In this document: in pieces, positions 1 to 64,000 of the stretch
Numbering within the stretch: position 1 is the stretch's first letter
Layout of the letters: the number at the start of each line of letters is the position of its first letter
Source of the DNA: Neisseria bacilliformis
GTDB taxonomy: Bacteria > Pseudomonadota > Gammaproteobacteria > Burkholderiales > Neisseriaceae
Direction: 5' to 3'
Assembly (NCBI RefSeq): GCF_014055025.1
Contig: NZ_CP059571.1
Span: 1,426,001-1,490,000, forward strand
DNA: 64,000 nt
Position numbers and translations under genes: made by a program
Notes under the pieces: model-generated
Database searches by the model: none
What the model was told of the DNA's origin: nothing
The model's input: only the letters and a program-made list of their open reading frames with translations

Positions 1-1031
1 CCCTGCATGTTCGGCGGGGTCATCTGGAAGGCGGGGGTGTCGCCGCGCCCGCTTACTTTGGTAATGATGTCGCGGTCGATCAGCATATTGAGCGCGCGGC
101 GCACTTTCGGATTGTTGAACAGCACAACGCTTTCGTTCGGCTCGAGATACCAGGTGCACAGCAGGGTGGTGCGTTTGACCTGGCCGGAGAATTCCTTGTC
201 GGCAGTTTTGATCTGGTCAGTGGGGACGGCGTAGGTTACGTCCATTTCGTCGGCGCGGTAGCGGTCGAATTCCTTGCCGGTGGACAGGAATGTAGCCTCG
301 GGAATGGTAACTTTGTCCGCGTCGTAATAAGCGGGGTTTTTTTCCAGCGCGATATGGCTGTTTACGCGCCACTCTTTGAGCTTGTACGCACCGCTGGAAA
401 CGTAATTTTCCGGCTGCGTCCATTTGTCGCCGAATTTCTCGACTGTGGCGCGGTGGACGGGATAGGTGAATTGCTGAATCAGCATGTCGGGGAAATACGG
501 CACAGACGCGGTGAGCGTGAATTGCAGCGTTTTCTTGTCCAAAGCCTTCACGCCCAGCGTTTCGGGCTTGGCCTTGCCCAGCATGACTTCCTCGGCGTTG
601 ACCACTTTGCCGTCGGCCAGATAACTGGCGTAGGGCGCGCCGGTTTCAGGGTCGGTAAGGCGGCGGAAGCTGTACACGAAATCGTCGGCGGTAATCGGTT
701 CGCCGTTCGACCATTTGGCATCGCGCAGATGGAAAGTCCAGACTTTGTCGCCGTCGCTTTCCCATTTTTCCGCCAGCGCAGGAACGGTTTTGCCGGCGGC
801 GTCGGAGCCGACCAGGCCGTCCATCATTTGGCGGATGAGTGCGCCGGCGGCCATGTCGCCGCTTTTTTGCGGATCGAGCGAGCCGGGTTCGACGGCGTTG
901 CCGACGACGATGCGTTTGTAGTCCTTGCGCTCGAATTTCGAGGGCGTGATGACGGTTTCCCCGCCGCAGGCGGCAAGGGCGAGGCAGCCGGCCGCCGTCA
1001 GGGCGGTCAGGGTATATCGGTTTGCGGGCAT
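1..1031 (-). CDS. Oligopeptide ABC transporter substrate-binding lipoprotein (partial, 3' end outside window)
   Basis: Periplasmic solute-binding protein of ABC transporter family 5 (OppA/DppA/MppA type), which captures peptides and hands them to an inner-membrane permease. About 343 codons are visible; the gene runs off the left edge and would need roughly 530 for a full protein. The N terminus has a signal sequence ending in the lipobox LAAC, so it is probably a lipoprotein anchored after residue 21. The mature part contains family-typical stretches such as EPGSLDPQ, WTFHLRDAKWSNGEP and ADDFVYSFRRLTDP. A strong GAGGAG Shine-Dalgarno sits just upstream of the ATG. Family assignment is secure; the exact peptide specificity is not visible. 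Confidence 0.9.
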   Translation of the reverse strand, partial: MPANRYTLTALTAAGCLALAACGGETVITPSKFERKDYKRIVVGNAVEPGSLDPQKSGDMAAGALIRQMMDGLVGSDAAGKTVPALAEKWESDGDKVWTFHLRDAKWSNGEPITADDFVYSFRRLTDPETGAPYASYLADGKVVNAEEVMLGKAKPETLGVKALDKKTLQFTLTASVPYFPDMLIQQFTYPVHRATVEKFGDKWTQPENYVSSGAYKLKEWRVNSHIALEKNPAYYDADKVTIPEATFLSTGKEFDRYRADEMDVTYAVPTDQIKTADKEFSGQVKRTTLLCTWYLEPNESVVLFNNPKVRRALNMLIDRDIITKVSGRGDTPAFQMTPPNMQ

Positions 1032-1229
1032 AAACGCGCTCCTCTTTGCGGTTTTCTTTTTCTTCTTCGGCGGCCGCCGCGACGGGTGTTCTGTTGTGGC
1101 GTGAAGTCGGGAATGTATTTATTTTTTTACCGATTGTCAAATAGTATTATTTATCTTTAATTTTAAGTAAATTCCGGTAAGTGGGGCAGGGCGGCGGACA
1201 GGCGGACGGCGGGCGCGGCGGCGGGATTT

Positions 1230-1238
1230 TGTTAGAAT
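1230..1238 (+). promoter_or_regulatory. Extended -10 promoter of greB
   Basis: TGT followed by TAGAAT forms an extended -10 element about 27 bases before the greB ATG. No good -35 is visible. The resulting leader would be about 20 nt and consists mostly of a DUS. Confidence 0.5.
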
Positions 1239-1264
1239 CCGCCTTTTTTCAGACGGCCTCATTC

Positions 1265-1753
1265 ATGAACAACACGCCCAACTACATCACCCCCGCAGGC
1301 TGGCAGGCTTTGAAAGACGAGCTGTACAGCCTGGTAAACAAGGAACGCCCCGAGATCGTGCAGGTCGTGAACTGGGCGGCCTCCAACGGCGACCGCAGCG
1401 AAAACGGCGACTATCTCTACGGCAAACGCCGGATGCGCGAAATCGACCGCCGCATCCGTTTTCTAACCAAACGCCTCGAAGCGGCGCAGGTCATCGACCC
1501 CGAAACGCGCGAAGCCACCGACCAGGTATTTTTCGGCGCAACCGTAACCCTGCTGCGCGGCAACGGCAGCGAGCAGGTGGTGAGCATCGTAGGCATCGAC
1601 GAAACCGACGCGGCGCGAAACAAAATCTCGTGGATTTCGCCGCTGGCACGCTGCCTGATTAAAGCGCGCGAGGGCGACGCCGTCGTGCTGCGCACCCCCG
1701 AAGGCCGCGAAGACATCGAAATACTCGAAGTGGCTTACATCCGTATCGCTTAA
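1265..1753 (+). CDS. greB: Transcription elongation factor GreB
   Basis: GreB rescues backtracked RNA polymerase by stimulating transcript cleavage through the secondary channel. The 162-residue product matches the usual 158-residue length. The N-terminal coiled coil carries the acidic tip (D43, E46 in NGDRSENGDY), followed by the GreB-type basic stretch YGKRRMREIDRRIRFL that distinguishes it from GreA, and the C-terminal FKBP-like domain. The ATG at 1265 is chosen because the -10 element lies at 1233 and because protein homology starts there; a longer frame from 1181 would precede the promoter. A DUS occupies the place of a Shine-Dalgarno. It is followed by a DUS inverted-repeat terminator. 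Confidence 0.93.
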   Translation: MNNTPNYITPAGWQALKDELYSLVNKERPEIVQVVNWAASNGDRSENGDYLYGKRRMREIDRRIRFLTKRLEAAQVIDPETREATDQVFFGATVTLLRGNGSEQVVSIVGIDETDAARNKISWISPLARCLIKAREGDAVVLRTPEGREDIEILEVAYIRIA

Positions 1754-2164
1754 TCCTATCAGGCCGTCTGAAGACAGGCTTACCTGCTGCAATGGTTTTT
1801 CAGACGGCCTTCCATCATTTCTCTCTATCACTTGCTTCTTGTTTCAGAATCATATTTTCAGACGGCCTCTGATTTGAAAAAAAAAACGGTTTAAAAGCCG
1901 CCTGAAACAGCCTGTTCCATCAGTTATGCCAGTAAACCGGCAGATTTTTTCAGACGGCCTGCATCTGCGGCAGGGAAGGGTCTTACCCCTGCTTTCAGAC
2001 GGCCTGATTTAGCGCAAATAAAGTTTACTTTGCAAATATTGACAGAAAATAGCGGAGTCAAGTATAAAGCTGCCGTAACAGGCGGCTACAACGGATTACA
2101 GTCTTCCCGTCCGTGCGCCGCTTGAGGTTTTTACAAGAAAAACATCTGAAAGAGCAGAAATCCC
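1754..2164. other. Intergenic region greB-putP with several DUS
   Basis: The 411-base gap contains one forward and at least four inverted DUS copies (about 1800, 1858, 1950 and 1995). A degenerate copy, AGCCGCCTGAAA, lies near 1900. The last 120 bases before putP are AT-richer and probably hold its promoter, but no convincing -35/-10 pair could be fixed. No gene is visible. Confidence 0.6.
1761..1811 (+). terminator. DUS inverted-repeat terminator after greB
   Basis: An AG-DUS at 1761 faces an inverted DUS at 1800-1811 across a long loop, 8 bases after the greB stop. Confidence 0.5.
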
Positions 2165-3691
2165 ATGAATCCTATGTATGTTACCTTCGCGATCTATCTG
2201 ATCGCGGTTCTCCTCATCGGCCTCGCGGCTTATTTTTCCACCCGTAATTTCGACGACTATATCCTCGGCGGCCGCAGCCTCGGCCCCTTCGTTACCGCCA
2301 TGTCGGCCGGTGCGTCCGATATGTCCGGCTGGCTCCTGATGGGGCTGCCCGGCGCGGTGTATCTGAGCGGTTTGAGCGAAGCATGGATTGCCATCGGCCT
2401 GACCGTCGGCGCGTATTTCAACTGGCTGCTGGTGGCCGGACGCCTGCGCGTGCACACCGAATACGCCAACAACGCGCTGACGCTGCCGGATTACTTTTTT
2501 CACCGCTTCGGCGCCGGCGGCCATCTGATGAAGGTGGTTTCCGCGATTATTATTCTGTTTTTCTTCACCATTTACTGCGCTTCGGGCATTGTGGCCGGTG
2601 CCACGCTGTTCCAAAGCCTGTTTGAGGGCATGACTTACAACCAGGCGATGTGGCTGGGTGCGGGCGCAACCATCATCTACACCTTCTTGGGCGGCTTTTT
2701 GGCGGTGAGCTGGACGGACACCCTGCAAGCCTCGCTGATGATTTTCGCGCTGATTCTGACCCCGGTGATGGTGTATCTGGGCTTGGGCGGCGCGGAGCAG
2801 ATGGCCGCCGCCATGCAGAGCGTGGCCGCCGAAACCGGCAAACAATACGACAGCCTGCTGGCAGGCACGACTTTTGTCGGCATTGTTTCCACCGCCGCAT
2901 GGGGCTTGGGCTACTTCGGCCAACCGCACATTCTGGCGCGCTTTATGGCAGCCGAAAGCGCAAAATCGCTGGTTTCCGCCCGCCGCATCGGCATGACGTG
3001 GATGATTCTGTGCCTGGGCGGCGCGGTGGCCGTGGGCTATTTCGGCATCCCCTATTTCGGTGCGCACCCCGAGCAGGTTGCCGCCATGAAGGGCAACCAC
3101 GAGCGCGTGTTCATTGCCCTGTCCACCCTGCTGTTCAACCCGTGGATCGCCGGCGTGATTTTGAGCGCGATTCTGGCGGCGGTGATGTCCACCCTGTCCT
3201 GCCAGCTTTTGGTGTGTTCCAGCGCGATTACCGAAGACTTCTACAAAGGCTTCCTGCGCAAAAACGCGCCGCAGAAAGAGCTGGTGTGGGTTGGCCGTGT
3301 AATGGTGCTGGCGATTGCCGTGGTGTCGATTCTGATTGCCGCCGATCCGAACAGCAAAGTGCTGGGGCTGGTAGCCTACGCTTGGGCGGGCTTCGGCGCG
3401 GCTTTCGGTCCGATTGTGATTCTGTCGGTGCTGTGGAAACGCATTACCGCCTACGGTGCGCTCTCCGGCATGGTGGCCGGTGCGCTGACCGTGGTGCTGT
3501 GGGCGGAATTCGTGAAAAAACCCGCGCTGGCCGCCGGACAAAACGGTTGGACAACCGTGTATGAAATCGTCCCCGGCTTTATCGCCTGCGCACTGGTGGC
3601 CGTGATTGTGTCGCTGGCCAACAAAAAACCGTCGCAAGAAGTGCAGGAACGCTTCGCCAAAGCCGATGCCGACTACCGCGCGGCGAAATAA
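2165..3691 (+). CDS. putP: Sodium/proline symporter PutP
   Basis: Inner-membrane Na+-coupled proline importer of the SSS family, supplying PutA. The 508-residue length matches E. coli PutP (502). The sequence has about 13 hydrophobic segments and the diagnostic segment from residue 35 with LGGRSLGPFVTAMSAGASD and MSGWLLMGLPG, which holds sodium- and proline-binding residues in characterised homologues. It is followed on the same strand by putA after 343 bases containing two DUS inverted pairs, so the two genes probably have separate transcripts. Identification is near certain from the conserved N-terminal half and the putA neighbour. Confidence 0.96.
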   Translation: MNPMYVTFAIYLIAVLLIGLAAYFSTRNFDDYILGGRSLGPFVTAMSAGASDMSGWLLMGLPGAVYLSGLSEAWIAIGLTVGAYFNWLLVAGRLRVHTEYANNALTLPDYFFHRFGAGGHLMKVVSAIIILFFFTIYCASGIVAGATLFQSLFEGMTYNQAMWLGAGATIIYTFLGGFLAVSWTDTLQASLMIFALILTPVMVYLGLGGAEQMAAAMQSVAAETGKQYDSLLAGTTFVGIVSTAAWGLGYFGQPHILARFMAAESAKSLVSARRIGMTWMILCLGGAVAVGYFGIPYFGAHPEQVAAMKGNHERVFIALSTLLFNPWIAGVILSAILAAVMSTLSCQLLVCSSAITEDFYKGFLRKNAPQKELVWVGRVMVLAIAVVSILIAADPNSKVLGLVAYAWAGFGAAFGPIVILSVLWKRITAYGALSGMVAGALTVVLWAEFVKKPALAAGQNGWTTVYEIVPGFIACALVAVIVSLANKKPSQEVQERFAKADADYRAAK

Positions 3692-4034
3692 AAAACGTTC
3701 AGGCTGTCCCACCGCACGGGGCAGCCTGAAAATCCGTTTGAGGCCGTCTGAAAACCGGTTCGGCGGCCGGAAAACCGAGCCGCGCAGAAACGGCGGGAGG
3801 ATGTTTTCAGACGGCCTTTATGCTTTGCAGGCCGCCGCCGGAAAATATTTGACCCTGTGCAAACCCGCCCCGCAATCCGCTTGTTTCCGCAGGCGCGATT
3901 GGTTACGATAAAATGCGCGGCACATGGCATACGCAGCCTGATGCCGCGCCTCATGAAAAGAAGTATTTCAAACCCTTCGGACGGCCTTTGAGGCCGTCTG
4001 AAAACACTACCGAAACCTCTGGAGAACCCGAAAA
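3692..4034. other. putP-putA intergenic region
   Basis: Besides the putP terminator, this gap holds a DUS at 3741 facing an inverted DUS at 3806-3818 and another DUS pair just before putA (about 3965-4002). No ORF of credible composition is present. Confidence 0.6.
3697..3732 (+). terminator. Terminator of putP built on a king-type DUS variant
   Basis: Arms TTCAGGCTGTCCC and GGGGCAGCCTGAA pair over 13 positions with one G-U and a 7-base loop. The right arm matches the AG-kingDUS dialect (AGGCAGCCTGAA) in 11 of 12 positions, unlike the AG-DUS used everywhere else. Confidence 0.6.
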
Positions 4035-7000
4035 ATGTTCGATTTTGCCTTTCCGACACAAACCCCTCTGCGCCAAGCCGTAACCGATGCCTACCGCCGC
4101 GACGAAATCGAAGCGGTAAACGACATGCTGCAACGCGCGCAAATGAGCGACGAAGAACGCAAAAACGCCGACGAACTCGCCCGCCGCCTCGTAACCCAGG
4201 TTCGCGCCAACCGCACCAAAGCCAGCGGCGTGGACGCGCTGATGCACGAATTTTCCCTGTCCAGCGAAGAGGGTGTCGCCCTGATGTGCCTGGCCGAAGC
4301 CCTGCTGCGCATCCCCGACAAAGAAACCCGCAACAAACTGATTCAGGACAAACTCTCCGAAGGCAACTGGAAAAGCCACTTGGGCAACAGCCCGTCCATG
4401 TTCGTCAACGCCGCCGCATGGGGTCTGCTGATTACCGGCAAACTCACCACTCCCACCAGCGATGACTCCCTCGGCTCCGCGCTTACCCGCCTCTTGGGCA
4501 AAGGCGGCGAACCGATGATCCGCAAAGGCATGGACTACGCCATGCGCATGCTGGGCAAACAGTTCGTAACCGGCCAAACCATCGAAGAAGCCCTGCAAAA
4601 CGGCAAAGAGCGCGAAAAAATGGGCTACCGCTATTCCTTCGACATGCTCGGCGAAGCCGCGATGACCGAAGCCGACGCCGACCGTTATTTCAAAGACTAT
4701 GTGGACGCCATCCACGCCATCGGCAAAGACGCGGCAGGGCAGGGCGTATATGAAGGCAACGGCATTTCCGTCAAACTCTCCGCCATCCACCCGCGCTATT
4801 CCCGCGCCCAGCACGACCGCGTAATGAAAGAGCTGCTGCCGCGCCTGAAAGAGCTGTATCTCCTTGGCAAACAATACAATATCGGTATCAACATCGACGC
4901 GGAAGAAGCCAACCGCCTCGAACTCTCCCTCGACCTGATGGAAGGCTTGGTGTCCGATCCCGATCTGGCCGGCTACAACGGCATTGGTTTCGTGGTGCAG
5001 GCGTATCAGAAACGCTGCCCCTTCGTTATCGACTACCTGATCGACCTTGCCCGCCGCAACAACCAGAAACTGATGGTTCGCCTGGTCAAAGGCGCGTACT
5101 GGGACAGCGAAATCAAATGGGCGCAGGTGGACGGCATGGACGGCTACCCGCTCTACACCCGCAAAGTCCACACCGACATTTCCTATCTGGCCTGCGCCCG
5201 CAAACTGCTGGACGCGCAAGACGCCATATTCCCCCAGTTCGCCACCCACAACGCCTACACGCTGGCCGCCATCTACCAAATGGGCAAAGGCAAGGATTTC
5301 GAGCACCAATGCCTGCACGGCATGGGCGAAACCCTGTACGACCAGGTTGTCGGCCCGCAGAACCTCGGCCGCCGCGTGCGCGTGTACGCCCCCGTCGGCA
5401 CACACGAAACTCTCTTGGCCTATCTGGTGCGCCGCCTGCTGGAAAACGGCGCGAACACCTCCTTCGTCAACCAAATCGTCGACGAAAACATCAGCATCGA
5501 CCAGCTTATCCAAAGCCCGTTTGAAACCATCGCGCAAGAAGGCATCCACCTGCACCCCGCGCTGCCGCTGCCGCGCAACCTTTACGGCGAAGGCCGTCTG
5601 AATTCGCGCGGCGTGGATTTGAGCAATGAAAACGTCTTGCAGCAGTTGCAGGCCGACATGAACGCCGCCGCCGCCGGGAAGTTTCAGGCGGCCTCCATCA
5701 TCAACGGCAAAGCCCGCGCCGCGCAGCCCGAAAGCGAAGTGAAAAACCCCGCCGACCACAGCGACATCGTCGGCACAGTCAGCTTCGCCGATGCCGACAC
5801 CGCCAAAGAAGCCGTCGCTGCCGCCGTGGCCGCGCAGAAAACCTGGGGCAGCACCCCCGCCACCGAACGCGCCGCTGCCCTGCGCCGCTTCGCCGACCTG
5901 CTCGAACAGCACACCCCCGCGCTGATGATGCTTGCCGTGCGCGAAGCCGGCAAAACCCTGAACAACGCCATCGCCGAAGTGCGCGAAGCCGTTGATTTCT
6001 GCCGCTACTACGCCGACCAGGCCGAAGAAGTCATCAAAGACACCCCTGCCGTCGGCACCATTGTCGCCATCAGCCCGTGGAACTTCCCGCTGGCCATCTT
6101 CACCGGCGAAGTCGTCGCCGCGCTGGCCGCAGGCAACACCGTCGTCGCCAAACCCGCCGAGCAGACCAACCTCATCGCCCACTACGCCGTCAAACTGATG
6201 CACGAGGCCGGCATCCCCGCCCAAGCCCTGCAACTGGTGCTCGGCGCAGGCGAAGTCGGCGCGGCGCTCACGCAGGACGAACGTATCGGCGGCGTGATTT
6301 TTACCGGCTCCACCGAAGTCGCCCGCCTCATCAACCAAACCCTGGCCAAACGCAGCGACAACACCGTGCTGATTGCCGAAACCGGCGGACAGAACGCCAT
6401 GATTGTGGACTCCACCGCCCTGCCCGAGCAGGTGTGCGCCGACGTCATCAACTCCGCCTTCGACAGCGCGGGACAACGCTGCTCCGCCCTGCGCATCCTC
6501 TGCGTACAGGAAGACGTGGCCGACCACATGATCACCATGATCAAAGGCGCGATGGACGAACTGGTTGTCGGCAATCCCAAGCACCTCAACACCGACGTCG
6601 GCCCCGTCATCGATGCCGAAGCGCAGCAGAACCTGCTCGCCCACATCAACAAAATGAAAGGCTCGGCCAAGTCCTACCACGAAGTCAAAACCGCGCCCGA
6701 CGTCAACCCAGAAAATGCCACCTTCGTCTGCCCGATTCTGTTTGAACTGAACGACTTGGGCGAATTGCAACGCGAAGTGTTCGGCCCCGTGCTGCACGTC
6801 GTCCGCTACCGCGTCGGCGAGCTTGACAGCCTGCTCGACCAAATCAACAGCAAAGGCTACGCGCTCACCCACGGCATCCACAGCCGCATCGACAGCACCG
6901 TGGAACACATCCGCAGCCGCATCGAAGCGGGCAACGTCTATGTCAACCGCAACATCGTCGGCGCAGTGGTCGGTGTACAGCCCTTCGGCGGCCACGGCCT

Positions 7001-7643
7001 CTCCGGCACCGGCCCCAAAGCAGGCGGCCCCTTCTACCTGCAACGCCTCAGCCGCCTTGCCAACTGGGTACAGCCCGAACTCACCCAACCCGGCCGGGCC
7101 GACGAAGCCGCGCTGAAAAAACTGGAAACCCTGCTGCACGGCCTGCCGCTGACCCAGGAGCAGAAACTTGCCGCCGCCGCCGCACTCGGCCAGGCACGCT
7201 TCCGCACCCTGCGTCTGGCCGAAGCCCTGCTCACCGGCCCAACCGGCGAAACCAACGCCGCCGTATGGCGCGCCCCCAAACGCGTCTGGGTGCACGGCGG
7301 CGACCTCGCCCGCAGTTTTGCCGCGCTGGCCCAGCTGGCCGCCTCCGGCATCCAAACCGTCGTTGAAACCGGCCACCCGCTTGCCGCGCACGCCGACGCA
7401 TTGGGCGAACTGCTCCTCGTCAGCAGCCAGCCCGAAACCAGCGGTGCCGTCCACGTTGCCGCGCTCGATGCGCTGGGCAGCGAACGCAAGCAGAAACTGG
7501 CCGCCGGCAGCGGCGCGCTCGTCCGCATCCTGCCCTCCGAACACGGCTTGGACGTTCTGCAAGTGTTCGAGGAAATCTCGTGCAGCATCAACACCACCGC
7601 CGCAGGCGGCAACGCCAGCCTGATGGCCATGGGCGACGACTGA
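4035..7643 (+). CDS. putA: Bifunctional proline dehydrogenase / delta-1-pyrroline-5-carboxylate dehydrogenase PutA
   Basis: Oxidises proline to glutamate in two steps: an FAD proline dehydrogenase barrel (roughly residues 80-480; KGAYWDSEIKWAQ near 352) and an NAD-dependent aldehyde dehydrogenase (roughly 540-1010; ISPWNFPL near 679, catalytic Cys816 in GQRCSA). The remaining C-terminal 190 residues correspond to the ALDH-superfamily-like domain of long (type B) PutAs. The protein is 1202 residues and begins directly with the alpha-helical arm. The ribbon-helix-helix DNA-binding domain of the 1320-residue E. coli enzyme is absent, so it should not act as its own repressor. The product feeds glutamate to the TCA cycle and electrons to the quinone pool. 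A DUS is embedded in frame near 5590. Confidence 0.97.
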   Translation: MFDFAFPTQTPLRQAVTDAYRRDEIEAVNDMLQRAQMSDEERKNADELARRLVTQVRANRTKASGVDALMHEFSLSSEEGVALMCLAEALLRIPDKETRNKLIQDKLSEGNWKSHLGNSPSMFVNAAAWGLLITGKLTTPTSDDSLGSALTRLLGKGGEPMIRKGMDYAMRMLGKQFVTGQTIEEALQNGKEREKMGYRYSFDMLGEAAMTEADADRYFKDYVDAIHAIGKDAAGQGVYEGNGISVKLSAIHPRYSRAQHDRVMKELLPRLKELYLLGKQYNIGINIDAEEANRLELSLDLMEGLVSDPDLAGYNGIGFVVQAYQKRCPFVIDYLIDLARRNNQKLMVRLVKGAYWDSEIKWAQVDGMDGYPLYTRKVHTDISYLACARKLLDAQDAIFPQFATHNAYTLAAIYQMGKGKDFEHQCLHGMGETLYDQVVGPQNLGRRVRVYAPVGTHETLLAYLVRRLLENGANTSFVNQIVDENISIDQLIQSPFETIAQEGIHLHPALPLPRNLYGEGRLNSRGVDLSNENVLQQLQADMNAAAAGKFQAASIINGKARAAQPESEVKNPADHSDIVGTVSFADADTAKEAVAAAVAAQKTWGSTPATERAAALRRFADLLEQHTPALMMLAVREAGKTLNNAIAEVREAVDFCRYYADQAEEVIKDTPAVGTIVAISPWNFPLAIFTGEVVAALAAGNTVVAKPAEQTNLIAHYAVKLMHEAGIPAQALQLVLGAGEVGAALTQDERIGGVIFTGSTEVARLINQTLAKRSDNTVLIAETGGQNAMIVDSTALPEQVCADVINSAFDSAGQRCSALRILCVQEDVADHMITMIKGAMDELVVGNPKHLNTDVGPVIDAEAQQNLLAHINKMKGSAKSYHEVKTAPDVNPENATFVCPILFELNDLGELQREVFGPVLHVVRYRVGELDSLLDQINSKGYALTHGIHSRIDSTVEHIRSRIEAGNVYVNRNIVGAVVGVQPFGGHGLSGTGPKAGGPFYLQRLSRLANWVQPELTQPGRADEAALKKLETLLHGLPLTQEQKLAAAAALGQARFRTLRLAEALLTGPTGETNAAVWRAPKRVWVHGGDLARSFAALAQLAASGIQTVVETGHPLAAHADALGELLLVSSQPETSGAVHVAALDALGSERKQKLAAGSGALVRILPSEHGLDVLQVFEEISCSINTTAAGGNASLMAMGDD

Positions 7644-7664
7644 TGTAGCCTGAATTTGCAGCAA

Positions 7665-7697
7665 AAAGGCCGTCTGAAAACTTTTCAGACGGCCTTT
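7665..7697 (+). terminator. DUS inverted-repeat terminator after putA
   Basis: Two facing DUS copies with AAA/TTT extensions form a stem of about 14 bp with a 3-base loop, 22 bases after the putA stop, followed by T-rich sequence. Confidence 0.75.
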
Positions 7698-7702
7698 AAA
7701 CG

Positions 7703-7810
7703 TATAGCAGCATTTAATGCAGGCCGGGTTAAGCCCGGCTGACTTGCTATTTCCCCGATATTTTTTCCCCGTTATTTTGCCGGGCTGAAGCCCGGCCTGC
7801 ATCCGCTATA
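7703..7810. mobile_element. Correia-like miniature element with REP core (copy 1)
   Basis: A 108-bp segment begins TATAGCAG and ends TCCGCTATA. It encloses two inverted GCCGGGCT/AGCCCGGC palindromes (7718-7740 and 7779-7801) separated by a spacer containing CCGATATTTT. Size, TATAG ends and TA boundaries resemble Correia repeats. The core is shared with the copies at 21376 and 37674. Confidence 0.6.
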
Positions 7811-7845
7811 TAGCAAACCGAGCCACCATCAGGCACAAGTAGCAG

Positions 7846-7882
7846 AGGCCGTCTGAAAAACATTCAAACTTTCAGACGGCCT
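7846..7882. repeat. DUS inverted pair upstream of cca
   Basis: A DUS at 7846 faces an inverted copy ending at 7881. The right arm lies directly against the cca -10 element, so it precedes the promoter rather than ending a gene. Confidence 0.6.
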
Positions 7883-7887
7883 TTCAG

Positions 7888-7893
7888 TATAAT
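7888..7893 (+). promoter_or_regulatory. -10 element of cca
   Basis: TATAAT lies 38 bases before the cca ATG and immediately after a DUS; no clear -35 is visible. Confidence 0.5.
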
Positions 7894-7930
7894 CGACACC
7901 ATTCTTATCTGATAAAATAAAAGGCAAAAC

Positions 7931-9169
7931 ATGGAAACCTATCTCGTCGGCGGCGCGGTGCGCGACGCACTGCTCGGCCTCGAAGTGAAAGACCGCGACT
8001 GGGTGGTGGTCGGCAGCGATGCCCGCACACTGCTCAGCCAAGGCTACAAACCCGTCGGCCGCGACTTCCCCGTCTTCCTCCACCCGCTCACCCGCGAAGA
8101 ATTCGCCCTCGCCCGCACCGAGCGCAAAACCGGCAAAGGATACAGCGGCTTCTCCTGCTACGCCGCCCCCGACGTAACCCTCGAACAAGACCTGATACGC
8201 CGCGACCTCACCATCAACGCCATGGCGCAGGATGCAGACGGCCGCATCATCGACCCCTTCGGCGGACAGGCCGACCTGCGCGGCAAAATCCTGCGCCACG
8301 TTTCCCCCGCCTTCGCCGAAGACCCCGTCCGCATCCTGCGCACCGCCCGCTTCGCCGCCCGCTACGGATTCGCCGTCGCCCCCGAAACCATGAGTCTGAT
8401 GCGCGGCATGGTAGAAAGCGGCGAAGCCCGCGCCCTTGTGCCCGAACGCGTTTGGAAAGAGCTTGCCCGAGGACTGATGGAAGATCATCCCGAACGCATG
8501 ATCGAAGTGCTGCGCGAATGCGGCGCGCTCAAAGTCGCCCTGCCCGAAGTGGACGCACTCTTCGGCGTGCCGCAGCGCGCCGACTACCACCCCGAAATCG
8601 ACAGCGGCATCCACACCCTGCTCACCCTGCGCCGCGCCGCCGCCCTCGGCCTCACCCTGCCCGAACGCTACGCCGCCCTGCTGCACGACCTAGGCAAAGC
8701 CCGCACTCCCGCCGAAATCCTGCCGCGCCACCACGGCCACGACCTCGCCGGCGTCGAACCCGTCCAAGCCGTCAACACCCGCCTGCGCGTCCCCAAAGCC
8801 TGTGCCGAACTGGCCGAATCCGTCTGCCGCTGGCACATCATGCTGCACAGCGTCAAAACCCTGCGCGGCAAAACCGTCCTCAACGTTTTGCAGCGCACCG
8901 ACGCCTTCCGCCGCCCCGAACGCTTCCGCATGATGCTCAACGTCTGCCTGGCCGACACCCAAGGCAGGCAGGGCAAAGAAAACGAAGCCTACCCCCAGTC
9001 CGCCCACTGGCTCGCCCTGCTCGAAGCCGCCGACAGCGTGGATGCCGCCGCCGTTATCTCCGAGCGCAAACACAAATGCAAACCCGGCTGGATACCCGAA
9101 GCCATCCACCTCGCCCGTTTGGAAAAAATCGACCTGATACACGAGCCCTACCGCAAACAGGCCGTCTGA
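7931..9169 (+). CDS. cca: Multifunctional CCA tRNA nucleotidyltransferase
   Basis: Adds or repairs the 3' CCA of tRNAs without a template. The 412-residue product equals the E. coli length. Class II nucleotidyltransferase signature GGAVRDALLG is at residues 7-16 and the metal-binding D21 and D23 are in KDRDWVVVG. The neck motif RRDLTINAMA follows, and the HD phosphohydrolase domain has LLHDLGKA near 255, marking the bacterial multifunctional type with phosphatase and phosphodiesterase activity. The stop codon is the TGA inside a DUS, giving the C terminus KQAV. Preceded by a TATAAT at 7888 and a weak AAAGG ribosome site. Confidence 0.97.
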   Translation: METYLVGGAVRDALLGLEVKDRDWVVVGSDARTLLSQGYKPVGRDFPVFLHPLTREEFALARTERKTGKGYSGFSCYAAPDVTLEQDLIRRDLTINAMAQDADGRIIDPFGGQADLRGKILRHVSPAFAEDPVRILRTARFAARYGFAVAPETMSLMRGMVESGEARALVPERVWKELARGLMEDHPERMIEVLRECGALKVALPEVDALFGVPQRADYHPEIDSGIHTLLTLRRAAALGLTLPERYAALLHDLGKARTPAEILPRHHGHDLAGVEPVQAVNTRLRVPKACAELAESVCRWHIMLHSVKTLRGKTVLNVLQRTDAFRRPERFRMMLNVCLADTQGRQGKENEAYPQSAHWLALLEAADSVDAAAVISERKHKCKPGWIPEAIHLARLEKIDLIHEPYRKQAV

Positions 9170-9220
9170 AAACGCGGCTTGGCCGCAGCCGAAACCGCAA
9201 AGCGTATTTTCAGACGGCCT
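9159..9220 (+). terminator. DUS inverted pair overlapping the cca stop
   Basis: The DUS at 9159 includes the cca stop codon and faces an inverted DUS at 9209-9220; the loop is about 38 bases. Confidence 0.55.
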
Positions 9221-9500
9221 CAAACGCCCAAAGCAGACCATATGACCGCAACCGCCTCCTTCCTCCTGTTCGCCGCGCTTTTGCTGCTAAGTATTGTTTG
9301 AGATAAAAATTAAATAGTGAAGCGACACGAGGATACCCGACCTGTTGTTTGCCCAACAGGTAGGGTGTGTCGCCCCGAGGCGACGCACGCGGTTTTTATG
9401 TCTTGATGGCAAAAAACAGCAGGCCGTCTGAAACGGTGTGTTCCGTATTTTTATGTTTTGCTTTGTAACGAAAAAACGTGCGGCCGACAGGTACTTGCAG

Positions 9501-9506
9501 TATAAT
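9501..9506 (+). promoter_or_regulatory. -10 element of rpsO
   Basis: TATAAT followed by the all-GC stretch CCGCGCG lies about 98 bases before the rpsO start, leaving a structured leader of about 90 nt. Confidence 0.6.
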
Positions 9507-9538
9507 CCGCGCGTCGCCCGAAACAGGGCGGTTTTCGG

Positions 9539-9566
9539 AGTCCGTCCGGTTCCGGCTGTTCGGACT
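9539..9566 (+). promoter_or_regulatory. Nested hairpin in the rpsO leader
   Basis: AGTCCG/CGGACT arms enclose CCGG/CCGG arms between promoter and start codon. In E. coli and other bacteria S15 represses its own mRNA through leader structure, so this is a plausible autoregulatory site; that function is inferred. Confidence 0.4.
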
Positions 9567-9603
9567 TGTCTGCCGCAAGGCTTTATTTTTTGGAGTTTTC
9601 CAC

Positions 9604-9870
9604 ATGTTATCCGTAGAACAAAAAGCGCAAATCGTCAAAGATTTCCAACGTAAAGAAGGCGATACCGGTTCGTCCGAAGTGCAGGTCGCCCTGCTGACCT
9701 TCCGCATCAACGACCTCACCCCGCATTTCAAAGCCAACCCGAAAGACCACCACAGCCGCCGCGGCCTGTTGAAAATGGTCAGCGCACGCCGCCGTCTCTT
9801 GGCCTACCTGCGCCGCACCAAGCCCGAAACCTACCGCGAGCTGATTACCCGCTTGGGTCTGCGCAAATAA
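9604..9870 (+). CDS. rpsO: 30S ribosomal protein S15
   Basis: Small-subunit protein that binds 16S rRNA helices 20-22 early in assembly. The 88-residue product is full length and carries the signature from [20 protein letters not shown] to [29 protein letters not shown] provides a Shine-Dalgarno 7 bases before the ATG. Codon use is that of a highly expressed gene. Transcription ends at a DUS hairpin; a candidate small RNA begins beyond it. Identification is certain. Confidence 0.99.
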
Positions 9871-9886
9871 TCTGCGCTTGAAAGTG

Positions 9887-9923
9887 AAAAGGCCGTCTGA
9901 AAATGTGTTTTCAGACGGCCTTT
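9887..9923 (+). terminator. DUS inverted-repeat terminator after rpsO
   Basis: AAAAGGCCGTCTGAAAA faces its inverted copy across a short loop, starting 16 bases after the rpsO stop and ending in TTT. Confidence 0.75.
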
Positions 9924-10010
9924 GCTTATCTTCGGCCGCGCCGCAAACCCTTTGTTTGCGCCAATAGGGGGAATCTTGACCTGTATCAAAACCGAATATG
10001 TGAAACTGCA

Positions 10011-10155
10011 TATAATTACATTCATCTGACGGGAACGACATAAACGGCACCGCCGGTATTGTCAGATTTGGGTATTCAACCGTTGGATCTTTCTTTCCTT
10101 TCCTCTTGATGTGTGTGTGTTTGGGTGTGGCTTGTCGGCCACACCGCTTTTTTTT
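10011..10155 (+). ncRNA. Candidate Hfq-type small RNA with own promoter and terminator
   Basis: A TATAAT at 10011-10016 is followed by about 135 bases with no ORF and clear RNA structure. The first stem-loop has arms ATCTGAC (10024-10030) and GTCAGAT (10061-10067) with an inner CGGC/GCCG helix. A single-stranded pyrimidine tract TTTCTTTCCTTTCCTCTT (about 10089-10106) is complementary to Shine-Dalgarno sequences. The terminator is GGTGTGGC/GCCACACC (10124-10131, 10138-10145) followed by eight T. The anti-Shine-Dalgarno loop plus U-tail is the layout of neisserial sibling sRNAs that repress metabolic mRNAs; relationship to them is inferred, not shown. Confidence 0.6.
10124..10155 (+). terminator. 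Intrinsic terminator of the candidate sRNA
   Basis: Perfect 8-bp GC-rich stem, 6-base loop and eight consecutive T. Confidence 0.85.
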
Positions 10156-10200
10156 GACTGTTTGGTGCAAACAGGTTGCAACTTTGCAGCGGCCTGCGTC

Positions 10201-10250
10201 GCGCGGCTCGGTTGTGAAGCCCGGCCTACGATGGGTAGTTTTATAAAAAA
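10201..10250. repeat. Half-copy of the Correia/REP element
   Basis: GAAGCCCGGCCTACGATGGG and the following TTTTATAAAAA match the right-hand half of the elements at 7703 and 37674; the left half is missing. Confidence 0.4.
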
Positions 10251-10285
10251 TTAAAAAGGAGCTGGCTGGGGTTTTGTAAAAGTTT

Positions 10286-10320
10286 CAGGCCGTCTGAAAA
10301 CTCAGTTTTCAGATGGCCTG
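10286..10320 (-). terminator. DUS inverted-repeat terminator of the DMT transporter
   Basis: CAGGCCGTCTGAAAACT faces AGTTTTCAGATGGCCTG with a one-base loop and a single mismatch (a decayed DUS), just after the stop at 10339. Confidence 0.65.
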
Positions 10321-10338
10321 TTTGTTGTTTGCCGGTAA

Positions 10339-11208
10339 TTACACGCCCAGCAGGGCGGCCAGCTGTGGCCAGTAGAACAGGCAGGCGACGGCGCAGAGTG
10401 CCAGGGCGATGCCGGCGGCGTTGACGGCGGAGATTTTTTCTTTGAACAGCAGTGCGCCGGTGAGCGTGCCGCAGACGATGACGCCGATGTTCATACCGGC
10501 AAACACCAGCGTCGGGCTGTCGGCCATGGCCTGATGGGCACGGATGTAGGAGAGGATGTTGCCGAAATTGAGGCAGCCGAGCAAAAGGCCGCCGGTGATG
10601 CCCTGCACCGTCCATTTCGTGCCACGGTAAAACAGCATGCCGAACATCAATACGGCCGCCAACGCGAAGGCGACGAGCAGGTTGCCGGAAAAGGCGGTGC
10701 CGCTTTTGGCGAGCTGTTTGAACAGGATGTCGATCAGGCCGTAGCCCACCCACACGGCCAGCAACAGCCATACGCTTTGCAGGCCGCCTTTTTTGCCGCC
10801 CTCGTGCTTGTACAGCAGGCAGGCGAGGGCGGTGAAGGCGAGCACCAGGCCGATGAGCCGCCCCTGTGTCAGCGGTTCGCCGAACAGGGTGAAGGAGGCG
10901 AGCACGGGCAGAAACAGCGACAGCCGCTGCGCCGCGTCGGATTTGACGATGCCCGCAGCGTCCACCGCCCGCCCCATTACGATAAACACGGCAGGCAGCA
11001 GCACGCCGAGCACGGCGAACAGCCACCAGGTCGGCAGGTAGTGCCGCCATGCGGCGAGGTCGGGTTGCAGCACGGCGACGGTGAGGCCGACGGCGGCGAT
11101 GTAGTTGACGGCCACGGCCTGGCCGAGGTCGATTTTCTGTTTGCGCGCCATTTTCAGCAAAACCGATACGGCAACGCTGCAACAGATGCTGATGATGAGG
11201 TAGTGCAT
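10339..11208 (-). CDS. EamA/DMT-superfamily membrane transporter
   Basis: A 289-residue integral membrane protein with about ten hydrophobic segments in two homologous halves, as in drug/metabolite transporters. The second half ends with the typical GTLTGALLFKEKISAVN and AAGIALALCAVACLFY helices. The first helix (MHYLIISICCSVAVSVLLKM) is that of EamA-like permeases. The start ATG at 11208 gives the expected first helix. Substrate cannot be told from sequence. It lies downstream of the M14 carboxypeptidase gene on the same strand but is separated from it by a DUS hairpin, so it is probably transcribed independently. Confidence 0.85.
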   Translation of the reverse strand: MHYLIISICCSVAVSVLLKMARKQKIDLGQAVAVNYIAAVGLTVAVLQPDLAAWRHYLPTWWLFAVLGVLLPAVFIVMGRAVDAAGIVKSDAAQRLSLFLPVLASFTLFGEPLTQGRLIGLVLAFTALACLLYKHEGGKKGGLQSVWLLLAVWVGYGLIDILFKQLAKSGTAFSGNLLVAFALAAVLMFGMLFYRGTKWTVQGITGGLLLGCLNFGNILSYIRAHQAMADSPTLVFAGMNIGVIVCGTLTGALLFKEKISAVNAAGIALALCAVACLFYWPQLAALLGV

Positions 11209-11256
11209 GGTGTTTCCCGATGGTGGGGCAAAGGTTTCGGCTGCGCCGAAGCTGCG

Positions 11257-11297
11257 TTTTCAGACGGCCTCAAAAATGATTTGAGGCCGTCTGAAAA
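11257..11297 (-). terminator. DUS hairpin between carboxypeptidase and DMT genes
   Basis: TTTTCAGACGGCCTCAA and TTGAGGCCGTCTGAAAA are perfect 17-base inverted arms with a 7-base loop. Confidence 0.75.
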
Positions 11298-11303
11298 ACC
11301 GTT

Positions 11304-12434
11304 TTAACGCAAATCGGGCAATACGTTCAGTATGGCCGACAAGGCCGCTTCGCCCAGGCGCAGGGAACGCTGGCCGTTCCAGCCGAAATCGTCGTCGGGC
11401 AGGTTGTCGTTGTCTTTGAACGGCATTTCCAGTGTGTAGGCGAGGCAGCCGAAGCGGTGGCCGACCCATTTGGTTGCCCAGCCCAAATCGGCCTGGCCGG
11501 GCGCGTCCTGCGGGTAGCCGTATTCGTCTTGGAAATCGGGGCTGGCGGCGGCGAAGGCGGCTTTGAAACGCGCGGCCAGCGCGGCGGTTTTCTCGTTGTA
11601 GCCCGGCACGCCTTCCGCGCCGGAGAGGAAGATGTAGGGCAGGGCTTCGTCGCCGTGGATGTCTAGGAACAGATCCACGCCGGTTTCCTCCATTTTGCGG
11701 CGCACATGGAACACTTCGGGGCTGCGTTTTTCGCTCGGGCTCTGCCATTCGCGGTTGAGGTTCGCGCCGGCGGCGTTGGTGCGCAGGTTGCCCAGTGCCG
11801 AGCCGTCGGGGTTCATATTGGGCACGATGTAGAAGGTGGCGCAATCGAGCAGGGCGCGGGCGGTGGGATCCTGCGGGTCGAGCAGGCGGCCGAGCAGCCC
11901 TTCGGCAAACCATTCGGCCATGGTTTCGCCGGGGTGCTGGCGGGCGATGACCCAGATTTTCAAATCGCTTTCGACCTGGTTGCCGATTGTGAGCAGGTTG
12001 ATGTCGCGCCCCTCTACCGTGCTGCCCAAGTCGTCAATCTGGCACAGGCCGCTGCCTTGCGCCTCGCCCAGCAGGTTCAGATGCTGTTCGCTGGAATAAG
12101 GCTCGAAATAGGCGTAATAGACGCTGTTGGCCAGCGGGGTGTGGTCGATGACGAGCACGCCGTTTTCGTAGCGGGTGGGCACGCAGAACCAGTTTTGCCG
12201 GTCGTAGGAGGCGCGCGCCTGATAGCCTTCCCAGCCTGCGGGGTAGGCAGCGACGGCGGCGTTTTCAAAGCGCATGACGCAGTTTTGGTAGGCCGCGCCT
12301 TGCAGGCGGAAGTAAAACCATTGGGCAAAACCGGCGGCGTTGTCGGGGCGCAGGGCGAGGCGGATGTTTTGCGGGTCGGACAGGTCGTGCACGACGATTG
12401 AGCCGGCATCGAATTGGGTAGAGATTTTCAGCAT
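11304..12434 (-). CDS. M14-family cytosolic carboxypeptidase
   Basis: Zinc metallocarboxypeptidase of the M14 cytosolic (Nna1/AGTPBP-like) branch found in several proteobacteria. The 376-residue product has an N-terminal beta-sandwich domain (about 1-120), then the zinc ligands H167 and E170 in RQHPGE, the third ligand H260 in LDIHGDE and the probable catalytic Glu336 in LEMPF. No signal peptide is present, consistent with a cytoplasmic enzyme. ATG 12434 is chosen because a TATAAT box lies 35 bases upstream and overlaps an alternative upstream ATG, which therefore cannot be used. Substrate is unknown; bacterial members are thought to trim C-terminal residues from proteins or peptides. Confidence 0.88.
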   Translation of the reverse strand: MLKISTQFDAGSIVVHDLSDPQNIRLALRPDNAAGFAQWFYFRLQGAAYQNCVMRFENAAVAAYPAGWEGYQARASYDRQNWFCVPTRYENGVLVIDHTPLANSVYYAYFEPYSSEQHLNLLGEAQGSGLCQIDDLGSTVEGRDINLLTIGNQVESDLKIWVIARQHPGETMAEWFAEGLLGRLLDPQDPTARALLDCATFYIVPNMNPDGSALGNLRTNAAGANLNREWQSPSEKRSPEVFHVRRKMEETGVDLFLDIHGDEALPYIFLSGAEGVPGYNEKTAALAARFKAAFAAASPDFQDEYGYPQDAPGQADLGWATKWVGHRFGCLAYTLEMPFKDNDNLPDDDFGWNGQRSLRLGEAALSAILNVLPDLR

Positions 12435-12468
12435 AGGAATGCGCAAGGGGCGGTTGGGAAAAGGCGGC

Positions 12469-12474
12469 ATTATA
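12469..12474 (-). promoter_or_regulatory. -10 element of the M14 carboxypeptidase gene
   Basis: Read on the minus strand, TATAAT followed by GCCGCC about 35 bases before the chosen ATG. Confidence 0.55.
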
Positions 12475-12519
12475 GTTTTTCCCGCGCCGCGCCGCCATAT
12501 CGCGCCGCTGCGGGGCGCA

Positions 12520-12681
12520 GGGTCTGTTGACAATCAGCTTTGCGGCGGTGTTTTTGGCAAAAAACACCCGCCTGCCGCGTCAAAAATGCGCGCAAGGTGT
12601 CCAACCTTGCTGCGCTTTTTTCCTTGCATTCGGGCATTTTTTACTCAAAAAACCGCTTGCAAACTGAATGTCAACACACCC
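12520..12681. mobile_element. MITE-like element with GGGTCTGTTGACA ends
   Basis: A 162-bp segment starts GGGTCTGTTGACAATCAG and ends in the inverted CTGAATGTCAACACACCC, 16 of 18 positions matching. It contains smaller inverted repeats (GGTGTTTTTGGC/GCCAAAAACACC-like and GCAAGGT/ACCTTGC) and no ORF. The same end sequence recurs at 14343 and, inverted, at 15612. No target duplication is obvious. Confidence 0.45.
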
Positions 12682-12684
12682 CGG

Positions 12685-12717
12685 AGGCCGTCTGAAAACT
12701 GCGTTTTCAGACGGCCT
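12685..12717. repeat. DUS inverted pair upstream of glutaredoxin-like gene
   Basis: AGGCCGTCTGAAAAC and GTTTTCAGACGGCCT arms of 15 bp with a 3-base loop, abutting the MITE-like element. Confidence 0.6.
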
Positions 12718-12788
12718 TTGTCCATTCTGTATCCGCTGCATTTTCAGACGGCCTGTATAATCCGAGGCCGTCTGAAAACAGGAAACAC

Positions 12789-13034
12789 ATGATGAAACTG
12801 ACCCTGATGTTCCGCGAATATTGCAGCCTGTGCCACGCCATGCGCGACGCGCTGCGGCCTTTGCAGGAGGCGTTCGGCTTTGAATTGGAAATTTTCGATG
12901 TGGACGACGATGCGGATTTGGAGGCGCGTTACAACGAGCTTGTGCCGGTGCTGCTGCACGGTGAGACGGAAATCTGCCACTGGCATTTGGACGAGGCGCG
13001 GCTGCGGGCGTATTTGGCGGGAGAGGCCGTCTGA
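12789..13034 (+). CDS. Glutaredoxin-family (DUF836-type) protein
   Basis: An 81-residue thioredoxin-fold protein. It opens with the beta strand KLTLMFREYCSLCHAM, placing a CxxC pair at C12 and C15 at the start of the first helix, and has the cis-Pro strand VPVLLHGETEI and the C-terminal helix typical of glutaredoxin-like DUF836 proteins. It probably handles cytosolic disulfides, but no partner is indicated. CAGGAAAC provides a ribosome site; ATG at 12789 or 12792 are both possible. The stop codon is the TGA of a DUS, giving the C terminus GEAV. Confidence 0.85.
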   Translation: MMKLTLMFREYCSLCHAMRDALRPLQEAFGFELEIFDVDDDADLEARYNELVPVLLHGETEICHWHLDEARLRAYLAGEAV

Positions 13035-13097
13035 AAAGGCGGGGCAGGGTAGGGCGTTCCGCCCGAGTCGGTACATGCGGTTTGAGGCCGTCTGAAA

Positions 13098-13182
13098 ACC
13101 AAGACTGGCTAACGCCCTCTTTTTACGGTATTTTGCCGGGCTGAAGCCCTGCCTACGATGGATGCTTTGTTCTGTATCCGCA
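13098..13182. repeat. Degenerate Correia/REP element
   Basis: GGCTAACGCC, a TTTTACGGTATTTTGCC spacer, the palindrome GGGCTGAAGCCCTGCCTACG and a right flank ending CTGTATCCGC match the element at 37674 but have lost the left end and the final ACTATA. Confidence 0.4.
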
Positions 13183-13184
13183 AT

Positions 13185-13219
13185 AAAAAACTGCCGGACG
13201 GCGTGTCCGGCAGTTTTTC
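13185..13219 (-). terminator. Intrinsic terminator of mdh
   Basis: Perfect 9-bp stem CTGCCGGAC/GTCCGGCAG with a 5-base loop, flanked by A6 and T5, so it can act in both directions. It contains no DUS. Confidence 0.85.
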
Positions 13220-13232
13220 TTTGTGCGGCGAT

Positions 13233-14213
13233 TTATTTCAGCAGGTCGGCCACGCCGGCTTTTTCGTCTTCCAGCTCTTTCAAAGTGGCGTTGATGCGCT
13301 CGCGGCTGAAATCGTCGATTTCCAAATCGCGCACCAGTTTGTATTCGCCGTTTTCGCAGGTAACGGGGAAGCCGAACACGGTGCCTTCGGGGATGCCGTA
13401 GGAGCCGTCGGAGGGGATGCCCATGGTTACCCATCTGCCGTTGGTGCCCAGCCACCAGTCGCGGATGTGGTCGATGGCGGCATTGGCGGCGGAGGCGGCG
13501 GAGGAGAGGCCGCGTGCTTCGATGATGGCCGCGCCGCGTTTGCCGACAGTGGGCAGGAACACTTCGGCATTCCATTGCTGGTCGTTAATCATCTCTTTCA
13601 CGCTCCGGCCGCCGATAGTGGCGAAGCGGTAGTCGGCATACATGGTGGGCGAGTGGTTGCCCCAGACGCACAGTTTTTCGATGTCGGCGACGGCTTTGCC
13701 GGTTTTTTCGGCAATCTGGCTGGCGGCACGGTTGTGGTCGAGGCGCAGCATGGCGGTGAAGTTTTTCGCGGGCAGGTCGGGGGCGGACTTCATGGCGATG
13801 TAGGCGTTGGTGTTGGCGGGATTGCCGACGACCAGCACTTTCACATTGCGGTCGGCCACTTTGTTCAAGGCCGCGCCCTGTACGGTGAAAATCTGCGCGT
13901 TGGCCTGCAAGAGGTCGGCGCGTTCCATGCCTTTGCTGCGCGGGCGCGCGCCGACAAGGATGGCGACTTGCGCGTCTTTAAAGGCAACTTCGGGGTCGTC
14001 GGTGGCGAACATACCGGCCAAGAGCGGGAAGGCGCAGTCCTGCAATTCCATCATCACGCCTTTGACGGCGTTCTGCGCCTGCGGCAGGTCGAGAAGCTGC
14101 AAAATCACGGGCTGGTCTTTGCCAAGCATTTCGCCGGATGCAATGCGGAAAAGCAGGGCATAGCCGATTTGGCCGGCTGCGCCGGTTACGGCAACACGGA
14201 CGGGGGTTTTCAT
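13233..14213 (-). CDS. mdh: NAD-dependent malate dehydrogenase
   Basis: Interconverts malate and oxaloacetate with NAD in the TCA and glyoxylate cycles. The 326-residue product belongs to the cytosolic-type MDH group common in beta-proteobacteria. It shows the NAD-binding loop GAAGQIGY (11-18), the substrate loop arginines in [10 protein letters not shown] (from 90), the Asp-His relay D159 and H187 ([18 protein letters not shown]), and full length. ATG 14213 is preceded by AAAGGAG. Meningococci and gonococci are known to lack this enzyme and use a membrane quinone-dependent malate oxidase, so its presence here marks a different branch of the genus. A strong intrinsic terminator follows. Confidence 0.97.
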
Positions 14214-14657
14214 ATTTAACGCTCCTTTGCGTAGGTTAGTTTAGGGATGGGCAAGGGCTTGATGCCGTTGCGCGGGGAATGAGTTTACTTGAACGGGCGG
14301 GATTGAATCAAGGTTTGTAAAGAAACGGCAAACCGTTGTTTGGGGTCTGTTGACAATCAACGTTTTGGCGATTTTTGCTTTTTGGCTGCGCCGAAACTGC
14401 GTTTTCAGACGGCCTGCAACCTTTGCAAGAAACCCCGATGGCAGCCCGAAAACCAAAAAATGCCGTCATTCCCGCGCAGGCGGGAATCTCGGTTGCATTC
14501 AACAATTCTTGAAGAAACAAGCTATTTGCTTGAATCCGGGAAAGATTCCCGCCTGCGCGGGAATGACGGCGTTTCGTTTAGGGGCATTCGGTTTCGCGCA
14601 GGATTCAGGCCGTCTGAAAGCGCGGTTCCGGCGCAGTCAAAACCTGCTGCGCGGGGT
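14214..14657. other. mdh-DUF4190 region: inverted-repeat end, DUS and dRS3 pair
   Basis: Holds one GGGTCTGTTGACA end (14343), an inverted DUS at 14402, a dRS3 pair (14468-14564) and a DUS at 14608. No gene is visible. Confidence 0.6.
14462..14572. repeat. NIME: pair of inverted dRS3 repeats
   Basis: ATTCCCGCGCAGGCGGGAAT at 14468-14487 and ATTCCCGCCTGCGCGGGAAT at 14545-14564 fit the neisserial dRS3 consensus ATTCCC-N8-GGGAAT and flank a 57-bp unique core. Flanking GCCGTC/GACGGC extends the inverted arms. dRS3 sites are known targets of neisserial filamentous phage integration. Confidence 0.85.
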
Positions 14658-15356
14658 TTATTCGATGTCGGCGCACATGCGGGGCAGGAATCTGCGGCTG
14701 GTGTCGTCGGCGAAGTCGCAACGCCAGGAGACACTGCCGCCGTGGATGCGCGGGGTGTAAACCACGGTTTTGCCGCGCACGGGGGCGGCGAGGGCGGGGT
14801 CGGCTTTGAGGCGGGCGTAAACGATGCCGTCTTCAACGTAAACATCCTGCCAGTAGCGGCTGTTCGGGGGCAGGGTGAAGCCGTCGTTTTCGGTTTTCGT
14901 TGCGGTTTCTTCCTCCGTTTCGTTCTCGGAGCGGCTTCCGTTTTCCGCAGCAGTGGCGAGTTTGCCGCCCAGCGTGGCAAGCGGGCGGGTGAGTTCCTGA
15001 TTGGCTTCGGTGAGTTTGGCGCGGGTAACGTAGTCTTGGTAGGCGGGCAGGACGATGGCGGCGGCGATGCTCAAGCCCATGATGGGGACTTGGATGTAAC
15101 CCATCACGAGGCCGGCGATGGCGAGGCCGTCTCCGCCTTGTTTCCTTTGGCGGATCTGGCCTCGGGCGATGTGGCCGAAAATAATGGCGAGCAGGCCGAT
15201 GATGACGGGGATAAACCAGCCGATAATGGAGCAGACGAGGCTGGCGACGGCGAGGCCGTTGGTGCCGTTGGCGGCGGGCGGCTGCCATTGCGGGGCTTGG
15301 TAGTAGCGGTTGTCGTTGCCGGACTGCTGCGGGTCGGGATTGGTGTAATCGTTCAT
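14658..15356 (-). CDS. DUF4190 membrane protein with C-terminal pilin-like domain
   Basis: A 232-residue protein of unknown function. Residues 1-35 are polar and Gln/Pro-rich. A DUF4190-type hydrophobic pair follows (GLAVASLVCSIIGWFIPVII and GLAIAGLVMGYIQVPIMGLS). The second segment leads directly into AAAIVLPAYQDYVTRAKLTE, which resembles the first helix of type IV pilins just after their hydrophobic half. The last 50 residues have the pilin-like pattern VSWRCDF ... RRFLPRMC, with two cysteines placed like the pilin C-terminal disulfide. There is no prepilin peptidase site. It therefore looks like a pilin head group on a different membrane anchor. It lies inside an inverted-repeat-bounded segment. 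Confidence 0.8.
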   Translation of the reverse strand: MNDYTNPDPQQSGNDNRYYQAPQWQPPAANGTNGLAVASLVCSIIGWFIPVIIGLLAIIFGHIARGQIRQRKQGGDGLAIAGLVMGYIQVPIMGLSIAAAIVLPAYQDYVTRAKLTEANQELTRPLATLGGKLATAAENGSRSENETEEETATKTENDGFTLPPNSRYWQDVYVEDGIVYARLKADPALAAPVRGKTVVYTPRIHGGSVSWRCDFADDTSRRFLPRMCADIE

Positions 15357-15408
15357 GGTTTTCCTCGTAGGGGGTTGGAAGTTGGAAGGCTGCTGTTATG
15401 TCACATCG

Positions 15409-15453
15409 GAGGCCGTCTGAAAAAATATCAAACCCGTTTTTCAGACGGCCTCT
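15409..15453. repeat. DUS inverted pair upstream of the DUF4190 gene
   Basis: A DUS at 15410 faces an inverted DUS at 15440-15452 about 55 bases before the DUF4190 start. Further DUS copies lie at 15504 and 15585. Confidence 0.6.
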
Positions 15454-15623
15454 GCGGTTTTGAGAAACGTCATCCCTGCGTTGGTGCGCGTTCTTTGCCG
15501 TTGAGGCCGTCTGAAAACCGCGTGCGCGGCTGCGCCACACCCCCTACCTTATGGGCTGTATCTGCGTTGTTTCACAATGTTTTTTCAGACGGCCTCTGCG
15601 CTTGGTTTATATGTCAACAGACC

Positions 15624-16238
15624 CTAAACCCACTGCCAGCGGTTGCGCCACGCGCCGATGACGGCGTTGGGGTATTTGCTGCTGCCGAGGCTGCCGTTGA
15701 AGCGGGCGAGTGCGCGGGTGATGTTGCCGTTTTCCACGTTGCTGTAATGGCGCAGGATGGTGCAGCCGTAGCGCAGGTTGGTGCGGATGTCGAACAGGTT
15801 GTGCTCGGCCTTGCCGATGTAGCGTTGCCAGAAGGGCATGACCTGCATCAGTCCTTTCGCGCCGACGTTGCTGATGGCGTATTGGCGGAACGCGCTTTCC
15901 ACTTCGATCAGGCCGAGGATGAGCTGGGTGTCGAGGCCTGCGCGGGTGGTTTCGTATTGGATATTGGTTAAGAGGCGGCGGCGGGCGGCTTCGTCGGGCA
16001 CGAAGCGGGTGAGGCGGGAGGACATGTCGACAAGCCAGCGTTCGCCGTCGCGCGGGTTGGAGAAGACGAGGCGGGCGGGGTTGATGTTGTTGACGGAGGT
16101 GCGCATGACGGAGGCCACGTCGTCGGAGAGGGTTTCTTCGCGCTGCGCGCCGGCCAGCAGGGTTTGCGGGGCGATAAGGAGTGCGCCGCCGGTGAGGATA
16201 AGGCGGCGGCGGGCGGCATCGGGTAATCGGTTTTCCAT
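15624..16238 (-). CDS. Lytic transglycosylase (SLT domain) protein
   Basis: A 204-residue exported protein with an SLT-type lysozyme-like domain that would cleave peptidoglycan glycan strands. Residues 10-30 form a signal sequence starting RRRLILTGG; the arginine run suggests a possible Tat signal. The catalytic Glu is E114 in IEVESAF, followed by the family motifs GAKGLMQVMPFW and NLRYGCTILRHY. The STAS-like gene lies 24 bases upstream on the same strand, so they are probably co-transcribed. The stop codon coincides with the edge of a GGGTCTGTTGACA-type repeat. Confidence 0.88.
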   Translation of the reverse strand: MENRLPDAARRRLILTGGALLIAPQTLLAGAQREETLSDDVASVMRTSVNNINPARLVFSNPRDGERWLVDMSSRLTRFVPDEAARRRLLTNIQYETTRAGLDTQLILGLIEVESAFRQYAISNVGAKGLMQVMPFWQRYIGKAEHNLFDIRTNLRYGCTILRHYSNVENGNITRALARFNGSLGSSKYPNAVIGAWRNRWQWV

Positions 16239-16262
16239 TTTTTTATATTAAGGGCGGACGGT

Positions 16263-16619
16263 TTATTCGGCGGCTTCTTCCAAGAGCCACGCCTGCGCCT
16301 GCGCGGCGTCGGTGAAGTATTTGGGGTGGGTTTGGGTGATCAGCTCGGAGATGAGGGCGGCGGATTTGATCCAGATATCGTCCACGATGACGGCGATGCG
16401 GCCGAAGTCGCGGTCGTGTTCGCGCACGAATTTGAGCTGCTCCCAGGCCATGTCGATGGTGAAGTCTTTGAGCAGGCTCAAATCCAGCAGCATATCGGGG
16501 CGGTGGACGCGGGCGGATGCGGCGATGACGGCCTGTTCGAGTTCGCGGAAGTCGTCCAGCGTGAATTCGTTGTAGAGGGCGACGTTCAAGCCGTAGTTTT
16601 GTTCGCGGATGGAGATCAT
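16263..16619 (-). CDS. SpoIIAA-like STAS/SEC14 domain protein
   Basis: A 118-residue soluble protein matching the SpoIIAA-like (DUF3478/STAS-SEC14) family in length and pattern: MISIREQNYGLNVALYNEFT, then RPDMLLDLSLLKDF, then GRIAVIVDDIWIK and YFTDAAQAQAWL. Members have a lipid-binding STAS-related fold; the physiological role is unknown. It sits between the DMT exporter gene (38 bases upstream) and the transglycosylase gene (24 bases downstream), suggesting a three-gene operon. The start is supported by AAAGGCTGA upstream. Confidence 0.8.
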   Translation of the reverse strand: MISIREQNYGLNVALYNEFTLDDFRELEQAVIAASARVHRPDMLLDLSLLKDFTIDMAWEQLKFVREHDRDFGRIAVIVDDIWIKSAALISELITQTHPKYFTDAAQAQAWLLEEAAE

Positions 16620-16657
16620 GGTTCAGCCTTTCTTTCTGGTTTGTACGCTTTACGGAT

Positions 16658-17530
16658 TTACTTTTTCAAGCCGCTCAAAATGCCGCTTGCAATAATGATA
16701 CCGATGCCCAGCCATTCCTGCCAGCCGATTTGTTCGCCGAAGAAGAAAATCCCGGCCAGCGTGGAGAAAACCACGGTAAGGTAGGCCAGCGCGGCAACGG
16801 TGAATTTGCGGCCGACGGCATAGGCGTGGGTCATGGCCAGCTGCGCCAGCACGGCGGTTGCACCCACAGCCAGCAGATAGGGCAGCGATTGCAGCGAGAG
16901 GCTGTGCCAGCCGGTGAGGGTGGCCAGTGCCGCGCCCATCGCCATGCCCACCAGCGAGAGGTAGAACACCACGCGCCAGGCCGGTTCGCCCAAGAGCGAG
17001 AGTTCGCGCACCTGCATGTACGCCCAGCCCGCCGCCAGCCCGCCGAACAGGCCGACCGCCGCCGCGCCTTCCTGTCCGGCGGAAAAGGAGGGTTTGAGCA
17101 GCAGCACCACGCCGGCGAAGCCCAAAAGCAAAACGGCCTGCGTGTAGCGGGAGATTTTTTCGCGCAGCACGAGGGCGGAGAGCACGGCGAGGAAGATGGA
17201 GGAGGTGTAGGCCAGGGTAACGCCGGTGGCCAGCGGCAGGTGCATCACGGCGTAAAAGCCGCAGGTCATGCCGACGGTGCCGCTGACGCTGCGGCTGAGG
17301 TGGCTTTTCAGGTGCGGCGTGGCGAAGGTTTTGCCCTGCGCTTTGGCCATGCCGCCGAGCACGGCGGCGGCGAACACCATGCGCCAGAAGACGAGTTCGC
17401 CGCTGCCCATGCCGAATTTCTGGTGGGCGGCTTTGATGGCGAGGTTCATCAGGGTGAAAAACAGCGCGGCGGCTATCATCCAGGCCGAGCCGATGAGTTC
17501 GCGTGTTTCTTGGCTGCGTGTGCGGTTCAT
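16658..17530 (-). CDS. EamA/DMT-superfamily membrane transporter (second copy)
   Basis: A 290-residue membrane protein with ten hydrophobic segments in two EamA repeats (WMIAAALFFTLMNLAIKAA at the start; VVFSTLAGIFFFGEQIGW near the end). The group resembles S-adenosylmethionine or amino-acid-derivative exporters, but substrate cannot be assigned. ATG 17530 (MNRTRSQETREL) is preferred because the open frame upstream merely reads through a DUS pair. First gene of a probable operon with the STAS and transglycosylase genes. Confidence 0.86.
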   Translation of the reverse strand: MNRTRSQETRELIGSAWMIAAALFFTLMNLAIKAAHQKFGMGSGELVFWRMVFAAAVLGGMAKAQGKTFATPHLKSHLSRSVSGTVGMTCGFYAVMHLPLATGVTLAYTSSIFLAVLSALVLREKISRYTQAVLLLGFAGVVLLLKPSFSAGQEGAAAVGLFGGLAAGWAYMQVRELSLLGEPAWRVVFYLSLVGMAMGAALATLTGWHSLSLQSLPYLLAVGATAVLAQLAMTHAYAVGRKFTVAALAYLTVVFSTLAGIFFFGEQIGWQEWLGIGIIIASGILSGLKK

Positions 17531-17548
17531 GTTTTTGCTTTGCGGCGC

Positions 17549-17638
17549 AGAGGCCGTCTGAAAATCTGAAAAAGGGCGGGAGGCCGTATGAACGCGCGGC
17601 TTCAACGAAGTTAAAAACCGGTTTTCAGACGGCCTCAA
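17549..17638 (-). terminator. DUS inverted pair after the MAPEG gene
   Basis: A DUS at 17550 and an inverted DUS at 17622-17635 bracket a degenerate copy (AGGCCGTATGAA) at 17581; the pair lies just past the MAPEG stop. Confidence 0.5.
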
Positions 17639-17657
17639 TACGCCATGTCGGCACGCC

Positions 17658-18044
17658 TTATGCGGCGGCGATGAACAGCGCGATGATGCAGACGAAACCC
17701 ACGCCCCACACCGCCGAGCGCAGGCGTGCTTCGCCGGCGATGTAGCACAGGCAGAACAGGATGCGCGAAATCACGAACAGCACCGCCCAGAAATTGACCG
17801 CCGCCTGCGACGCGCCGCCTGTGGCGTGGGCGATAATCACGGCGGCGGCGAAAGGGGCGAAGGTTTCATAGCCGTTTTGCTGGGCGGCGTTGGCGCGTGC
17901 GGCCGCGCCTTCGGTTTGCGCCAGAAACGCGCGCGGGTTGCCGTTGTCGCGCTTGAAGTCGAAGCCGCCACGCTTTTTGGCGTACATCGCGCAGAAAATC
18001 GGGAGCAGGGCGGCAAAGAGCACGCACCAGTAGGCGAGGGTCAT
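17658..18044 (-). CDS. MAPEG-family membrane protein
   Basis: A 128-residue, four-helix membrane protein of the MAPEG superfamily (bacterial branch related to microsomal glutathione S-transferases). Typical features are the N-terminal helix LAYWCVLFAALLPIFCAMYA, the loop RDNGNPRAFL, the motif AAQQNGYETFAPFAAAVIIA and two C-terminal helices. ATG 18044 is chosen because a -10 element at 18081 excludes longer frames and AAAGGACAC precedes it. Enzymatic activity of such bacterial members is mostly unproven. Confidence 0.87.
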   Translation of the reverse strand: MTLAYWCVLFAALLPIFCAMYAKKRGGFDFKRDNGNPRAFLAQTEGAAARANAAQQNGYETFAPFAAAVIIAHATGGASQAAVNFWAVLFVISRILFCLCYIAGEARLRSAVWGVGFVCIIALFIAAA

Positions 18045-18080
18045 TGTGTGTCCTTTCGGTTTGCGGTGGAAAAGGGCGGC

Positions 18081-18086
18081 ATTATA
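18081..18086 (-). promoter_or_regulatory. -10 element of the MAPEG gene
   Basis: TATAAT followed by GCCGCCC on the minus strand, 37 bases before the ATG. Confidence 0.55.
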
Positions 18087-18395
18087 CAGCGGGGCAGGGT
18101 GGCGGGGCGGCTTGTCTGCACAAAAAACAGGCAGCGGCGGAATTTGTCGGCGGATGAAGGGCATGGGCGGCTTGTCCACAGCAAATCCACGGCACTCTGC
18201 CGCGTTTCGGAGGATAAGGGCGGGGCAGGGGGCATGTTTCAGACGGCCTGATGCGCCTTATCCCGCGCTGCGCGGCAAAACGGCGTGGATTGTTTGTGGA
18301 AAAACCGCCTTGGCGGCTGATTTGGCGGAAGATTCCGATGCTGCCTGTTTTTTGTGCAGGCTGCGAATTTGAATTTGAAACCGCATGCGTGGCGC

Positions 18396-18483
18396 AGGTC
18401 GGGCATTGATGCCCGACAAACACGGAATCTGTTTATCCCAATATGCCGCAAATTGAAAACGTCGGGCATCAATGCCCGACCTG
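18396..18483. repeat. Family B REP pair
   Basis: GTCGGGCATTGATGCCCGAC (18398-18417) and GTCGGGCATCAATGCCCGAC (18461-18480) are 20-bp palindromes 43 bases apart, each flanked by CAGG or CCTG. Confidence 0.75.
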
Positions 18484-18789
18484 CTTAACTACCTGTTTTT
18501 TTGTGCAGGTCGCCCTCGAATACCGTGTATCTGCGCTGGAATGGCGACACGGATGTAGGGTGTGTGCCGCAGGCACGCACGCGGTGGCGGGCAAGCGGAA
18601 TGCCGTCTGAAAAGGCGGCAGCGGCTGTTGGCGAACCGCAAACCGCGTGCGTGGCAGAGCCACACACCCTACGTACCTGCTTAACGGCAGAGGCCGTCTG
18701 AAAATCCGTAAAACAGGTTTTGGCTGCGCCGAAGCCGCGCTTTCAAACGGCCTCCCATCCCGTTCGGGCAGCCCGTGCCCCGTCTCGGC

Positions 18790-18795
18790 TATAAT
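18790..18795 (+). promoter_or_regulatory. -10 element of the CdsA-like gene
   Basis: TATAAT followed by GCCGC, 32 bases before the ATG at 18827. Confidence 0.55.
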
Positions 18796-18826
18796 GCCGC
18801 TTTTTTCGCAACCGCCGGGAGCCGCC

Positions 18827-19792
18827 ATGTCTGCCATTCCCCTGATTGCCGCCGCCGGACTCGTGCCGCAGGCCGGCCGGATTTTCGCCGCCGTGTTCGC
18901 CGCGCTGGCCGCCGCCTCGCTGGTGGGGCAGTGGCTCAAACGCAAAAAAGGCGCGGGCAACGCCGTCATCGCCAACCTCAACGCCCGCATTTACGCCTGG
19001 TGGCTGATGACGCTGGTGCTGCTGGCGGCGTTCTGGTTCGGAAAAACCGGCGCGGTGGTGCTGTTTTTCCTGATTTCCTTCGCCGCGCTGCGCGAATTCA
19101 TGACCCTGATCTACCGCCGCCGCTGCGACTATTACAGCATGGCGGCCTGTTTTTACGTGCTGCTGCCGGTGCAGTACTGGCTGGTGTGGCGCGAGTGGTA
19201 CGGCCTGTTTGCCATCTTCATCCCGATGTACGGCTTCCTGCTGCTGCCCATCATCACCGGCCTGAGCGGCCAAACCGAAGACTTCCTCGCCCGCGCGGCC
19301 AAAACGCAGTGGATGGCGATGATCTGCATCTTCTGCCTCTCGCACGTGCCCGCGCTGATGTTTCTGCATTTGGACGGCTTCAACAGCGAAAACAACATCC
19401 TGCTGCCGATGTTCCTGATTGCCGTGGTGCAGGCTTCCGACGTGCTGCAATACATCTGGGGCAAGCTGATAGGCGGGCCGAAAATCATGCCCGCGCTCTC
19501 GCCCTCGAAAACCGTGTCCGGCACAGTGGGCGGCATCGCCTCCGCCACCGCGCTCGCCGCGCTGCTCGCGCCGATAACGCCCTTCACCCACGCCCAGGCC
19601 GCCTTGTTCGGCCTCCTGATCTGCCTGATGGGCTTTTTCGGCGGACTGGTGATGTCGGCCATCAAGCGCGACTACGGCGTGAAAGACTGGGGCAGCATGA
19701 TCAGCGGCCACGGCGGCATGCTCGACCGCGTCGATTCCGTCTGCTTCGCCGCGCCGGTGTTTTTCCATTTCCTACGCTATTTTTGGAGCTGA
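18827..19792 (+). CDS. Phosphatidate cytidylyltransferase-like (CdsA family) membrane protein
   Basis: A 321-residue polytopic membrane protein of the CTP-transferase 1 family, related to CdsA, which makes CDP-diacylglycerol from phosphatidic acid and CTP. The C-terminal signature is recognisable: DVLQYIWGKLIGGPKIMPAL followed by SPSKTVSGTVGG and DWGSMISGHGGMLDRVDS, including the SPSKT and GHGGMLDRVD elements. It has about eight transmembrane helices. ATG 18827 is used because the -10 lies at 18790. Neisseria also encodes a separate canonical CdsA, so this could be a paralogue with a different lipid substrate. Confidence 0.85.
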   Translation: MSAIPLIAAAGLVPQAGRIFAAVFAALAAASLVGQWLKRKKGAGNAVIANLNARIYAWWLMTLVLLAAFWFGKTGAVVLFFLISFAALREFMTLIYRRRCDYYSMAACFYVLLPVQYWLVWREWYGLFAIFIPMYGFLLLPIITGLSGQTEDFLARAAKTQWMAMICIFCLSHVPALMFLHLDGFNSENNILLPMFLIAVVQASDVLQYIWGKLIGGPKIMPALSPSKTVSGTVGGIASATALAALLAPITPFTHAQAALFGLLICLMGFFGGLVMSAIKRDYGVKDWGSMISGHGGMLDRVDSVCFAAPVFFHFLRYFWS

Positions 19793-19831
19793 GGCCGTCT
19801 GAAACCGTATTTTGTGTTTTTCAGACGGCCT
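19792..19831 (+). terminator. DUS inverted-repeat terminator of the CdsA-like gene
   Basis: AGGCCGTCTGAAA begins at the last base of the stop codon and faces TTTCAGACGGCCT at 19819-19831. Confidence 0.65.
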
Positions 19832-20062
19832 GTTCCCCCGCCGCCCTTGAAGCGGGCGCGGCACGCGGCGATAATCCCGCCTTACCCGTTTTAACAAAAC
19901 GCAGGCAAACCCCGCGCCGCCAATGTAGGGCGTGTGGCGCAGCCACGCACGCGGCTTCTACTCTACGGCAGCATATTTTCAGACGGCCTCTGCGGCTTTA
20001 TCACGTTTAGTTAGAGGCCGTCTGAAAACCACGTTCCAACACCCGCACACAAAGGAAAAAAC

Positions 20063-21292
20063 ATGAGCGCAACCCTCACTGCCCCCGAACTCTGCCGCGT
20101 GCGCACCGTAACCGCCTTTGCCACCCTGCCGCCCGACAGCACACAATGGCAAGCGGTTTTGGCCGATGCCGAACAACAATGCCGCACCCTCGCCGCCGCT
20201 TTTCAGACGGCCGGCTACACCGTCCAAACCCTGCGCATCGTCGCCAACCCCTTCGGCGAATACCTCGACACAAGCAGCCCCGCCGCCGCCAAAGCCGGCC
20301 TCAGTGCCATCCGCGCCATCCTCAACAGCTTGGGCAGCAGTGGCCTACGCATCCGCTTTGCCGCCGGCGAAGCCCGCAACCCCGCCGAAATCGCCCTCCT
20401 GCCCGAACTCATCCGCGAATTCGGCGACCTGTGCAACGCCTGCGTCAACATCCGAGCCGACGAAAACGGTCTGCCCGACAACGAAACCATCCTCCGCTGC
20501 GCCGAAGCCGTCCGCCAAACCGCCCTGGCCGCCCCGCGCGGCGAAGGCAACTTCAACTTCACCGTCAACTTCAACTGCCCGCCGCTCATCCCCTACTTCC
20601 CCGCCGGCTACCACCGCAGCGAAAACGGCAACTGCCTCGTCGTCGGCCTCGAAACCCCCGATCTGCTCGCCGACGCCCTGCGCACCCTGCACAACCGCCC
20701 CGAAGAACACACCGCCTATTTTCAGACGGCCTACACCGCCATGCGCGACGCCCTGCAGCACCACACAAACCGCATCCACACCACCGCCGCCCAAACCACC
20801 CTCGGCAGCGGCTGGACATACGCCGGCATCGACACCTCCGCCGCCCCCTCGAAAAACTGCACCTCCATGGCCGAAATCTACCGCCTGCTGCGCGTCCCCC
20901 ACTTCGGCGCGGCCGGCACAGTCGAAGCCTCCGCCTTGCTTACCCGCGTGTTCAAATCGCAAAACGTCCCCATGCAGGGCTTCTGCGGCCTCATGCTCGC
21001 CCCCACCGAAGACGAAGGACTCGCCCAAGCCGCCCGCGAAGGCCGCTTCGACATCCGCGCCCTGCTCACATACAGCAGCGTCTGCGGCATCGGCCTCGAC
21101 ACCGTCCCCATCCCCGGCGACACCCTGCCCGAAAAAACCGCAGCCCTCATGCGCGACACCGCCGTCATGGCCTACCGCCTCGGCAAACCCCTCACCGTCC
21201 GCCTCTTCCCCATCCCCGGCAAGCGGGCAGGGCAGCACACCGCCTTTGAAAGCGGCGACCTGTGCGACTGCGCCATCCTGGCCGTGCCCTAA
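20063..21292 (+). CDS. DUF711 family protein
   Basis: A 409-residue cytosolic protein of the DUF711 (UPF0210-related) family, whose function is unknown although structures relate it to glycyl-radical-type folds. Recognisable stretches are CRVRTVTAFATLP at the start, GEGNFNFTVNFNCPPLIPYF, the motif GIDTSAAPSKNCTSM and GFCGLMLAPTEDEGLA. Two DUS copies are translated in frame as FQTA (near residues 50 and 222). ACAAAGGAAAAAAC is a good ribosome site. The gene stands alone between repeat-filled spacers. Confidence 0.82.
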   Translation: MSATLTAPELCRVRTVTAFATLPPDSTQWQAVLADAEQQCRTLAAAFQTAGYTVQTLRIVANPFGEYLDTSSPAAAKAGLSAIRAILNSLGSSGLRIRFAAGEARNPAEIALLPELIREFGDLCNACVNIRADENGLPDNETILRCAEAVRQTALAAPRGEGNFNFTVNFNCPPLIPYFPAGYHRSENGNCLVVGLETPDLLADALRTLHNRPEEHTAYFQTAYTAMRDALQHHTNRIHTTAAQTTLGSGWTYAGIDTSAAPSKNCTSMAEIYRLLRVPHFGAAGTVEASALLTRVFKSQNVPMQGFCGLMLAPTEDEGLAQAAREGRFDIRALLTYSSVCGIGLDTVPIPGDTLPEKTAALMRDTAVMAYRLGKPLTVRLFPIPGKRAGQHTAFESGDLCDCAILAVP

Positions 21293-21842
21293 ATAGCGGA
21301 GCAGGGTGTGTGGCACAAGCCACGCACGCGGTTTTTTTGTTTGAATAAGAAGGCACTGCTTCACCCGCAGCCACATATACTGGATAAAGATTAAAAGTAC
21401 CTATCGTAGGCTGGGCTTCAGCCCAGCTAACTCGATATTTTCACGATATTTTGCTGGGCTAAAAGCCCAGCCTACAATGGATAATTTTTATTTTGCTCCA
21501 CTATATTTTCAGACAGTAAGCGTAGCGTGGATCATACGTAGGGTGTGTCGCCCCGAGGCGACGCACGCGTTCTCTGCCACTCGGAGGCCGTCTGAAAACC
21601 CCGCAACATGATTTCAGACTGCCTTTGTGGCGCAAGCCACGCGCTCAGCCGCGCCCGGCTCTGCGGCTGTATTTCCGTATATTTTCAGACAGCCTCCACT
21701 ACGTTTCACATTTGAGGCCGTCTGAAAGCACAGCTCACAGCTTTAACGAAGTTAAAACCGCCAACCACATTGCGGAGCGTGTCGTCCGACGATACACGCG
21801 GCTTCCGCCCCGCAAGCAACCCAACCACCGAAAGGAAACCCC
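21293..21842. other. DUF711-pdxJ region: repeats
   Basis: Holds family C REPs (21302-21331 and 21538-21569), a Correia-like element (21376-21505), DUS copies at 21583 and 21715 and variant inverted copies AGACTGCC and AGACAGCC at about 21615 and 21683. No gene is visible. Confidence 0.6.
21376..21505. mobile_element. Correia-like miniature element with REP core (copy 2)
   Basis: A 130-bp segment begins TATACTGGATAAAGAT and ends TTTGCTCCACTATA. It encloses GTAGGCTGGGCTTCAGCCCAGC and its inverse, with the spacer AACTCGATATTTTCACGATA. The core palindrome has compensatory changes (CTGGGC for CCGGGC) on both arms relative to copies 1 and 3. Confidence 0.65.
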
Positions 21843-22568
21843 ATGCTCCTCGGCGTCAACATCGACCACGTCGCCACCCTGCGCAACGCACGCGGCACCA
21901 CCTACCCCAGCCCCCTCGAAGCCGCCCTCACCGCCGAAACCCACGGTGCCGACTACATCACCCTCCACCTGCGCGAAGACCGCCGCCACATCCGCGACGA
22001 CGACGTCGCCGCCATCGCCCGCACCGTGCGCACCCACATCAACCTCGAAATGGCACTCACCGAAGAAATGCTCGAACACGCCCTGCGCGTGCGCCCGCAA
22101 GACGTGTGCATCGTCCCCGAAAAACGGCAGGAAATCACCACCGAAGGCGGCCTCGACGTCATCGCCCTGCAACAAAAAATTGCCGACTACACACACCAAC
22201 TCACTGCTGCCGGCATCCGCGTCTCCCTCTTCATCGACCCCGACGAAACCCAAATCCAAGCCGCCCTCGACACCGGTGCGCCCGCCATCGAACTGCACAC
22301 CGGCGCATACGCCGACGCCCCCGCACACGAACGCCCCCGCCAACTGGCCAAAATAGAAGAGGCCGCATACTTCGCCTCCGAACGCGGCCTCACCGTCAAC
22401 GCCGGCCACGGCCTCAACATCCACAACGTCGCCCCCGTCGCCAAAATCCTGCCCATCGCCGAACTCAACATCGGCCACGCCCTTATCGCCCAATCCCTCT
22501 TCCTCGGCCTGCCCGCCGCCATCCGCCAAATGAAAGAAACCATCCACCGCGCCCGAAACGGGGTTTGA
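21843..22568 (+). CDS. pdxJ: Pyridoxine 5'-phosphate synthase
   Basis: Condenses 1-deoxyxylulose 5-phosphate with 3-amino-1-hydroxyacetone phosphate in DXP-dependent vitamin B6 synthesis. The 241-residue TIM-barrel product is full length, with the N-terminal signature [18 protein letters not shown], the active-site stretch [17 protein letters not shown] and C-terminal [30 protein letters not shown] precedes the ATG. Codon use is strongly C-biased at third positions like its neighbours. No pathway neighbour is present. Confidence 0.97.
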
Positions 22569-22882
22569 AAACATCTGTGGATTTGCCAAGCGGAAACCAC
22601 CAAAAACACCAGTCGGCAATACTGCCTAAAACTGTTAGCAAATACTGCTCGTGTTCTTGTTGGAAATGACTGAGACACAGAACCGTAATCAGCATATGCT
22701 GTAATTGTATCATACATCTACATATTCGCATAATTTATATTATGTTAAATTATTTGAGTAAGTTTTTGAATGCACAATCATGAATTGCAAGTGTCCAAAT
22801 CACAGTTACGTCTGGTAAAACGTCCTGACAACCTTTATGCTAGAATTCCGCCCCGTTTTTCAGCCTCCAAAACCAACCCGCC
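22569..22882. other. AT-rich spacer before guaA
   Basis: About 180 bases (22615-22800) are far richer in A+T than the rest of the window and hold no DUS. A perfect palindrome CAGCATATGCTG lies at 22690-22701. The guaA promoter follows. No ORF over 30 codons is convincing. Confidence 0.5.
22838..22846 (+). promoter_or_regulatory. Extended -10 promoter of guaA
   Basis: TGC-TAGAAT forms an extended -10 about 37 bases before the guaA ATG; no good -35. Confidence 0.5.
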
Positions 22883-24448
22883 ATGACCCAAGACAAAATC
22901 CTTATTCTCGACTTCGGTTCGCAAGTTACCCAGCTTATTGCCCGCCGCGTGCGCGAAGCCCATGTTTACTGCGAGCTGCATTCTTTCGATATGCCTTTGG
23001 ACGAAATCAAAGCCTTTAATCCGAAAGGCATTATCCTGTCCGGCGGCCCCAATTCCGTTTACGAATCCGACTATCAGGCCGACGTCGGCATTTTCGATTT
23101 GGGCATTCCCGTATTGGGCATCTGCTACGGCATGCAGTTTATGGCGCACCACCTCGGCGGCGAAGTCTCCCCCGGCAACCAGCGCGAGTTCGGTTACGCC
23201 CAAGTGAAAACCATCGACAGCGAGCTCACGCGCGGCCTTTCGGACGGCCAGCCCAACACGCTCGACGTGTGGATGAGCCACGGCGACAAAGTGTCCAAAC
23301 TGCCTGAAGGCTTCAGTATCATCGGCGACACGCCCTCCTGCCCGATTGCTATGATGGAAAACGCCGCCAAACAGTTTTACGGCATCCAGTTCCACCCCGA
23401 AGTAACCCACACCAAACAAGGCCGCGCCCTCATCAACCGCTTTGTGCTCGACATCTGCGCCGCCAAACCAAGCTGGACGATGCCCAACTACATCGACGAA
23501 GCCGTGGCCAAAATCCGCGAGCAGGTCGGCAGCGACGAAGTGATTTTGGGCTTGTCCGGCGGCGTCGATTCCTCCGTGGCCGCCGCGCTGATCCACCGCG
23601 CCATCGGCGACCAGCTCACCTGCGTGTTTGTCGATCACGGCCTGCTGCGCCAAAACGAAGGCAAAATGGTGATGGACATGTTTGCCCGCAACCTGGGCGT
23701 GCGCGTGATTCATGTTGACGCCGAAAAACAATTTCTCGACAAACTGGCCGGCGTTACCGACCCCGAGCGCAAGCGCAAAATCATCGGCGCGGAATTTATC
23801 GAAGTATTTGATGCCGAAGAGAAAAAACTCACCAACGCCAAATGGCTGGCGCAAGGTACGATTTACCCCGACGTAATCGAATCCGCAGGTGCAAAAACCA
23901 AAAAAGCCCACGCCATCAAATCGCACCACAACGTCGGCGGCTTGCCCGAAAACATGAAGCTCAAGCTGCTCGAGCCGCTGCGCGATTTGTTTAAAGACGA
24001 AGTGCGCGAGTTGGGCGTCGCCCTCGGCCTGCCGCGCGAAATGGTGTACCGCCATCCTTTCCCCGGCCCCGGTTTGGGCGTGCGCATTTTGGGCGAAGTG
24101 AAAAAAGAATACGCCGACCTGCTGCGTCAGGCCGACGACATTTTCATTCAGGAACTGCGTAACACCGCCGACGAAAACGGCACATCATGGTACGACCTTA
24201 CCAGTCAGGCCTTTGCCGTGTTCCTGCCCGTGAAGTCCGTGGGCGTGATGGGCGACGGCCGCACCTATGATTATGTGGTCGCCCTGCGCGCCGTGGTTAC
24301 CAGCGATTTTATGACCGCACACTGGGCAGAGCTGCCTTATTCGTTGCTCGGCCGCGTGTCCAACCGCATCATCAACGAAGTGAAGGGCATCAACCGCGTG
24401 GTGTACGACGTGAGCGGCAAACCGCCTGCCACGATTGAATGGGAGTAA
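22883..24448 (+). CDS. guaA: GMP synthase (glutamine-hydrolysing)
   Basis: Converts XMP to GMP using glutamine and ATP. The 521-residue product has an N-terminal class I glutamine amidotransferase domain with nucleophile C81 in GICYGMQ and the His-Glu pair in [11 protein letters not shown], an ATP pyrophosphatase domain with PP-loop [10 protein letters not shown] near 223, and the C-terminal dimerisation domain ending in [10 protein letters not shown]. All family elements are present and the length is normal. Codon use is less GC-biased than in pdxJ next door. A short DUS hairpin follows. Confidence 0.98.
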
Positions 24449-24506
24449 AAACTTGCATTTTTATTGTTTTTTTCTGCACACGTAGGTTTGGTGAATTATC
24501 GGCAAT

Positions 24507-24534
24507 AGGCCGTCTGAAACTTTTCAGACGGCCT
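24507..24534 (+). terminator. DUS hairpin between guaA and the small hypothetical gene
   Basis: Two complete 12-mer DUS arms with a 4-base loop; it can serve convergent guaA and the minus-strand gene ending at 24541. Confidence 0.75.
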
Positions 24535-24540
24535 TATGCT

Positions 24541-24777
24541 TTATGCAGGATGCAGGATTTTTGTCAGATATTTCCAGTCGATTCTGCGGGTATGGCCGAT
24601 GTGCCATTTGCCACAATGGCACAGGTAGGCGCGTACGGCGGCGGCGCGGACGTTGCCGTTGCGTTCGTTGTATGAGCGCATGGAATGTATGGTAGCCAGT
24701 GCGGCCTCTCTGCCGGCGTAGCCGATTTTTCCGTCGCACATGCGCACTTTGCGTTGTTGCAGGGTTTTCTTGGCCAT
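24541..24777 (-). CDS. Small hypothetical protein with CxC and H motif
   Basis: A 78-residue basic protein (MAKKTLQQRKVRMCDGKIGY...) not assigned to a family. The centre has RAYLCHCGKWHIGH, a C-x-C-x3-H-x3-H arrangement that could bind zinc; similar short basic proteins occur in phages and plasmids. ATG 24777 is preferred because GGAG lies 8 bases upstream on the minus strand, whereas the longer alternative would begin with GTG inside that site. It has its own terminator hairpin on the 3' side and no operon partner. Confidence 0.6.
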   Translation of the reverse strand: MAKKTLQQRKVRMCDGKIGYAGREAALATIHSMRSYNERNGNVRAAAVRAYLCHCGKWHIGHTRRIDWKYLTKILHPA

Positions 24778-24858
24778 TTTTTCTCCTTTCACGATGTTGT
24801 GCCAGTATAAAACGCTATACGAAAGGTTTTCAATCAGAAAAGAAGTCCAGAGGCAAAC

Positions 24859-24899
24859 AGGCCGTCTGAAAAAGCGGATTTCGTTTTTTCAGACGGCCT
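24859..24899. terminator. DUS inverted pair downstream of trxA
   Basis: AGGCCGTCTGAAAAA faces TTTTTTCAGACGGCCT with a 10-base loop. It lies beyond the trxA terminator and upstream of the small hypothetical gene. Confidence 0.55.
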
Positions 24900-24946
24900 T
24901 GGCGGCGCAGAGCGTGCGCCATTATCACGACATGCCCCGCAAACGT

Positions 24947-24978
24947 AAAAAGCCGCCCGATAACGAGGCGGCTTTTTT
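24947..24978 (-). terminator. Intrinsic terminator of trxA
   Basis: AAAAAGCCGCC/GGCGGCTTTTTT arms with a 9-base loop and T-run on both strands; no DUS. Confidence 0.85.
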
Positions 24979-24990
24979 ATTTCCTGCAAA

Positions 24991-25320
24991 TCAAATCGAT
25001 GCGTTGATAAAGGCGGTGAGCTGGCCTTTGGCCAGTGCGCCGACTTTGGTGGCGGTGTTTTGGCCGTCTTTGAACACCATCAGCGTGGGTATGCCGCGCA
25101 CGCCGAATTTGGCGGGGGTTTGTTCGTTTTCGTCGATGTTGATTTTGACGATTTTCAGACGGCCCTGGTATTCGGCGGCGACTTCGTCGAGAATGGGGGC
25201 GATCATTTTGCAGGGGCCGCACCAGGGAGCCCAAAAGTCCAGCAGGACGGGGATGTCGGAGTTCAACACGTCCTGCTCGAAGTTTACGTCGGTGGTGTGG
25301 ATGATCAGTTCGCTGCTCAT
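24991..25320 (-). CDS. trxA: Thioredoxin
   Basis: Cytosolic protein disulfide reductase. The 109-residue product has the active site WCGPC (C34, C37) after VLLDFWAP, the buried Asp26-type residue in LLDFW, and the cis-Pro motif GIPTLMVF. Full length. A DUS is translated in frame as GRLK in QGRLKIVKI, a position where the sequence fits thioredoxin well. ATG 25320 follows AAAGGACAC on the minus strand. Ends at a strong GC-rich terminator. Confidence 0.98.
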
Positions 25321-25643
25321 AGTGTGTCCTTTTTCGGTTGTGGATGAAACAGGGCGGTAACATAGTGGATAAGGCGGCCGATTTCAAGGGTTGTTTGCGG
25401 GGATAGCGTGAAACAATGCGCAAGCGGGCATTTCCTGCCTGCCCATGCGTTTTTCAGACGGCCGTAAAAAGCGGCAACCACTAGGGCTGCCGAATACCTC
25501 AATCGGAGATTTGCGCTTCACAAACATACAGGCTCTGCGCCTGCACTCTGCCTGCACGGTTTGCGTCGTGCGGGCAAAGACGGGGTTTTCAGACGGCCTC
25601 TTGGGCAAAATACGCTGTGAGGCCGTCTGAAAACGTTTTTTGT
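25321..25643. other. trxA-aceA spacer
   Basis: Contains the trxA leader, an inverted DUS at 25455 and the DUS pair after aceA. A middle portion (25480-25575) has unremarkable sequence; nothing identifiable is seen. Confidence 0.5.
25585..25634 (-). terminator. DUS inverted pair after aceA
   Basis: GTTTTCAGACGGCCTC and GAGGCCGTCTGAAAAC are perfect 16-base arms with an 18-base loop, just past the aceA stop. Confidence 0.65.
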
Positions 25644-27242
25644 CTAGGCAAACTGGTTCATGGTGTTGTCTTTGCCGCCGGCTTTGAGCGCAGCCTCGCC
25701 GGCAAAGTATTCTTTGTGGCGGTCGCCGATGTCGGAGCCGGCCATGTTTTGGTGTTTGACGGTGGCGATGCCTTGGCGGATTTCCTGACGCTGCACGCCT
25801 TTGACGTAGGCCAACATGGCTTCTGCGCCGAAGTAGCCGTGCGCCAGGTTGTCGGTGGAGAGGGCGGCGGTGTGGTAGGTGGGCAGGGTGATCAGGTGGT
25901 GGAAGATGCCGGCTTCGCGAGAGGCGTCGCGCTGGAAGGTGCGGATGCGCTCGTCGGCTTCTGCCGCCAGTTCGCTGCCGTCGTAGTCGGCGGACATCAG
26001 TTTGGCGCGATCGTAGGCGGACACGTCTTTGCCCTCGGCCTGCCATGCGTCGAATACCTGCTGGCGGAAGTTGAGCGTCCAGTTGAACGAGGGGCTGTTG
26101 TTGTAGACCAGCTTGGCGTTGGGGATGACGGCGCGGATTTTGTCCATCATTTCTTTGATTTGGCCGACGTGCGGTTTTTCGGTTTCGATCCACAGCAAGT
26201 CCGCGCCGTTTTGCAGGGAGGTGATGCAGTCGAGCACCACGCGCTCGATGCCGGTGCCTTTGCGGAATTGGAACAGGTTGCTCGGCAGGCGCACGGGGCG
26301 GATGGTTTTGCCGGCCGTGTTGACAATCACGTCGCCGGCGCGGATTTGGCCGAGGTCGGTGATTTCTTCGCCGTCCAAGAAGCTGTTGTATTGGTCGCCC
26401 AAATCGCCCTGTTTGGCGGAATAGGCGATTTGTTTGGTCAGCCCCGCGCCCAGCGAGTCGGTGCGGGCGACGATGACGCCATCATCCACGCCCAGTTCCA
26501 AGAAGGCGTAGCGCACGGCGTTGATTTTGGCGAGAAAATCGGCGTGCGGCACGGTTACTTTGCCGTCTTGGTGGCCGCATTGTTTTTCGTCGGAGACCTG
26601 GTTTTCGATTTGGATGCAGCACGCGCCCGCTTCGATCATTTTTTTCGCCAAGAGATAGGTGGCTTCGGCGTTGCCGAAACCGGCGTCGATGTCGGCGATA
26701 ATCGGCACAACGTGGGTTTGGAAGCCGTTGATGTCGGCGAGGATTTTGTCTTCGGCTGCTTTGTCGCCTGCGGCGCGGGCATCGTCGAGCGCGGCAAACA
26801 GCAGGTCGAGTTCGCGCGCGTCGGCCTGTTTCAGAAAGCCGTAAATCTCGGCAATCAGGTCGGGCACGGCGGTTTTTTCGTGCATGGACTGGTCGGGCAG
26901 CGGGCCGAACTGCGAGCGCATCGCGGCCACCATCCAGCCGGAGAGGTAGAGATAGCGTTTGGCGGTGGACTGGTGGTGTTTTTTCACCGCAATCATTTTC
27001 TGCTGCGCCACAAAGCCGTGCCAGCAGCCGAGCGACTGGGTGTACTGCGCGGGGTCGGCATCGTATGCGGCCATGTCGCGCCGCATGATGGCGGCGGTGT
27101 ATTTGGCGATGTCCAAGCCGGTTTTGAAACGGTTTTGCAGGCGCATGCGGGCGGCGTGTTCGGGCGACACGGCGTGCCAGCCGCTGCCGTTTGCCTGTTT
27201 GATTTGCTCTGCCGTGCGGATTTCTTGCTGATATTCGGCCAT
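25644..27242 (-). CDS. aceA: Isocitrate lyase
   Basis: First enzyme of the glyoxylate bypass, splitting isocitrate to succinate and glyoxylate. The 532-residue product is of the large bacterial type (Pseudomonas-like, about 530 residues), not the 430-residue E. coli type. The catalytic loop is VSDEKQCGHQDGK with Cys222. Mg and substrate motifs VVPIIADIDAGFGNAEAT and GVIVARTDSLGAG are intact. ATG 27242 follows AAAGGAG. The partner malate synthase glcB is in the same window at 41440. Pathogenic Neisseria lack this pathway. Confidence 0.96.
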   Translation of the reverse strand: MAEYQQEIRTAEQIKQANGSGWHAVSPEHAARMRLQNRFKTGLDIAKYTAAIMRRDMAAYDADPAQYTQSLGCWHGFVAQQKMIAVKKHHQSTAKRYLYLSGWMVAAMRSQFGPLPDQSMHEKTAVPDLIAEIYGFLKQADARELDLLFAALDDARAAGDKAAEDKILADINGFQTHVVPIIADIDAGFGNAEATYLLAKKMIEAGACCIQIENQVSDEKQCGHQDGKVTVPHADFLAKINAVRYAFLELGVDDGVIVARTDSLGAGLTKQIAYSAKQGDLGDQYNSFLDGEEITDLGQIRAGDVIVNTAGKTIRPVRLPSNLFQFRKGTGIERVVLDCITSLQNGADLLWIETEKPHVGQIKEMMDKIRAVIPNAKLVYNNSPSFNWTLNFRQQVFDAWQAEGKDVSAYDRAKLMSADYDGSELAAEADERIRTFQRDASREAGIFHHLITLPTYHTAALSTDNLAHGYFGAEAMLAYVKGVQRQEIRQGIATVKHQNMAGSDIGDRHKEYFAGEAALKAGGKDNTMNQFA

Positions 27243-27723
27243 TTTTCTGCTCCTTTGTTTGTTGTCTGCTTCTTGTGGACGGGTCTGCCGCTCCGACTGC
27301 GCGTAACTCGATGTAGTCAAAACGGCGTGGGACGGAATGTACCTGCGTTTGCGTATCCTGCCAAGCGGCATTTGGTTTTCACGCGTAAAATCAAGCCTTG
27401 CGGCAGGCATTTTTGCGGCGGTTTTTAAAATTTTCCGATTTCTTTTGCGGCATCGGGCGGATTTTATAACGGCGGCGGGCGGTTTCTTGCTATTTTGTGG
27501 TTATTTCGCCCTTTTGCAAATTTGTCTACATTTTAAACGCAATGATTTAAAAGGAATAAAACATTCATCTTTGTGTAATCTATTGTAGTTTGAACTCGGA
27601 GGCCGTCTGAAAACCCGTTTGCGCCGCCCTGCCCCGCTGCCCGCACATACTGCCCTGCCCTTTTCAGACGGCCTGCACGCTGCGGCAGAAGGCATGAGGC
27701 CGTCTGAAAAACGCGGCCTGCCT

Positions 27724-27751
27724 TTGAAAAAGCGTGCGTTTCCCTTACAAT
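27724..27751 (+). promoter_or_regulatory. queF promoter
   Basis: TTGAAA (27724-27729), 16-base spacer, TACAAT (27746-27751), about 22 bases before the riboswitch aptamer. One of the few complete -35/-10 pairs in the window. Confidence 0.7.
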
Positions 27752-27772
27752 CCGCCGCTTTTCTTTTATCCA

Positions 27773-27811
27773 GTGTGGTTCGCAACCCTCCCACAATAAA
27801 AAACTAAGGAA
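27773..27811 (+). promoter_or_regulatory. PreQ1 class I riboswitch
   Basis: A compact aptamer immediately upstream of queF. Stem P1 is TGTGG (27774-27778) with CCACA (27791-27795). Its loop TTCGCAACCCTC carries the conserved pyrimidine and C-rich segment. The A-rich tail AATAAAAAACTAAGGA folds back as P2. The Shine-Dalgarno AAGGA is part of the tail, so ligand binding should block translation. This fits the preQ1-I consensus, known to control queuosine genes. The target order queF-yhhQ agrees. Confidence 0.88.
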
Positions 27812-27817
27812 ACCTTC

Positions 27818-28288
27818 ATGACCCGTTCTTCCGACGAGCTGCGCGGCCTGTCCCTTTTGGGCGGCAGCACGCAGTATCCCGACCGCTACGCGCCCGAAGT
27901 ATTGGAAGCGTTCGACAACAAACACCCCGGCAACGACTATTTCGTCAAATTCGTCTGCCCCGAATTCACCAGCCTGTGCCCGATGACCGGCCAGCCCGAT
28001 TTCGCCACCATCCTCATCCGCTACATTCCCGACGCGAAAATGGTGGAAAGCAAATCGCTGAAACTCTACCTTTTCGGCTTCCGCAACCACGGCGATTTTC
28101 ACGAAGACTGCGTCAACATCATCATGAAAGACCTGATTTCATTGATGAATCCGAAATACATCGAAGTGTCCGGCATCTTCACCCCGCGCGGCGGCATCGC
28201 CATCCACCCCTTCGCCAACTACGGCCGTCCGGACACGCCCTTTGCGCAAATGGCACGCGAACGCCTGTTCCGCCACGATATGCAGTAG
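27818..28288 (+). CDS. queF: NADPH-dependent 7-cyano-7-deazaguanine reductase QueF
   Basis: Reduces preQ0 to preQ1 in queuosine synthesis, using NADPH. The 156-residue product is of the short unimodular (B. subtilis-like) type. It has catalytic Cys54 and Asp61 in [11 protein letters not shown] and the QueF motif [20 protein letters not shown]. It is preceded by a preQ1-I riboswitch that overlaps its ribosome site. yhhQ starts 8 bases after its stop, so the riboswitch probably governs both. Confidence 0.97.
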
Positions 28289-28296
28289 GGTCCGCC

Positions 28297-28998
28297 ATGT
28301 ACCGCTTCACCGAACGCCAGCAGGCCAACGCCCTGTTTTGGCTGAGCCTTTTCCATATCGCCGTGATTGCGTCGAGCAACTATCTCGTGCAGTTTCCGTT
28401 TGACATCCCCCTGCCGGACGGTTTTGTCGTCCATTCCACCTGGGGCGCGCTCACTTTTCCGTTCATCTTCCTTGCCACCGACCTCACCGTGCGCATTTTC
28501 GGGCGGCACACGGCGCGGCGGATTGTGTTTTGCGTGATGTTCCCCGCGCTGCTGCTCTCCTATGCGTTTTCCGTGCTGTTCCAACAGGGCGCGTGGACGG
28601 GCTGGGCGGCTCTGGCGCGTTTTGACCGTGAAATCTTCCGCATCGCGTTGGCCAGCTTCTCCGCCTACGCCGTCGGCCAGCTGCTCGACATTTTCGTCTT
28701 CAACCGCCTGCGCCGCCTCAAAGCGTGGTGGGTCGCGCCCTCGGCCTCGATGTTTGCGGGCAACGCCGTGGACACCCTGCTGTTTTTCTCCATCGCCTTT
28801 TACGCGGGCGGCAACGCCTACATGGCCGAGCATTGGCCGCACATCGCCCTGGTCGATTACCTGTTCAAACTCGTTATCTGCGCCCTCTTCTTCCTGCCCG
28901 CCTACGGCATCCTCCTCGGCCTGCTCGCCAAACGCCTCACCGCCCTACCCTGCGATGCGGAAAACGAATGCGCTATCGGGCGGCAAAAGGCCGTCTGA
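28297..28998 (+). CDS. yhhQ: Queuosine precursor transporter YhhQ
   Basis: A 233-residue membrane protein of the QPTR/DUF165 family that imports preQ0 and preQ1. It has six hydrophobic segments and characteristic stretches NYLVQFPFDIPLPDGFVVH, STWGALTFPFIFLATDLTVR and FRIALASFSAYAVGQLLDIF. The start lies 8 bases after queF, making a riboswitch-controlled operon for salvage and reduction of the same precursor. The stop codon is the TGA of a DUS (C terminus QKAV). Confidence 0.93.
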   Translation: MYRFTERQQANALFWLSLFHIAVIASSNYLVQFPFDIPLPDGFVVHSTWGALTFPFIFLATDLTVRIFGRHTARRIVFCVMFPALLLSYAFSVLFQQGAWTGWAALARFDREIFRIALASFSAYAVGQLLDIFVFNRLRRLKAWWVAPSASMFAGNAVDTLLFFSIAFYAGGNAYMAEHWPHIALVDYLFKLVICALFFLPAYGILLGLLAKRLTALPCDAENECAIGRQKAV

Positions 28999-29027
28999 AA
29001 AACACCAATTCAGTTTTCAGACGGCCT
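28988..29027 (+). terminator. DUS inverted-repeat terminator of queF-yhhQ
   Basis: AGGCCGTCTGAAAA includes the yhhQ stop codon and faces TTTTCAGACGGCCT with a 12-base loop. Confidence 0.7.
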
Positions 29028-29149
29028 CCCGTTTCTCCGCCCTGCCCTGATGAGGCCGTTCCCGCCAGTACTCTTTCAGAGCATAAACGCAGGGATGACG
29101 TTTCTGAAAACGCCGCCCCTGAAACCCCGCCCGCCGCCTGCGGAAACGG

Positions 29150-29155
29150 TATAAT
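29150..29155 (+). promoter_or_regulatory. -10 element of leuS
   Basis: TATAAT followed by CCGCGCC, 36 bases before the leuS ATG. Confidence 0.6.
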
Positions 29156-29166
29156 CCGCGCCTTAA

Positions 29167-31821
<2,655 letters not shown>

Positions 31822-31837
31822 CGCGGCAAACGCACAG

Positions 31838-31870
31838 AGGCCGTCTGAAAAGGTTTCTTTCAGACGGCCT
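31838..31870 (+). terminator. DUS inverted-repeat terminator of leuS
   Basis: AGGCCGTCTGAAA and TTTCAGACGGCCT with a 7-base loop, 17 bases after the stop. Confidence 0.7.
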
Positions 31871-31980
31871 TTCGCCGTTTCCACATGCCAAACCCGCCGT
31901 AGGGTGGGTCTTGACCCACCATCTCCGACGACATTTGCGGCTGTGTTGAAAAAACGGTGGGTCGGAACCCACCCTGCCTA
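31871..31980. repeat. Family D BIME (copy 1)
   Basis: GTAGGGTGGGTCTTGACCCACC and the inverse GGTGGGTCGGAACCCACCCT flank a spacer with ACATTTGCGGCTGTGTTGAA. A left flank CCGTTTCCACATGCCAAACC is also shared with copies 2 and 3, so the repeat unit is about 110 bp. Confidence 0.75.
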
Positions 31981-32016
31981 ACGGTAAAGGCCGTCTGAAA
32001 AACCCTTTTCAGCCGC

Positions 32017-32101
32017 AGGTCGGATACGTGTATCCGGCATCCCATACGGATACGGCGGCATGACGCTGCGGGAAAACGTCGGATTCGAGAATCCGACCTA
32101 C
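32017..32101. repeat. Family E BIME (copy 1)
   Basis: CAGGTCGGATACGTGTATCC and GTCGGATTCGAGAATCCGAC form two palindromes around a spacer containing CGGCATGACGCTGCGGGAAA, shared inverted with 41096-41173. Confidence 0.7.
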
Positions 32102-32252
32102 AACGGCTCGGGCTGGATGCGTAGAGGCCGTCTGAAAATCAGATTTGAGAATTTCAGACGGCTTTCATATGTCCGCGTTAGAAAGCGCGGATATGTTACG
32201 GAACAAAAACCGCGTGCGTCGCCTCGGGGCGACACACCCTACTTGCACGGCA

Positions 32253-32287
32253 GAGGCCGTCTGAAAAAAACCTTTTCAGACGGCCTC
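32253..32287 (-). terminator. DUS inverted-repeat terminator of pip
   Basis: GAGGCCGTCTGAAAA and TTTTCAGACGGCCTC with a 5-base loop, 38 bases past the pip stop. Confidence 0.7.
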
Positions 32288-32324
32288 CCGTTCAAACGGC
32301 GTGCACGGGCGCGCGCCGCCTTTG

Positions 32325-33263
32325 TCAGCTTCCCTCATGCCGCGCGGCGTATTCGTCGGTGGCCTGCACCAGCGCGTCGGATACGGCTTTCTCGAAGGAG
32401 GAATGCCCGCCCTGTACAATGCGCAGCTCGGCGTCGGGCATGGCCTGTTTCAAGTCCCACGCGCTGCGGGTGGGGGTGCACAAATCGTAGCGTCCCTGCA
32501 CGATAACGGTGGGGATGTGGCGGATTTTGCGGATGTTGTCCAAGATGCCGCGCCCTTTGTTGAACCAGCCCTGGTTGACGAAATAGTGGTTTTCCAAACG
32601 GGCGATGGCCAGCGAGGCTTCGGGGTCTTCGTTGCTTTCCTGCGGCTCGAAGTGCACGAGGTAGTTTTCCCAGTCTGCCCAGGCTTTGGCGGCGGCGAGG
32701 ACGGTGTGGCGGTCGGGCGAGTTGAGCAGTTCGTGGTAGCTTTCCACCAGTTCGCCGCGCTGTTTTACCGGCACTTGGGCGAGGTAGTGCTGCCATTGTT
32801 CGGGGTAAATCATGCTCACGCCGCCGCGTTCGTTGAGCCAGTCGATTTCAAACTGGCGGCAGAGGAAGACGCCGCGCAGGATGAGGGCGCGCACGCATTC
32901 GGGGTGGGTTTCGGCGTAGGCCAGCGACAGGGTGCTGCCCCACGAGCCGCCGAATACCAGCCAGCTTTCGATGCCGAGCATTTCGCGCACTTTTTCGATG
33001 TCGGCCACCAAATCCCAGGTGGTGTTTTCACGGGTTTCGGCGTAGGGCTTGGAGCGGCCGCAGCCGCGCTGGTCGATGATGACGACGCGGTATTTTTCCG
33101 GGTTGAAAAAACTCCGGCACTTTGGCGACGCGCCCGCGCCCGGCCCGCCGTGCAGGAAGATGACGGGGATGCCGTCGGGGTTGCCGCTCTCTTCCCAGTA
33201 GATTTGGTGCAGGGCGGACACTTGCAGCATGCCGCTGCGCAGGGGTTCTTCTATCGGATACAT
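32325..33263 (-). CDS. pip: Proline iminopeptidase
   Basis: Alpha/beta-hydrolase peptidase (S33) releasing N-terminal proline from peptides. The 312-residue product starts MYPIEEPLRSGMLQVSALHQ like other bacterial Pips and has the oxyanion motif LHGGPGAG, nucleophile Ser107 in FGGSWGS, Asp in QGRYDLCTP and His in QGGHSSFE. Cytosolic, no signal. ATG 33263 follows AAAGGAAACC. The proline it frees could feed the PutA pathway encoded in this window. Confidence 0.96.
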   Translation of the reverse strand: MYPIEEPLRSGMLQVSALHQIYWEESGNPDGIPVIFLHGGPGAGASPKCRSFFNPEKYRVVIIDQRGCGRSKPYAETRENTTWDLVADIEKVREMLGIESWLVFGGSWGSTLSLAYAETHPECVRALILRGVFLCRQFEIDWLNERGGVSMIYPEQWQHYLAQVPVKQRGELVESYHELLNSPDRHTVLAAAKAWADWENYLVHFEPQESNEDPEASLAIARLENHYFVNQGWFNKGRGILDNIRKIRHIPTVIVQGRYDLCTPTRSAWDLKQAMPDAELRIVQGGHSSFEKAVSDALVQATDEYAARHEGS

Positions 33264-33430
33264 CAGGGTTTCCTTTCGTGTTTGGGGAGACTGTTTTGCC
33301 GAAGCCGCGTTTTGTCTGCGCCGAAGCTGCGCTTTCAGACGGCCTATGCGCATGTTCGTGCGCCGTGCTGCAATGCCGCGTACAGGCCGTCTGAAAAAGT
33401 GGCCGCAGCTTGTCGGCAGGCTGCTCGGGA

Positions 33431-33455
33431 GTTGGGTTTGCAACCCAAGCTACCT
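33431..33455. repeat. Family F REP (single)
   Basis: On the minus strand, GTAGCTTGGGTTGCAAACCCAA: GTAG followed by the TTGGGTT/AACCCAA palindrome. Relatives are at 63660 and 63904. Confidence 0.6.
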
Positions 33456-33470
33456 TATTTTTCAGACGGC

Positions 33471-34307
33471 CTAATCCAAATCCGTTTCGATGTTGTCGAT
33501 CAGGCGGGTGCCGCCCAGCCGCGCGGCGGCGAGGACGACCAGTTTTTTGTCGCCCGCGTGGGCGGTTTCCAGCGTGTCGGCGCGGCGGATTTCCACGTAG
33601 TCGGTTGTCCAGCCGGCCTGTTGCAGGTTGCGCAGGGCGGCCGCTTCCAGTTCGGCGTAGGCCAGATTGCCGCCGCGCAGTTCGGCGGAGATGTTTTGCA
33701 GCTCGCGGTAGAGGCGCGGGGCTTGGGCGCGTTCGGTCTCGCTCAAATAGCGGTTGCGGCTGGACAGGGCGAGACCGTCGGCGGCACGGCCGGTATCGAC
33801 GGGGACGATTTGCACCGGAAAGTCCAAATCTTCCACCAGCCCCTTAATCACGGCAAGCTGCTGGTAGTCTTTCTTGCCGAAGCAGGCAAAATCCGGCTGC
33901 ACGATGTTGAACAGCTTGGCCACAACGGTGGCCACGCCGCGAAAATGCCCGGGGCGGAAGCGGCCGCACAATTCGTTTTGCAGGTGCGGCGGCTCGATGT
34001 TGTAACGCTGCGCCACGCGCGGATACAGCTCGCGCTCGTCGGGCGCGAACAGTACCGACACGCCCTCGCCTTCCAGCTTGGCCGCGTCTTCCTGCAAGGT
34101 GCGCGGGTAGCGGTCGAAATCCTCGCCCTGGCCGAATTGCAGGCGGTTGACGAAAATGCTCACAGCCACGCTGTCCGCCCGCTTTTTCGCCTCGCGCACC
34201 AAAGCCAGATGGCCTTCGTGCAGATTGCCCATCGTCGGCACAAAGGCCACTGTGCCGGCGGTTTTGCGCCACGTGCGCATTTCACGGATGGTGCGGATGA
34301 TGTCCAT
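33471..34307 (-). CDS. panC: Pantothenate synthetase
   Basis: Condenses pantoate and beta-alanine with ATP, the last step of pantothenate (vitamin B5) synthesis. The 278-residue product is full length, with the nucleotidyltransferase signature [15 protein letters not shown] (H30, H33), [14 protein letters not shown] and the stretch [17 protein letters not shown]. An inverted DUS ends directly at its stop codon. A TATAAT at 34391-34396 lies upstream. argC is divergent. No panB or panD is in the window. Confidence 0.98.
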
Positions 34308-34390
34308 ATTGTCTTTTCCTCTTGCAAAATACGCTTTCAGACGGCCGCCAAACCAAATGCAAACCGCTCCGATAAGCCATAAAAAGCGCG

Positions 34391-34396
34391 ATTATA
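34391..34396 (-). promoter_or_regulatory. -10 element upstream of panC
   Basis: TATAAT followed by CGCGC on the minus strand, 84 bases before the panC ATG. Confidence 0.45.
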
Positions 34397-34505
34397 CGCC
34401 CTGCGTGCCATCCGTGCCGCACGCCGTGCCCAAAATGCGCAAAGGCCGCCCCCGCCTACGCGGGGATGACGTTTCTGAAAAACGCTTTTCAGACGGCCTT
34501 TTCCC

Positions 34506-34526
34506 GTGTAAAGAAACGGTTTACAC
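34506..34526. promoter_or_regulatory. Palindromic candidate operator before argC
   Basis: GTGTAAA and TTTACAC are perfect 7-base inverted arms separated by 7 bases, 30 bases before the argC start codon. The spacing fits a dimeric repressor. It does not match the E. coli ARG box. Confidence 0.4.
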
Positions 34527-34555
34527 TTCCCGCTTTCCCGCAAAGGAGCAAACCC

Positions 34556-35611
34556 GTGAACAACGCAAACCCCAGAAAAATCAAAGCCGGCATCGTCGGC
34601 GCAACCGGCTACACCGGCGTGGAACTGCTGCGCCTGCTCGCCGCCCACCCCCATGCCGAAGTGGCCGCCGTAACCAGCCGCAGCGAAACCGGCGTGCGCG
34701 TGGCCGACTATTTCCCCAGCCTGCGCGGCGTGTACGACCTCGCCTTTTCCGCCCCCGAAGACGCCCCGCTGGCCGCGTGCGACGTCGTCTTCTTCGCCAC
34801 CCCCAACGGCGTGGCCATGAAAGAAGCCCCCGCCCTGCTGGACGCGGGCGTGCGCGTCATCGACCTCTCCGCCGATTTCCGCCTGAAAAACCTGGCCGAA
34901 TGGCAGCAATGGTACGGCATGGAACACGCCAGCCCCGCATGGGCGGCGCAGGCCGTGTACGGCCTCACCGAATGGCGGCGCGACGACATCGCCCGCGCTC
35001 GCCTCGTCGCCAACCCCGGCTGCTACCCCACCTGCGTCTCCCTCGCCCTGCTGCCGCTGCTGCGCGCCGGTGCGCTGCGCGAAGGCATGCCGCTGATTGC
35101 CGACTGCAAATCCGGCGTTTCCGGCGCGGGGCGCAAAGCGGCGGTCAACACCCTTTTCGGCGAAGCGGCCGACAACTTCAAAGCCTACGGCGTCGCCGGC
35201 CACCGCCACCTGCCCGAAATCCGCCAAACCATCGACGCGCTGCAAGAAGGCGTGGCCGCCGGACTGGTGTTCGTCCCCCACCTCACCCCGATGATACGCG
35301 GCATGCAGGCCACCGTTTACGCCCGCCTCAAAGACGGCGCAGACCCGCAAACCCTGCTGGAACACGCCTACCGCAACAGCCCCTTCGCCGACGTGCTGCC
35401 CGCCGGAAAAGTCCCCGAAACCCGCAGCGTGCGCGGCGCGAACGTCTGCCGCATCGCCACGCAGAAAGCCCCCGGCAGCGACGTGTGGATACTGATGAGC
35501 GTGCAGGACAACCTGGTCAAAGGCGCGGCCGGACAAGCGGTGCAGAACATGAACGTCATGTTCGGCCTCGACGAAACGGCGGGTCTGACCCAAGCCGCCC
35601 TGCTGCCCTGA
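34556..35611 (+). CDS. argC: N-acetyl-gamma-glutamyl-phosphate reductase
   Basis: Third step of arginine synthesis, reducing N-acetylglutamyl phosphate with NADPH. The 351-residue product has the nucleotide-binding start [19 protein letters not shown], catalytic Cys156 in ANPGCYPT and the HRHLPEI motif. The GTG at 34556 is taken as start because AAAGGAG lies 9 bases upstream and homology begins there; an in-frame ATG at 34466 would add a DUS-encoded tail and cross the palindrome at 34506. Confidence 0.96.
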
Positions 35612-35670
35612 GACGGCGGTCGGGCGGTATACCCCACGCAAAAGCAGAGGCCGTCTGAAAAACAATCGGC

Positions 35671-35731
35671 AGGTCGGGCATTCATGCCCGACTGATAACT
35701 AAAAAATGTCGGGCATGAATGCCCGACCTAC
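35671..35731. repeat. Family B REP pair
   Basis: GTCGGGCATTCATGCCCGAC and GTCGGGCATGAATGCCCGAC, 15 bases apart; the second ends in CTAC, the inverse of the GTAG head. Confidence 0.75.
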
Positions 35732-35864
35732 GGGCTGTTTGCCGTTCGCACCCAATGCCGAAACTGATGTAGGGTGTGTGGCGCAGCCACGCACGCGGTC
35801 TTGGCCGTGCAAACCGAAAGGCCGTCTGAAAGCCGCATTGTGCGGTTTTCAGACGCCCTCTTCC

Positions 35865-35975
35865 GTTTCCGCCACGCCGAACCCGCCGCAGGGTGGGTCT
35901 TGACCCACCGTTTCCGGCGATATTTGCGGCTGTGCCGTATTGAAAAAAACGGTGGGTCGAGACCCACCCTGCGTA
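35865..35975. repeat. Family D BIME (copy 2)
   Basis: CAGGGTGGGTCTTGACCCAC and the inverse GGTGGGTCGAGACCCACCCT around a spacer with GATATTTGCGGCTGTGCCGT. The left flank matches copy 1. Confidence 0.75.
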
Positions 35976-35980
35976 AGGGC

Positions 35981-36019
35981 AGAGGCCGTCTGAAAGAACA
36001 AATCTTTCAGACGGCCTCT
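35981..36019 (-). terminator. DUS hairpin after the pilin-like membrane protein gene
   Basis: AGAGGCCGTCTGAAAGA and TCTTTCAGACGGCCTCT are perfect 17-base arms with a 5-base loop. Confidence 0.75.
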
Positions 36020-36035
36020 GCCATACTGCGCCGCC

Positions 36036-36770
36036 TTATTTGCCGCAGAGCGACTGGACGGCGGGGGGGATGGTGCCGCTGCACACCCAGGTGATGTTTT
36101 GGCCTTCCTGCAAGGGCAGCATGACCATGGCGTTGTCGCCGTCCACGGGGGTGGCGGTGATGGTGCCTTGCAGGATGCTGACGTTTTCCCAGTGTTTGTG
36201 CTGGTTTTCGTTCAGCAGCAGGGCTTCGGTGATGCGGTTGAGCTCGACGCCCTGCGACACTTGTTCGGCGACGAAGTTTTGCGCCGACACCAGCGCGTCG
36301 GCGGGGGAGTCGGGGGCGGGGGCGGGTTTTTGTTCGATTTGCGGGGCGGGGCTGCCGGTTACGGGGGAGACGGCGACGGGTTCTTCGAGGCCGGCCAGTT
36401 TGTAAACGGGTTGGACGATGTGGTTGAACTGGGGGGCGTAGCGGGTAACGGCGGCGCACGCGCCGGCGAGGATCAGGCAGGCGATGCCGAGAAACGCGCC
36501 GCTGACGGCCGCGCCGCCCTGCCCTTTGAAGCCGGCAATAACGGCGAGAACGGCGAGGGCGAGCGGGAGGGCGTAGGCGGGGATACCCAGGCCGGCGGGC
36601 AGGCCGCTTTGGCCGGCGATGTTGAGCAGGGGCAGGACGGCGAAGGCGAGGATGCCCAGCAGGAGGGCGGCGGAGCCGGCGGCCGAGCCGGGGCGGCCGC
36701 TTTTTTTCGCGGGTGCGTTGTCGTCGAAGGGGGTGTTTTTTCTGAACGGTGAGCCGGAAAATTTCGCCAT
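36036..36770 (-). CDS. Membrane protein with C-terminal pilin-like domain
   Basis: A 244-residue protein of unknown function. A polar N terminus is followed by three hydrophobic segments (about 32-50, 58-80, 86-108). After a Pro/Ala-rich linker (VSPVTGSPAPQIEQKPAPAP) comes a soluble domain whose end reads GTITATPVDG ... LQEGQNITWVCSGTIPPAVQ then SLC. That pattern (GTITA, TWxC and a final Cys) resembles the beta-sheet and disulfide loop of type IV pilins. There is no prepilin leader. It is architecturally similar to, but not obviously homologous with, the DUF4190 protein at 14658. ATG 36770 starts a normal cytosolic N terminus. Confidence 0.7.
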   Translation of the reverse strand: MAKFSGSPFRKNTPFDDNAPAKKSGRPGSAAGSAALLLGILAFAVLPLLNIAGQSGLPAGLGIPAYALPLALAVLAVIAGFKGQGGAAVSGAFLGIACLILAGACAAVTRYAPQFNHIVQPVYKLAGLEEPVAVSPVTGSPAPQIEQKPAPAPDSPADALVSAQNFVAEQVSQGVELNRITEALLLNENQHKHWENVSILQGTITATPVDGDNAMVMLPLQEGQNITWVCSGTIPPAVQSLCGK

Positions 36771-36842
36771 GATGTGAAGTTTCTTAATGTGATTGAAAAA
36801 TGGGCGTGATTTTATCAATTTACGTTAAAGCGGGCAACGAGC

Positions 36843-36874
36843 GGCCGTCTGAAAGGCGGGTTTTCAGACGGCCT
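36843..36874 (-). terminator. DUS hairpin after the YecA-family gene
   Basis: GGCCGTCTGAAA and TTTCAGACGGCC arms, 7-base loop, 16 bases past the stop. Confidence 0.65.
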
Positions 36875-36890
36875 GTTGCGTCGGCGGGGT

Positions 36891-37529
36891 TCAGTTGCGG
36901 CCGCAGCAGGCTTTGTATTTTTTGCCGCTGCCGCAGGGACAGGGGTCGTTGCGGCCGGTTTTCGCACCGGTGCGGCGGACGGTTTGCGGTTTGTTTTTGA
37001 CGGCGTGCCAGTAGGCGGCGATGTCGGCTACGGCGTGCGGCAGGCTGTTTTCGATTTCCTGCTGTTCGGCGTCGTCCAAATCGGGCATCAGGCCGTCTTC
37101 GTCGTCGTAGATGCCGCCCAGCAGCATGAGGGGGTAGAACAGGTCTTCAAAGTCTTCGTCGGCGGCGGCGTCGAACCAGTCGGTGGGGGTTTGGTCGACG
37201 GCGTAGAGGTAGGCATTGCACCAGGCGAAGTAGTCGGGGTCGCCGTTTTCGTAAGTGTAGAGCAGCAGCGCGGGGGGTTGTTTGGCGGCGAATGCCTGCT
37301 GCAATTGCCGCGCCCATTGCGTTACGGCCTCGGCGATGCGTTCGCGCTCGGCATCGGCGGGCTGCGCGTCGCCGATGATGTCTGCAAGGATGAAGGGGAA
37401 GCTGTCGCGCCAGTCGTCGGGGCCGCAAACCCAGGCGGCGAGGTAGGCTTGGATTTCGTCGGCGCGCATGGCTTCGCCTTCGGCGGCGCGGGGGTCGAGC
37501 AGTTGGGAGAGGGTTTGTTGCGGGGTCAT
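36891..37529 (-). CDS. YecA/UPF0149 family protein with SEC-C zinc motif
   Basis: A 212-residue cytosolic protein. The N-terminal 170 residues follow the YecA/UPF0149 pattern ([40 protein letters not shown]). The C terminus carries the SEC-C zinc-binding motif [17 protein letters not shown], also found in SecA. YecA relatives associate with the ribosome or SecA; the exact role is not settled. ATG 37529 begins at the conserved helix. Confidence 0.88.
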
Positions 37530-37838
37530 TTTTGTGCTTTCTTGCGGTTTTGAGGGATGGGTTGGCGGCAGAGGCCGTCTGAAAAACGGAAAACGGAGAC
37601 CGCGTGCGTGGCTTACGCCACACACCCTACTTGAACGGCGAAAGGCCGTCTGAAAACGTGAGGGAACGGGTTTTATAGTGGAACAAAATGAAAGATACCC
37701 ACCGTAGGCCGGGCTTCAGCCCGGCTAACTCGCTATTTATCCGATATTTTGCCGGGCTGAAGCCCGGCCTACACCGAATACTTTTTATCTGTATCCACTA
37801 TAGCTGCGCCGAAGCCGGGCTTTCAGACGGCCTCTGTG
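37530..37838. other. YecA-murI region with repeats
   Basis: Holds a DUS (37572), an inverted family C REP (37600-37630), a DUS (37643), a Correia-like element and an inverted DUS (37823). No gene is visible. Confidence 0.65.
37674..37802. mobile_element. Correia-like miniature element with REP core (copy 3)
   Basis: A 129-bp segment begins TATAGTGGAACAAAAT and ends TCTGTATCCACTATA. It encloses GTAGGCCGGGCTTCAGCCCG and its inverse with the spacer AACTCGCTATTTATCCGATA. Best preserved copy; the ends match the Correia TATAGTGGA terminus. Confidence 0.7.
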
Positions 37839-38651
37839 CTATCCGAGCGCGACCATTTCCACCTGTTGCAGGCTGCGTCCCAAGAAGCGTTCGCCTATGG
37901 TTTGGAAGCGCAGGGGGATGTCGCTGACGTAGAAGCGGTAGTCGGGCGCGCCGCCGCTGCCGTCGTTGAGCAGGCCGTGGGCGCAGAGGGCGCGGGCGGC
38001 GGCTTCGGCGGTGGTGGCGGCGGAATCGACGAGGGTGAGGCCGGGGGCTTCGCGGTGCAGCAGGGGTTTGAGCAGGGGGTAGTGGGTGCAGCCGAGTACG
38101 AGGGTGTCGGCGGTGTCGGCCAGGATGGGTTTGAGGTATTCGCGGGCGGTGAGGCGGGTTACTTCGTGGTCGAGCCAGCCTTCTTCGACGAGGGGGACGA
38201 ACAGGGGGCAGGCGACGGACTGGACGCGGGCGGCGGGGTTTTTGCGGTGGATTTCGCGGGCGTAGGCGTTGCTGTTGACGGTGGTGTTGGTGGCGATGAC
38301 GCCGATGTGGTTGTTGCGGGTGGCGGCGAGGGCGGCCTCTGCGCCCGCGCTGATCACATCGAGCACGGGCATGTTGCCCGCCATCTGGCGCACTTTGTGT
38401 CCGGCCACGGCGGCGATGGTGTTGCAGGCGATGACGAGGGCTTTGACGTCGTGTTCGAGCATGAAGCCGACGATTTGGGCGGTGAAGGCTTCGATGGTGG
38501 CGCGGGATTTGACGCCGTAGGGAACGCGGGCGGTGTCGCCGAAATAGACGATGCTTTCCATCGGCAGGCGTTCCATCAGGGCGCGGACGTTGGTGAGCCC
38601 GCCCACGCCGGAATCGAAAACGCCGACGGGGCATTGCGCGGCTGTGTTCAT
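37839..38651 (-). CDS. murI: Glutamate racemase
   Basis: Makes D-glutamate for peptidoglycan. The 270-residue cofactor-independent racemase has catalytic cysteines C76 (VIACNTIAAVA) and C188 (LVLGCTHYPLL) and the Asp in GVFDSGVGGLT. Length is normal and no signal is present. A DUS pair separates it from the hydrolase gene upstream on the same strand. Confidence 0.98.
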   Translation of the reverse strand: MNTAAQCPVGVFDSGVGGLTNVRALMERLPMESIVYFGDTARVPYGVKSRATIEAFTAQIVGFMLEHDVKALVIACNTIAAVAGHKVRQMAGNMPVLDVISAGAEAALAATRNNHIGVIATNTTVNSNAYAREIHRKNPAARVQSVACPLFVPLVEEGWLDHEVTRLTAREYLKPILADTADTLVLGCTHYPLLKPLLHREAPGLTLVDSAATTAEAAARALCAHGLLNDGSGGAPDYRFYVSDIPLRFQTIGERFLGRSLQQVEMVALG

Positions 38652-38683
38652 GGTGTTGCTTTTTCTGTGTTTTTGCGGTTTTG

Positions 38684-38737
38684 AGGCCGTCTGAAAACAC
38701 TGCTTCGGCGCAGCCGGAACCGGTTTTCAGACGGCCT
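38684..38737 (-). terminator. DUS inverted pair between hydrolase gene and murI
   Basis: AGGCCGTCTGAAAAC and GTTTTCAGACGGCCT arms with a 24-base loop, 5 bases past the hydrolase stop. Confidence 0.6.
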
Positions 38738-38741
38738 TTTG

Positions 38742-39377
38742 TTATGCCGTCAGCACGGCGGGGGCGAAGCGGGCGACGGTGTCGCGCAGCTGGATGAGTT
38801 TGCCGTGGAAGAAGTGGCCGGCCTGCGGCACGACGACGACGGGGATGTCCTGCGGCGCGGCCCAGTCGAGCGACTGTTGCAGCTTCACCACGTCGTCGGT
38901 TTCGCCGTGGATAAGCAGGGTGCGCACGGGGTCGGGCGCGTCGGGTTCGCGTTCGCGATCGTAATGGCGCACGGCGGGGGCGACGAGCAGCAGCAGGTCT
39001 GGGCGGCGTTGCTGCGCGGCAAACAGGGCGACGTAGCCGCCGAAGGAGAAGCCGGCGATGACGAGTTTTCCCGCCTGCGGATGGCGGCTGCGGGCGAAAT
39101 CGATCACGGCGGTGCAGTCGGCGGTTTCGCCGTGCCCGTAGTCGTGTTCGCCCGCGCTGCCGCCCACGCCGCGCAGATTGGGCAGGTAGCAGTGAAAACC
39201 CATGCGACACAGGGCTTTGGCGGCGGTTTGGATGACTTTGTTGGTGTTGGTGCCGCCTTGCAGCGGGTTGGGATGGTTGATCACGGCCACGCCGCGTTCT
39301 GCGCCCTGCGCGGGCAGACAAATGGTTTCGAGGCCGCCTGCGGGGCCTGCGACGGTGAGCGTTTCGGGCTGGTTCAT
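38742..39377 (-). CDS. Alpha/beta hydrolase
   Basis: A 211-residue cytosolic hydrolase of the dienelactone-hydrolase-like group. It shows INHPNPLQGGTNTNKVIQTA (the HPHPLxGG-type entry strand), LPNLRGVGGSAGEHDYGHGE, nucleophile Ser111 in AGFSFGGYV, Asp in IHGETDDVV and His in PQAGHFFHGKL. Close relatives are annotated as hydrolases of unknown substrate. ATG 39377 fits homology; the longer open frame upstream crosses a DUS. Confidence 0.88.
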   Translation of the reverse strand: MNQPETLTVAGPAGGLETICLPAQGAERGVAVINHPNPLQGGTNTNKVIQTAAKALCRMGFHCYLPNLRGVGGSAGEHDYGHGETADCTAVIDFARSRHPQAGKLVIAGFSFGGYVALFAAQQRRPDLLLLVAPAVRHYDREREPDAPDPVRTLLIHGETDDVVKLQQSLDWAAPQDIPVVVVPQAGHFFHGKLIQLRDTVARFAPAVLTA

Positions 39378-39508
39378 GCGTATCTTTCCTGCAACTTGCG
39401 CGCCTGTGCGCAAAGCGCGCGATTTTACGGGCGCGGGCGCGGCTTTGTCCATTGCCTCCGCCGTGCGTTTTTCAGACGGCCTCCGATACTTGGGCGGGCA
39501 ACAGCCTG

Positions 39509-39514
39509 TATAAT
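39509..39514 (+). promoter_or_regulatory. -10 element of marC
   Basis: TATAAT followed by CCGCCGC, 33 bases before the ATG. Confidence 0.55.
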
Positions 39515-39546
39515 CCGCCGCTTTTACCCGATTCAGGTATCCGACC

Positions 39547-40206
39547 ATGATTGAAACCTACCTGCACCAGTTCGGCCTGGCCTTTATGGCCTTTTTCGCC
39601 ATCATGAACCCGGTGTCCAGCCTGCCGGTGTATCTGAGCCTCACAGACGGCGACGACCGGCGCACGGCGCGGGCGGTGGCGCGCAAGGGGCTGATGATTG
39701 CCTTCACGATTGTGGTGGTGTTCGCCTTTGCCGGACGCTACATCTTCGAGCTGTTCGGCATCACCCTGCCCGCCCTGCGCATCGCCGGCGGCATTCTGGT
39801 GTTTTTAATCGGCTTCCACATGGTGCAGGGCAACCGTTCGCCCATGCACCGCCCCCCCGCCGCCGCAGCGGAAGACCCCGCCGCCCACGCCAAGCGTTAC
39901 GAAGAAAAAATGAACGTGGCCATCTCGCCGCTAGGCACGCCGCTTTTGGCCGGCCCGGGCACGATCGCCACGGCGATGAACCTCGCGGCGGGAGACTCGC
40001 TGGCAGGCACCGCCGTGGTGGTGGCCGCCTTTTTCCTGCTGTGCTCGATTACCTACACGCTCTACATCTTCGGCCCGCAAATCACGCGGCTGCTGGGCAA
40101 AAACGCCATGAACGTGGTAACGCGGATGATGGGTCTGATACTGGCCGTCATCGGCACGCAGATGCTCGTCTCCGGCCTCAAAGGCGCGTTTCCGGTGCTG
40201 AACTGA
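39547..40206 (+). CDS. MarC family (UPF0056) membrane protein
   Basis: A 219-residue integral membrane protein with six predicted helices. MarC signatures are AFFAIMNPVSSLPVYLSLT near the start, LRIAGGILVFLIGFHMVQG, and ISPLGTPLLAGPGTIATAMN in the middle. Family members were once linked to multiple antibiotic resistance but their function is unproven. Starts divergently from the hydrolase gene across 169 bases. Confidence 0.9.
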   Translation: MIETYLHQFGLAFMAFFAIMNPVSSLPVYLSLTDGDDRRTARAVARKGLMIAFTIVVVFAFAGRYIFELFGITLPALRIAGGILVFLIGFHMVQGNRSPMHRPPAAAAEDPAAHAKRYEEKMNVAISPLGTPLLAGPGTIATAMNLAAGDSLAGTAVVVAAFFLLCSITYTLYIFGPQITRLLGKNAMNVVTRMMGLILAVIGTQMLVSGLKGAFPVLN

Positions 40207-40232
40207 AACGCGGCGGGCACGCCAAACATACG

Positions 40233-40266
40233 GAGGCCGTCTGAAAACACAATTTCAGACGGCCTC
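40233..40266 (+). terminator. DUS inverted-repeat terminator of marC
   Basis: GAGGCCGTCTGAAA and TTTCAGACGGCCTC with a 6-base loop, 26 bases past the stop. Confidence 0.7.
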
Positions 40267-40348
40267 TGCCGTTATGTAGGGTGTGTGGCGCAGCCACGCA
40301 CGCGGTTTCCGATGTGTGGAACGAAAGGCCGTCTGAAAACCCGGTTTC

Positions 40349-40460
40349 GTAGGGTGGGTCTTGACCCACCGTTTTTTTTAATACGGCACAGCCGAAAATA
40401 TCGCCGGAAATAGTGGGTCAAGACCCACCCTACGGCGGGTTCGGCGTGGCGGAAACGGCA
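40349..40460. repeat. Family D BIME (copy 3, opposite orientation)
   Basis: GTAGGGTGGGTCTTGACCCACC and GTGGGTCAAGACCCACCCTAC enclose the spacer seen in copies 1 and 2 in reverse; the GCGGAAACGG flank is here on the right. Confidence 0.75.
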
Positions 40461-40566
40461 AGAGGCCGTCTGAAAACCGCACAATGCGTTTTTCAGACGG
40501 CCTTTCGGGTTTGCGCGGCCAAAACCGCGTGCGTGGCTTGCGCCACACACCCTACGGCAGGTTCGC

Positions 40567-40857
40567 TCAACCCTGCTTCCACGGCAGCCACAGCCGCGCC
40601 AACACGTACATCAGCAGCCCTGTGCCGCCGAGCAGGAAAAACACAATCCCCTTTTTGCGCGCGTTGGGGCACAGCCAGTACACGGCGAGGCTGAAACTGA
40701 AAAACATCGCCGCCACCGCCCACAAAAGCTGCCGGTCTTTGAAGCGGTTGAGCGTGTAGCTCTCGTTCATCACCACATACATCTGCCACAGCCCGGCGGC
40801 GCACATGGCAAACACGCCCGCAGGCAGGAAGAAGAGTCCGAGCAGTTCTTTGTTCAT
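40567..40857 (-). CDS. Small hypothetical membrane protein
   Basis: A 96-residue protein with three hydrophobic segments (LFFLPAGVFAMCAAGLWQMY, LLWAVAAMFFSFSLAVYWLC and IVFFLLGGTGLLMYVLARLW). No family recognised. It has its own TATAAT (40890-40895, minus strand) about 35 bases upstream, and repeats on both sides, so it is a single-gene transcript. The codon pattern and promoter support it being real. Confidence 0.65.
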   Translation of the reverse strand: MNKELLGLFFLPAGVFAMCAAGLWQMYVVMNESYTLNRFKDRQLLWAVAAMFFSFSLAVYWLCPNARKKGIVFFLLGGTGLLMYVLARLWLPWKQG

Positions 40858-41095
40858 AGCGAAAGGCCGTCTGAAAAAACGAAAACGCGATTATAGCGGG
40901 TCGGCGGGAAAGCAGGCATTTTGGCGGCGGTGCCGGTGTGGCGTAAATCGGGGTTGCGCTCCCACAATGCCGCACCATCCGTAGGGTGTGTCGCCCCAAG
41001 GCGATGCACGCGTTCCTTGCCGCATCACGGATTCCGTCCTGCCGCAACCGCGTGCGTGGCTTGCGCCACACACCCTACCTGAACGGCGTCAGTTG

Positions 41096-41173
41096 CAGGT
41101 CGGATTCTCGAATCCGACGTTTCCCGCAGCATCATCCCGCCGCGCGGGATGTCGGATACAAGTATCCGGCCTA
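41096..41173. repeat. Family E BIME (copy 2, opposite orientation)
   Basis: CAGGTCGGATTCTCGAATCC and GTCGGATACAAGTATCCGGC surround the inverse of the copy 1 spacer (TTTCCCGCAGCATCATCCCG). Confidence 0.7.
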
Positions 41174-41207
41174 CGGCTGCCTGAACGGCAAGAGGCCGTC
41201 TGAATCC

Positions 41208-41282
41208 GTAGGTCGGGCATTTATGCCCGACGTTTTTTGAGTTTGCCGGTGGTTGTCCGTCGGGCATGAATGCCCGACCTAC
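41208..41282. repeat. Family B REP pair with GTAG heads on both sides
   Basis: GTAGGTCGGGCATTTATGCC and its partner ending GCCCGACCTAC; 27 bases separate the palindromes. Clear GTAG at the left and CTAC at the right. Confidence 0.75.
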
Positions 41283-41379
41283 GGATTTGGGCGGGTGCGT
41301 TCCATGTCCTGTAACAAATCCCCGTTCCCGCAAGCTCCGTAACCGCGTGCGTGGCTGCGCCACACACCCTACGGCAAAG

Positions 41380-41419
41380 AGGCCGTCTGAAAACCCGATT
41401 TCCGGTTTTCAGACGGCCT
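41380..41419 (-). terminator. DUS inverted-repeat terminator of glcB
   Basis: AGGCCGTCTGAAAACC and GGTTTTCAGACGGCCT arms with an 8-base loop, 20 bases past the stop. Confidence 0.7.
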
Positions 41420-41439
41420 TTTGTCAAAACAACGCCGCG

Positions 41440-43626
41440 TCAGATTGCGCCGTCAGCGGCTTTGGCCACGCGCCGCCAGTGGTGCAGCAGCGGCTCGGTG
41501 TAGCCGTTGGGCTGCGCTACGCCTTTGAAAATCAGGTCGCAGGCGGCGAGGAAGGCGGGAGAGGTGTCGAAGCGGACGGCCATCGGGGTGTAGGCCGGGT
41601 CGGACGCGTTTTGCTTGTCCACCACGGCGGCCATGCGTTCGAGCGTGGCGCGCACTTGTTCGGCGGACACGATGCCGTGCAGCAGCCAGTTGGCGATGTG
41701 CTGGCTGGATATGCGCAATGTGGCGCGGTCTTCCATCAGGGCGGTGTCGTGGATGTCGGGCACTTTGGAGCAGCCTACGCCCTGCTCTACCCAGCGCACA
41801 ACGTAGCCGAGGATGCCCTGGCAGTTGTTGTCGAGCTCCTGCTGTTTTTCTTCGTCGCTCCAATTTGTGTCGGCGGCGACGGGGATGGCGAGCAGGTCGG
41901 GGAGGTAGTCGGCGGCGGGCTGCGCGGCGAGTTTGTCCTGCACGGCAAATACGTTCACTTGGTGGTAATGCAGGGCGTGCAGGGTGGCGGCGGTGGGCGA
42001 GGGCACCCAGGCGGTGGTCGCGCCGGCTTGGGGATGGGCGGCTTTTTGGGCGAGCATGTCGGCCATCAGATCGGGCATCGCCCACATGCCTTTGCCGATC
42101 TGCGCCCTGCCCCGCAGGCCGCATTGCAGGCCGGTTTGCACGTTGTTTGCTTCGTAGGCGGCTATCCAGCGGCTGTTTTTCATCTGCCCTTTGCGGATCA
42201 TCGCACCGGCGTGCATGGAGGTGTGGATTTCGTCGCCGGTGCGGTCGAGAAAGCCGGTGTTGATGAACACGACGCGTTCGGCGGCGGCGCGGATGCAGGC
42301 GGCGAGGTTGGCGGAGGTGCGGCGTTCTTCGTCCATGATGCCCATTTTCAGGGTGTGGCGCGGCAGGCGGCAGAGGTCTTCGGCGGCGGCGAATAGCTCG
42401 TCGGCAAAGCGCACTTCGGCCGCGCCGTGCATTTTCGGTTTGACGATGTACACCGAGCCGCTGCGGCTGTTTTTGCCGCTGCCGCGCGCGAAGTCGTAGG
42501 CGGCGGTCAGGGTGGTGATGACGCAGTCGAGGATGCCTTCGGGGATTTCGTTGCCCTCGGCATCGAGCACGGCGGGGGTGGTCATCAGGTGGCCGACGTT
42601 GCGGATGAAGAGCAGCGAGCGGCCGGGCAGCTCGAACGTACCGCCGCCGTCGGGACGGGTGTAGGCGCGGTCGGGGTTGAGGCGGCGGATGAAGGTTTTA
42701 CCGTTTTTTTCCACCGCTTCTTCCAGCGTGCCGCGCATCAGGCCGAGCCAGTTGGCGTAGACGAGGGCTTTGTCTTCGCCGTCCACCGCCGCCACGGAGT
42801 CTTCGCAGTCCATAATGGTGGATAGCGCGGCTTCGAGCACGATGTCTTTGACGCCCGCCATGTCTTGGCTGCCGATGGGGCTGTGTTTGTCGATGAGGAT
42901 GTCGAAATGCAGGCCGTTGTGCAGGAACAAAAGCGAGGCGGGTTCGGCTTCGCTGCCGGTGTAGCCTGCGAACAGTTCGGGCGATTGGAGGCCGGTTTCG
43001 CTGCCGTTGATGAGCCGCGCTTTCAGACGGCCTGCGCTGATGTAGTAGGCCGCCGCGTCTTTGTGGCTGCCGTGTTCGAGCGGGACGGTGTCGTCGAGGA
43101 AGCGGCGGCCGAAGGCGATAACGGCTTCGCCGCGCTGCGGGTTGTAGCCTTCGCTCGGGGCGAGGCGGCCGCTGCGTTCGATGGCATCCGTGCCGTAGAG
43201 CGCGTCGTAGAGGCTGCCCCAGCGGGCGTTGGCGGCATTGAGCGCGTAGCGGGCGTTGTTGACCGGCACAACGAGCTGCGGCCCGGCCTGTTCGGACAAT
43301 TCCCTGTCCACGTTGGCGGTGGTGATTCGGAAGGGGGCGGGCGTTTCGTCGAAGTAGCCGATTTCGCGCAGAAAGGCGCGGTAGGCTGCCGCGTCGCCGA
43401 CGCCGCCCTGCGCTTGGTGCCACTGGTCGATTTTCTGCTGGATGTCATCGCGTGCGGCCAGCAGCGCGCGGTTGCGCGGGGCGAGTTCGGCCACCAGCGC
43501 GGCAAAGCCCGGCCAGAAGGCTTCGGCTTTGACCTGCGGATGGTTTGCCAAAAGGTCTTCGCTGATGAAACGGTAGAGATGATGGTCGATTTGCAGACCT
43601 GCTGCGGGGATATAGCGGTACGCCAT
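41440..43626 (-). CDS. glcB: Malate synthase G
   Basis: Condenses glyoxylate with acetyl-CoA to malate, completing the glyoxylate bypass begun by AceA. The 728-residue length identifies the monomeric G type (E. coli 723) rather than the 530-residue A type. Recognisable family segments are [64 protein letters not shown] and [15 protein letters not shown]. Starts with ATG 43626 after CAGGAGAACC. A DUS is translated in frame as SAGRLKARL. Absent from meningococci and gonococci. Confidence 0.97.
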
Positions 43627-43710
43627 GATGGTTCTCCTGAAAGTTTTTTCTTATGCGTGCCGCACTTATCGCGGCACGGCGCAACCTTAACATCATTTTG
43701 CGGATGTGGC

Positions 43711-43753
43711 AAAGGCCGTCTGAAAAACGGGTTCTGCTTTTCAGACGGCCTTT
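43711..43753. repeat. DUS inverted pair between glcB and rlmB
   Basis: AAAGGCCGTCTGAAAAAC faces TTTTCAGACGGCCTTT. It lies between the rlmB stop and the glcB start on the minus strand, together with an inverted family C REP (43784-43813), and probably ends the rlmB transcript. Confidence 0.6.
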
Positions 43754-43821
43754 GGGTTTGGACGGCTGGGGATGCTAAAACAACCGCGTGCGTGGCTGCG
43801 CCACACACCCTACGGATGTGT

Positions 43822-44574
43822 TCAGACGGCCTCTGCCCGCAGCACCCGCTGGCGGCGGGTTTCGCCCAGCACCATGCCCGCGCTGACGGACACGTTCATG
43901 CTCTCGACTGTGCCGAACATCGGTATGGCCACCAGCATGTCGCAATGCTCGCGCGTGAGGCGGCGCATGCCCTCGCCCTCGTTGCCCATCACCCACGCCA
44001 CGCTGTCGGGCAAATCGGTGTGGTAGAGGTCGGATTCGCCGCCCGTGTCGGTGCCGATTATCCAGATGCCGTATTCTTTGAGCTCGCACAGGGTGCGGGC
44101 GAGGTTGGTTACGGTGATGTAGGGCACGGTTTCGGCCGCGCCGCAGGCCACTTTGCTCACGGTGGCGTTCAGCCCCGCGCTTTTGTCTTTGGGCGCGATT
44201 ACGGCGTGCACGCCCATGGCGTCGGCGGTGCGCAGGCACGCGCCGAGGTTGTGCGGGTCGGTGATGCCGTCGAGCACCAGCAGAAACGGCGGCTCGCGCA
44301 GGTTGTCGAGCACGTCTTCAAGATGGACATGGTTTCTCGAGGCGTCGATAAATCCGGCCACGCCCTGATGGCGCGCGCCTTTGGCGATGGCGTTTAGACG
44401 GCTTGCGTCGGCAAAATGCACGCGCACGTTTTCGTCGGCGGCTTTTTCCAGCACTTCGCGGGTGCGCGCGTCGGATTTGTCCTGCTGGACGTAAAGCTCG
44501 GTAATCGATTTGGGGTTTTGCCACAGGCGGGCATTGACGGCGTGGAAGCCGTAGATAAGACGTTGGTTGGCCAT
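43822..44574 (-). CDS. rlmB: 23S rRNA (guanosine(2251)-2'-O)-methyltransferase RlmB
   Basis: SPOUT-class methyltransferase acting on the peptidyl-transferase loop of 23S rRNA. The 250-residue product has the N-terminal substrate-binding domain ([18 protein letters not shown]), the central [20 protein letters not shown], and the knot motifs [19 protein letters not shown] and [23 protein letters not shown] 44574 is chosen since a TATAAT lies at 44606. The stop codon is the TGA of a DUS (C terminus AEAV). Confidence 0.97.
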
Positions 44575-44882
44575 GTTTGCGCTTCGGGGAAACGGAAAAG
44601 GCGGGATTATACAGGCCGTCTGAAAGGTGTATTGCGGTTTCGGCGCGGACAACAGCGCGGAAGCTGTTTTTCAGACGGCCTGAACGGCAGGAAACGCGTG
44701 CGTCGCCTTGGGACGGCACACCCTACTTAATGAAACCGCGTGCGTGGCTGCGCCACACACCCTACCTTACGCGCCGCCTTTGCGTTGTCGGCGAAACGCC
44801 TGTTTTTGTAACGCAAGAGGCCGTCTGAAAAGCGGTTTCCCGTTTTCAGACGGCCTTTTTTGGCAATAGGCGCGGGGGCGGT
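44575..44882. other. rlmB-DUF4124 region
   Basis: Holds the rlmB -10 element (44606-44611), a DUS pair (44612-44682), two inverted family C REPs (44694-44726, 44736-44765) and the DUF4124 terminator. Confidence 0.6.
44816..44860 (-). terminator. DUS inverted-repeat terminator of the DUF4124 gene
   Basis: AGAGGCCGTCTGAAAA faces TTTTCAGACGGCCTTTTT, 22 bases past the stop. Confidence 0.7.
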
Positions 44883-45386
44883 TTACATTCTGCTCAGTTC
44901 GCGTTGCAAGGCCTGGATGTTTTGCTGGCGGTCTTGGATGCTGGCGGTGAGCTGGCTGGCGCGGTTTTGGTTTTTCTGGGCACGGGCGACGCTCAGTTCG
45001 TTTTGCGCGGTGTTGAGTGCCTGCCGCTCGTTGGCCAATTCCTGTTCCAAAATGCTGCGGCGGCCGCCGTTGCCGGGGGGTTTGGGCAGGTTGAGTTCGG
45101 CGGTTTGCAGCGGGGGGGCGGTGCGCACGGGAGCGGCGGAGGCTTTCATGCTGCCGCCGGAGCGGGGGGCGGCGGGGGCGTAGGCGCGGGGGGAGACGGG
45201 CAGGCTGGAATAGCTGCCGATCTTGGGCAGGTCGGGCGTGCGGCAGCTCGGCGACGGGCGGGAGGTGTAGACGGTTGTGCCGCCGATGTTGCATTCGTAA
45301 ACTTTGGCCTGTGCCGCGCCGGAGAAGGCGGCGGCGAGGGTGGCGGCGAGGATGGCCGGTTTGATTGTTTTGCGTTTTGCTTGCAT
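44883..45386 (-). CDS. DUF4124 domain exported protein
   Basis: A 167-residue protein with a Sec signal peptide (about residues 1-27, cleavage after AAQA) followed by KVYECNIGGTTVYTSRP, the DUF4124 pattern. A proline/alanine-rich middle leads to a coiled coil (about 115-165) rich in Gln, Asn and Ala. Probably periplasmic; function unknown. It begins 4 bases after the stop of the ABC-F gene with AGGGG as ribosome site, so the two are translated from one transcript. Confidence 0.82.
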   Translation of the reverse strand: MQAKRKTIKPAILAATLAAAFSGAAQAKVYECNIGGTTVYTSRPSPSCRTPDLPKIGSYSSLPVSPRAYAPAAPRSGGSMKASAAPVRTAPPLQTAELNLPKPPGNGGRRSILEQELANERQALNTAQNELSVARAQKNQNRASQLTASIQDRQQNIQALQRELSRM

Positions 45387-45390
45387 AGAT

Positions 45391-47310
<1,920 letters not shown>

Positions 47311-47373
47311 AGACACTCGGGCGGGTGGCGCGGAAAAGGCGGCATTTTAGCGTTTCCCCGCCGAGGTCGAAAC

Positions 47374-47421
47374 GGGGCTGTTTGCAATCGGTGTTGCGGC
47401 AAACCGATTGTAAACAGCCCC
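47374..47421. repeat. Hairpin element with GGGGCTGTTTGCAATC arms
   Basis: 19-base arms with one mismatch and a 10-base loop lie between the divergent ABC-F and grxD genes. The arm start resembles the GGGTCTGTTGACAATC ends at 12520 and 14343, and a shorter relative occurs at 50749. Confidence 0.6.
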
Positions 47422-47441
47422 TCATCCGTAAAAAGGATGCG

Positions 47442-47447
47442 TATAAT
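47442..47447 (+). promoter_or_regulatory. -10 element of grxD
   Basis: TATAAT followed by GGCGCGG, 42 bases before the ATG. Confidence 0.55.
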
Positions 47448-47488
47448 GGCGCGGTTTTTGCCAACGATATTTTTAAAGGAACACAGAA

Positions 47489-47797
47489 ATGAGCATTCAA
47501 GAGCAGATTAAAGAAGTGGTTACCACCCATCCGGTGGTGCTGTTTATGAAGGGCACCAAGCAGTTTCCGCAGTGCGGCTTCTCTTCCCGCGCCGTGCAGC
47601 TGCTGAACGCCGTGGGCGCGCAGTATGTTACGGTAAACGTGCTGGAAAACCCGGAAGTGCGCCAGGGCATCAAGGAATACAGCAACTGGCCGACCATCCC
47701 GCAGCTTTATGTCAACGGCGAATTCGTCGGCGGCGCGGACATTTTGCAGGAAATGTACGAAGCGGGCGAATTGCAGGAACTGGTGGGCGCGCAATAA
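47489..47797 (+). CDS. grxD: Monothiol glutaredoxin GrxD (Grx4)
   Basis: CGFS-type glutaredoxin involved in iron-sulfur cluster storage and transfer, usually with BolA-like partners. The 102-residue product has [20 protein letters not shown] with the single active Cys29, the [17 protein letters not shown] cis-Pro and glutathione-binding stretch, and GADIL. Full length. AAAGGAACAC precedes the ATG. Followed by a DUS hairpin. Confidence 0.98.
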
Positions 47798-47823
47798 GGT
47801 TTGCCGCACGCGCAGTTGTTAAG

Positions 47824-47856
47824 AGGCCGTCTGAAAACTATGTTTTCAGACGGCCT
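47824..47856. terminator. DUS hairpin between convergent grxD and queH
   Basis: AGGCCGTCTGAAAAC and GTTTTCAGACGGCCT with a 3-base loop; it serves both genes. Confidence 0.75.
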
Positions 47857-47875
47857 TTTGTATATCGCCGACGAA

Positions 47876-48577
47876 TCAGCGGTTTTCGTATTCGGTGGCG
47901 GGGTCGCCGTAATACAGTACGCCCAGTTTGATGGGGATGCGCCCCTGCGATTTGCGGTGGGCGTTGGAATCGCGGAGCGAATAGGCGCAGCCGCAGTATT
48001 CCTGCTGGTAGAAGTGCTCGCGTTTGCTGATTTCGATCATGCGCGCGCTGCCGCCGCCTTTGCGCCAGTTGAAATCCCAATACACTAAACCGTCATACGG
48101 CGCGGCGGCGCGGTGGCCGCAGTCGTTGATCTGCGCCATGTTTTTCCAGCGCGAGATGCCCAGCGAGCTGGTGAACACGGGAAAGCCGTTTTCGTGGGCG
48201 TATTGGGCGGCTTTTTCAAAGCGCATGTCGAAACACATGGTGCAGCGGATGCCGCGCTCGGGCTCGAATTCCATGCCTTTGGCTTTGGCAAACCATTCTT
48301 TGCGGTCGTTTTCGTAGTCGTCGTCTTTGTCGATAAACGGGATGCCGAATTTTTCGGCAAAGCGCAGGTTTTCTTCTTTGCGCAGCAGGTATTCTTTGAG
48401 CGGGTGGATGTTGGGGTTGTAAAAATAGATGGTGTAGTCGATGCCGCTGGCGAGCATGGCTTCCATCACTTCGCCCGAGCAGGGGGCGCAGCAGGAATGC
48501 AGCAGCACTTTTTTGTGGCCGCCCGGGGGGACGAGCACGGGGCGGGCGATGGGGGTAACTTCGGGTACGGTGTTCAT
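47876..48577 (-). CDS. queH: Epoxyqueuosine reductase QueH
   Basis: Reduces epoxyqueuosine to queuosine in tRNA, replacing the cobalamin-dependent QueG. The 233-residue product has the cysteine-rich QueH pattern: [19 protein letters not shown] (C29, C30, C33), [16 protein letters not shown], and the C-terminal YCGCAYS. ATG 48577 is supported by homology starting near residue 20; the longer open frame upstream belongs to an antisense shadow of pssA. It lies 38 bases after pssA and is probably co-transcribed with it. Confidence 0.93.
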
Positions 48578-48615
48578 GGCGTGGTGTTGGTGTGTTTTTT
48601 GTGTGTGGAAACGGT

Positions 48616-49383
48616 TTATGCGGTGCGCCGCCGGCGTTTGCGCCACTGCCGCCAGCCGTAGTGCAGGTAGCCGGAGAGGCTGTATCCGAGGGCGAGCAGG
48701 AACAGGGCGAGGGCGGGGCTGAGGGCGAGGGCGAGCAGGACGAGCATGACGATCACGAGGGCGACAAACGGCACTTTGCGGCGGACGTTGATTTCTTTGA
48801 AGCTCCAAAAGGGAAGCTGCACCACCATGGAGAGGCCGGCGAACAGGGTGATGACGAGTGCCCACCATTTCACGCCGACGAAGTTTTCGACGCTGTGGTT
48901 CACCCAGATCAGGCCGACGATCAGCGCGGCGGCGGTGGGGCTGGGCACGCCGACAAACCAGCGTTTGTCGCCTTTGCCGCTGCCGATGAGGGTGTTGAAC
49001 AGGGCGAGGCGCAGGGCGGCGCAGGCGCAGTAGATGAAGGCGGCGGTGTAGCCGAGGCGGCCGAAGTGCAGGAGCTGCCATTTGTACACAATCAGGGCGG
49101 GGGCGACGCCGAAGCTCACCATGTCGGCGAGGCTGTCGAGCTGTTCGCCGAACGCGCTCTGGCTGTTGGTCCAGCGGGCGACGCGGCCGTCCATGCCGTC
49201 AAGCAGCATGGAGATGAACACAGCGATGGCGGCGTTTTCGTAATGGCCGTGCATGGCCTGGGTGATGGCGAAGAAGGCGGAAAACAGGGCGGCGATGGTG
49301 AAGGAATTGGGCAGGATGTAGATGCCGTTTTCGCGGATGCGCCGGATGGCGGCGCGGCTCTCGGGCCGGATTGTGGCGGACAT
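48616..49383 (-). CDS. pssA: CDP-diacylglycerol-serine O-phosphatidyltransferase
   Basis: Membrane enzyme making phosphatidylserine from CDP-diacylglycerol and serine. The 255-residue product is the type II, integral-membrane form. The CDP-alcohol phosphatidyltransferase motif has D62, D65, G79, D83 and D87 ([19 protein letters not shown] then EQLDSLAD). About eight helices follow and a very basic tail, [12 protein letters not shown], ends the protein. TATAAT at 49421-49426 gives the promoter. Upstream of queH in a likely operon. Confidence 0.96.
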
Positions 49384-49420
49384 GGTGTCGTGCTGTGGGA
49401 TTGGTTGCAGAACGGGCGCG

Positions 49421-49426
49421 ATTATA
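49421..49426 (-). promoter_or_regulatory. -10 element of pssA-queH
   Basis: TATAAT followed by CGCGCC on the minus strand, 38 bases before the pssA ATG. Confidence 0.55.
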
Positions 49427-49624
49427 ACCGATTTGCAACAGGCCGTCTGAAACGGGTTTGGCGCGGCCAAAACGGGGGGCGGCGTTTTAATTTCGCCGCA
49501 GCCTCCGCTTCTCAGACGGCCTGTACAATGGTTGAGGCCGTCTGAAAAGGTTGCGGCTGTGCCAAAAGCGTTTTTTGGTTGCGCCGAAGCTGCGCTTTCA
49601 GACGGCCTGCGGGCTTCTGGGAGA

Positions 49625-50734
49625 TTACTTCCTGCGCCGCCGCTCACCCGGCAAGCCCATGTCCGCCCATTTCACGATATTGGCCACTTCGGCAGGGTTG
49701 AGTTCGTAAAACTGGCCGCGTTTGAGGCGGTTGGGCAGGCCGATGGGGCCGAAGCCGACGCGCACGAGGCGGCTGACGGTTAAGCCGAAATGCTCGAAAA
49801 TGCGGCGCACTTCGCGGTTGCGGCCTTCTTTGATCACCACGCTGTACCATTTGTTTGCGCCTTCGCCGCCCTGCTCGAAGATGCGCTCCACTTTGGCGAG
49901 GCCGTCGTCCAGCATCACGCCTTCGGTGGTGAGTTCGCGCATTTGCTCGGCGGTGAGTTCGCCCAGCACGCGCACGGCGTATTCGCGTTCCACTTCAAAG
50001 CTGGGGTGGGCGAAACGCTGCACGAGTTCGCCAGAGGTGGTGAGAATCAGCAGGCCGCTGGTGTTGATGTCCAGCCGCCCGATGGCTACCCAGCGGCTGC
50101 TGGCGGCCTGCGGCAGGCGGTCGAAAATGCTGACGCGGCCTTGCGGGTCGTCGCGGGAGACGATTTCGCCTTCCTGTTTGTAATACAGAATAATGCGCGG
50201 CAGGCGGTCGGCCCATTTGAGTTTGATGGGGCTGCCTTTGACCGTTACCTGGTCGTCGGGCGTAACCTTGTCGCCCAGCTGCGCGGTTTTGCCGTTGACC
50301 TGCACCAGCCCGGCGGCAATCCATTCTTCCATCTCGCGGCGCGAACCCGCGCCCGAGGCGGCCAGCACTTTTTGCAGACGCTCGGGCTCTTGGCGCGACA
50401 AATCGCTGCGGCGTTCTTTCAAATCGCGGGCGCGTTCCATGATTTTCTGGTTGGGATTGCGCACCGCCAGTTTTTTCGCTTTGGACGCACGCTGTTTGGG
50501 CGCGCGGTTTTCCGGCGTGCGGCCGTCTGAAAACCGGTTTTCAGACGGCCTGCCCTGTGCGCCGCCGCGTGCGGGCTGGTCGCGGCGCGGGGCGTTTTTG
50601 CCGCCGTGTCCGGACGGCCTGCCGCCTTCGGCAAAGCGGTTTTCAGACGGCCTTTTCGCCGCGAGGGCGGTTTTGGCGGGTGCGGCGGACGCGCCGTCGC
50701 GCCACTGGCGTTTGCTGGTTTTCTTGTTCGGCAT
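49625..50734 (-). CDS. rluB: 23S rRNA pseudouridine(2605) synthase RluB
   Basis: Isomerises U2605 (and its tRNA-facing neighbourhood) in 23S rRNA. The 369-residue protein has an N-terminal basic extension of about 110 residues, an S4 RNA-binding domain (ERLQKVLAASGAGSRREMEE from 118) and a catalytic domain with Asp222 in GRLDINTSGLL. The extension contains in-frame DUS copies read as KRPSENRFAEG (from 27) and GRPSENRFSDG (from 61), so the low-complexity tail is partly built of uptake sequences. Start at ATG 50734 after GGAGAC. An inverted DUS lies past the stop near 49600. Confidence 0.94.
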   Translation of the reverse strand: MPNKKTSKRQWRDGASAAPAKTALAAKRPSENRFAEGGRPSGHGGKNAPRRDQPARGGAQGRPSENRFSDGRTPENRAPKQRASKAKKLAVRNPNQKIMERARDLKERRSDLSRQEPERLQKVLAASGAGSRREMEEWIAAGLVQVNGKTAQLGDKVTPDDQVTVKGSPIKLKWADRLPRIILYYKQEGEIVSRDDPQGRVSIFDRLPQAASSRWVAIGRLDINTSGLLILTTSGELVQRFAHPSFEVEREYAVRVLGELTAEQMRELTTEGVMLDDGLAKVERIFEQGGEGANKWYSVVIKEGRNREVRRIFEHFGLTVSRLVRVGFGPIGLPNRLKRGQFYELNPAEVANIVKWADMGLPGERRRRK

Positions 50735-50748
50735 GGGGGGTCTCCTTA

Positions 50749-50781
50749 GGGGCTGTTCACAAACCCATTGCAAACAGCCCC
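50749..50781. repeat. Short hairpin element GGGGCTGTT/AACAGCCCC
   Basis: 9-base perfect arms with a 15-base loop, directly upstream of the rluB start; a reduced relative of the hairpin at 47374. Confidence 0.5.
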
Positions 50782-50865
50782 TGCACCGCATCGGGCGGCG
50801 GTTCTTCTGCGGTTGGGGCAACGGCAGGTCGGTTAAAAAAGTGGGCGGATGTGCAAAATCGTTTT

Positions 50866-51900
50866 TCAGACGGCCTCTTTCCTGCCCAGCACCATCGCAT
50901 CGCCGTAGCTGAAAAAGCGGTATTCCCGCTCGACGGCGTGGCGGTAGATGCGGCGGATTTCCTCCGTGCCGGCGAAGGCGGAAACCAGCATCAGCAGGGT
51001 GGATTTGGGCAGGTGGAAGTTGGTGATGAGGCAGTCGGCCACGTTGAAGCGGCAGCCGGGGGTGAGGAAGATGTCGGTGTCGCCGCTGCCCGCGCTCAGG
51101 CATCCTGTGGCGCGGGCGGCGGATTCGAGGGCGCGCACGGAGGTGGTACCCACCGCCCAGACGCGCCCGCCCAGCGCCTTGGTTTCGGCCACGGCTTCGG
51201 CGGTTTCGGCGGGGATGTCGTACCACTCGCTGTGCATTTTGTGCTCGGCGACGTTTTCCGTGCGCACCGGCTGGAAGGTGCCCGCGCCGACGTGCAGGGT
51301 GATTTCGGCGGTGCGCGCGCCCCGCGCTTCAAGTTCGGCCAGCAGTGCTTCGGTGAAGTGCAGGCCGGCGGTGGGGGCGGCCACCGCGCCCTGGTGTTTG
51401 GCGTACACGGTTTGGTAACGCGCTTCGTCTTCCGCTGCGGCGGCGCGGGCGATGTAGGGCGGCAGCGGCAGGCGGCCGTGCCGTTCGAGGATTTGCCAGA
51501 CGCTTTGTTCGCCCGCGAAACGCAGGGTGAAGAGTTCGCCCGCGCGTTCGGTCATTTCGGCGCGGATGCCGCCGTCAAACAGCAGCACCGTGCCGGGCTT
51601 GGGCGACTTGGAGGCGCGGATGTGCGCCAGCGCGGTGTGCGCGTCGAGCACGCGCTCGATCAGGGCTTCGATGCGGCCGCCGCTTTCCTTCTGCCCGAAC
51701 AGGCGGGCTTTGACGACTTTGGTGTTGTTGAACACAAACAAATCGCCCGCGCGAACCAGCTGCGGCAGGAAGGCGAAAGTTTCGTCGCGCAGCGTCCCGT
51801 CCGGCAGCGCGACAAGCAGGCGGCTTGCGCCGCGCTCGGCGGGCGGGTGCTGGGCGATGAGGTGTTCGGGCAGGTGGAAGTCGAAATCGGAAAGGAGCAT
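50866..51900 (-). CDS. queA: S-adenosylmethionine:tRNA ribosyltransferase-isomerase QueA
   Basis: Transfers the ribosyl part of SAM to preQ1 in tRNA, giving epoxyqueuosine, which QueH then reduces. The 344-residue product is full length: [20 protein letters not shown] at the start, [35 protein letters not shown], and [20 protein letters not shown] near the end. ATG 51900 is used because the TATAAT at 51952 excludes the upstream frame. The stop codon is the TGA of a DUS (C terminus KEAV). Confidence 0.97.
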
Positions 51901-51951
51901 GGGAAGCCGTCTGAAAAAACGCGGCACGCACAGCCGCTGCGAAAAGGCGCG

Positions 51952-51957
51952 ATTATA
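51952..51957 (-). promoter_or_regulatory. -10 element of queA
   Basis: TATAAT followed by CGCGCC on the minus strand, 52 bases before the ATG. A DUS pair (51974-52006) lies behind it. Confidence 0.55.
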
Positions 51958-52101
51958 GCGCAACTGCGGCGGCGAGGCCGTCTGAAACGCAGCTTTCAGA
52001 CGGCCTCTGCCGTGCACAGGGAGTGGTTTATCCAGTAGAATGCCGCCGTTTTGAACCATTTGAGAAGCTGCCCTACGCAGCCGGAAATAAAGGAACCAGC
52101 C

Positions 52102-52296
52102 ATGAGCAACCCGAACCAAGAAACCGTCGTCATCACGCCGCAGGAGCTGCCGCTGCATTGCAGCGGCCCGCGCCACGAAACCTGGAACGGCCACCCGCGC
52201 GTTTTCCTGCCCATCCAGTCCAACGGCAGCATCGAATGCCCCTACTGCGGCACGATTTACCGGCTGGACGGGGAAATCGGGCACCATCATTTCTGA
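52102..52296 (+). CDS. Zinc-finger domain protein (zf-CHCC, NDUFS6-like)
   Basis: A 64-residue protein of the zf-CHCC family, related to the zinc-binding end of the mitochondrial complex I subunit NDUFS6. The ligands are C20, H31, C46 and C49 in [20 protein letters not shown] and [16 protein letters not shown] 52102 follows AAAGGAACC. Function in bacteria is unknown. It ends before a DUS hairpin. Confidence 0.9.
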
Positions 52297-52323
52297 CCGA
52301 TCCCCGCGCCGCCGACGTATCAG

Positions 52324-52368
52324 AAAGGCCGTCTGAAAAGCGTATTACGCGGCTTTCAGACGGCCTTT
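52324..52368 (+). terminator. DUS inverted-repeat terminator of the zinc-finger gene
   Basis: AAAGGCCGTCTGAAAAGC and GCTTTCAGACGGCCTTT with a 10-base loop, 27 bases past the stop. An inverted family C REP (52386-52415) follows. Confidence 0.7.
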
Positions 52369-52443
52369 GGTTTGGGCGGCGCAAACCGCGTGCGTGGCTT
52401 GCGCCACACACCCTGCAACGGGTTCGGCATCGCGGATGGGAAA

Positions 52444-52485
52444 CAGGCCGTCTGAAAGCGCGGATTGCTGCTTTCAGACGGCCTG
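52444..52485 (-). terminator. DUS inverted-repeat terminator of the aminotransferase gene
   Basis: CAGGCCGTCTGAAAGC and GCTTTCAGACGGCCTG with a 10-base loop, 17 bases past the stop at 52503. Confidence 0.7.
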
Positions 52486-52502
52486 TTGTTTGCAAAACGC
52501 GT

Positions 52503-53591
52503 TTACGCTTGGGCAACGGCCTGTTGCAGCGCGGCGGCGATGCGTTGCACCTGCGCTTCGTCCAGATACGGGTGCATGGGCAGGCTCATCACTTCGGCGG
52601 CCAGCAGGTCGCCCACGGGCAGCGCGGCATCGGAGGCGACGGCGGGCTGTTTGTTGAGCGGAATCGGGTAGTGCACGGCGGTGGGGATGCCTGCGTCTTT
52701 CAGGGCGGCCTGAACGGCGGCGCGGTTTGGCACGCGCACGGTGTATTGGGCATACGCACTGACGTTGTGCGCCTCGACAAACGGCGCGGCTATGCCCGCT
52801 CTGGCCAGTTCCTGCGCATACATTTGCGCCACTTCGCCGCGCAGGCGGATTTCTTCGTCGAGTATCGCCAGTTTCGGCAGCAGAATGGCGGCCTGCAAGG
52901 TATCCAAACGGCTGTTTACGCCGACGCGGATGTGGTGGTAGCGGCGGTCTTGGCCGTGCCGCGCGATTTGGCGGATGGCGGCGGCGAGGTTTTCGTCATT
53001 GGTAAACACCGCGCCGCCGTCGCCGTAGCAGCCCAGCGGTTTGCTGGGGAAAAAGCTGGTGCAGGCGATGGTGGACAGGTTGCAGGATTGGCGGCCTTTG
53101 TAGCTCGCGCCGAAACTCTGCGCCGCGTCTTCGATGACGGGCAGGCCGTGTTTGGCGGCAATGGCATTAATCGCGTCGAAATCGGCGCATTGGCCGTAGA
53201 GCGACACGGGAATAATCGCTTTGGTGCGCTCTGTAATCGCGGCTTCGAGTTTGGCGGGGTCGAGGTTGCAGGTGTGTTCGCACACATCGACATACACGGG
53301 CTTCGCGCCCAAAAGGGCGACGGTTTCGGCGGTGGCGATGTAGGTGAAGCCCGGGGTAATCACTTCGTCGCCCGCGCCCACGCCCAAGGCCATCAGCGCG
53401 ATTTGCAGCGCGTCGGTGCCGTTGGCCACGCCGATGCAGTATTTCGCGCCGCAAAAGGCGGCGAGTTTTTCTTCCAACTCGGCCACTTCGGGGCCGAGGA
53501 TGTATTGCCCGTGCGCGAGCACTTTCTGTATGCCCGCGTCGATTTGCTCTTTAATGCGCGCCTGTTGGGCGGCGAGGTCGATGAATTGCAT
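52503..53591 (-). CDS. wbpE: DegT/DnrJ/EryC1/StrS aminotransferase, WbpE-like
   Basis: PLP-dependent sugar aminotransferase, most like WbpE, which converts UDP-2-acetamido-3-keto-glucuronate to the 3-amino sugar. The 362-residue product has ITPGFTYIATAETVALLGAK, the PLP-phosphate region ANGTDALQIALMALG, Asp155 in VIEDAAQSFGA and the Schiff-base Lys184 in TSFFPSKPLGCYGDGGAVFT. The WbpD-type acetyltransferase gene lies 22 bases upstream on the same strand, which supports the assignment over other aminotransferases. The enzymes for the earlier steps (WbpA, WbpB) are not in the window. Product sugar probably enters surface or protein-linked glycans. Confidence 0.85.
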   Translation of the reverse strand: MQFIDLAAQQARIKEQIDAGIQKVLAHGQYILGPEVAELEEKLAAFCGAKYCIGVANGTDALQIALMALGVGAGDEVITPGFTYIATAETVALLGAKPVYVDVCEHTCNLDPAKLEAAITERTKAIIPVSLYGQCADFDAINAIAAKHGLPVIEDAAQSFGASYKGRQSCNLSTIACTSFFPSKPLGCYGDGGAVFTNDENLAAAIRQIARHGQDRRYHHIRVGVNSRLDTLQAAILLPKLAILDEEIRLRGEVAQMYAQELARAGIAAPFVEAHNVSAYAQYTVRVPNRAAVQAALKDAGIPTAVHYPIPLNKQPAVASDAALPVGDLLAAEVMSLPMHPYLDEAQVQRIAAALQQAVAQA

Positions 53592-53613
53592 GGTGTTTCC
53601 TTGCTGTGGGCTT

Positions 53614-54201
53614 TCAGACGGCCTCTGCTTTATGTACGATGCCGTCTGAAAGTATGTAAACGCTGCCGCTGTGCGGGCAGACGGTTTGGCCGCTGCCGGT
53701 GAGCGGCAGATCGAGCCGTTCGCCGTATTCGCTCATCCAGCCGGTTTGGCGGGCGGGCACGCCCAGCATCAGCGCGTAGTCGGGCACGTCTTTGTTCACC
53801 ACCGCGCCCGCGCCGACAAAGGCGAAACGGCCTATGGTTACGCCGCAGACGATGGTGCAGTTTGCCCCGAGCGTCGCGCCGGTTTTGACGCGTGTGTCGC
53901 GGTATTCGCTTTTACGTTCGATCAGCGCGCGCGGGTTGTACACATTGGTGAACACCATGCTGGGGCCGCAGAACACGCCGTCTTCCAGCGTTACATTGTC
54001 GTACACGGACACGTTGTTTTGGATTTTGCAGCCGTCGCCGATGACGGCTTTGTTGCCGACAAACACGTTTTGGCCGAGCGAGCAGCCGCGCCCGATTTTC
54101 GCGCCGGCGCAGATGTGGGCGAAATGCCAGATGCGGCAGCCCGCGCCGATGCTTGCGCCCTCGTCGATGACGGCGGTTTCGTGGGCGGTGTAGTCGTTCA
54201 T
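53614..54201 (-). CDS. wbpD: UDP-2,3-diaminosugar N-acetyltransferase, WbpD-like
   Basis: A 195-residue left-handed beta-helix acetyltransferase. Hexapeptide-type turns run through residues 10-150 ([60 protein letters not shown]), with the WbpD-specific [15 protein letters not shown]. It would acetylate the 3-amino group made by WbpE, giving UDP-GlcNAc(3NAc)A. The last part contains an AT-type DUS read in the minus frame, and the stop codon is the TGA of an AG-DUS (C terminus AEAV), so the natural C terminus may be shaped by two uptake sequences. Confidence 0.87.
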
Positions 54202-54412
54202 GGCGGGTTTCCTTTTCGGGTTCGGAGGCCGTCTGAAAATGCGGAATTCGTGTCGCGCTTTCGGACGGTATCGGTTTTTAATCTTCGGGCAGTTGCAGCG
54301 TTCTCTGCCGCATCACGGATTCCATCAGCCTGCCGAAACCGCGTGTGTGGCTTGCGCCGCACACCCTACCTGCGGTGCAAACGGCGGTTTGGATATTTTG
54401 TTTCACGATACA

Positions 54413-54444
54413 GAGGCCGTCTGAAAAGGTTTTTTCAGACGGCC
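54413..54444 (-). terminator. DUS hairpin downstream of phoH
   Basis: GAGGCCGTCTGAAAA and an inverted TTTTTTCAGACGGCC close together, just past the DUS that contains the phoH stop. The rest of 54202-54412 holds an inverted family C REP (54339-54369) and single DUS. Confidence 0.6.
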
Positions 54445-54453
54445 TTTCGGTTT

Positions 54454-55422
54454 TCAGACGGCCTCTTGGGCGCGTTCGTCGGCGGCTTCGTAGGCTTCGA
54501 CGATTTTTTGGACGAGCGGGTGGCGGACGACGTCTTCGCTGGTGAAGGTGTGGAAATACAGCCCTTCCACATGGCGCAGTTTTTCGCGGGCGTCTTTGAG
54601 GCCGGATTTGATGTTTTTGGGCAGGTCGATCTGGCTGGTGTCGCCGGTGATGACGGCTTTGGTGCCGAAGCCGATTCGGGTGAGGAACATTTTCATTTGT
54701 TCGGGGGTGGTGTTTTGCGCTTCGTCCAAAATCACATATGCGCTGTTGAGGGTGCGGCCGCGCATGTAGGCCAGCGGGGCGATTTCGATCAGCCCTTTTT
54801 CGATGAGTTTGGTAACGCGGTCGAAGCCGATCAGGTCGTAGAGCGCGTCGTAGAGCGGGCGCAGGTAGGGGTCGACTTTCTGGGTGAGGTCGCCCGGGAG
54901 GAAGCCGAGTTTTTCGCCGGCTTCCACGGCGGGGCGCACGAGGATGATGCGCTCGATCTGGTGTTTTTCCATCGCGTCGGCGGCGGCGGCCACGGCGAGG
55001 TAGGTTTTGCCGGTGCCGGCCGGGCCGAGGCCGAAGACGATGTCGTGGTTCAGGAGGGCGCGGATGTAGCCGTTCTGGCGCGGGGTCCGCCCGCCGATGC
55101 TGCCGCGTTTGGTGTGCAGATAGTATTGTGTCGCTTCGGTTTTTTGCTGATGGGACGCGTCGGCGGCTTTGGCTTCCACGGCGGCGAGGCTGATGTCGTT
55201 TTCGTCGATTTCGCGGTTTTGGGCGAGTTCGGCGAGGGCTTCGAGGGCGCGGCGGCCGGCGTGGGCGTGTGCGCCGGTGAAGGTGAAGTCGGCAAAGCGG
55301 CGGCTGGCTTGGATGCCGAGGGCTTTGCCGAGGGCATCGAGGTGGGCGTCGAGGGGGCCGGCGAGGCGTTGCAGGGCGGTGTTGCCGATGTTGTCGAGGG
55401 CGAGGTGTACGGTGTGGGTCAT
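54454..55422 (-). CDS. phoH: PhoH-like ATPase (YbeZ family)
   Basis: A 322-residue cytosolic ATPase of the PhoH/YbeZ family, linked in other bacteria to rRNA processing together with YbeY. It has an N-terminal domain (1-100), Walker A GPAGTGKT at 133-140, and Walker [21 protein letters not shown], with [14 protein letters not shown] as further family motif. YbeY is not adjacent here; the neighbour upstream is a UPF0114 gene. The stop codon is the TGA of a DUS (C terminus QEAV). Confidence 0.94.
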
Positions 55423-55490
55423 GGACGCTTTGGGGGTTGGTGCGAAACGGGCGCAATGATGGGCTTTGCGGCGGCGGAAATCAAGGTTTG

Positions 55491-55524
55491 AGGCCGTCTG
55501 AAAGCTGCGTTTTCAGACGGCCTC
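55491..55524 (-). terminator. DUS inverted-repeat terminator of the UPF0114 gene
   Basis: AGGCCGTCTGAAAGC and TTTTCAGACGGCCTC arms with a short loop, 18 bases past the stop. Confidence 0.65.
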
Positions 55525-55541
55525 TTGGCCTGTTGGCGGTA

Positions 55542-56087
55542 TCAGTGCGCTTTGTGGGTGGTGCTGTACAGGATTTTGTCGGTCCGGGCCATCGCCACGG
55601 CGGAGATGAGGAAGCTCAGGTGGATGAGGCTTTGCCACAGCATTTGTTTTTCGGAAAGCCGGGCGGCGTTGATGAAGGTTTGCAGTAGTTGGATGGAGGA
55701 GATGCTGATGATGGACATGGAGAGCTTCACTTTGAGCACCGAGGCGTTGACGTGGCTGAGCCATTCGGGCTGGTCGGGGTGTTCGTCTACGCGCAGTTTG
55801 GAGACGAAGGTTTCGTAGCCGCCGATAAGCACCATGGTGAGGAGGTTGGCGATCATGACGACGTCGATGAGGTTGAGCACGGTGAGCATAACGGTGTTTT
55901 CGTCCATCTGGCCGAGGTTGATCACCAGGTGCCACAATAATTTCAGGAATTTGTAGGCGTAGATGGCCTGCACGACGATAAGGCCGAGGTAGATGGGCAG
56001 TTGCAGCCAGCGGCTGGCGAAAATCATGCGGGCGAAGATGTTGTCCTGACGGGTGCGCGGGGCGGGGGTGTGCGGGGTGTGTTCCAT
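55542..56087 (-). CDS. UPF0114 (YqhA-like) membrane protein
   Basis: A 181-residue membrane protein of the UPF0114/TIGR00645 family with four hydrophobic segments. Characteristic stretches are [40 protein letters not shown], the [20 protein letters not shown] loop, and [20 protein letters not shown]. Function unknown. Starts with ATG 56087 and stands alone between DUS hairpins. Confidence 0.9.
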
Positions 56088-56148
56088 AAAAAAACAGTTG
56101 TCTGCTGTTGGTTGGCAAAGGCGCGGATTGCAACGGCGGCGCGGTGAA

Positions 56149-56191
56149 AAGGCCGTCTGAAAAACACGGAAATCTGTTTTTCAGACGGCCT
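56149..56191 (-). terminator. DUS inverted-repeat terminator of recB
   Basis: AAGGCCGTCTGAAAAACA and TGTTTTTCAGACGGCCT arms, 8-base loop, 34 bases past the recB stop. Confidence 0.7.
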
Positions 56192-56225
56192 GACTCTGTT
56201 GCGGGCGGGCTGTTTTGTCTGCTGT

Positions 56226-59200
56226 TTACAGCCACGGGGTGAGGTGTTGCGCGGCGATGTCCCACTGCCAGATGCCGCCCTGCCCTGCCCCGTTCAGGCC
56301 GCGCAGGAAGAGGTAGCGGACGCGCACGGTGGAGACGGGGTGGCGGCGTTGTTGCAGCATGCGGGCGGCGGCGAGGGCGTAGATCCAGGCTTGCAGGTAG
56401 TAGTGGTGTTCGGCCATGGCCGCGTCGAGGGCGGCGGGGGCGTAGTCTTCGGGGCGGTGGCCGAGGTGGTTGGATTTGTAGTCGATGACGCAGGGTTGGC
56501 CGTCTGAAAGCAGGCAGGTCATGTCGATGTAGCCGTTGAGGAAGCCTTTGAGGGTACCGAAGTCGAGTTTTTCGGCGGCGGCGAGGCAGGCGGGGGAGAG
56601 GCCGGCGGCGGCGAGGCTGTTTTTCAGACGGCCTGTGTCGAGTTGGTCGAAATGCATGACGAAGCCGGTTTCGCTGATGCGGCGCACGCCCGGGAGGGCG
56701 GCGAGGGTGTCGCCCCGCCAGAGGTCGGCGTCGGCGGTGTGCTGCACGGTTTGGGCGACGGCTGGCAGCCATTCCGCGCCGTAGCCGTAGCGTTCGAGGG
56801 TGTCGGCGATGAGGGGGTGCTGTTCGGCGGCGGGGCGGCCGAAGCGGTGTTTTTCGAGGATTTCGTGCAGGCAGACGCCGGCCTGTGCGCCTTGGGGGAA
56901 GTGGAAGATGTCGTATGCGGCCGGTGCGTCCGGCGCGCTTTCGGGGAGCGGCAGGCGTTCGGCGTTGTCGAGGGCGGGCTGCATTTCGTCGGCGGTTTCG
57001 TCCTGCGTGCCGCTGTGGGCGAGGCTGCGGGTGAGGCCGGTGAAGCTGGTGTGGCGGACAAACTCGAAGCGGCGCGGGGGGTATTCGGCGGCGCGGTATT
57101 CGCTTGTGCGGGGGCGGCTTGGGCGCAGGACGGCGGCGGGGGGCGCGCCTTCCTGCCACAACACGGCGTTTGCGGGGGCGGCGTCTATCCAGTCCAGCCA
57201 GTTTTGGCGCAGCAGGGCGGCGGGGTTTTCCACGCTGGCGCAGGCCGTCTGAACTTGGGCGCGGGTGTCGTCGGGGCGGCCGGCGAGCAGGTAGGCGAAG
57301 GTGTTGAGCCTGCTGTTTTTTTTGCTTTTGCAGGCGGCGGCGTAGAGGACGAGTTGTTCTTCGGCGCGGGTAAGAGCGACATAAAGCAGGCGCAGGCGTT
57401 CGCCGAGATCTTCGTCGGCGAGCTGGTTTTGGTCGGCTTCGCCGAGTTGGGCGGCGGCGAGCAGTTCACTGCCGTGTTCGCGGCGCAGGATGTGCCACAT
57501 TGCGCCGCGCGCTTCGGAGGTGTCCCACGAGAAGGGGCAGAAAACAAAGGGGTATTGCAGACCCTTGGATGCGTGGATGGTTACGATTTTGACGAGTGCT
57601 TCGTCGCTTTCGAGGCGCAGGACGGTGTTTTCGGCGGCGGACGCGTCCTGCATCTGCGAGAGCAGCCAGTTGCGCAGCGAAGGGGGACTGTGGGCGGCTT
57701 CGTCTTCGGCGGCGAGGAGTTCGGCCAGCTGCCAGAAGTTGGTGAGGCTGCGTTCGTTGCGCTGGGCGAGCAGGCGGGTTTCGAGGCCGTAGCGGCGGGC
57801 GAAGGCGGTGAGGGCGGCGTAGATGCCCTGCCGCTGCCAGATTTCGCGGCATTGTTCAGCGGCGGCGATGTGTTCAGACAGGCTTTTTTCGTTGCGGTTC
57901 AACTCGTAAAGCTCTTGGGCGGTGCGGCTGAACAGGACGCCGCCGAGGACGAAGCGCAGCGGCTCGGCGCGCCGGGGTTCGAGCCAGAAGTCCAAGAGGG
58001 CGGCGAGGGCTTGGGCTTCGGGGCTTTGGAACACGGATTCGCGCTGCACGGACACGCTGCGGATGTTGCGCGCGGCCAGGGCGCGTTTGACCATGCGTCC
58101 CTGGTTATGGCTGTGGACGAGGACGGCGATTTGGCCGGATTCCGCGGGGCAGCCGTTGACATTCAGACGGCCTTCTGCCGCGAGGTTGAGCAGGGCGGCG
58201 ATTTCGTCGGCGCAGTAGTCGGCGGCGCGTTGGCGCAGGGTGTCTTTGTTAGCTTCGGTTTCGTCCGCACCGTGCAGCCAGCGCACGCGCACGGCAGGTT
58301 GCGGCGGGCTGACGCGGCTTTCGGCGCGGGGGGCGGACACGGCGGGATAGGCGATGCCTTCGAGCACAAAGGGGCGGTTTTTGCGCGTGAACAGGCTGCC
58401 GACGGTGTCGGTGAGGCGGCTGTGGCTGCGGTAGTTGTGCGCGAGGGTGTAGCGGTTGGGGGTGTCGGCGGCGGCTTGCAGATAGGCGTGGATGTCTGCG
58501 CCGCGAAAGCCGTAGATGGCCTGTTTGGGGTCGCCGACGAGAAACAGCGGGCGGCCGTTTGCTACAAAGATGCGGCGGAAGATTTCGTATTGCAGCGGAT
58601 CGGTGTCTTGGAATTCGTCGATAAGGGCGAACGGCCAGTTTTGCGCCACGGTTTGCGCGAGCTGTTCCGAATGCGCGCCGGCGGTGAGGGCGTGGTAGAG
58701 GTCGAGCAGCAGATCGTCGGGGCTGCGCGTTTGGCGCGTCTGCCGCTGCGCGTCGGCGGTTTGGCGCACGTATTGCAGAAAGTCGAGTTGCAGGGCGGTG
58801 AGGGCGTCGCGGGAGGCGGCGGTCAGCGCGGCGGCGGCTTGGCGGACGCGGTGGAAGGGCGATAGGGCGGCGATGTCGGCTGCGGAGAGGGCGCAGCCTT
58901 TTTTGACCGAGGTGTCGCGGGCGAGGTATTCGGGCGAAAACACGTCTTCGCCGTTGCTGTTTTGCAGCAGCGAAACGATTTTTTCAGACGGCCGTTCTTG
59001 GGTTTGCACCAGGCGGGCGAGTTCGGCGAATTTGTCTTCGTAGCTGCTTTTGCGGAATTTGCTGCCGTTCAATACGGGATGGATGCGCCGGAATGCCGCG
59101 CACGCGTCGGCAAACTGCTGCCGGAACGCCTGCCATTCTTCGGCCGCCGCCGCTTCGGCCTGCGCCAAATCGGTTTGAGGCCGTCTGAAAACGAGGTCGG

Positions 59201-59801
59201 GGCGTGAGAGGGCGCGGGAGAATTCCTGCAACAGCGTGTCGGGCAGCAGGCCGGCCTCGAAGGCCAGCCGCGCGTTTTGCGGGTCGGGGGCGACGTGGAG
59301 CCGCCAGAAGTCCTGCGCGTAGGTTTCCAGCTCGCGGCGGCCGTTTTCGTCCAGCTCGGTGTCGAAGGGCACTTGGCAGAGGAAGGCGTAGTCGCCCAAA
59401 ATCCGCTGGCAGAAGCCGTGTATGGTGTAGATCGCGGCGTTGTCGAACTGCGAGAGCGCGGCTTTCAGGCGCATTTCCAGCCGTTCGCGCGGCTCTTGTG
59501 CCGCCGCCTGCGCGAGCAGCTTCTGCATGAACGGGTCGGCCGGGCTTTCGGTTGCGTCGCCACGGATACGGCGCAAAGCCTCGTCCAGCCGCGCGCGCAG
59601 GCGGGTTTTCAATTCGGCGGTGGCGGCTTTGGTGAAGGTTACGACCAGCACTTTGTCCACGGGCAGCTTTTCCAGCAGGATCAGGCGGGTGAACAGGGCG
59701 GCGATGCCGTAGGTTTTGCCGGTGCCGGCGGAGGCTTCGATCAGGGCGGTGCCGCCGATGGGGATGGCGAGCGGGTCAAACGGTTGGGCGGTGTGGGGCA
59801 T
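56226..59801 (-). CDS. recB: Exodeoxyribonuclease V subunit beta (RecB)
   Basis: Helicase-nuclease subunit of RecBCD, which processes double-strand ends for recombination. The 1191-residue product matches the E. coli length (1180). It has the UvrD-type Walker A ASAGTGKT (23-30), Walker B region ALIDEFQDTDPLQYEIFR, motif VGDPKQAIYGFRGADIHAYL, and the C-terminal nuclease with VIDYKSN (1105-1111). ATG 59801 is chosen for the -10 at 59838. Several DUS copies are read in frame (ERPSEK, GRLNVNG, TGRLKNS). recC and recD are not adjacent. Relevant to transformation because DUS-bearing DNA is recombined after uptake. Confidence 0.97.
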   Translation of the reverse strand: MPHTAQPFDPLAIPIGGTALIEASAGTGKTYGIAALFTRLILLEKLPVDKVLVVTFTKAATAELKTRLRARLDEALRRIRGDATESPADPFMQKLLAQAAAQEPRERLEMRLKAALSQFDNAAIYTIHGFCQRILGDYAFLCQVPFDTELDENGRRELETYAQDFWRLHVAPDPQNARLAFEAGLLPDTLLQEFSRALSRPDLVFRRPQTDLAQAEAAAAEEWQAFRQQFADACAAFRRIHPVLNGSKFRKSSYEDKFAELARLVQTQERPSEKIVSLLQNSNGEDVFSPEYLARDTSVKKGCALSAADIAALSPFHRVRQAAAALTAASRDALTALQLDFLQYVRQTADAQRQTRQTRSPDDLLLDLYHALTAGAHSEQLAQTVAQNWPFALIDEFQDTDPLQYEIFRRIFVANGRPLFLVGDPKQAIYGFRGADIHAYLQAAADTPNRYTLAHNYRSHSRLTDTVGSLFTRKNRPFVLEGIAYPAVSAPRAESRVSPPQPAVRVRWLHGADETEANKDTLRQRAADYCADEIAALLNLAAEGRLNVNGCPAESGQIAVLVHSHNQGRMVKRALAARNIRSVSVQRESVFQSPEAQALAALLDFWLEPRRAEPLRFVLGGVLFSRTAQELYELNRNEKSLSEHIAAAEQCREIWQRQGIYAALTAFARRYGLETRLLAQRNERSLTNFWQLAELLAAEDEAAHSPPSLRNWLLSQMQDASAAENTVLRLESDEALVKIVTIHASKGLQYPFVFCPFSWDTSEARGAMWHILRREHGSELLAAAQLGEADQNQLADEDLGERLRLLYVALTRAEEQLVLYAAACKSKKNSRLNTFAYLLAGRPDDTRAQVQTACASVENPAALLRQNWLDWIDAAPANAVLWQEGAPPAAVLRPSRPRTSEYRAAEYPPRRFEFVRHTSFTGLTRSLAHSGTQDETADEMQPALDNAERLPLPESAPDAPAAYDIFHFPQGAQAGVCLHEILEKHRFGRPAAEQHPLIADTLERYGYGAEWLPAVAQTVQHTADADLWRGDTLAALPGVRRISETGFVMHFDQLDTGRLKNSLAAAGLSPACLAAAEKLDFGTLKGFLNGYIDMTCLLSDGQPCVIDYKSNHLGHRPEDYAPAALDAAMAEHHYYLQAWIYALAAARMLQQRRHPVSTVRVRYLFLRGLNGAGQGGIWQWDIAAQHLTPWL

Positions 59802-59837
59802 GGCGGGGTGTGCGTGGGGTTCGGACGACGGAGCGGC

Positions 59838-59843
59838 ATTATA
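59838..59843 (-). promoter_or_regulatory. -10 element of recB
   Basis: TATAAT followed by GCCGC on the minus strand, 37 bases before the recB ATG; the DUS array begins about 25 bases further upstream. Confidence 0.55.
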
Positions 59844-59866
59844 GCAAGGCGGGCGGGGCGGTTTGC

Positions 59867-59936
59867 GGCCGTCTGAAAAAGGCCGTCTGAAAAAGGCCGT
59901 CTGAAAAAGGCCGTCTGAAAAAGGCCGTCTGAAAAA
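59867..59936. repeat. Tandem array of five DUS copies
   Basis: The 14-bp unit GGCCGTCTGAAAAA is repeated head to tail five times without change (10-mer cores start at 59868, 59882, 59896, 59910, 59924). It lies between the recB promoter and the ppsA terminator. Confidence 0.95.
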
Positions 59937-59966
59937 GGCGGCCGCACCCTTTCGGGTGCGGCCGCC
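59932..59966 (-). terminator. Intrinsic terminator of ppsA
   Basis: Perfect 13-bp GC-rich stem GGCGGCCGCACCC/GGGTGCGGCCGCC with a 4-base loop. The A5 at its left, part of the last DUS unit, gives the U-tract on the minus strand. Confidence 0.9.
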
Positions 59967-59982
59967 TGCCTTATCCGCCGGT

Positions 59983-62370
59983 TCAGCGTTTGGCTTCTTT
60001 GGCCAGATACAGCCAGGTTTCAATCACGGTGTCGGGGTTCAGCGAGATGGTGTCGATGCCCTCTTCCACCAGCCATTTGGCAAAATCGGGATGATCCGAG
60101 GGGCCTTGCCCGCAGATGCCGACGTATTTGTTGTGCTTGCGGCAGGCGGAGATGGCCAGGTGCAGCATGACTTTCACCGCCGGGTTGCGCTCGTCGAAGG
60201 TGGCGGCGATGGAGCCGCCGCTGTCCCGGTCCACGCCGAGAGTGAGCTGGGTCATGTCGTTCGAGCCGATGGAGAAGCCGTCGAAGTATTGCAGGAACTG
60301 TTCGGCCAAGAGGGCGTTGCTCGGCACTTCGCACATCATGATCAGGCGCAGGCCATTTTTGCCGCGCTCCAAGCCGTTGGCTTTGAGGGCTTTGACGACG
60401 GCTTCGGCTTCGGCGAGGGTGCGCACGAAGGGAATCATGATTTCGACGTTGGTCAGCCCCATTTCGTCGCGCACGCGTTTGAGGGCTTTGCATTCGAGGG
60501 CGAAGCAGTCGGCGAAGTCTTCGGAGATATAGCGCGCCGCGCCACGGAAGCCGAGCATGGGGTTTTCTTCGTGCGGTTCGTAGCGGCTGCCGCCGATCAA
60601 GCCCATGTATTCGTTGGATTTGAAGTCGGACATGCGGACGATGACTTTGCGCGGGAACACGGCGGCGGCCAAGGTGGAGACGCCTTCGGCGATTTTGTCC
60701 ACGTAAAAATCAACGGGCGAGGCGTAGCCTGCAATGCGCGCTTCGATTTCTTCGCGGGTGTCGGCGTCCTGCCGGTCAAACTCGATCAGGGCTTTGGGGT
60801 GGATGCCGATTTGGCGGTTGATGATGAACTCCATGCGTGCCAGGCCGATGCCTTCGCTGGGCAGGCCGGAGAAGGAGAAGGCCAGCTCGGGGTTGCCGAC
60901 GTTCATCATGATTTTGACGGGCGGCTCGGGCATGTTGTCCAAGGCCACGTCGTTCACTTCCACGTTGAGGATGCCTTCGTAAATCAGACCGGTGTCGCCT
61001 TCGGCGCAGGATACGGTTACTTCCTGTCCTTCGTGCAAAACGGACGAGGCGTTGCCGCAGCCGACCACAGCGGGGATGCCCAGCTCGCGGGCGATGATGG
61101 CGGCGTGGCAGGTGCGGCCGCCACGGTTGGTTACGATAGCGGCGGCGCGTTTCATCACCGGCTCCCAATCGGGGTCAGTCATGTCGGTAACGAGCACGTC
61201 GCCTTCCTGCACGGTGTCCATTTCCGAGGCGTCTTTGATGAGGCGCACTTTGCCTTGTCCGACTTTCTGGCCGATGGCGCGGCCTTCGCACAGCACTTTT
61301 TTCCCGCCTTCGATGGCGTAGCGGCGCAGGCTGCGGCCGCCTTTTTCCTGCGATTTCACGGTTTCGGGGCGCGCCTGCAAAATGTAGATTTTGCCGTCGA
61401 TGCCGTCGCGTCCCCATTCGATGTCCATCGGGCGGCCGTAGTGTTCTTCGATGATGAGGGCGTATTTGGCCAGCTCGGCGATTTCTTCGTTGCTCACGGA
61501 GAAGCGTTTGCGCTGTTCGGCGGGCACGTCGATGACCTGCACCGATTTTCCGGCCTGCGCCTCTTCGGTGAACACCATTTTGATGAGTTTGGAACCCATG
61601 GTTTTGCGCAGGATGGCGGGTTTGCCCGCACGCAGCGTGGGTTTGTGGATATAGAATTCGTCGGGGTTCACCGCGCCCTGCACCACCATTTCGCCGAGGC
61701 CGTAGGACGATGTGAGGAAAACAACCTGGTCGAAGCCGCTTTCGGTGTCGAGGGTGAACATCACACCCGATGCGCCATGATCGGAGCGCACCATGCGCTG
61801 CACGCCGGCCGAGAGGGCGACGATGTCGTGGGCGAAACCTTTGTGGACGCGGTAGGAGATGGCGCGGTCGTTGTAGAGCGAGGCGAAAACGTGTTTCATC
61901 GCCTCTTTGACGTTATCCAAACCGTTGATGTTCAGGAAAGTTTCCTGCTGGCCGGCAAACGAGGCGTCGGGCAGGTCTTCGGCAGTGGCCGAAGAGCGCA
62001 CGGCGACGGAAATGGCGTCCGTGCCCGCGTCGGCCACCAGCTTGTCCCAAGCCTCGCCGACAGCCTTATCCAATTCTTCGGGAAACGGCGTTTCCAAAAT
62101 CCACTGGCGGATTTCCTTGCCCACCCGCGCCAGCTCGGTAACGTCGGACACATCCAAACCGGCCAGAGCCTGCGAGATGCGTTCGTTCAGGCCGTTATGC
62201 GCGAGAAAGGCGCGGTAGGCTTCGGCGGTGGTGGCGAAACCGCCCGGCACGCGCACGCCTTTTTCGGTGAGCTGACTGATCATTTCACCGAGCGACGCGT
62301 TTTTGCCGCCCACGCTGTCCACGTCGGTCATGCGCAGATTTTCAAACCAGATAACGTAATTTGCAGCCAT
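59983..62370 (-). CDS. ppsA: Phosphoenolpyruvate synthase
   Basis: Converts pyruvate and ATP to PEP for gluconeogenesis. The 795-residue product has the N-terminal ATP-grasp domain ([34 protein letters not shown]), the phosphohistidine domain with His422 in [13 protein letters not shown], and the C-terminal PEP-binding barrel ending [31 protein letters not shown] and CGQGPSDHP. Divergent ppsR encodes its regulator. A -10 (TAAAAT, 62424-62429 minus strand) lies 54 bases upstream. Works with AceA, GlcB and Mdh to make sugars from C2 units. Confidence 0.98.
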
Positions 62371-62769
62371 TTTATGTCGTCCAAATCAAAGGTTGTAGAA
62401 GGATAGGGAAATCAAGGTGCGGCATTTTAACCAGCCAAAGCCGATGTGTCATGTGTTTTTCCGGCGGCAAAGGCATACAGGCCGTCTGAAAAAACGCGCG
62501 ACCGCGCCGGTGTAATCCCCTGAAACCCCATATGCGGCCTACCCTGAAAAAACGTCAAAAACCAACCGAATCTTACATTTAAATACACTTCGCAACCTTT
62601 ATGCATAAAAACAAACGCTCCGCCGCTGCATACGCCGCATACAAAGCACGTCCAACGCGGTTTCCCGCTAAAATGTAGCCCCATGTAGTTTCTGCGGCAC
62701 ACTTCAATTTCAGACAGCCTCTTGCTATCATCCCGCCCCTTTACAACCCTTTGCAAAGCGAACCGCACC
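62371..62769. other. ppsA-ppsR divergent regulatory region
   Basis: 399 bases with the ppsA -10 (62424), a DUS (62479), an AT-rich middle (62560-62620), a decayed inverted DUS with AGACAGCC (62711) and the ppsR promoter. No REP and no gene. Confidence 0.6.
62723..62731 (+). promoter_or_regulatory. Extended -10 promoter of ppsR
   Basis: TGC-TATCAT lies about 39 bases before the ATG, directly after the decayed DUS. Confidence 0.5.
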
Positions 62770-63588
62770 ATGACCCGCCGCGCCGCCTTTTTCATCTCCG
62801 ACCGCACCGGCCTCACCTCCGAAAGCATGGGCGAAGCCCTGCTCGACCAGTTTCAGGACATCAAATTCAAGCGTTCCACCTATCCTTTTGTCGACACACC
62901 CGAAAAAGCCCGCGCCATGGTGCAGATCATCGAAACCGCCGCGCGGCAGACCGACCTGCGCCCCTTAGTGTTTTCCAGCATCATCAACGAAGAAATCCGC
63001 GCCATCATCCGCAGCAGCCCCGGCCTGCACCTGAGCTTTTTCGACGCGTTTTTGGGCGTACTCGAAAACGAATTGGGCACCAAAGCCCGCCACGAAGCCG
63101 GCCGCGCCCACGGCATCGCCGACAGCGCGCGCTACGAAGCCCGCATGGACGCGGTGAACTTCACCCTCAACCACGACGACGGCGTGAGCGACAAAGACCT
63201 CAAAGACGCCGACGTCATCCTCATGGGCGTATCGCGCAGCGGCAAAACCCCCACCTGCCTGTATCTCGCCCTGCAATACGGCATCCGCGCCGCCAACTAC
63301 CCGCTCACCCCCGACGATTTGGACAACCCCGACCTGCCGCCGATGGTGAAACCCTACCGCAGCAAAATCTACGGCCTCACCATCAAACCCGAGCGGCTCG
63401 CCGACATCCGCGAAGAACGCCGCCCCAATTCAAACTACGCCAGCCTCGCCACATGCAGGCAGGAAGTGGCCGACGCCCAGGCCATGTTCCGCCGCTTCGA
63501 CATCCCCCACACCAACACCACCCACAAATCCGTAGAAGAACTCGCCGCCTGCATCATCCAGGCCTGCGGGCTGAAACGGCGTTTCTGA
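62770..63588 (+). CDS. ppsR: PEP synthase regulatory protein (bifunctional kinase/phosphorylase, DUF299)
   Basis: ADP-dependent kinase and Pi-dependent phosphorylase that switches PEP synthase off and on by phosphorylating a threonine next to its catalytic histidine. The 272-residue product has the DUF299 start RAAFFISDRTGLTSESMGEA, the P-loop GVSRSGKT (153-160) and SRSGKTPTCLYLALQYGIR. ATG 62770 is chosen over an ATG at 62722, which would lie at the -10. Divergent from its target ppsA. A 40-bp DUS palindrome ends the transcript. Confidence 0.96.
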   Translation: MTRRAAFFISDRTGLTSESMGEALLDQFQDIKFKRSTYPFVDTPEKARAMVQIIETAARQTDLRPLVFSSIINEEIRAIIRSSPGLHLSFFDAFLGVLENELGTKARHEAGRAHGIADSARYEARMDAVNFTLNHDDGVSDKDLKDADVILMGVSRSGKTPTCLYLALQYGIRAANYPLTPDDLDNPDLPPMVKPYRSKIYGLTIKPERLADIREERRPNSNYASLATCRQEVADAQAMFRRFDIPHTNTTHKSVEELAACIIQACGLKRRF

Positions 63589-63603
63589 AACCCGCCGACA
63601 AAG

Positions 63604-63643
63604 CAAGAGGCCGTCTGAAAAACGTTTTTCAGACGGCCTCTTG
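63604..63643 (+). terminator. 40-bp perfect DUS palindrome after ppsR
   Basis: CAAGAGGCCGTCTGAAAAAC is followed at once by its exact reverse complement; there are no loop bases. Confidence 0.8.
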
Positions 63644-63659
63644 CCGTTGAAGCAGCGGG

Positions 63660-63727
63660 CAGCTTGGAGTGCACACCCAACATCGGCCGGTTGCACGGAT
63701 GTTTGGAATCGATCCAAGCTACCTTGG
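63660..63727. repeat. Family F BIME (copy 1)
   Basis: GCAGCTTGGAGTGCACACCC and GTTTGGAATCGATCCAAGCT flank the spacer CATCGGCCGGTTGCACGGAT. The right end reads CTACC, the inverse of GTAG. Confidence 0.55.
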
Positions 63728-63903
63728 CTGCCGCGTATGCGGATTCAGCCCTAAGGTAGTGTGTGTCGCCCCGAGGCGACGCACACGTTCTCTGCCGCAT
63801 CCACACCCACGCCCTGCCCTGCCAACCCAAACCGCGTGCGTGGCTGCGCCCCCCTGCCTTAGCGGCAAGAGGCCGTCTGAAAACATGAAAAACGCAACGG
63901 GTT

Positions 63904-63968
63904 TCTTGGGTTGCAAACCCAACATCGGCGGACTGCGCGGGTGTCGGGGAGCGCCCCAGCCTGCCTTG
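63904..63968. repeat. Family F BIME (copy 2)
   Basis: CTTGGGTTGCAAACCCAAC and GTCGGGGAGCGCCCCAGCCT flank the spacer CATCGGCGGACTGCGCGGGT, which is close to that of copy 1. Confidence 0.5.
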
Positions 63969-64000
63969 GACGATTACGCGATGCCGAACCCGTTGCAGGG

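Follow-up and report, generated by a model that had tools for sequence, protein, structure and literature searches.

The short palindromes of the window (the whole stretch of DNA that was analysed, 64,000 nucleotides) are very probably REPs arranged as REPINs and spread by lineage-specific RAYTs, with the movers of two families (B and F) still intact and the other four families (A, C, D and E) remaining from past bursts. REP/REPIN families with cognate RAYTs are a known kind of repeat. We assign the palindromes to this kind because of their heads, their copy numbers, the palindromes flanking RAYT genes, the agreement between RAYT tree and palindrome type across the genus, and their outward pairing, all of which are observed directly.

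Palindrome families, heads and pairing

A sequence-only reading had described at least six families of palindromes in the window, most with GTAG heads. All six motifs are present there, in 35 pattern copies (15 of C, 6 of B, 4 each of A, D and E, and 2 of F; Table 1). Some details differ from that reading: its span started at 9360 and family A begins earlier, at 7719-7800; family F has a full copy only at 33432-33453, its other copy (63901-63922) having a degenerate head. Counted over the whole genome, as had been proposed, the families have 37 to 236 exact copies each and 608 together (C 236, B 153, E 69, D 59, A 54, F 37). Reversed patterns, used as a control, gave no match for any of the six in any of the 46 genomes of the genus.

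Table 1. Family members in the window, with positions counted from its first letter
Family	Description	Position	Strand
A	imperfect arm, GCAG head, partner of 7779..7800; context of minus-strand match at 7739	7719..7739	+
A	arm, GCAG head	7779..7800	-
C	CGC-type arm	9360..9391	+
B	left arm of REPIN, GCAG head	18394..18417	+
B	right arm, REPIN with 18394..18417, GCAG head	18461..18484	-
C	GCC-type arm of REPIN	18555..18583	+
C	GGC-type arm, REPIN with 18555..18583	18644..18672	-
C	GCAG head	21301..21330	+
A	GCTGGGCT form, left arm	21406..21427	+
A	right arm, 3-base loop	21453..21475	-
C	CGC-type arm	21538..21569	+
D		31899..31920	+
E	GGATAC form, left arm of REPIN, GCAG head	32015..32038	+
E	GGATTC form, right arm	32078..32101	-
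C	CGC-type arm	32211..32242	-
F	full copy	33432..33453	-
B	left arm of REPIN, GCAG head	35669..35692	+
B	right arm	35708..35731	-
C	GGC-type arm	35769..35797	+
D	left arm of REPIN, GCAG head	35888..35909	+
D	right arm, GCAG head	35951..35972	-
C	GGC-type arm	37601..37630	-
A	left arm of REPIN	37704..37725	+
A	right arm	37751..37772	-
C	GGC-type arm	40276..40304	+
D	left arm of REPIN	40349..40370	+
D	right arm, one stem base changed	40412..40433	-
C	GGC-type arm	40526..40555	-
C	GGC-type arm	41049..41078	-
E	GGATTC form, left arm of REPIN, GCAG head	41095..41118	+
E	GGATAC form, right arm	41151..41174	-
B	left arm of REPIN	41208..41231	+
B	right arm	41259..41282	-
C	GGC-type arm	41344..41372	-
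C	GGC-type arm	43785..43813	-
C	GGC-type arm	44737..44765	-
C	GCAG head	52387..52416	-
C	variant	54343..54369	-
C	variant, GTAGTGTGTGT	63756..63785	+
F	core, degenerate head	63901..63922	+

The GTAG head is evident even when no knowledge of the families is used. In a 464-kb sample (the window and 20 evenly spaced 20-kb stretches), palindromes with an arm of at least 8 and a loop of 1-7 were collected, and the 190 of 272 without an uptake sequence (DUS) were kept, the DUS-bearing ones being excluded. Their 380 edges, with no strand chosen, include 42 with GTAG, where about 0.9 is expected from a background of 0.23%; the predicted excess of GTAG is therefore present. Conversely, a hairpin follows 143 of 2127 GTAGs, compared with 0.51% over all tetranucleotides. 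Among tetranucleotides that precede hairpins, TAGG ranks first (128 of 1166) and GTAG second, ahead of AGGT; we take the ranks of TAGG and AGGT to be shifted readings of the same GTAGG or GTAGGT. The head of 144 family copies is GTAG in 112 and GCAG, the second commonest, in 25, with the better-headed strand chosen for the palindromic families and the strand of C fixed (60 of 72 there). The families are thus dispersed stem-loops preceded by GTAG (or GTGG), as GTAG REPs are.

The head also distinguishes families A-F from the dRS3 or CGTC-1 repeats of Neisseria, which are short palindromes found in the same sample: GTAG or GCAG, not CGTC, heads 137 of the 144 copies. These CGTC-tagged, dRS3-like repeats (ATTCCC) form a seventh family in the sample, with 8 arms of the form ATTCCCGC and CGTC at 10 palindrome edges. 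The text of PMC3733652 describes CGTC repeats as lacking a dedicated transposase.

The palindromes had been called unrelated sequences that share a head. The shared head stands, but the lack of relationship was overstated: A, B, D, E and F have in common a GTAGG-YGG-like stem frame, and their stem differences are partly paired changes. In family C, stems that have changed still pair: 18 of the 24 distinct apical stems are complementary (shuffled mean 8.6, maximum 16), and a T-G mismatch in the stem is kept in 60 of 66.

Neighbours of the same family are paired in the manner of REPINs, that is, as two inverted REPs, narrowly spaced, with the heads outermost. GTAG lies outside in 33 of 35 such pairs in the 464-kb sample and inside in 2, and none is in tandem; total REPIN length there is about 63-118 bp. 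Head-outward pairs are few for some families (one of A, two of D, two of F), and 45 of 72 C copies lie outside any counted pair. Most C pairs have unlike ends: of the 12, 8 join a GGC arm to a CGC arm, and in 9 the gap is 45-46. The spacers of E, compared with each other, show no likeness beyond that of random orientation.

Could the palindromes be immobile hairpins of the host, for instance transcription terminators or structures built from DUS? REP-like hairpins reportedly can act at transcript ends, and the 464 kb holds 246 inverted pairs (gap up to 300) of the DUS, here GCCGTCTGAA, which we take to be the Neisseria dialect. However, we consider this extremely improbable. DUS-bearing palindromes were excluded from the head tests, only 8 of the 246 pairs have a REP inside, and a PreQ1 riboswitch is the sole Rfam match of the window at gathering scores. 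A family such as D, present in a single one of the 46 genomes, is unlikely to sit at orthologous transcript ends across many species. Nor would a host origin explain the family-specific sequences, the GTAG heads, the outward pairing or the presence of the palindromes beside RAYT genes. We also considered a special link between REPs and DUS, as REPs are often near DUS, and dropped it because of the same 8 in 246.

RAYT genes in this genome and across the genus

A search of the genome with profile NF047646 found three RAYT genes, RAYT-1, RAYT-2 and RAYT-3 (196.8, 196.1 and 151-152 bits; NCBIfam cut-off 80). None is inside the window, in agreement with the sequence-only reading, and each is flanked by one of the palindrome families, as that reading had anticipated in taking the palindromes for RAYT-associated REPs. 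RAYT-1 is flanked by B, RAYT-2 by F and RAYT-3 by C, with an F pair also present further upstream of RAYT-3. The nearest solved structure to all three is TnpA-REP 4er8 (E 1.2e-41, 2.2e-42 and 3.7e-21). The translations of RAYT-1 and RAYT-2 contain a HuH motif (HLH or HIH) and YIHxNPVKHG with the conserved tyrosine; in RAYT-3 both motifs survive within an open segment, on either side of which the gene is broken. RAYT-1 sits in an insertion hot spot inside hrpA, where several relatives have defence genes.

Thus B, C and F each have a cognate RAYT in this genome, the one beside C being broken, and A, D and E flank none of the three. An intact cognate RAYT is present for B and F only, and the majority of the repeats thus resemble remnants of a dead or lost mover: because RAYT-3 is broken and A, D and E are without a RAYT of their own here, 418 of the 608 copies have no working cognate gene. 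The suggestion that several RAYT lineages act on one genome is only partly right: it may hold for the two intact ones, but not for six, since the gene for C is broken, cognates of A and E occur only elsewhere, and none was seen for D.

RAYT phylogeny and flanking palindrome type agree across the 46 genomes of the genus. The 41 labelled RAYTs carry 13 palindrome types (6 resting on a single RAYT and 7 seen at two or more), which require 12 changes on the tree. This is the minimum, whereas shuffled labels required 25.8 on average and never fewer than 22 in 200 shuffles. If the 7 unlabelled rows are treated as one further type, 17 changes are required (least possible 13, shuffled mean 32). These figures rest on 66 profile rows reduced to 52 places by dropping three IS200-type matches, three second gene pieces and eight weak fragments (in G014, G021, G022, G026 and G042). 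REP types were assigned by eye, giving labels to 43 of the 52 places, with G002 and G028 labelled C despite mixed or one-sided flanks; among the 9 unlabelled places, G021 and G027a have REPs, single or mixed. The tree has 48 rows, four of under 110 aa (G004, G006, G021 and G035) having been dropped. A GTAG or GTGG hairpin lies within about 500 bp of 46 of the 52 RAYT places, compared with 87 of 300 random places in the genome of the window; the other 6 have none within 500 bp, and some other flanks are mixed.

The families that lack a RAYT here differ in what is found elsewhere. For A and E, RAYTs with these forms at their sides occur only in other genomes. D flanks none of the 52 RAYT places examined in the genus, and its exact palindrome, with 59 copies here, is absent from the other 45 genomes. 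The 12 genomes that have an E-type RAYT hold more E copies than the 34 that lack one (one-sided Mann-Whitney p 0.0003). Copy number does not track RAYT presence for A, C or F; for example, G010 has an A-type RAYT, yet only 2 A copies.

Alternatively, the two intact RAYTs might be promiscuous and mobilise every one of the six families in trans, in which case A, C, D and E would not be orphans. The stems are alike in pattern (the GTAGG and YGG-like frame), D and the F form GTTGGGTC are one paired change apart, the RAYT clades of B and E adjoin in the tree, and C has reached its copy number here although the lesion of RAYT-3 is common to five relatives with at most 7 exact copies. We nevertheless regard such promiscuity as very doubtful. 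G010 has a B-type RAYT at 90% identity as well as its A-type gene, yet has only 4 copies of E in addition to its 2 of A. Neighbours within 120 bp form 25 same-family pairs against 13 mixed ones (family B is absent from this count), and across the genus the flanking palindromes track the RAYT clades.

Proposed history of the families

Based on these observations, we infer copying by RAYTs, an order of events and a loss of movers. REPINs would be non-autonomous elements, two inverted REPs with GTAG heads outermost, that are copied by RAYT enzymes. The RAYTs, as IS200-like HuH/tyrosine transposases, would recognise the GTAG head and a family-specific hairpin in single-stranded DNA, each lineage having its own palindrome. 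We postulate that the coexistence of six families reflects separate RAYT lineages, each of which arrived or evolved in this lineage at its own time. Two of the movers are still intact here, RAYT-1 for family B and RAYT-2 for family F. The RAYT that spread C would be dead or lost, and the movers of A, D and E would be lost. Families A, C, D and E would then be the surviving copies of earlier bursts.

We expected that orphan families would be more decayed, and this was ruled out. Among copies with 0-2 changes, merged in coarse bins, the perfect ones are 22 of 41 for B, 10 of 23 for D, 8 of 20 for E, 27 of 92 for C, 3 of 13 for A and 3 of 21 for F. Freshness does not follow RAYT presence, since F, with an intact RAYT, is the most worn. 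The count was limited to 0-2 changes because the classes with 3-4 changes are inflated by palindromes that match the other strand too.

Family D may have a different origin. It could be a recent offshoot of F that arose and spread here through a REP switch beside RAYT-2 or its lost duplicate (an orthoswitch, of the kind described in Pseudomonas), and not a remnant of some foreign RAYT. We hold this possibility tentatively, as somewhat less likely than the alternative. The confinement of exact D to this genome among the 46, a D stem that equals the F form with one compensatory change, and the intactness of RAYT-2 argue for it; RAYT-2, however, is flanked by F and not by D. This reading bears solely on where D came from and does not conflict with the history proposed above.

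Family C raises the question of whether a REP family can burst without a working RAYT of its own, C being copied in trans by another RAYT. RAYT-3 is the sole C-type RAYT in this genome, and its 2-base lesion is shared with five genomes that have 0-7 exact C copies each, so the C-type RAYT may have died before C burst. We think this unlikely, because a commonest C form does flank RAYT-3 and the lesion could have arrived later by recombination. The idea that the common C forms are unlike those beside RAYT-3 was ruled out, as GGCGCAGCC adjoins it downstream; the CGC-type form was not seen beside RAYT-3. If C did burst in this way, palindromes and movers would be an exchangeable network in naturally competent Neisseria, and not fixed pairs.

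Related systems and significance

The families resemble the GTAG REP super-family with its REPtrons as presented in the text of PMC3733652: a GTAG head, a short stem-loop, frequent pairing, and RAYTs flanked by the same repeats. That text reports both GTAG and CGTC repeats in Neisseriae and states that REPtrons are repeat-specific in species that carry several GTAG families. In contrast to what the text describes (its Figure 1 and Additional file 4 lie outside the comparison), six families are found here in one Neisseria-type genome, four of them without a working gene of their own. Similarly, in the REPIN systems of Pseudomonas and Stenotrophomonas, as covered by the text of PMC2817692, PMC3116915 and PMC3686654, RAYTs and the REPs beside them co-evolve, the unit is probably an inverted doublet, and REP classes without a RAYT are frequent and explained by RAYT loss or orthoswitch; the hosts and stems differ from ours. 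The text of the 2010 paper among these three reports RAYTs meeting its criteria in gammaproteobacteria only and discusses one betaproteobacterium, Thauera. In sequence, E. coli TnpA-REP (PDB 4er8) is a near whole-length relative of RAYT-1 and RAYT-2; GTAG and a hairpin are common to its repeats and ours, and the stem sequences differ. The T-G mismatch of family C is reminiscent, by analogy, of the irregular stem that E. coli TnpA-REP needs according to the text of PMC8266576. The relevant main-text passages of PMC3733652, PMC2817692, PMC8266576, PMC6006769, PMC3116915 and PMC3686654 describe no individual Neisseria RAYT gene.

A competent beta-proteobacterial genus thus becomes, like Pseudomonas and Stenotrophomonas, a setting in which the co-evolution of RAYTs and palindromes can be studied. 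Thirteen palindrome types are matched to RAYT branches within one genus, and families with a living, a dead or no mover lie side by side in one genome. Together, these open two questions to direct testing: the specificity of a RAYT for its own hairpin, and the length of time for which a family outlives its mover.

Palindrome families and their hairpins

The genome of N. bacilliformis consists of one contig of 2,492,712 bases, and the window covers positions 1426001-1490000 of it. Independently of any family definition, we analyzed the window and 20 evenly spaced 20-kb stretches (464 kb) and found 272 palindromes (arm length 8 bases or more, loop length 1-7 bases). After exclusion of the 82 that bear the uptake word, 190 palindromes were left, and GTAG was present at 42 of their 380 edges, compared to approximately one expected from its background of 0.23%. 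In the same sample, a hairpin follows 143 of 2127 GTAGs, compared to 0.51% across all tetranucleotides. TAGG alone ranks higher, and this is the GTAG head read one base later. Pattern searches of the whole genome found 608 exact copies of the six families (C, 236; B, 153; E, 69; D, 59; A, 54; F, 37), and these counts are better compared for one family across genomes than between families because pattern strictness is unequal (the C and F patterns contain the head, the A, B, D and E patterns do not). Backward-read control patterns of the six families had no match in any of the 46 genomes of the genus set. These results confirm the existence of the GTAG-headed families described in the sequence-only reading.

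Two other kinds of repeat occur in the same DNA. The uptake word GCCGTCTGAA, whose density in the window is, by its uptake dialect, the mark of a Neisseria-type genome, has 146 exact copies there, 132 of them in the form AGGCCGTCTGAA. In the 464-kb sample there are 862 exact 10-mers and 246 inverted pairs no more than 300 bases apart. In addition, CGTC-headed, dRS3-like ATTCCCGC palindromes are found alongside the GTAG families (8 palindromes with 10 CGTC edges in the window and the 20 stretches, L004-L023).

Of the 144 copies in the sample, 112 are headed by GTAG and 25 by GCAG. This figure is biased upward because the better-headed strand was picked for palindromic families; in family C, where the pattern sets the strand, it is 60 of 72. 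Among 35 pairs of same-family neighbours within 120 bp, 33 point outward with GTAG on the outer side, two point inward and none is in tandem. This is the arrangement of a REPIN, that is, two inverted REPs. The ends of C pairs are mostly unlike, with one GGC-type and one CGC-type arm in 8 of 12; similarly, GGATAC is paired with GGATTC in 4 of 6 E pairs and TTGGGTT with TTGGGTC in both F pairs. Nine of the 12 C pairs have a gap of 45-46 bases, and the C spacers are similar once oriented by their arms (score of 0.19, versus at most -0.17 with shuffled letters and at most 0.06 with random orientation). Spacers of the E pairs in the sample were no more similar than under random orientation.

Pairing in the stems has been kept through sequence change. 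The lower stem of family C retains a T-G mismatch in 60 of 66 copies, and the upper stem varies on both sides, with 18 of 24 distinct forms complementary (shuffled mean 8.6, maximum 16). Among the 54 copies of family A, one stem pair, tallied by hand from the genome-wide copy listing with the strand read from the loop, is C-G 27 times, T-A 15 times, T-G 9 times and C-A 3 times. Selection has therefore acted on a hairpin, as would be expected of DNA that is recognised single-stranded.

RAYT genes and their palindromes

Three genes in the genome match the RAYT profile NF047646. All are outside the window, in agreement with the earlier statement that it contains no RAYT gene. RAYT-1 and RAYT-2 have open reading frames of about 175 amino acids each, and among solved structures E. 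coli TnpA-REP (4er8) is the closest to both. RAYT-3 is broken by a frame shift in its first half and a stop near its end. Family B lies on both sides of RAYT-1, F flanks RAYT-2, and C flanks RAYT-3, with an F pair farther upstream. The proposal that the palindromes are REPs mobilised by RAYTs is right in kind.

Across the 46 genomes we inspected 52 RAYT places, leaving out eight weak fragments. A GTAG or GTGG hairpin is within about 500 bp of 46 of these, compared to 87 of 300 random places in the N. bacilliformis genome. Palindrome type was assigned by eye at 43 places. On the RAYT tree (41 labelled rows, 13 types, six of them with one RAYT apiece), the labels require 12 changes, which is the minimum; shuffled labels gave a mean of 25.8 and a lowest value of 22. 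A single branch separates each of types E (13 rows), F (4), J (3), B (2), L (2) and I (2), where I, J and L are further palindrome types found beside RAYTs. Type C requires five changes when all other rows, labelled or not, are counted as outside, and it is not one clean group because type I and RAYTs without a readable flank fall among the C rows. Thus, a RAYT and its palindrome change together over the genus.

Families without a working cognate gene

The suggestion that several RAYT lineages act on this genome held in part: the acting lineages are fewer than the six families. Intact cognate genes exist for B and F only. The cognate gene of C is dead, and none of the three RAYTs is beside A, D or E, so 418 of the 608 counted copies are without a working cognate gene. 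Elsewhere, an A form flanks a RAYT of genome G010, and 12 other genomes carry members of a RAYT clade flanked by E forms. None of the 52 RAYT places is flanked by D, and exact D occurs in one of the 46 genomes. PMC3686654 describes REP classes without a RAYT as frequent in Pseudomonas and Stenotrophomonas, and on that account such families are not new in kind.

Among the six families in this genome, the freshness of copies did not correspond to the presence of a RAYT. The share of perfect copies among those with 0-2 changes is lowest in F (3 of 21), though its RAYT is intact, and is 10 of 23 in D, which has none. E copies are more numerous in the 12 genomes with a matching RAYT than in the other 34 (one-sided p = 0.0003), with a maximum of 276 in G016, which has an E-type RAYT. 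The N. bacilliformis genome, without one, has 69, the second highest of the 46.

Family C presents a further misfit. A 2-base lesion in RAYT-3 is common to genomes G024, G037, G026, G039 and G019, which have 4, 4, 7, 0 and 1 exact C copies, versus 236 here. Should the lesion descend from a shared ancestor, the C burst came later than the death of the gene; should it instead have entered later by recombination, the burst did not postdate that death. C has two main forms in N. bacilliformis, and one of them (GGCGCAGCC) is found next to RAYT-3, next to broken RAYTs in G019 and G006, and next to an unbroken one in G028. None of the 52 RAYT places had the CGC-type form in its flanks. C could alternatively have been copied in trans by another RAYT; we prefer the explanation that a second C-type RAYT produced the burst and has since been lost.

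The hrpA insertion site

RAYT-1 and its closest relative, in G010, both lie within the helicase gene hrpA, which is broken at one and the same point in the two genomes and whose two pieces best match the HrpA model TIGR01967 (ATP-dependent RNA helicase). The two RAYTs are 90% identical, and the leucyl-tRNA synthetases of the two genomes are 83% identical. Since PMC2817692 reports faster evolution of RAYTs than of their neighbours, this comparison with one housekeeping protein suggests horizontal transfer of RAYT-1. In G006, G018, G019, G024 and G042, the synthetase aligns as two segments separated by a gap that follows residue 370 or so, with the frame open, which probably reflects an in-frame insert.

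Locations of features in the window, and contents of hrpA inserts
Feature	Location	Match or remark
PreQ1 riboswitch	window 27769-27813 (+)	55 bits; sole Rfam match in window at gathering scores
Leucyl-tRNA synthetase (leuS)	window 29191-31818	TIGR00396
Head-to-tail uptake-word array	window 59853-59953	five to six 14-base units (GGCCGTCTGAAAAA)
hrpA region, N. bacilliformis	L001 1-3363 = C1:2200481-2203843	other genomes: loci L212-L244
Restriction systems	G004, G008, G016, G024	
DarTG	G009	
GmrSD-type gene	G021	
Mokosh-type gene	G040	
CAP12-type TIR protein	G001	
Reverse transcriptase	G020	below every curated cut-off
Fic protein	G003	
PIN-domain protein	G010	beside RAYT-1 relative
Cold-shock plus Excalibur protein	N. 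bacilliformis	beside RAYT-1

In 33 of the 46 genomes, variable cargo of 1.0-10.6 kb splits hrpA at this one point. The gene is uninterrupted in nine, has its parts on opposite strands in one, and is represented by one part in two and by neither in one. The RAYT-1 site is therefore an insertion hot spot, where a RAYT could have been exchanged by transformation and flanking homology instead of transposing itself. Since each part of hrpA keeps an open frame, the two could make up a two-part helicase. A search of 22 open frames from the inserts found clear defence-type genes in eight inserts. A sulfatase-family gene, which is not defence, is in the inserts of ten genomes (recognised by its start; one was searched). 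Partial extra copies of hrpA are inside the insert at L244 (G045), L232 (G024) and G004:C3 near L215, as though part of the target gene had travelled with the cassettes. A full-text search of the literature found no description of this hot spot, and it may merit separate study.
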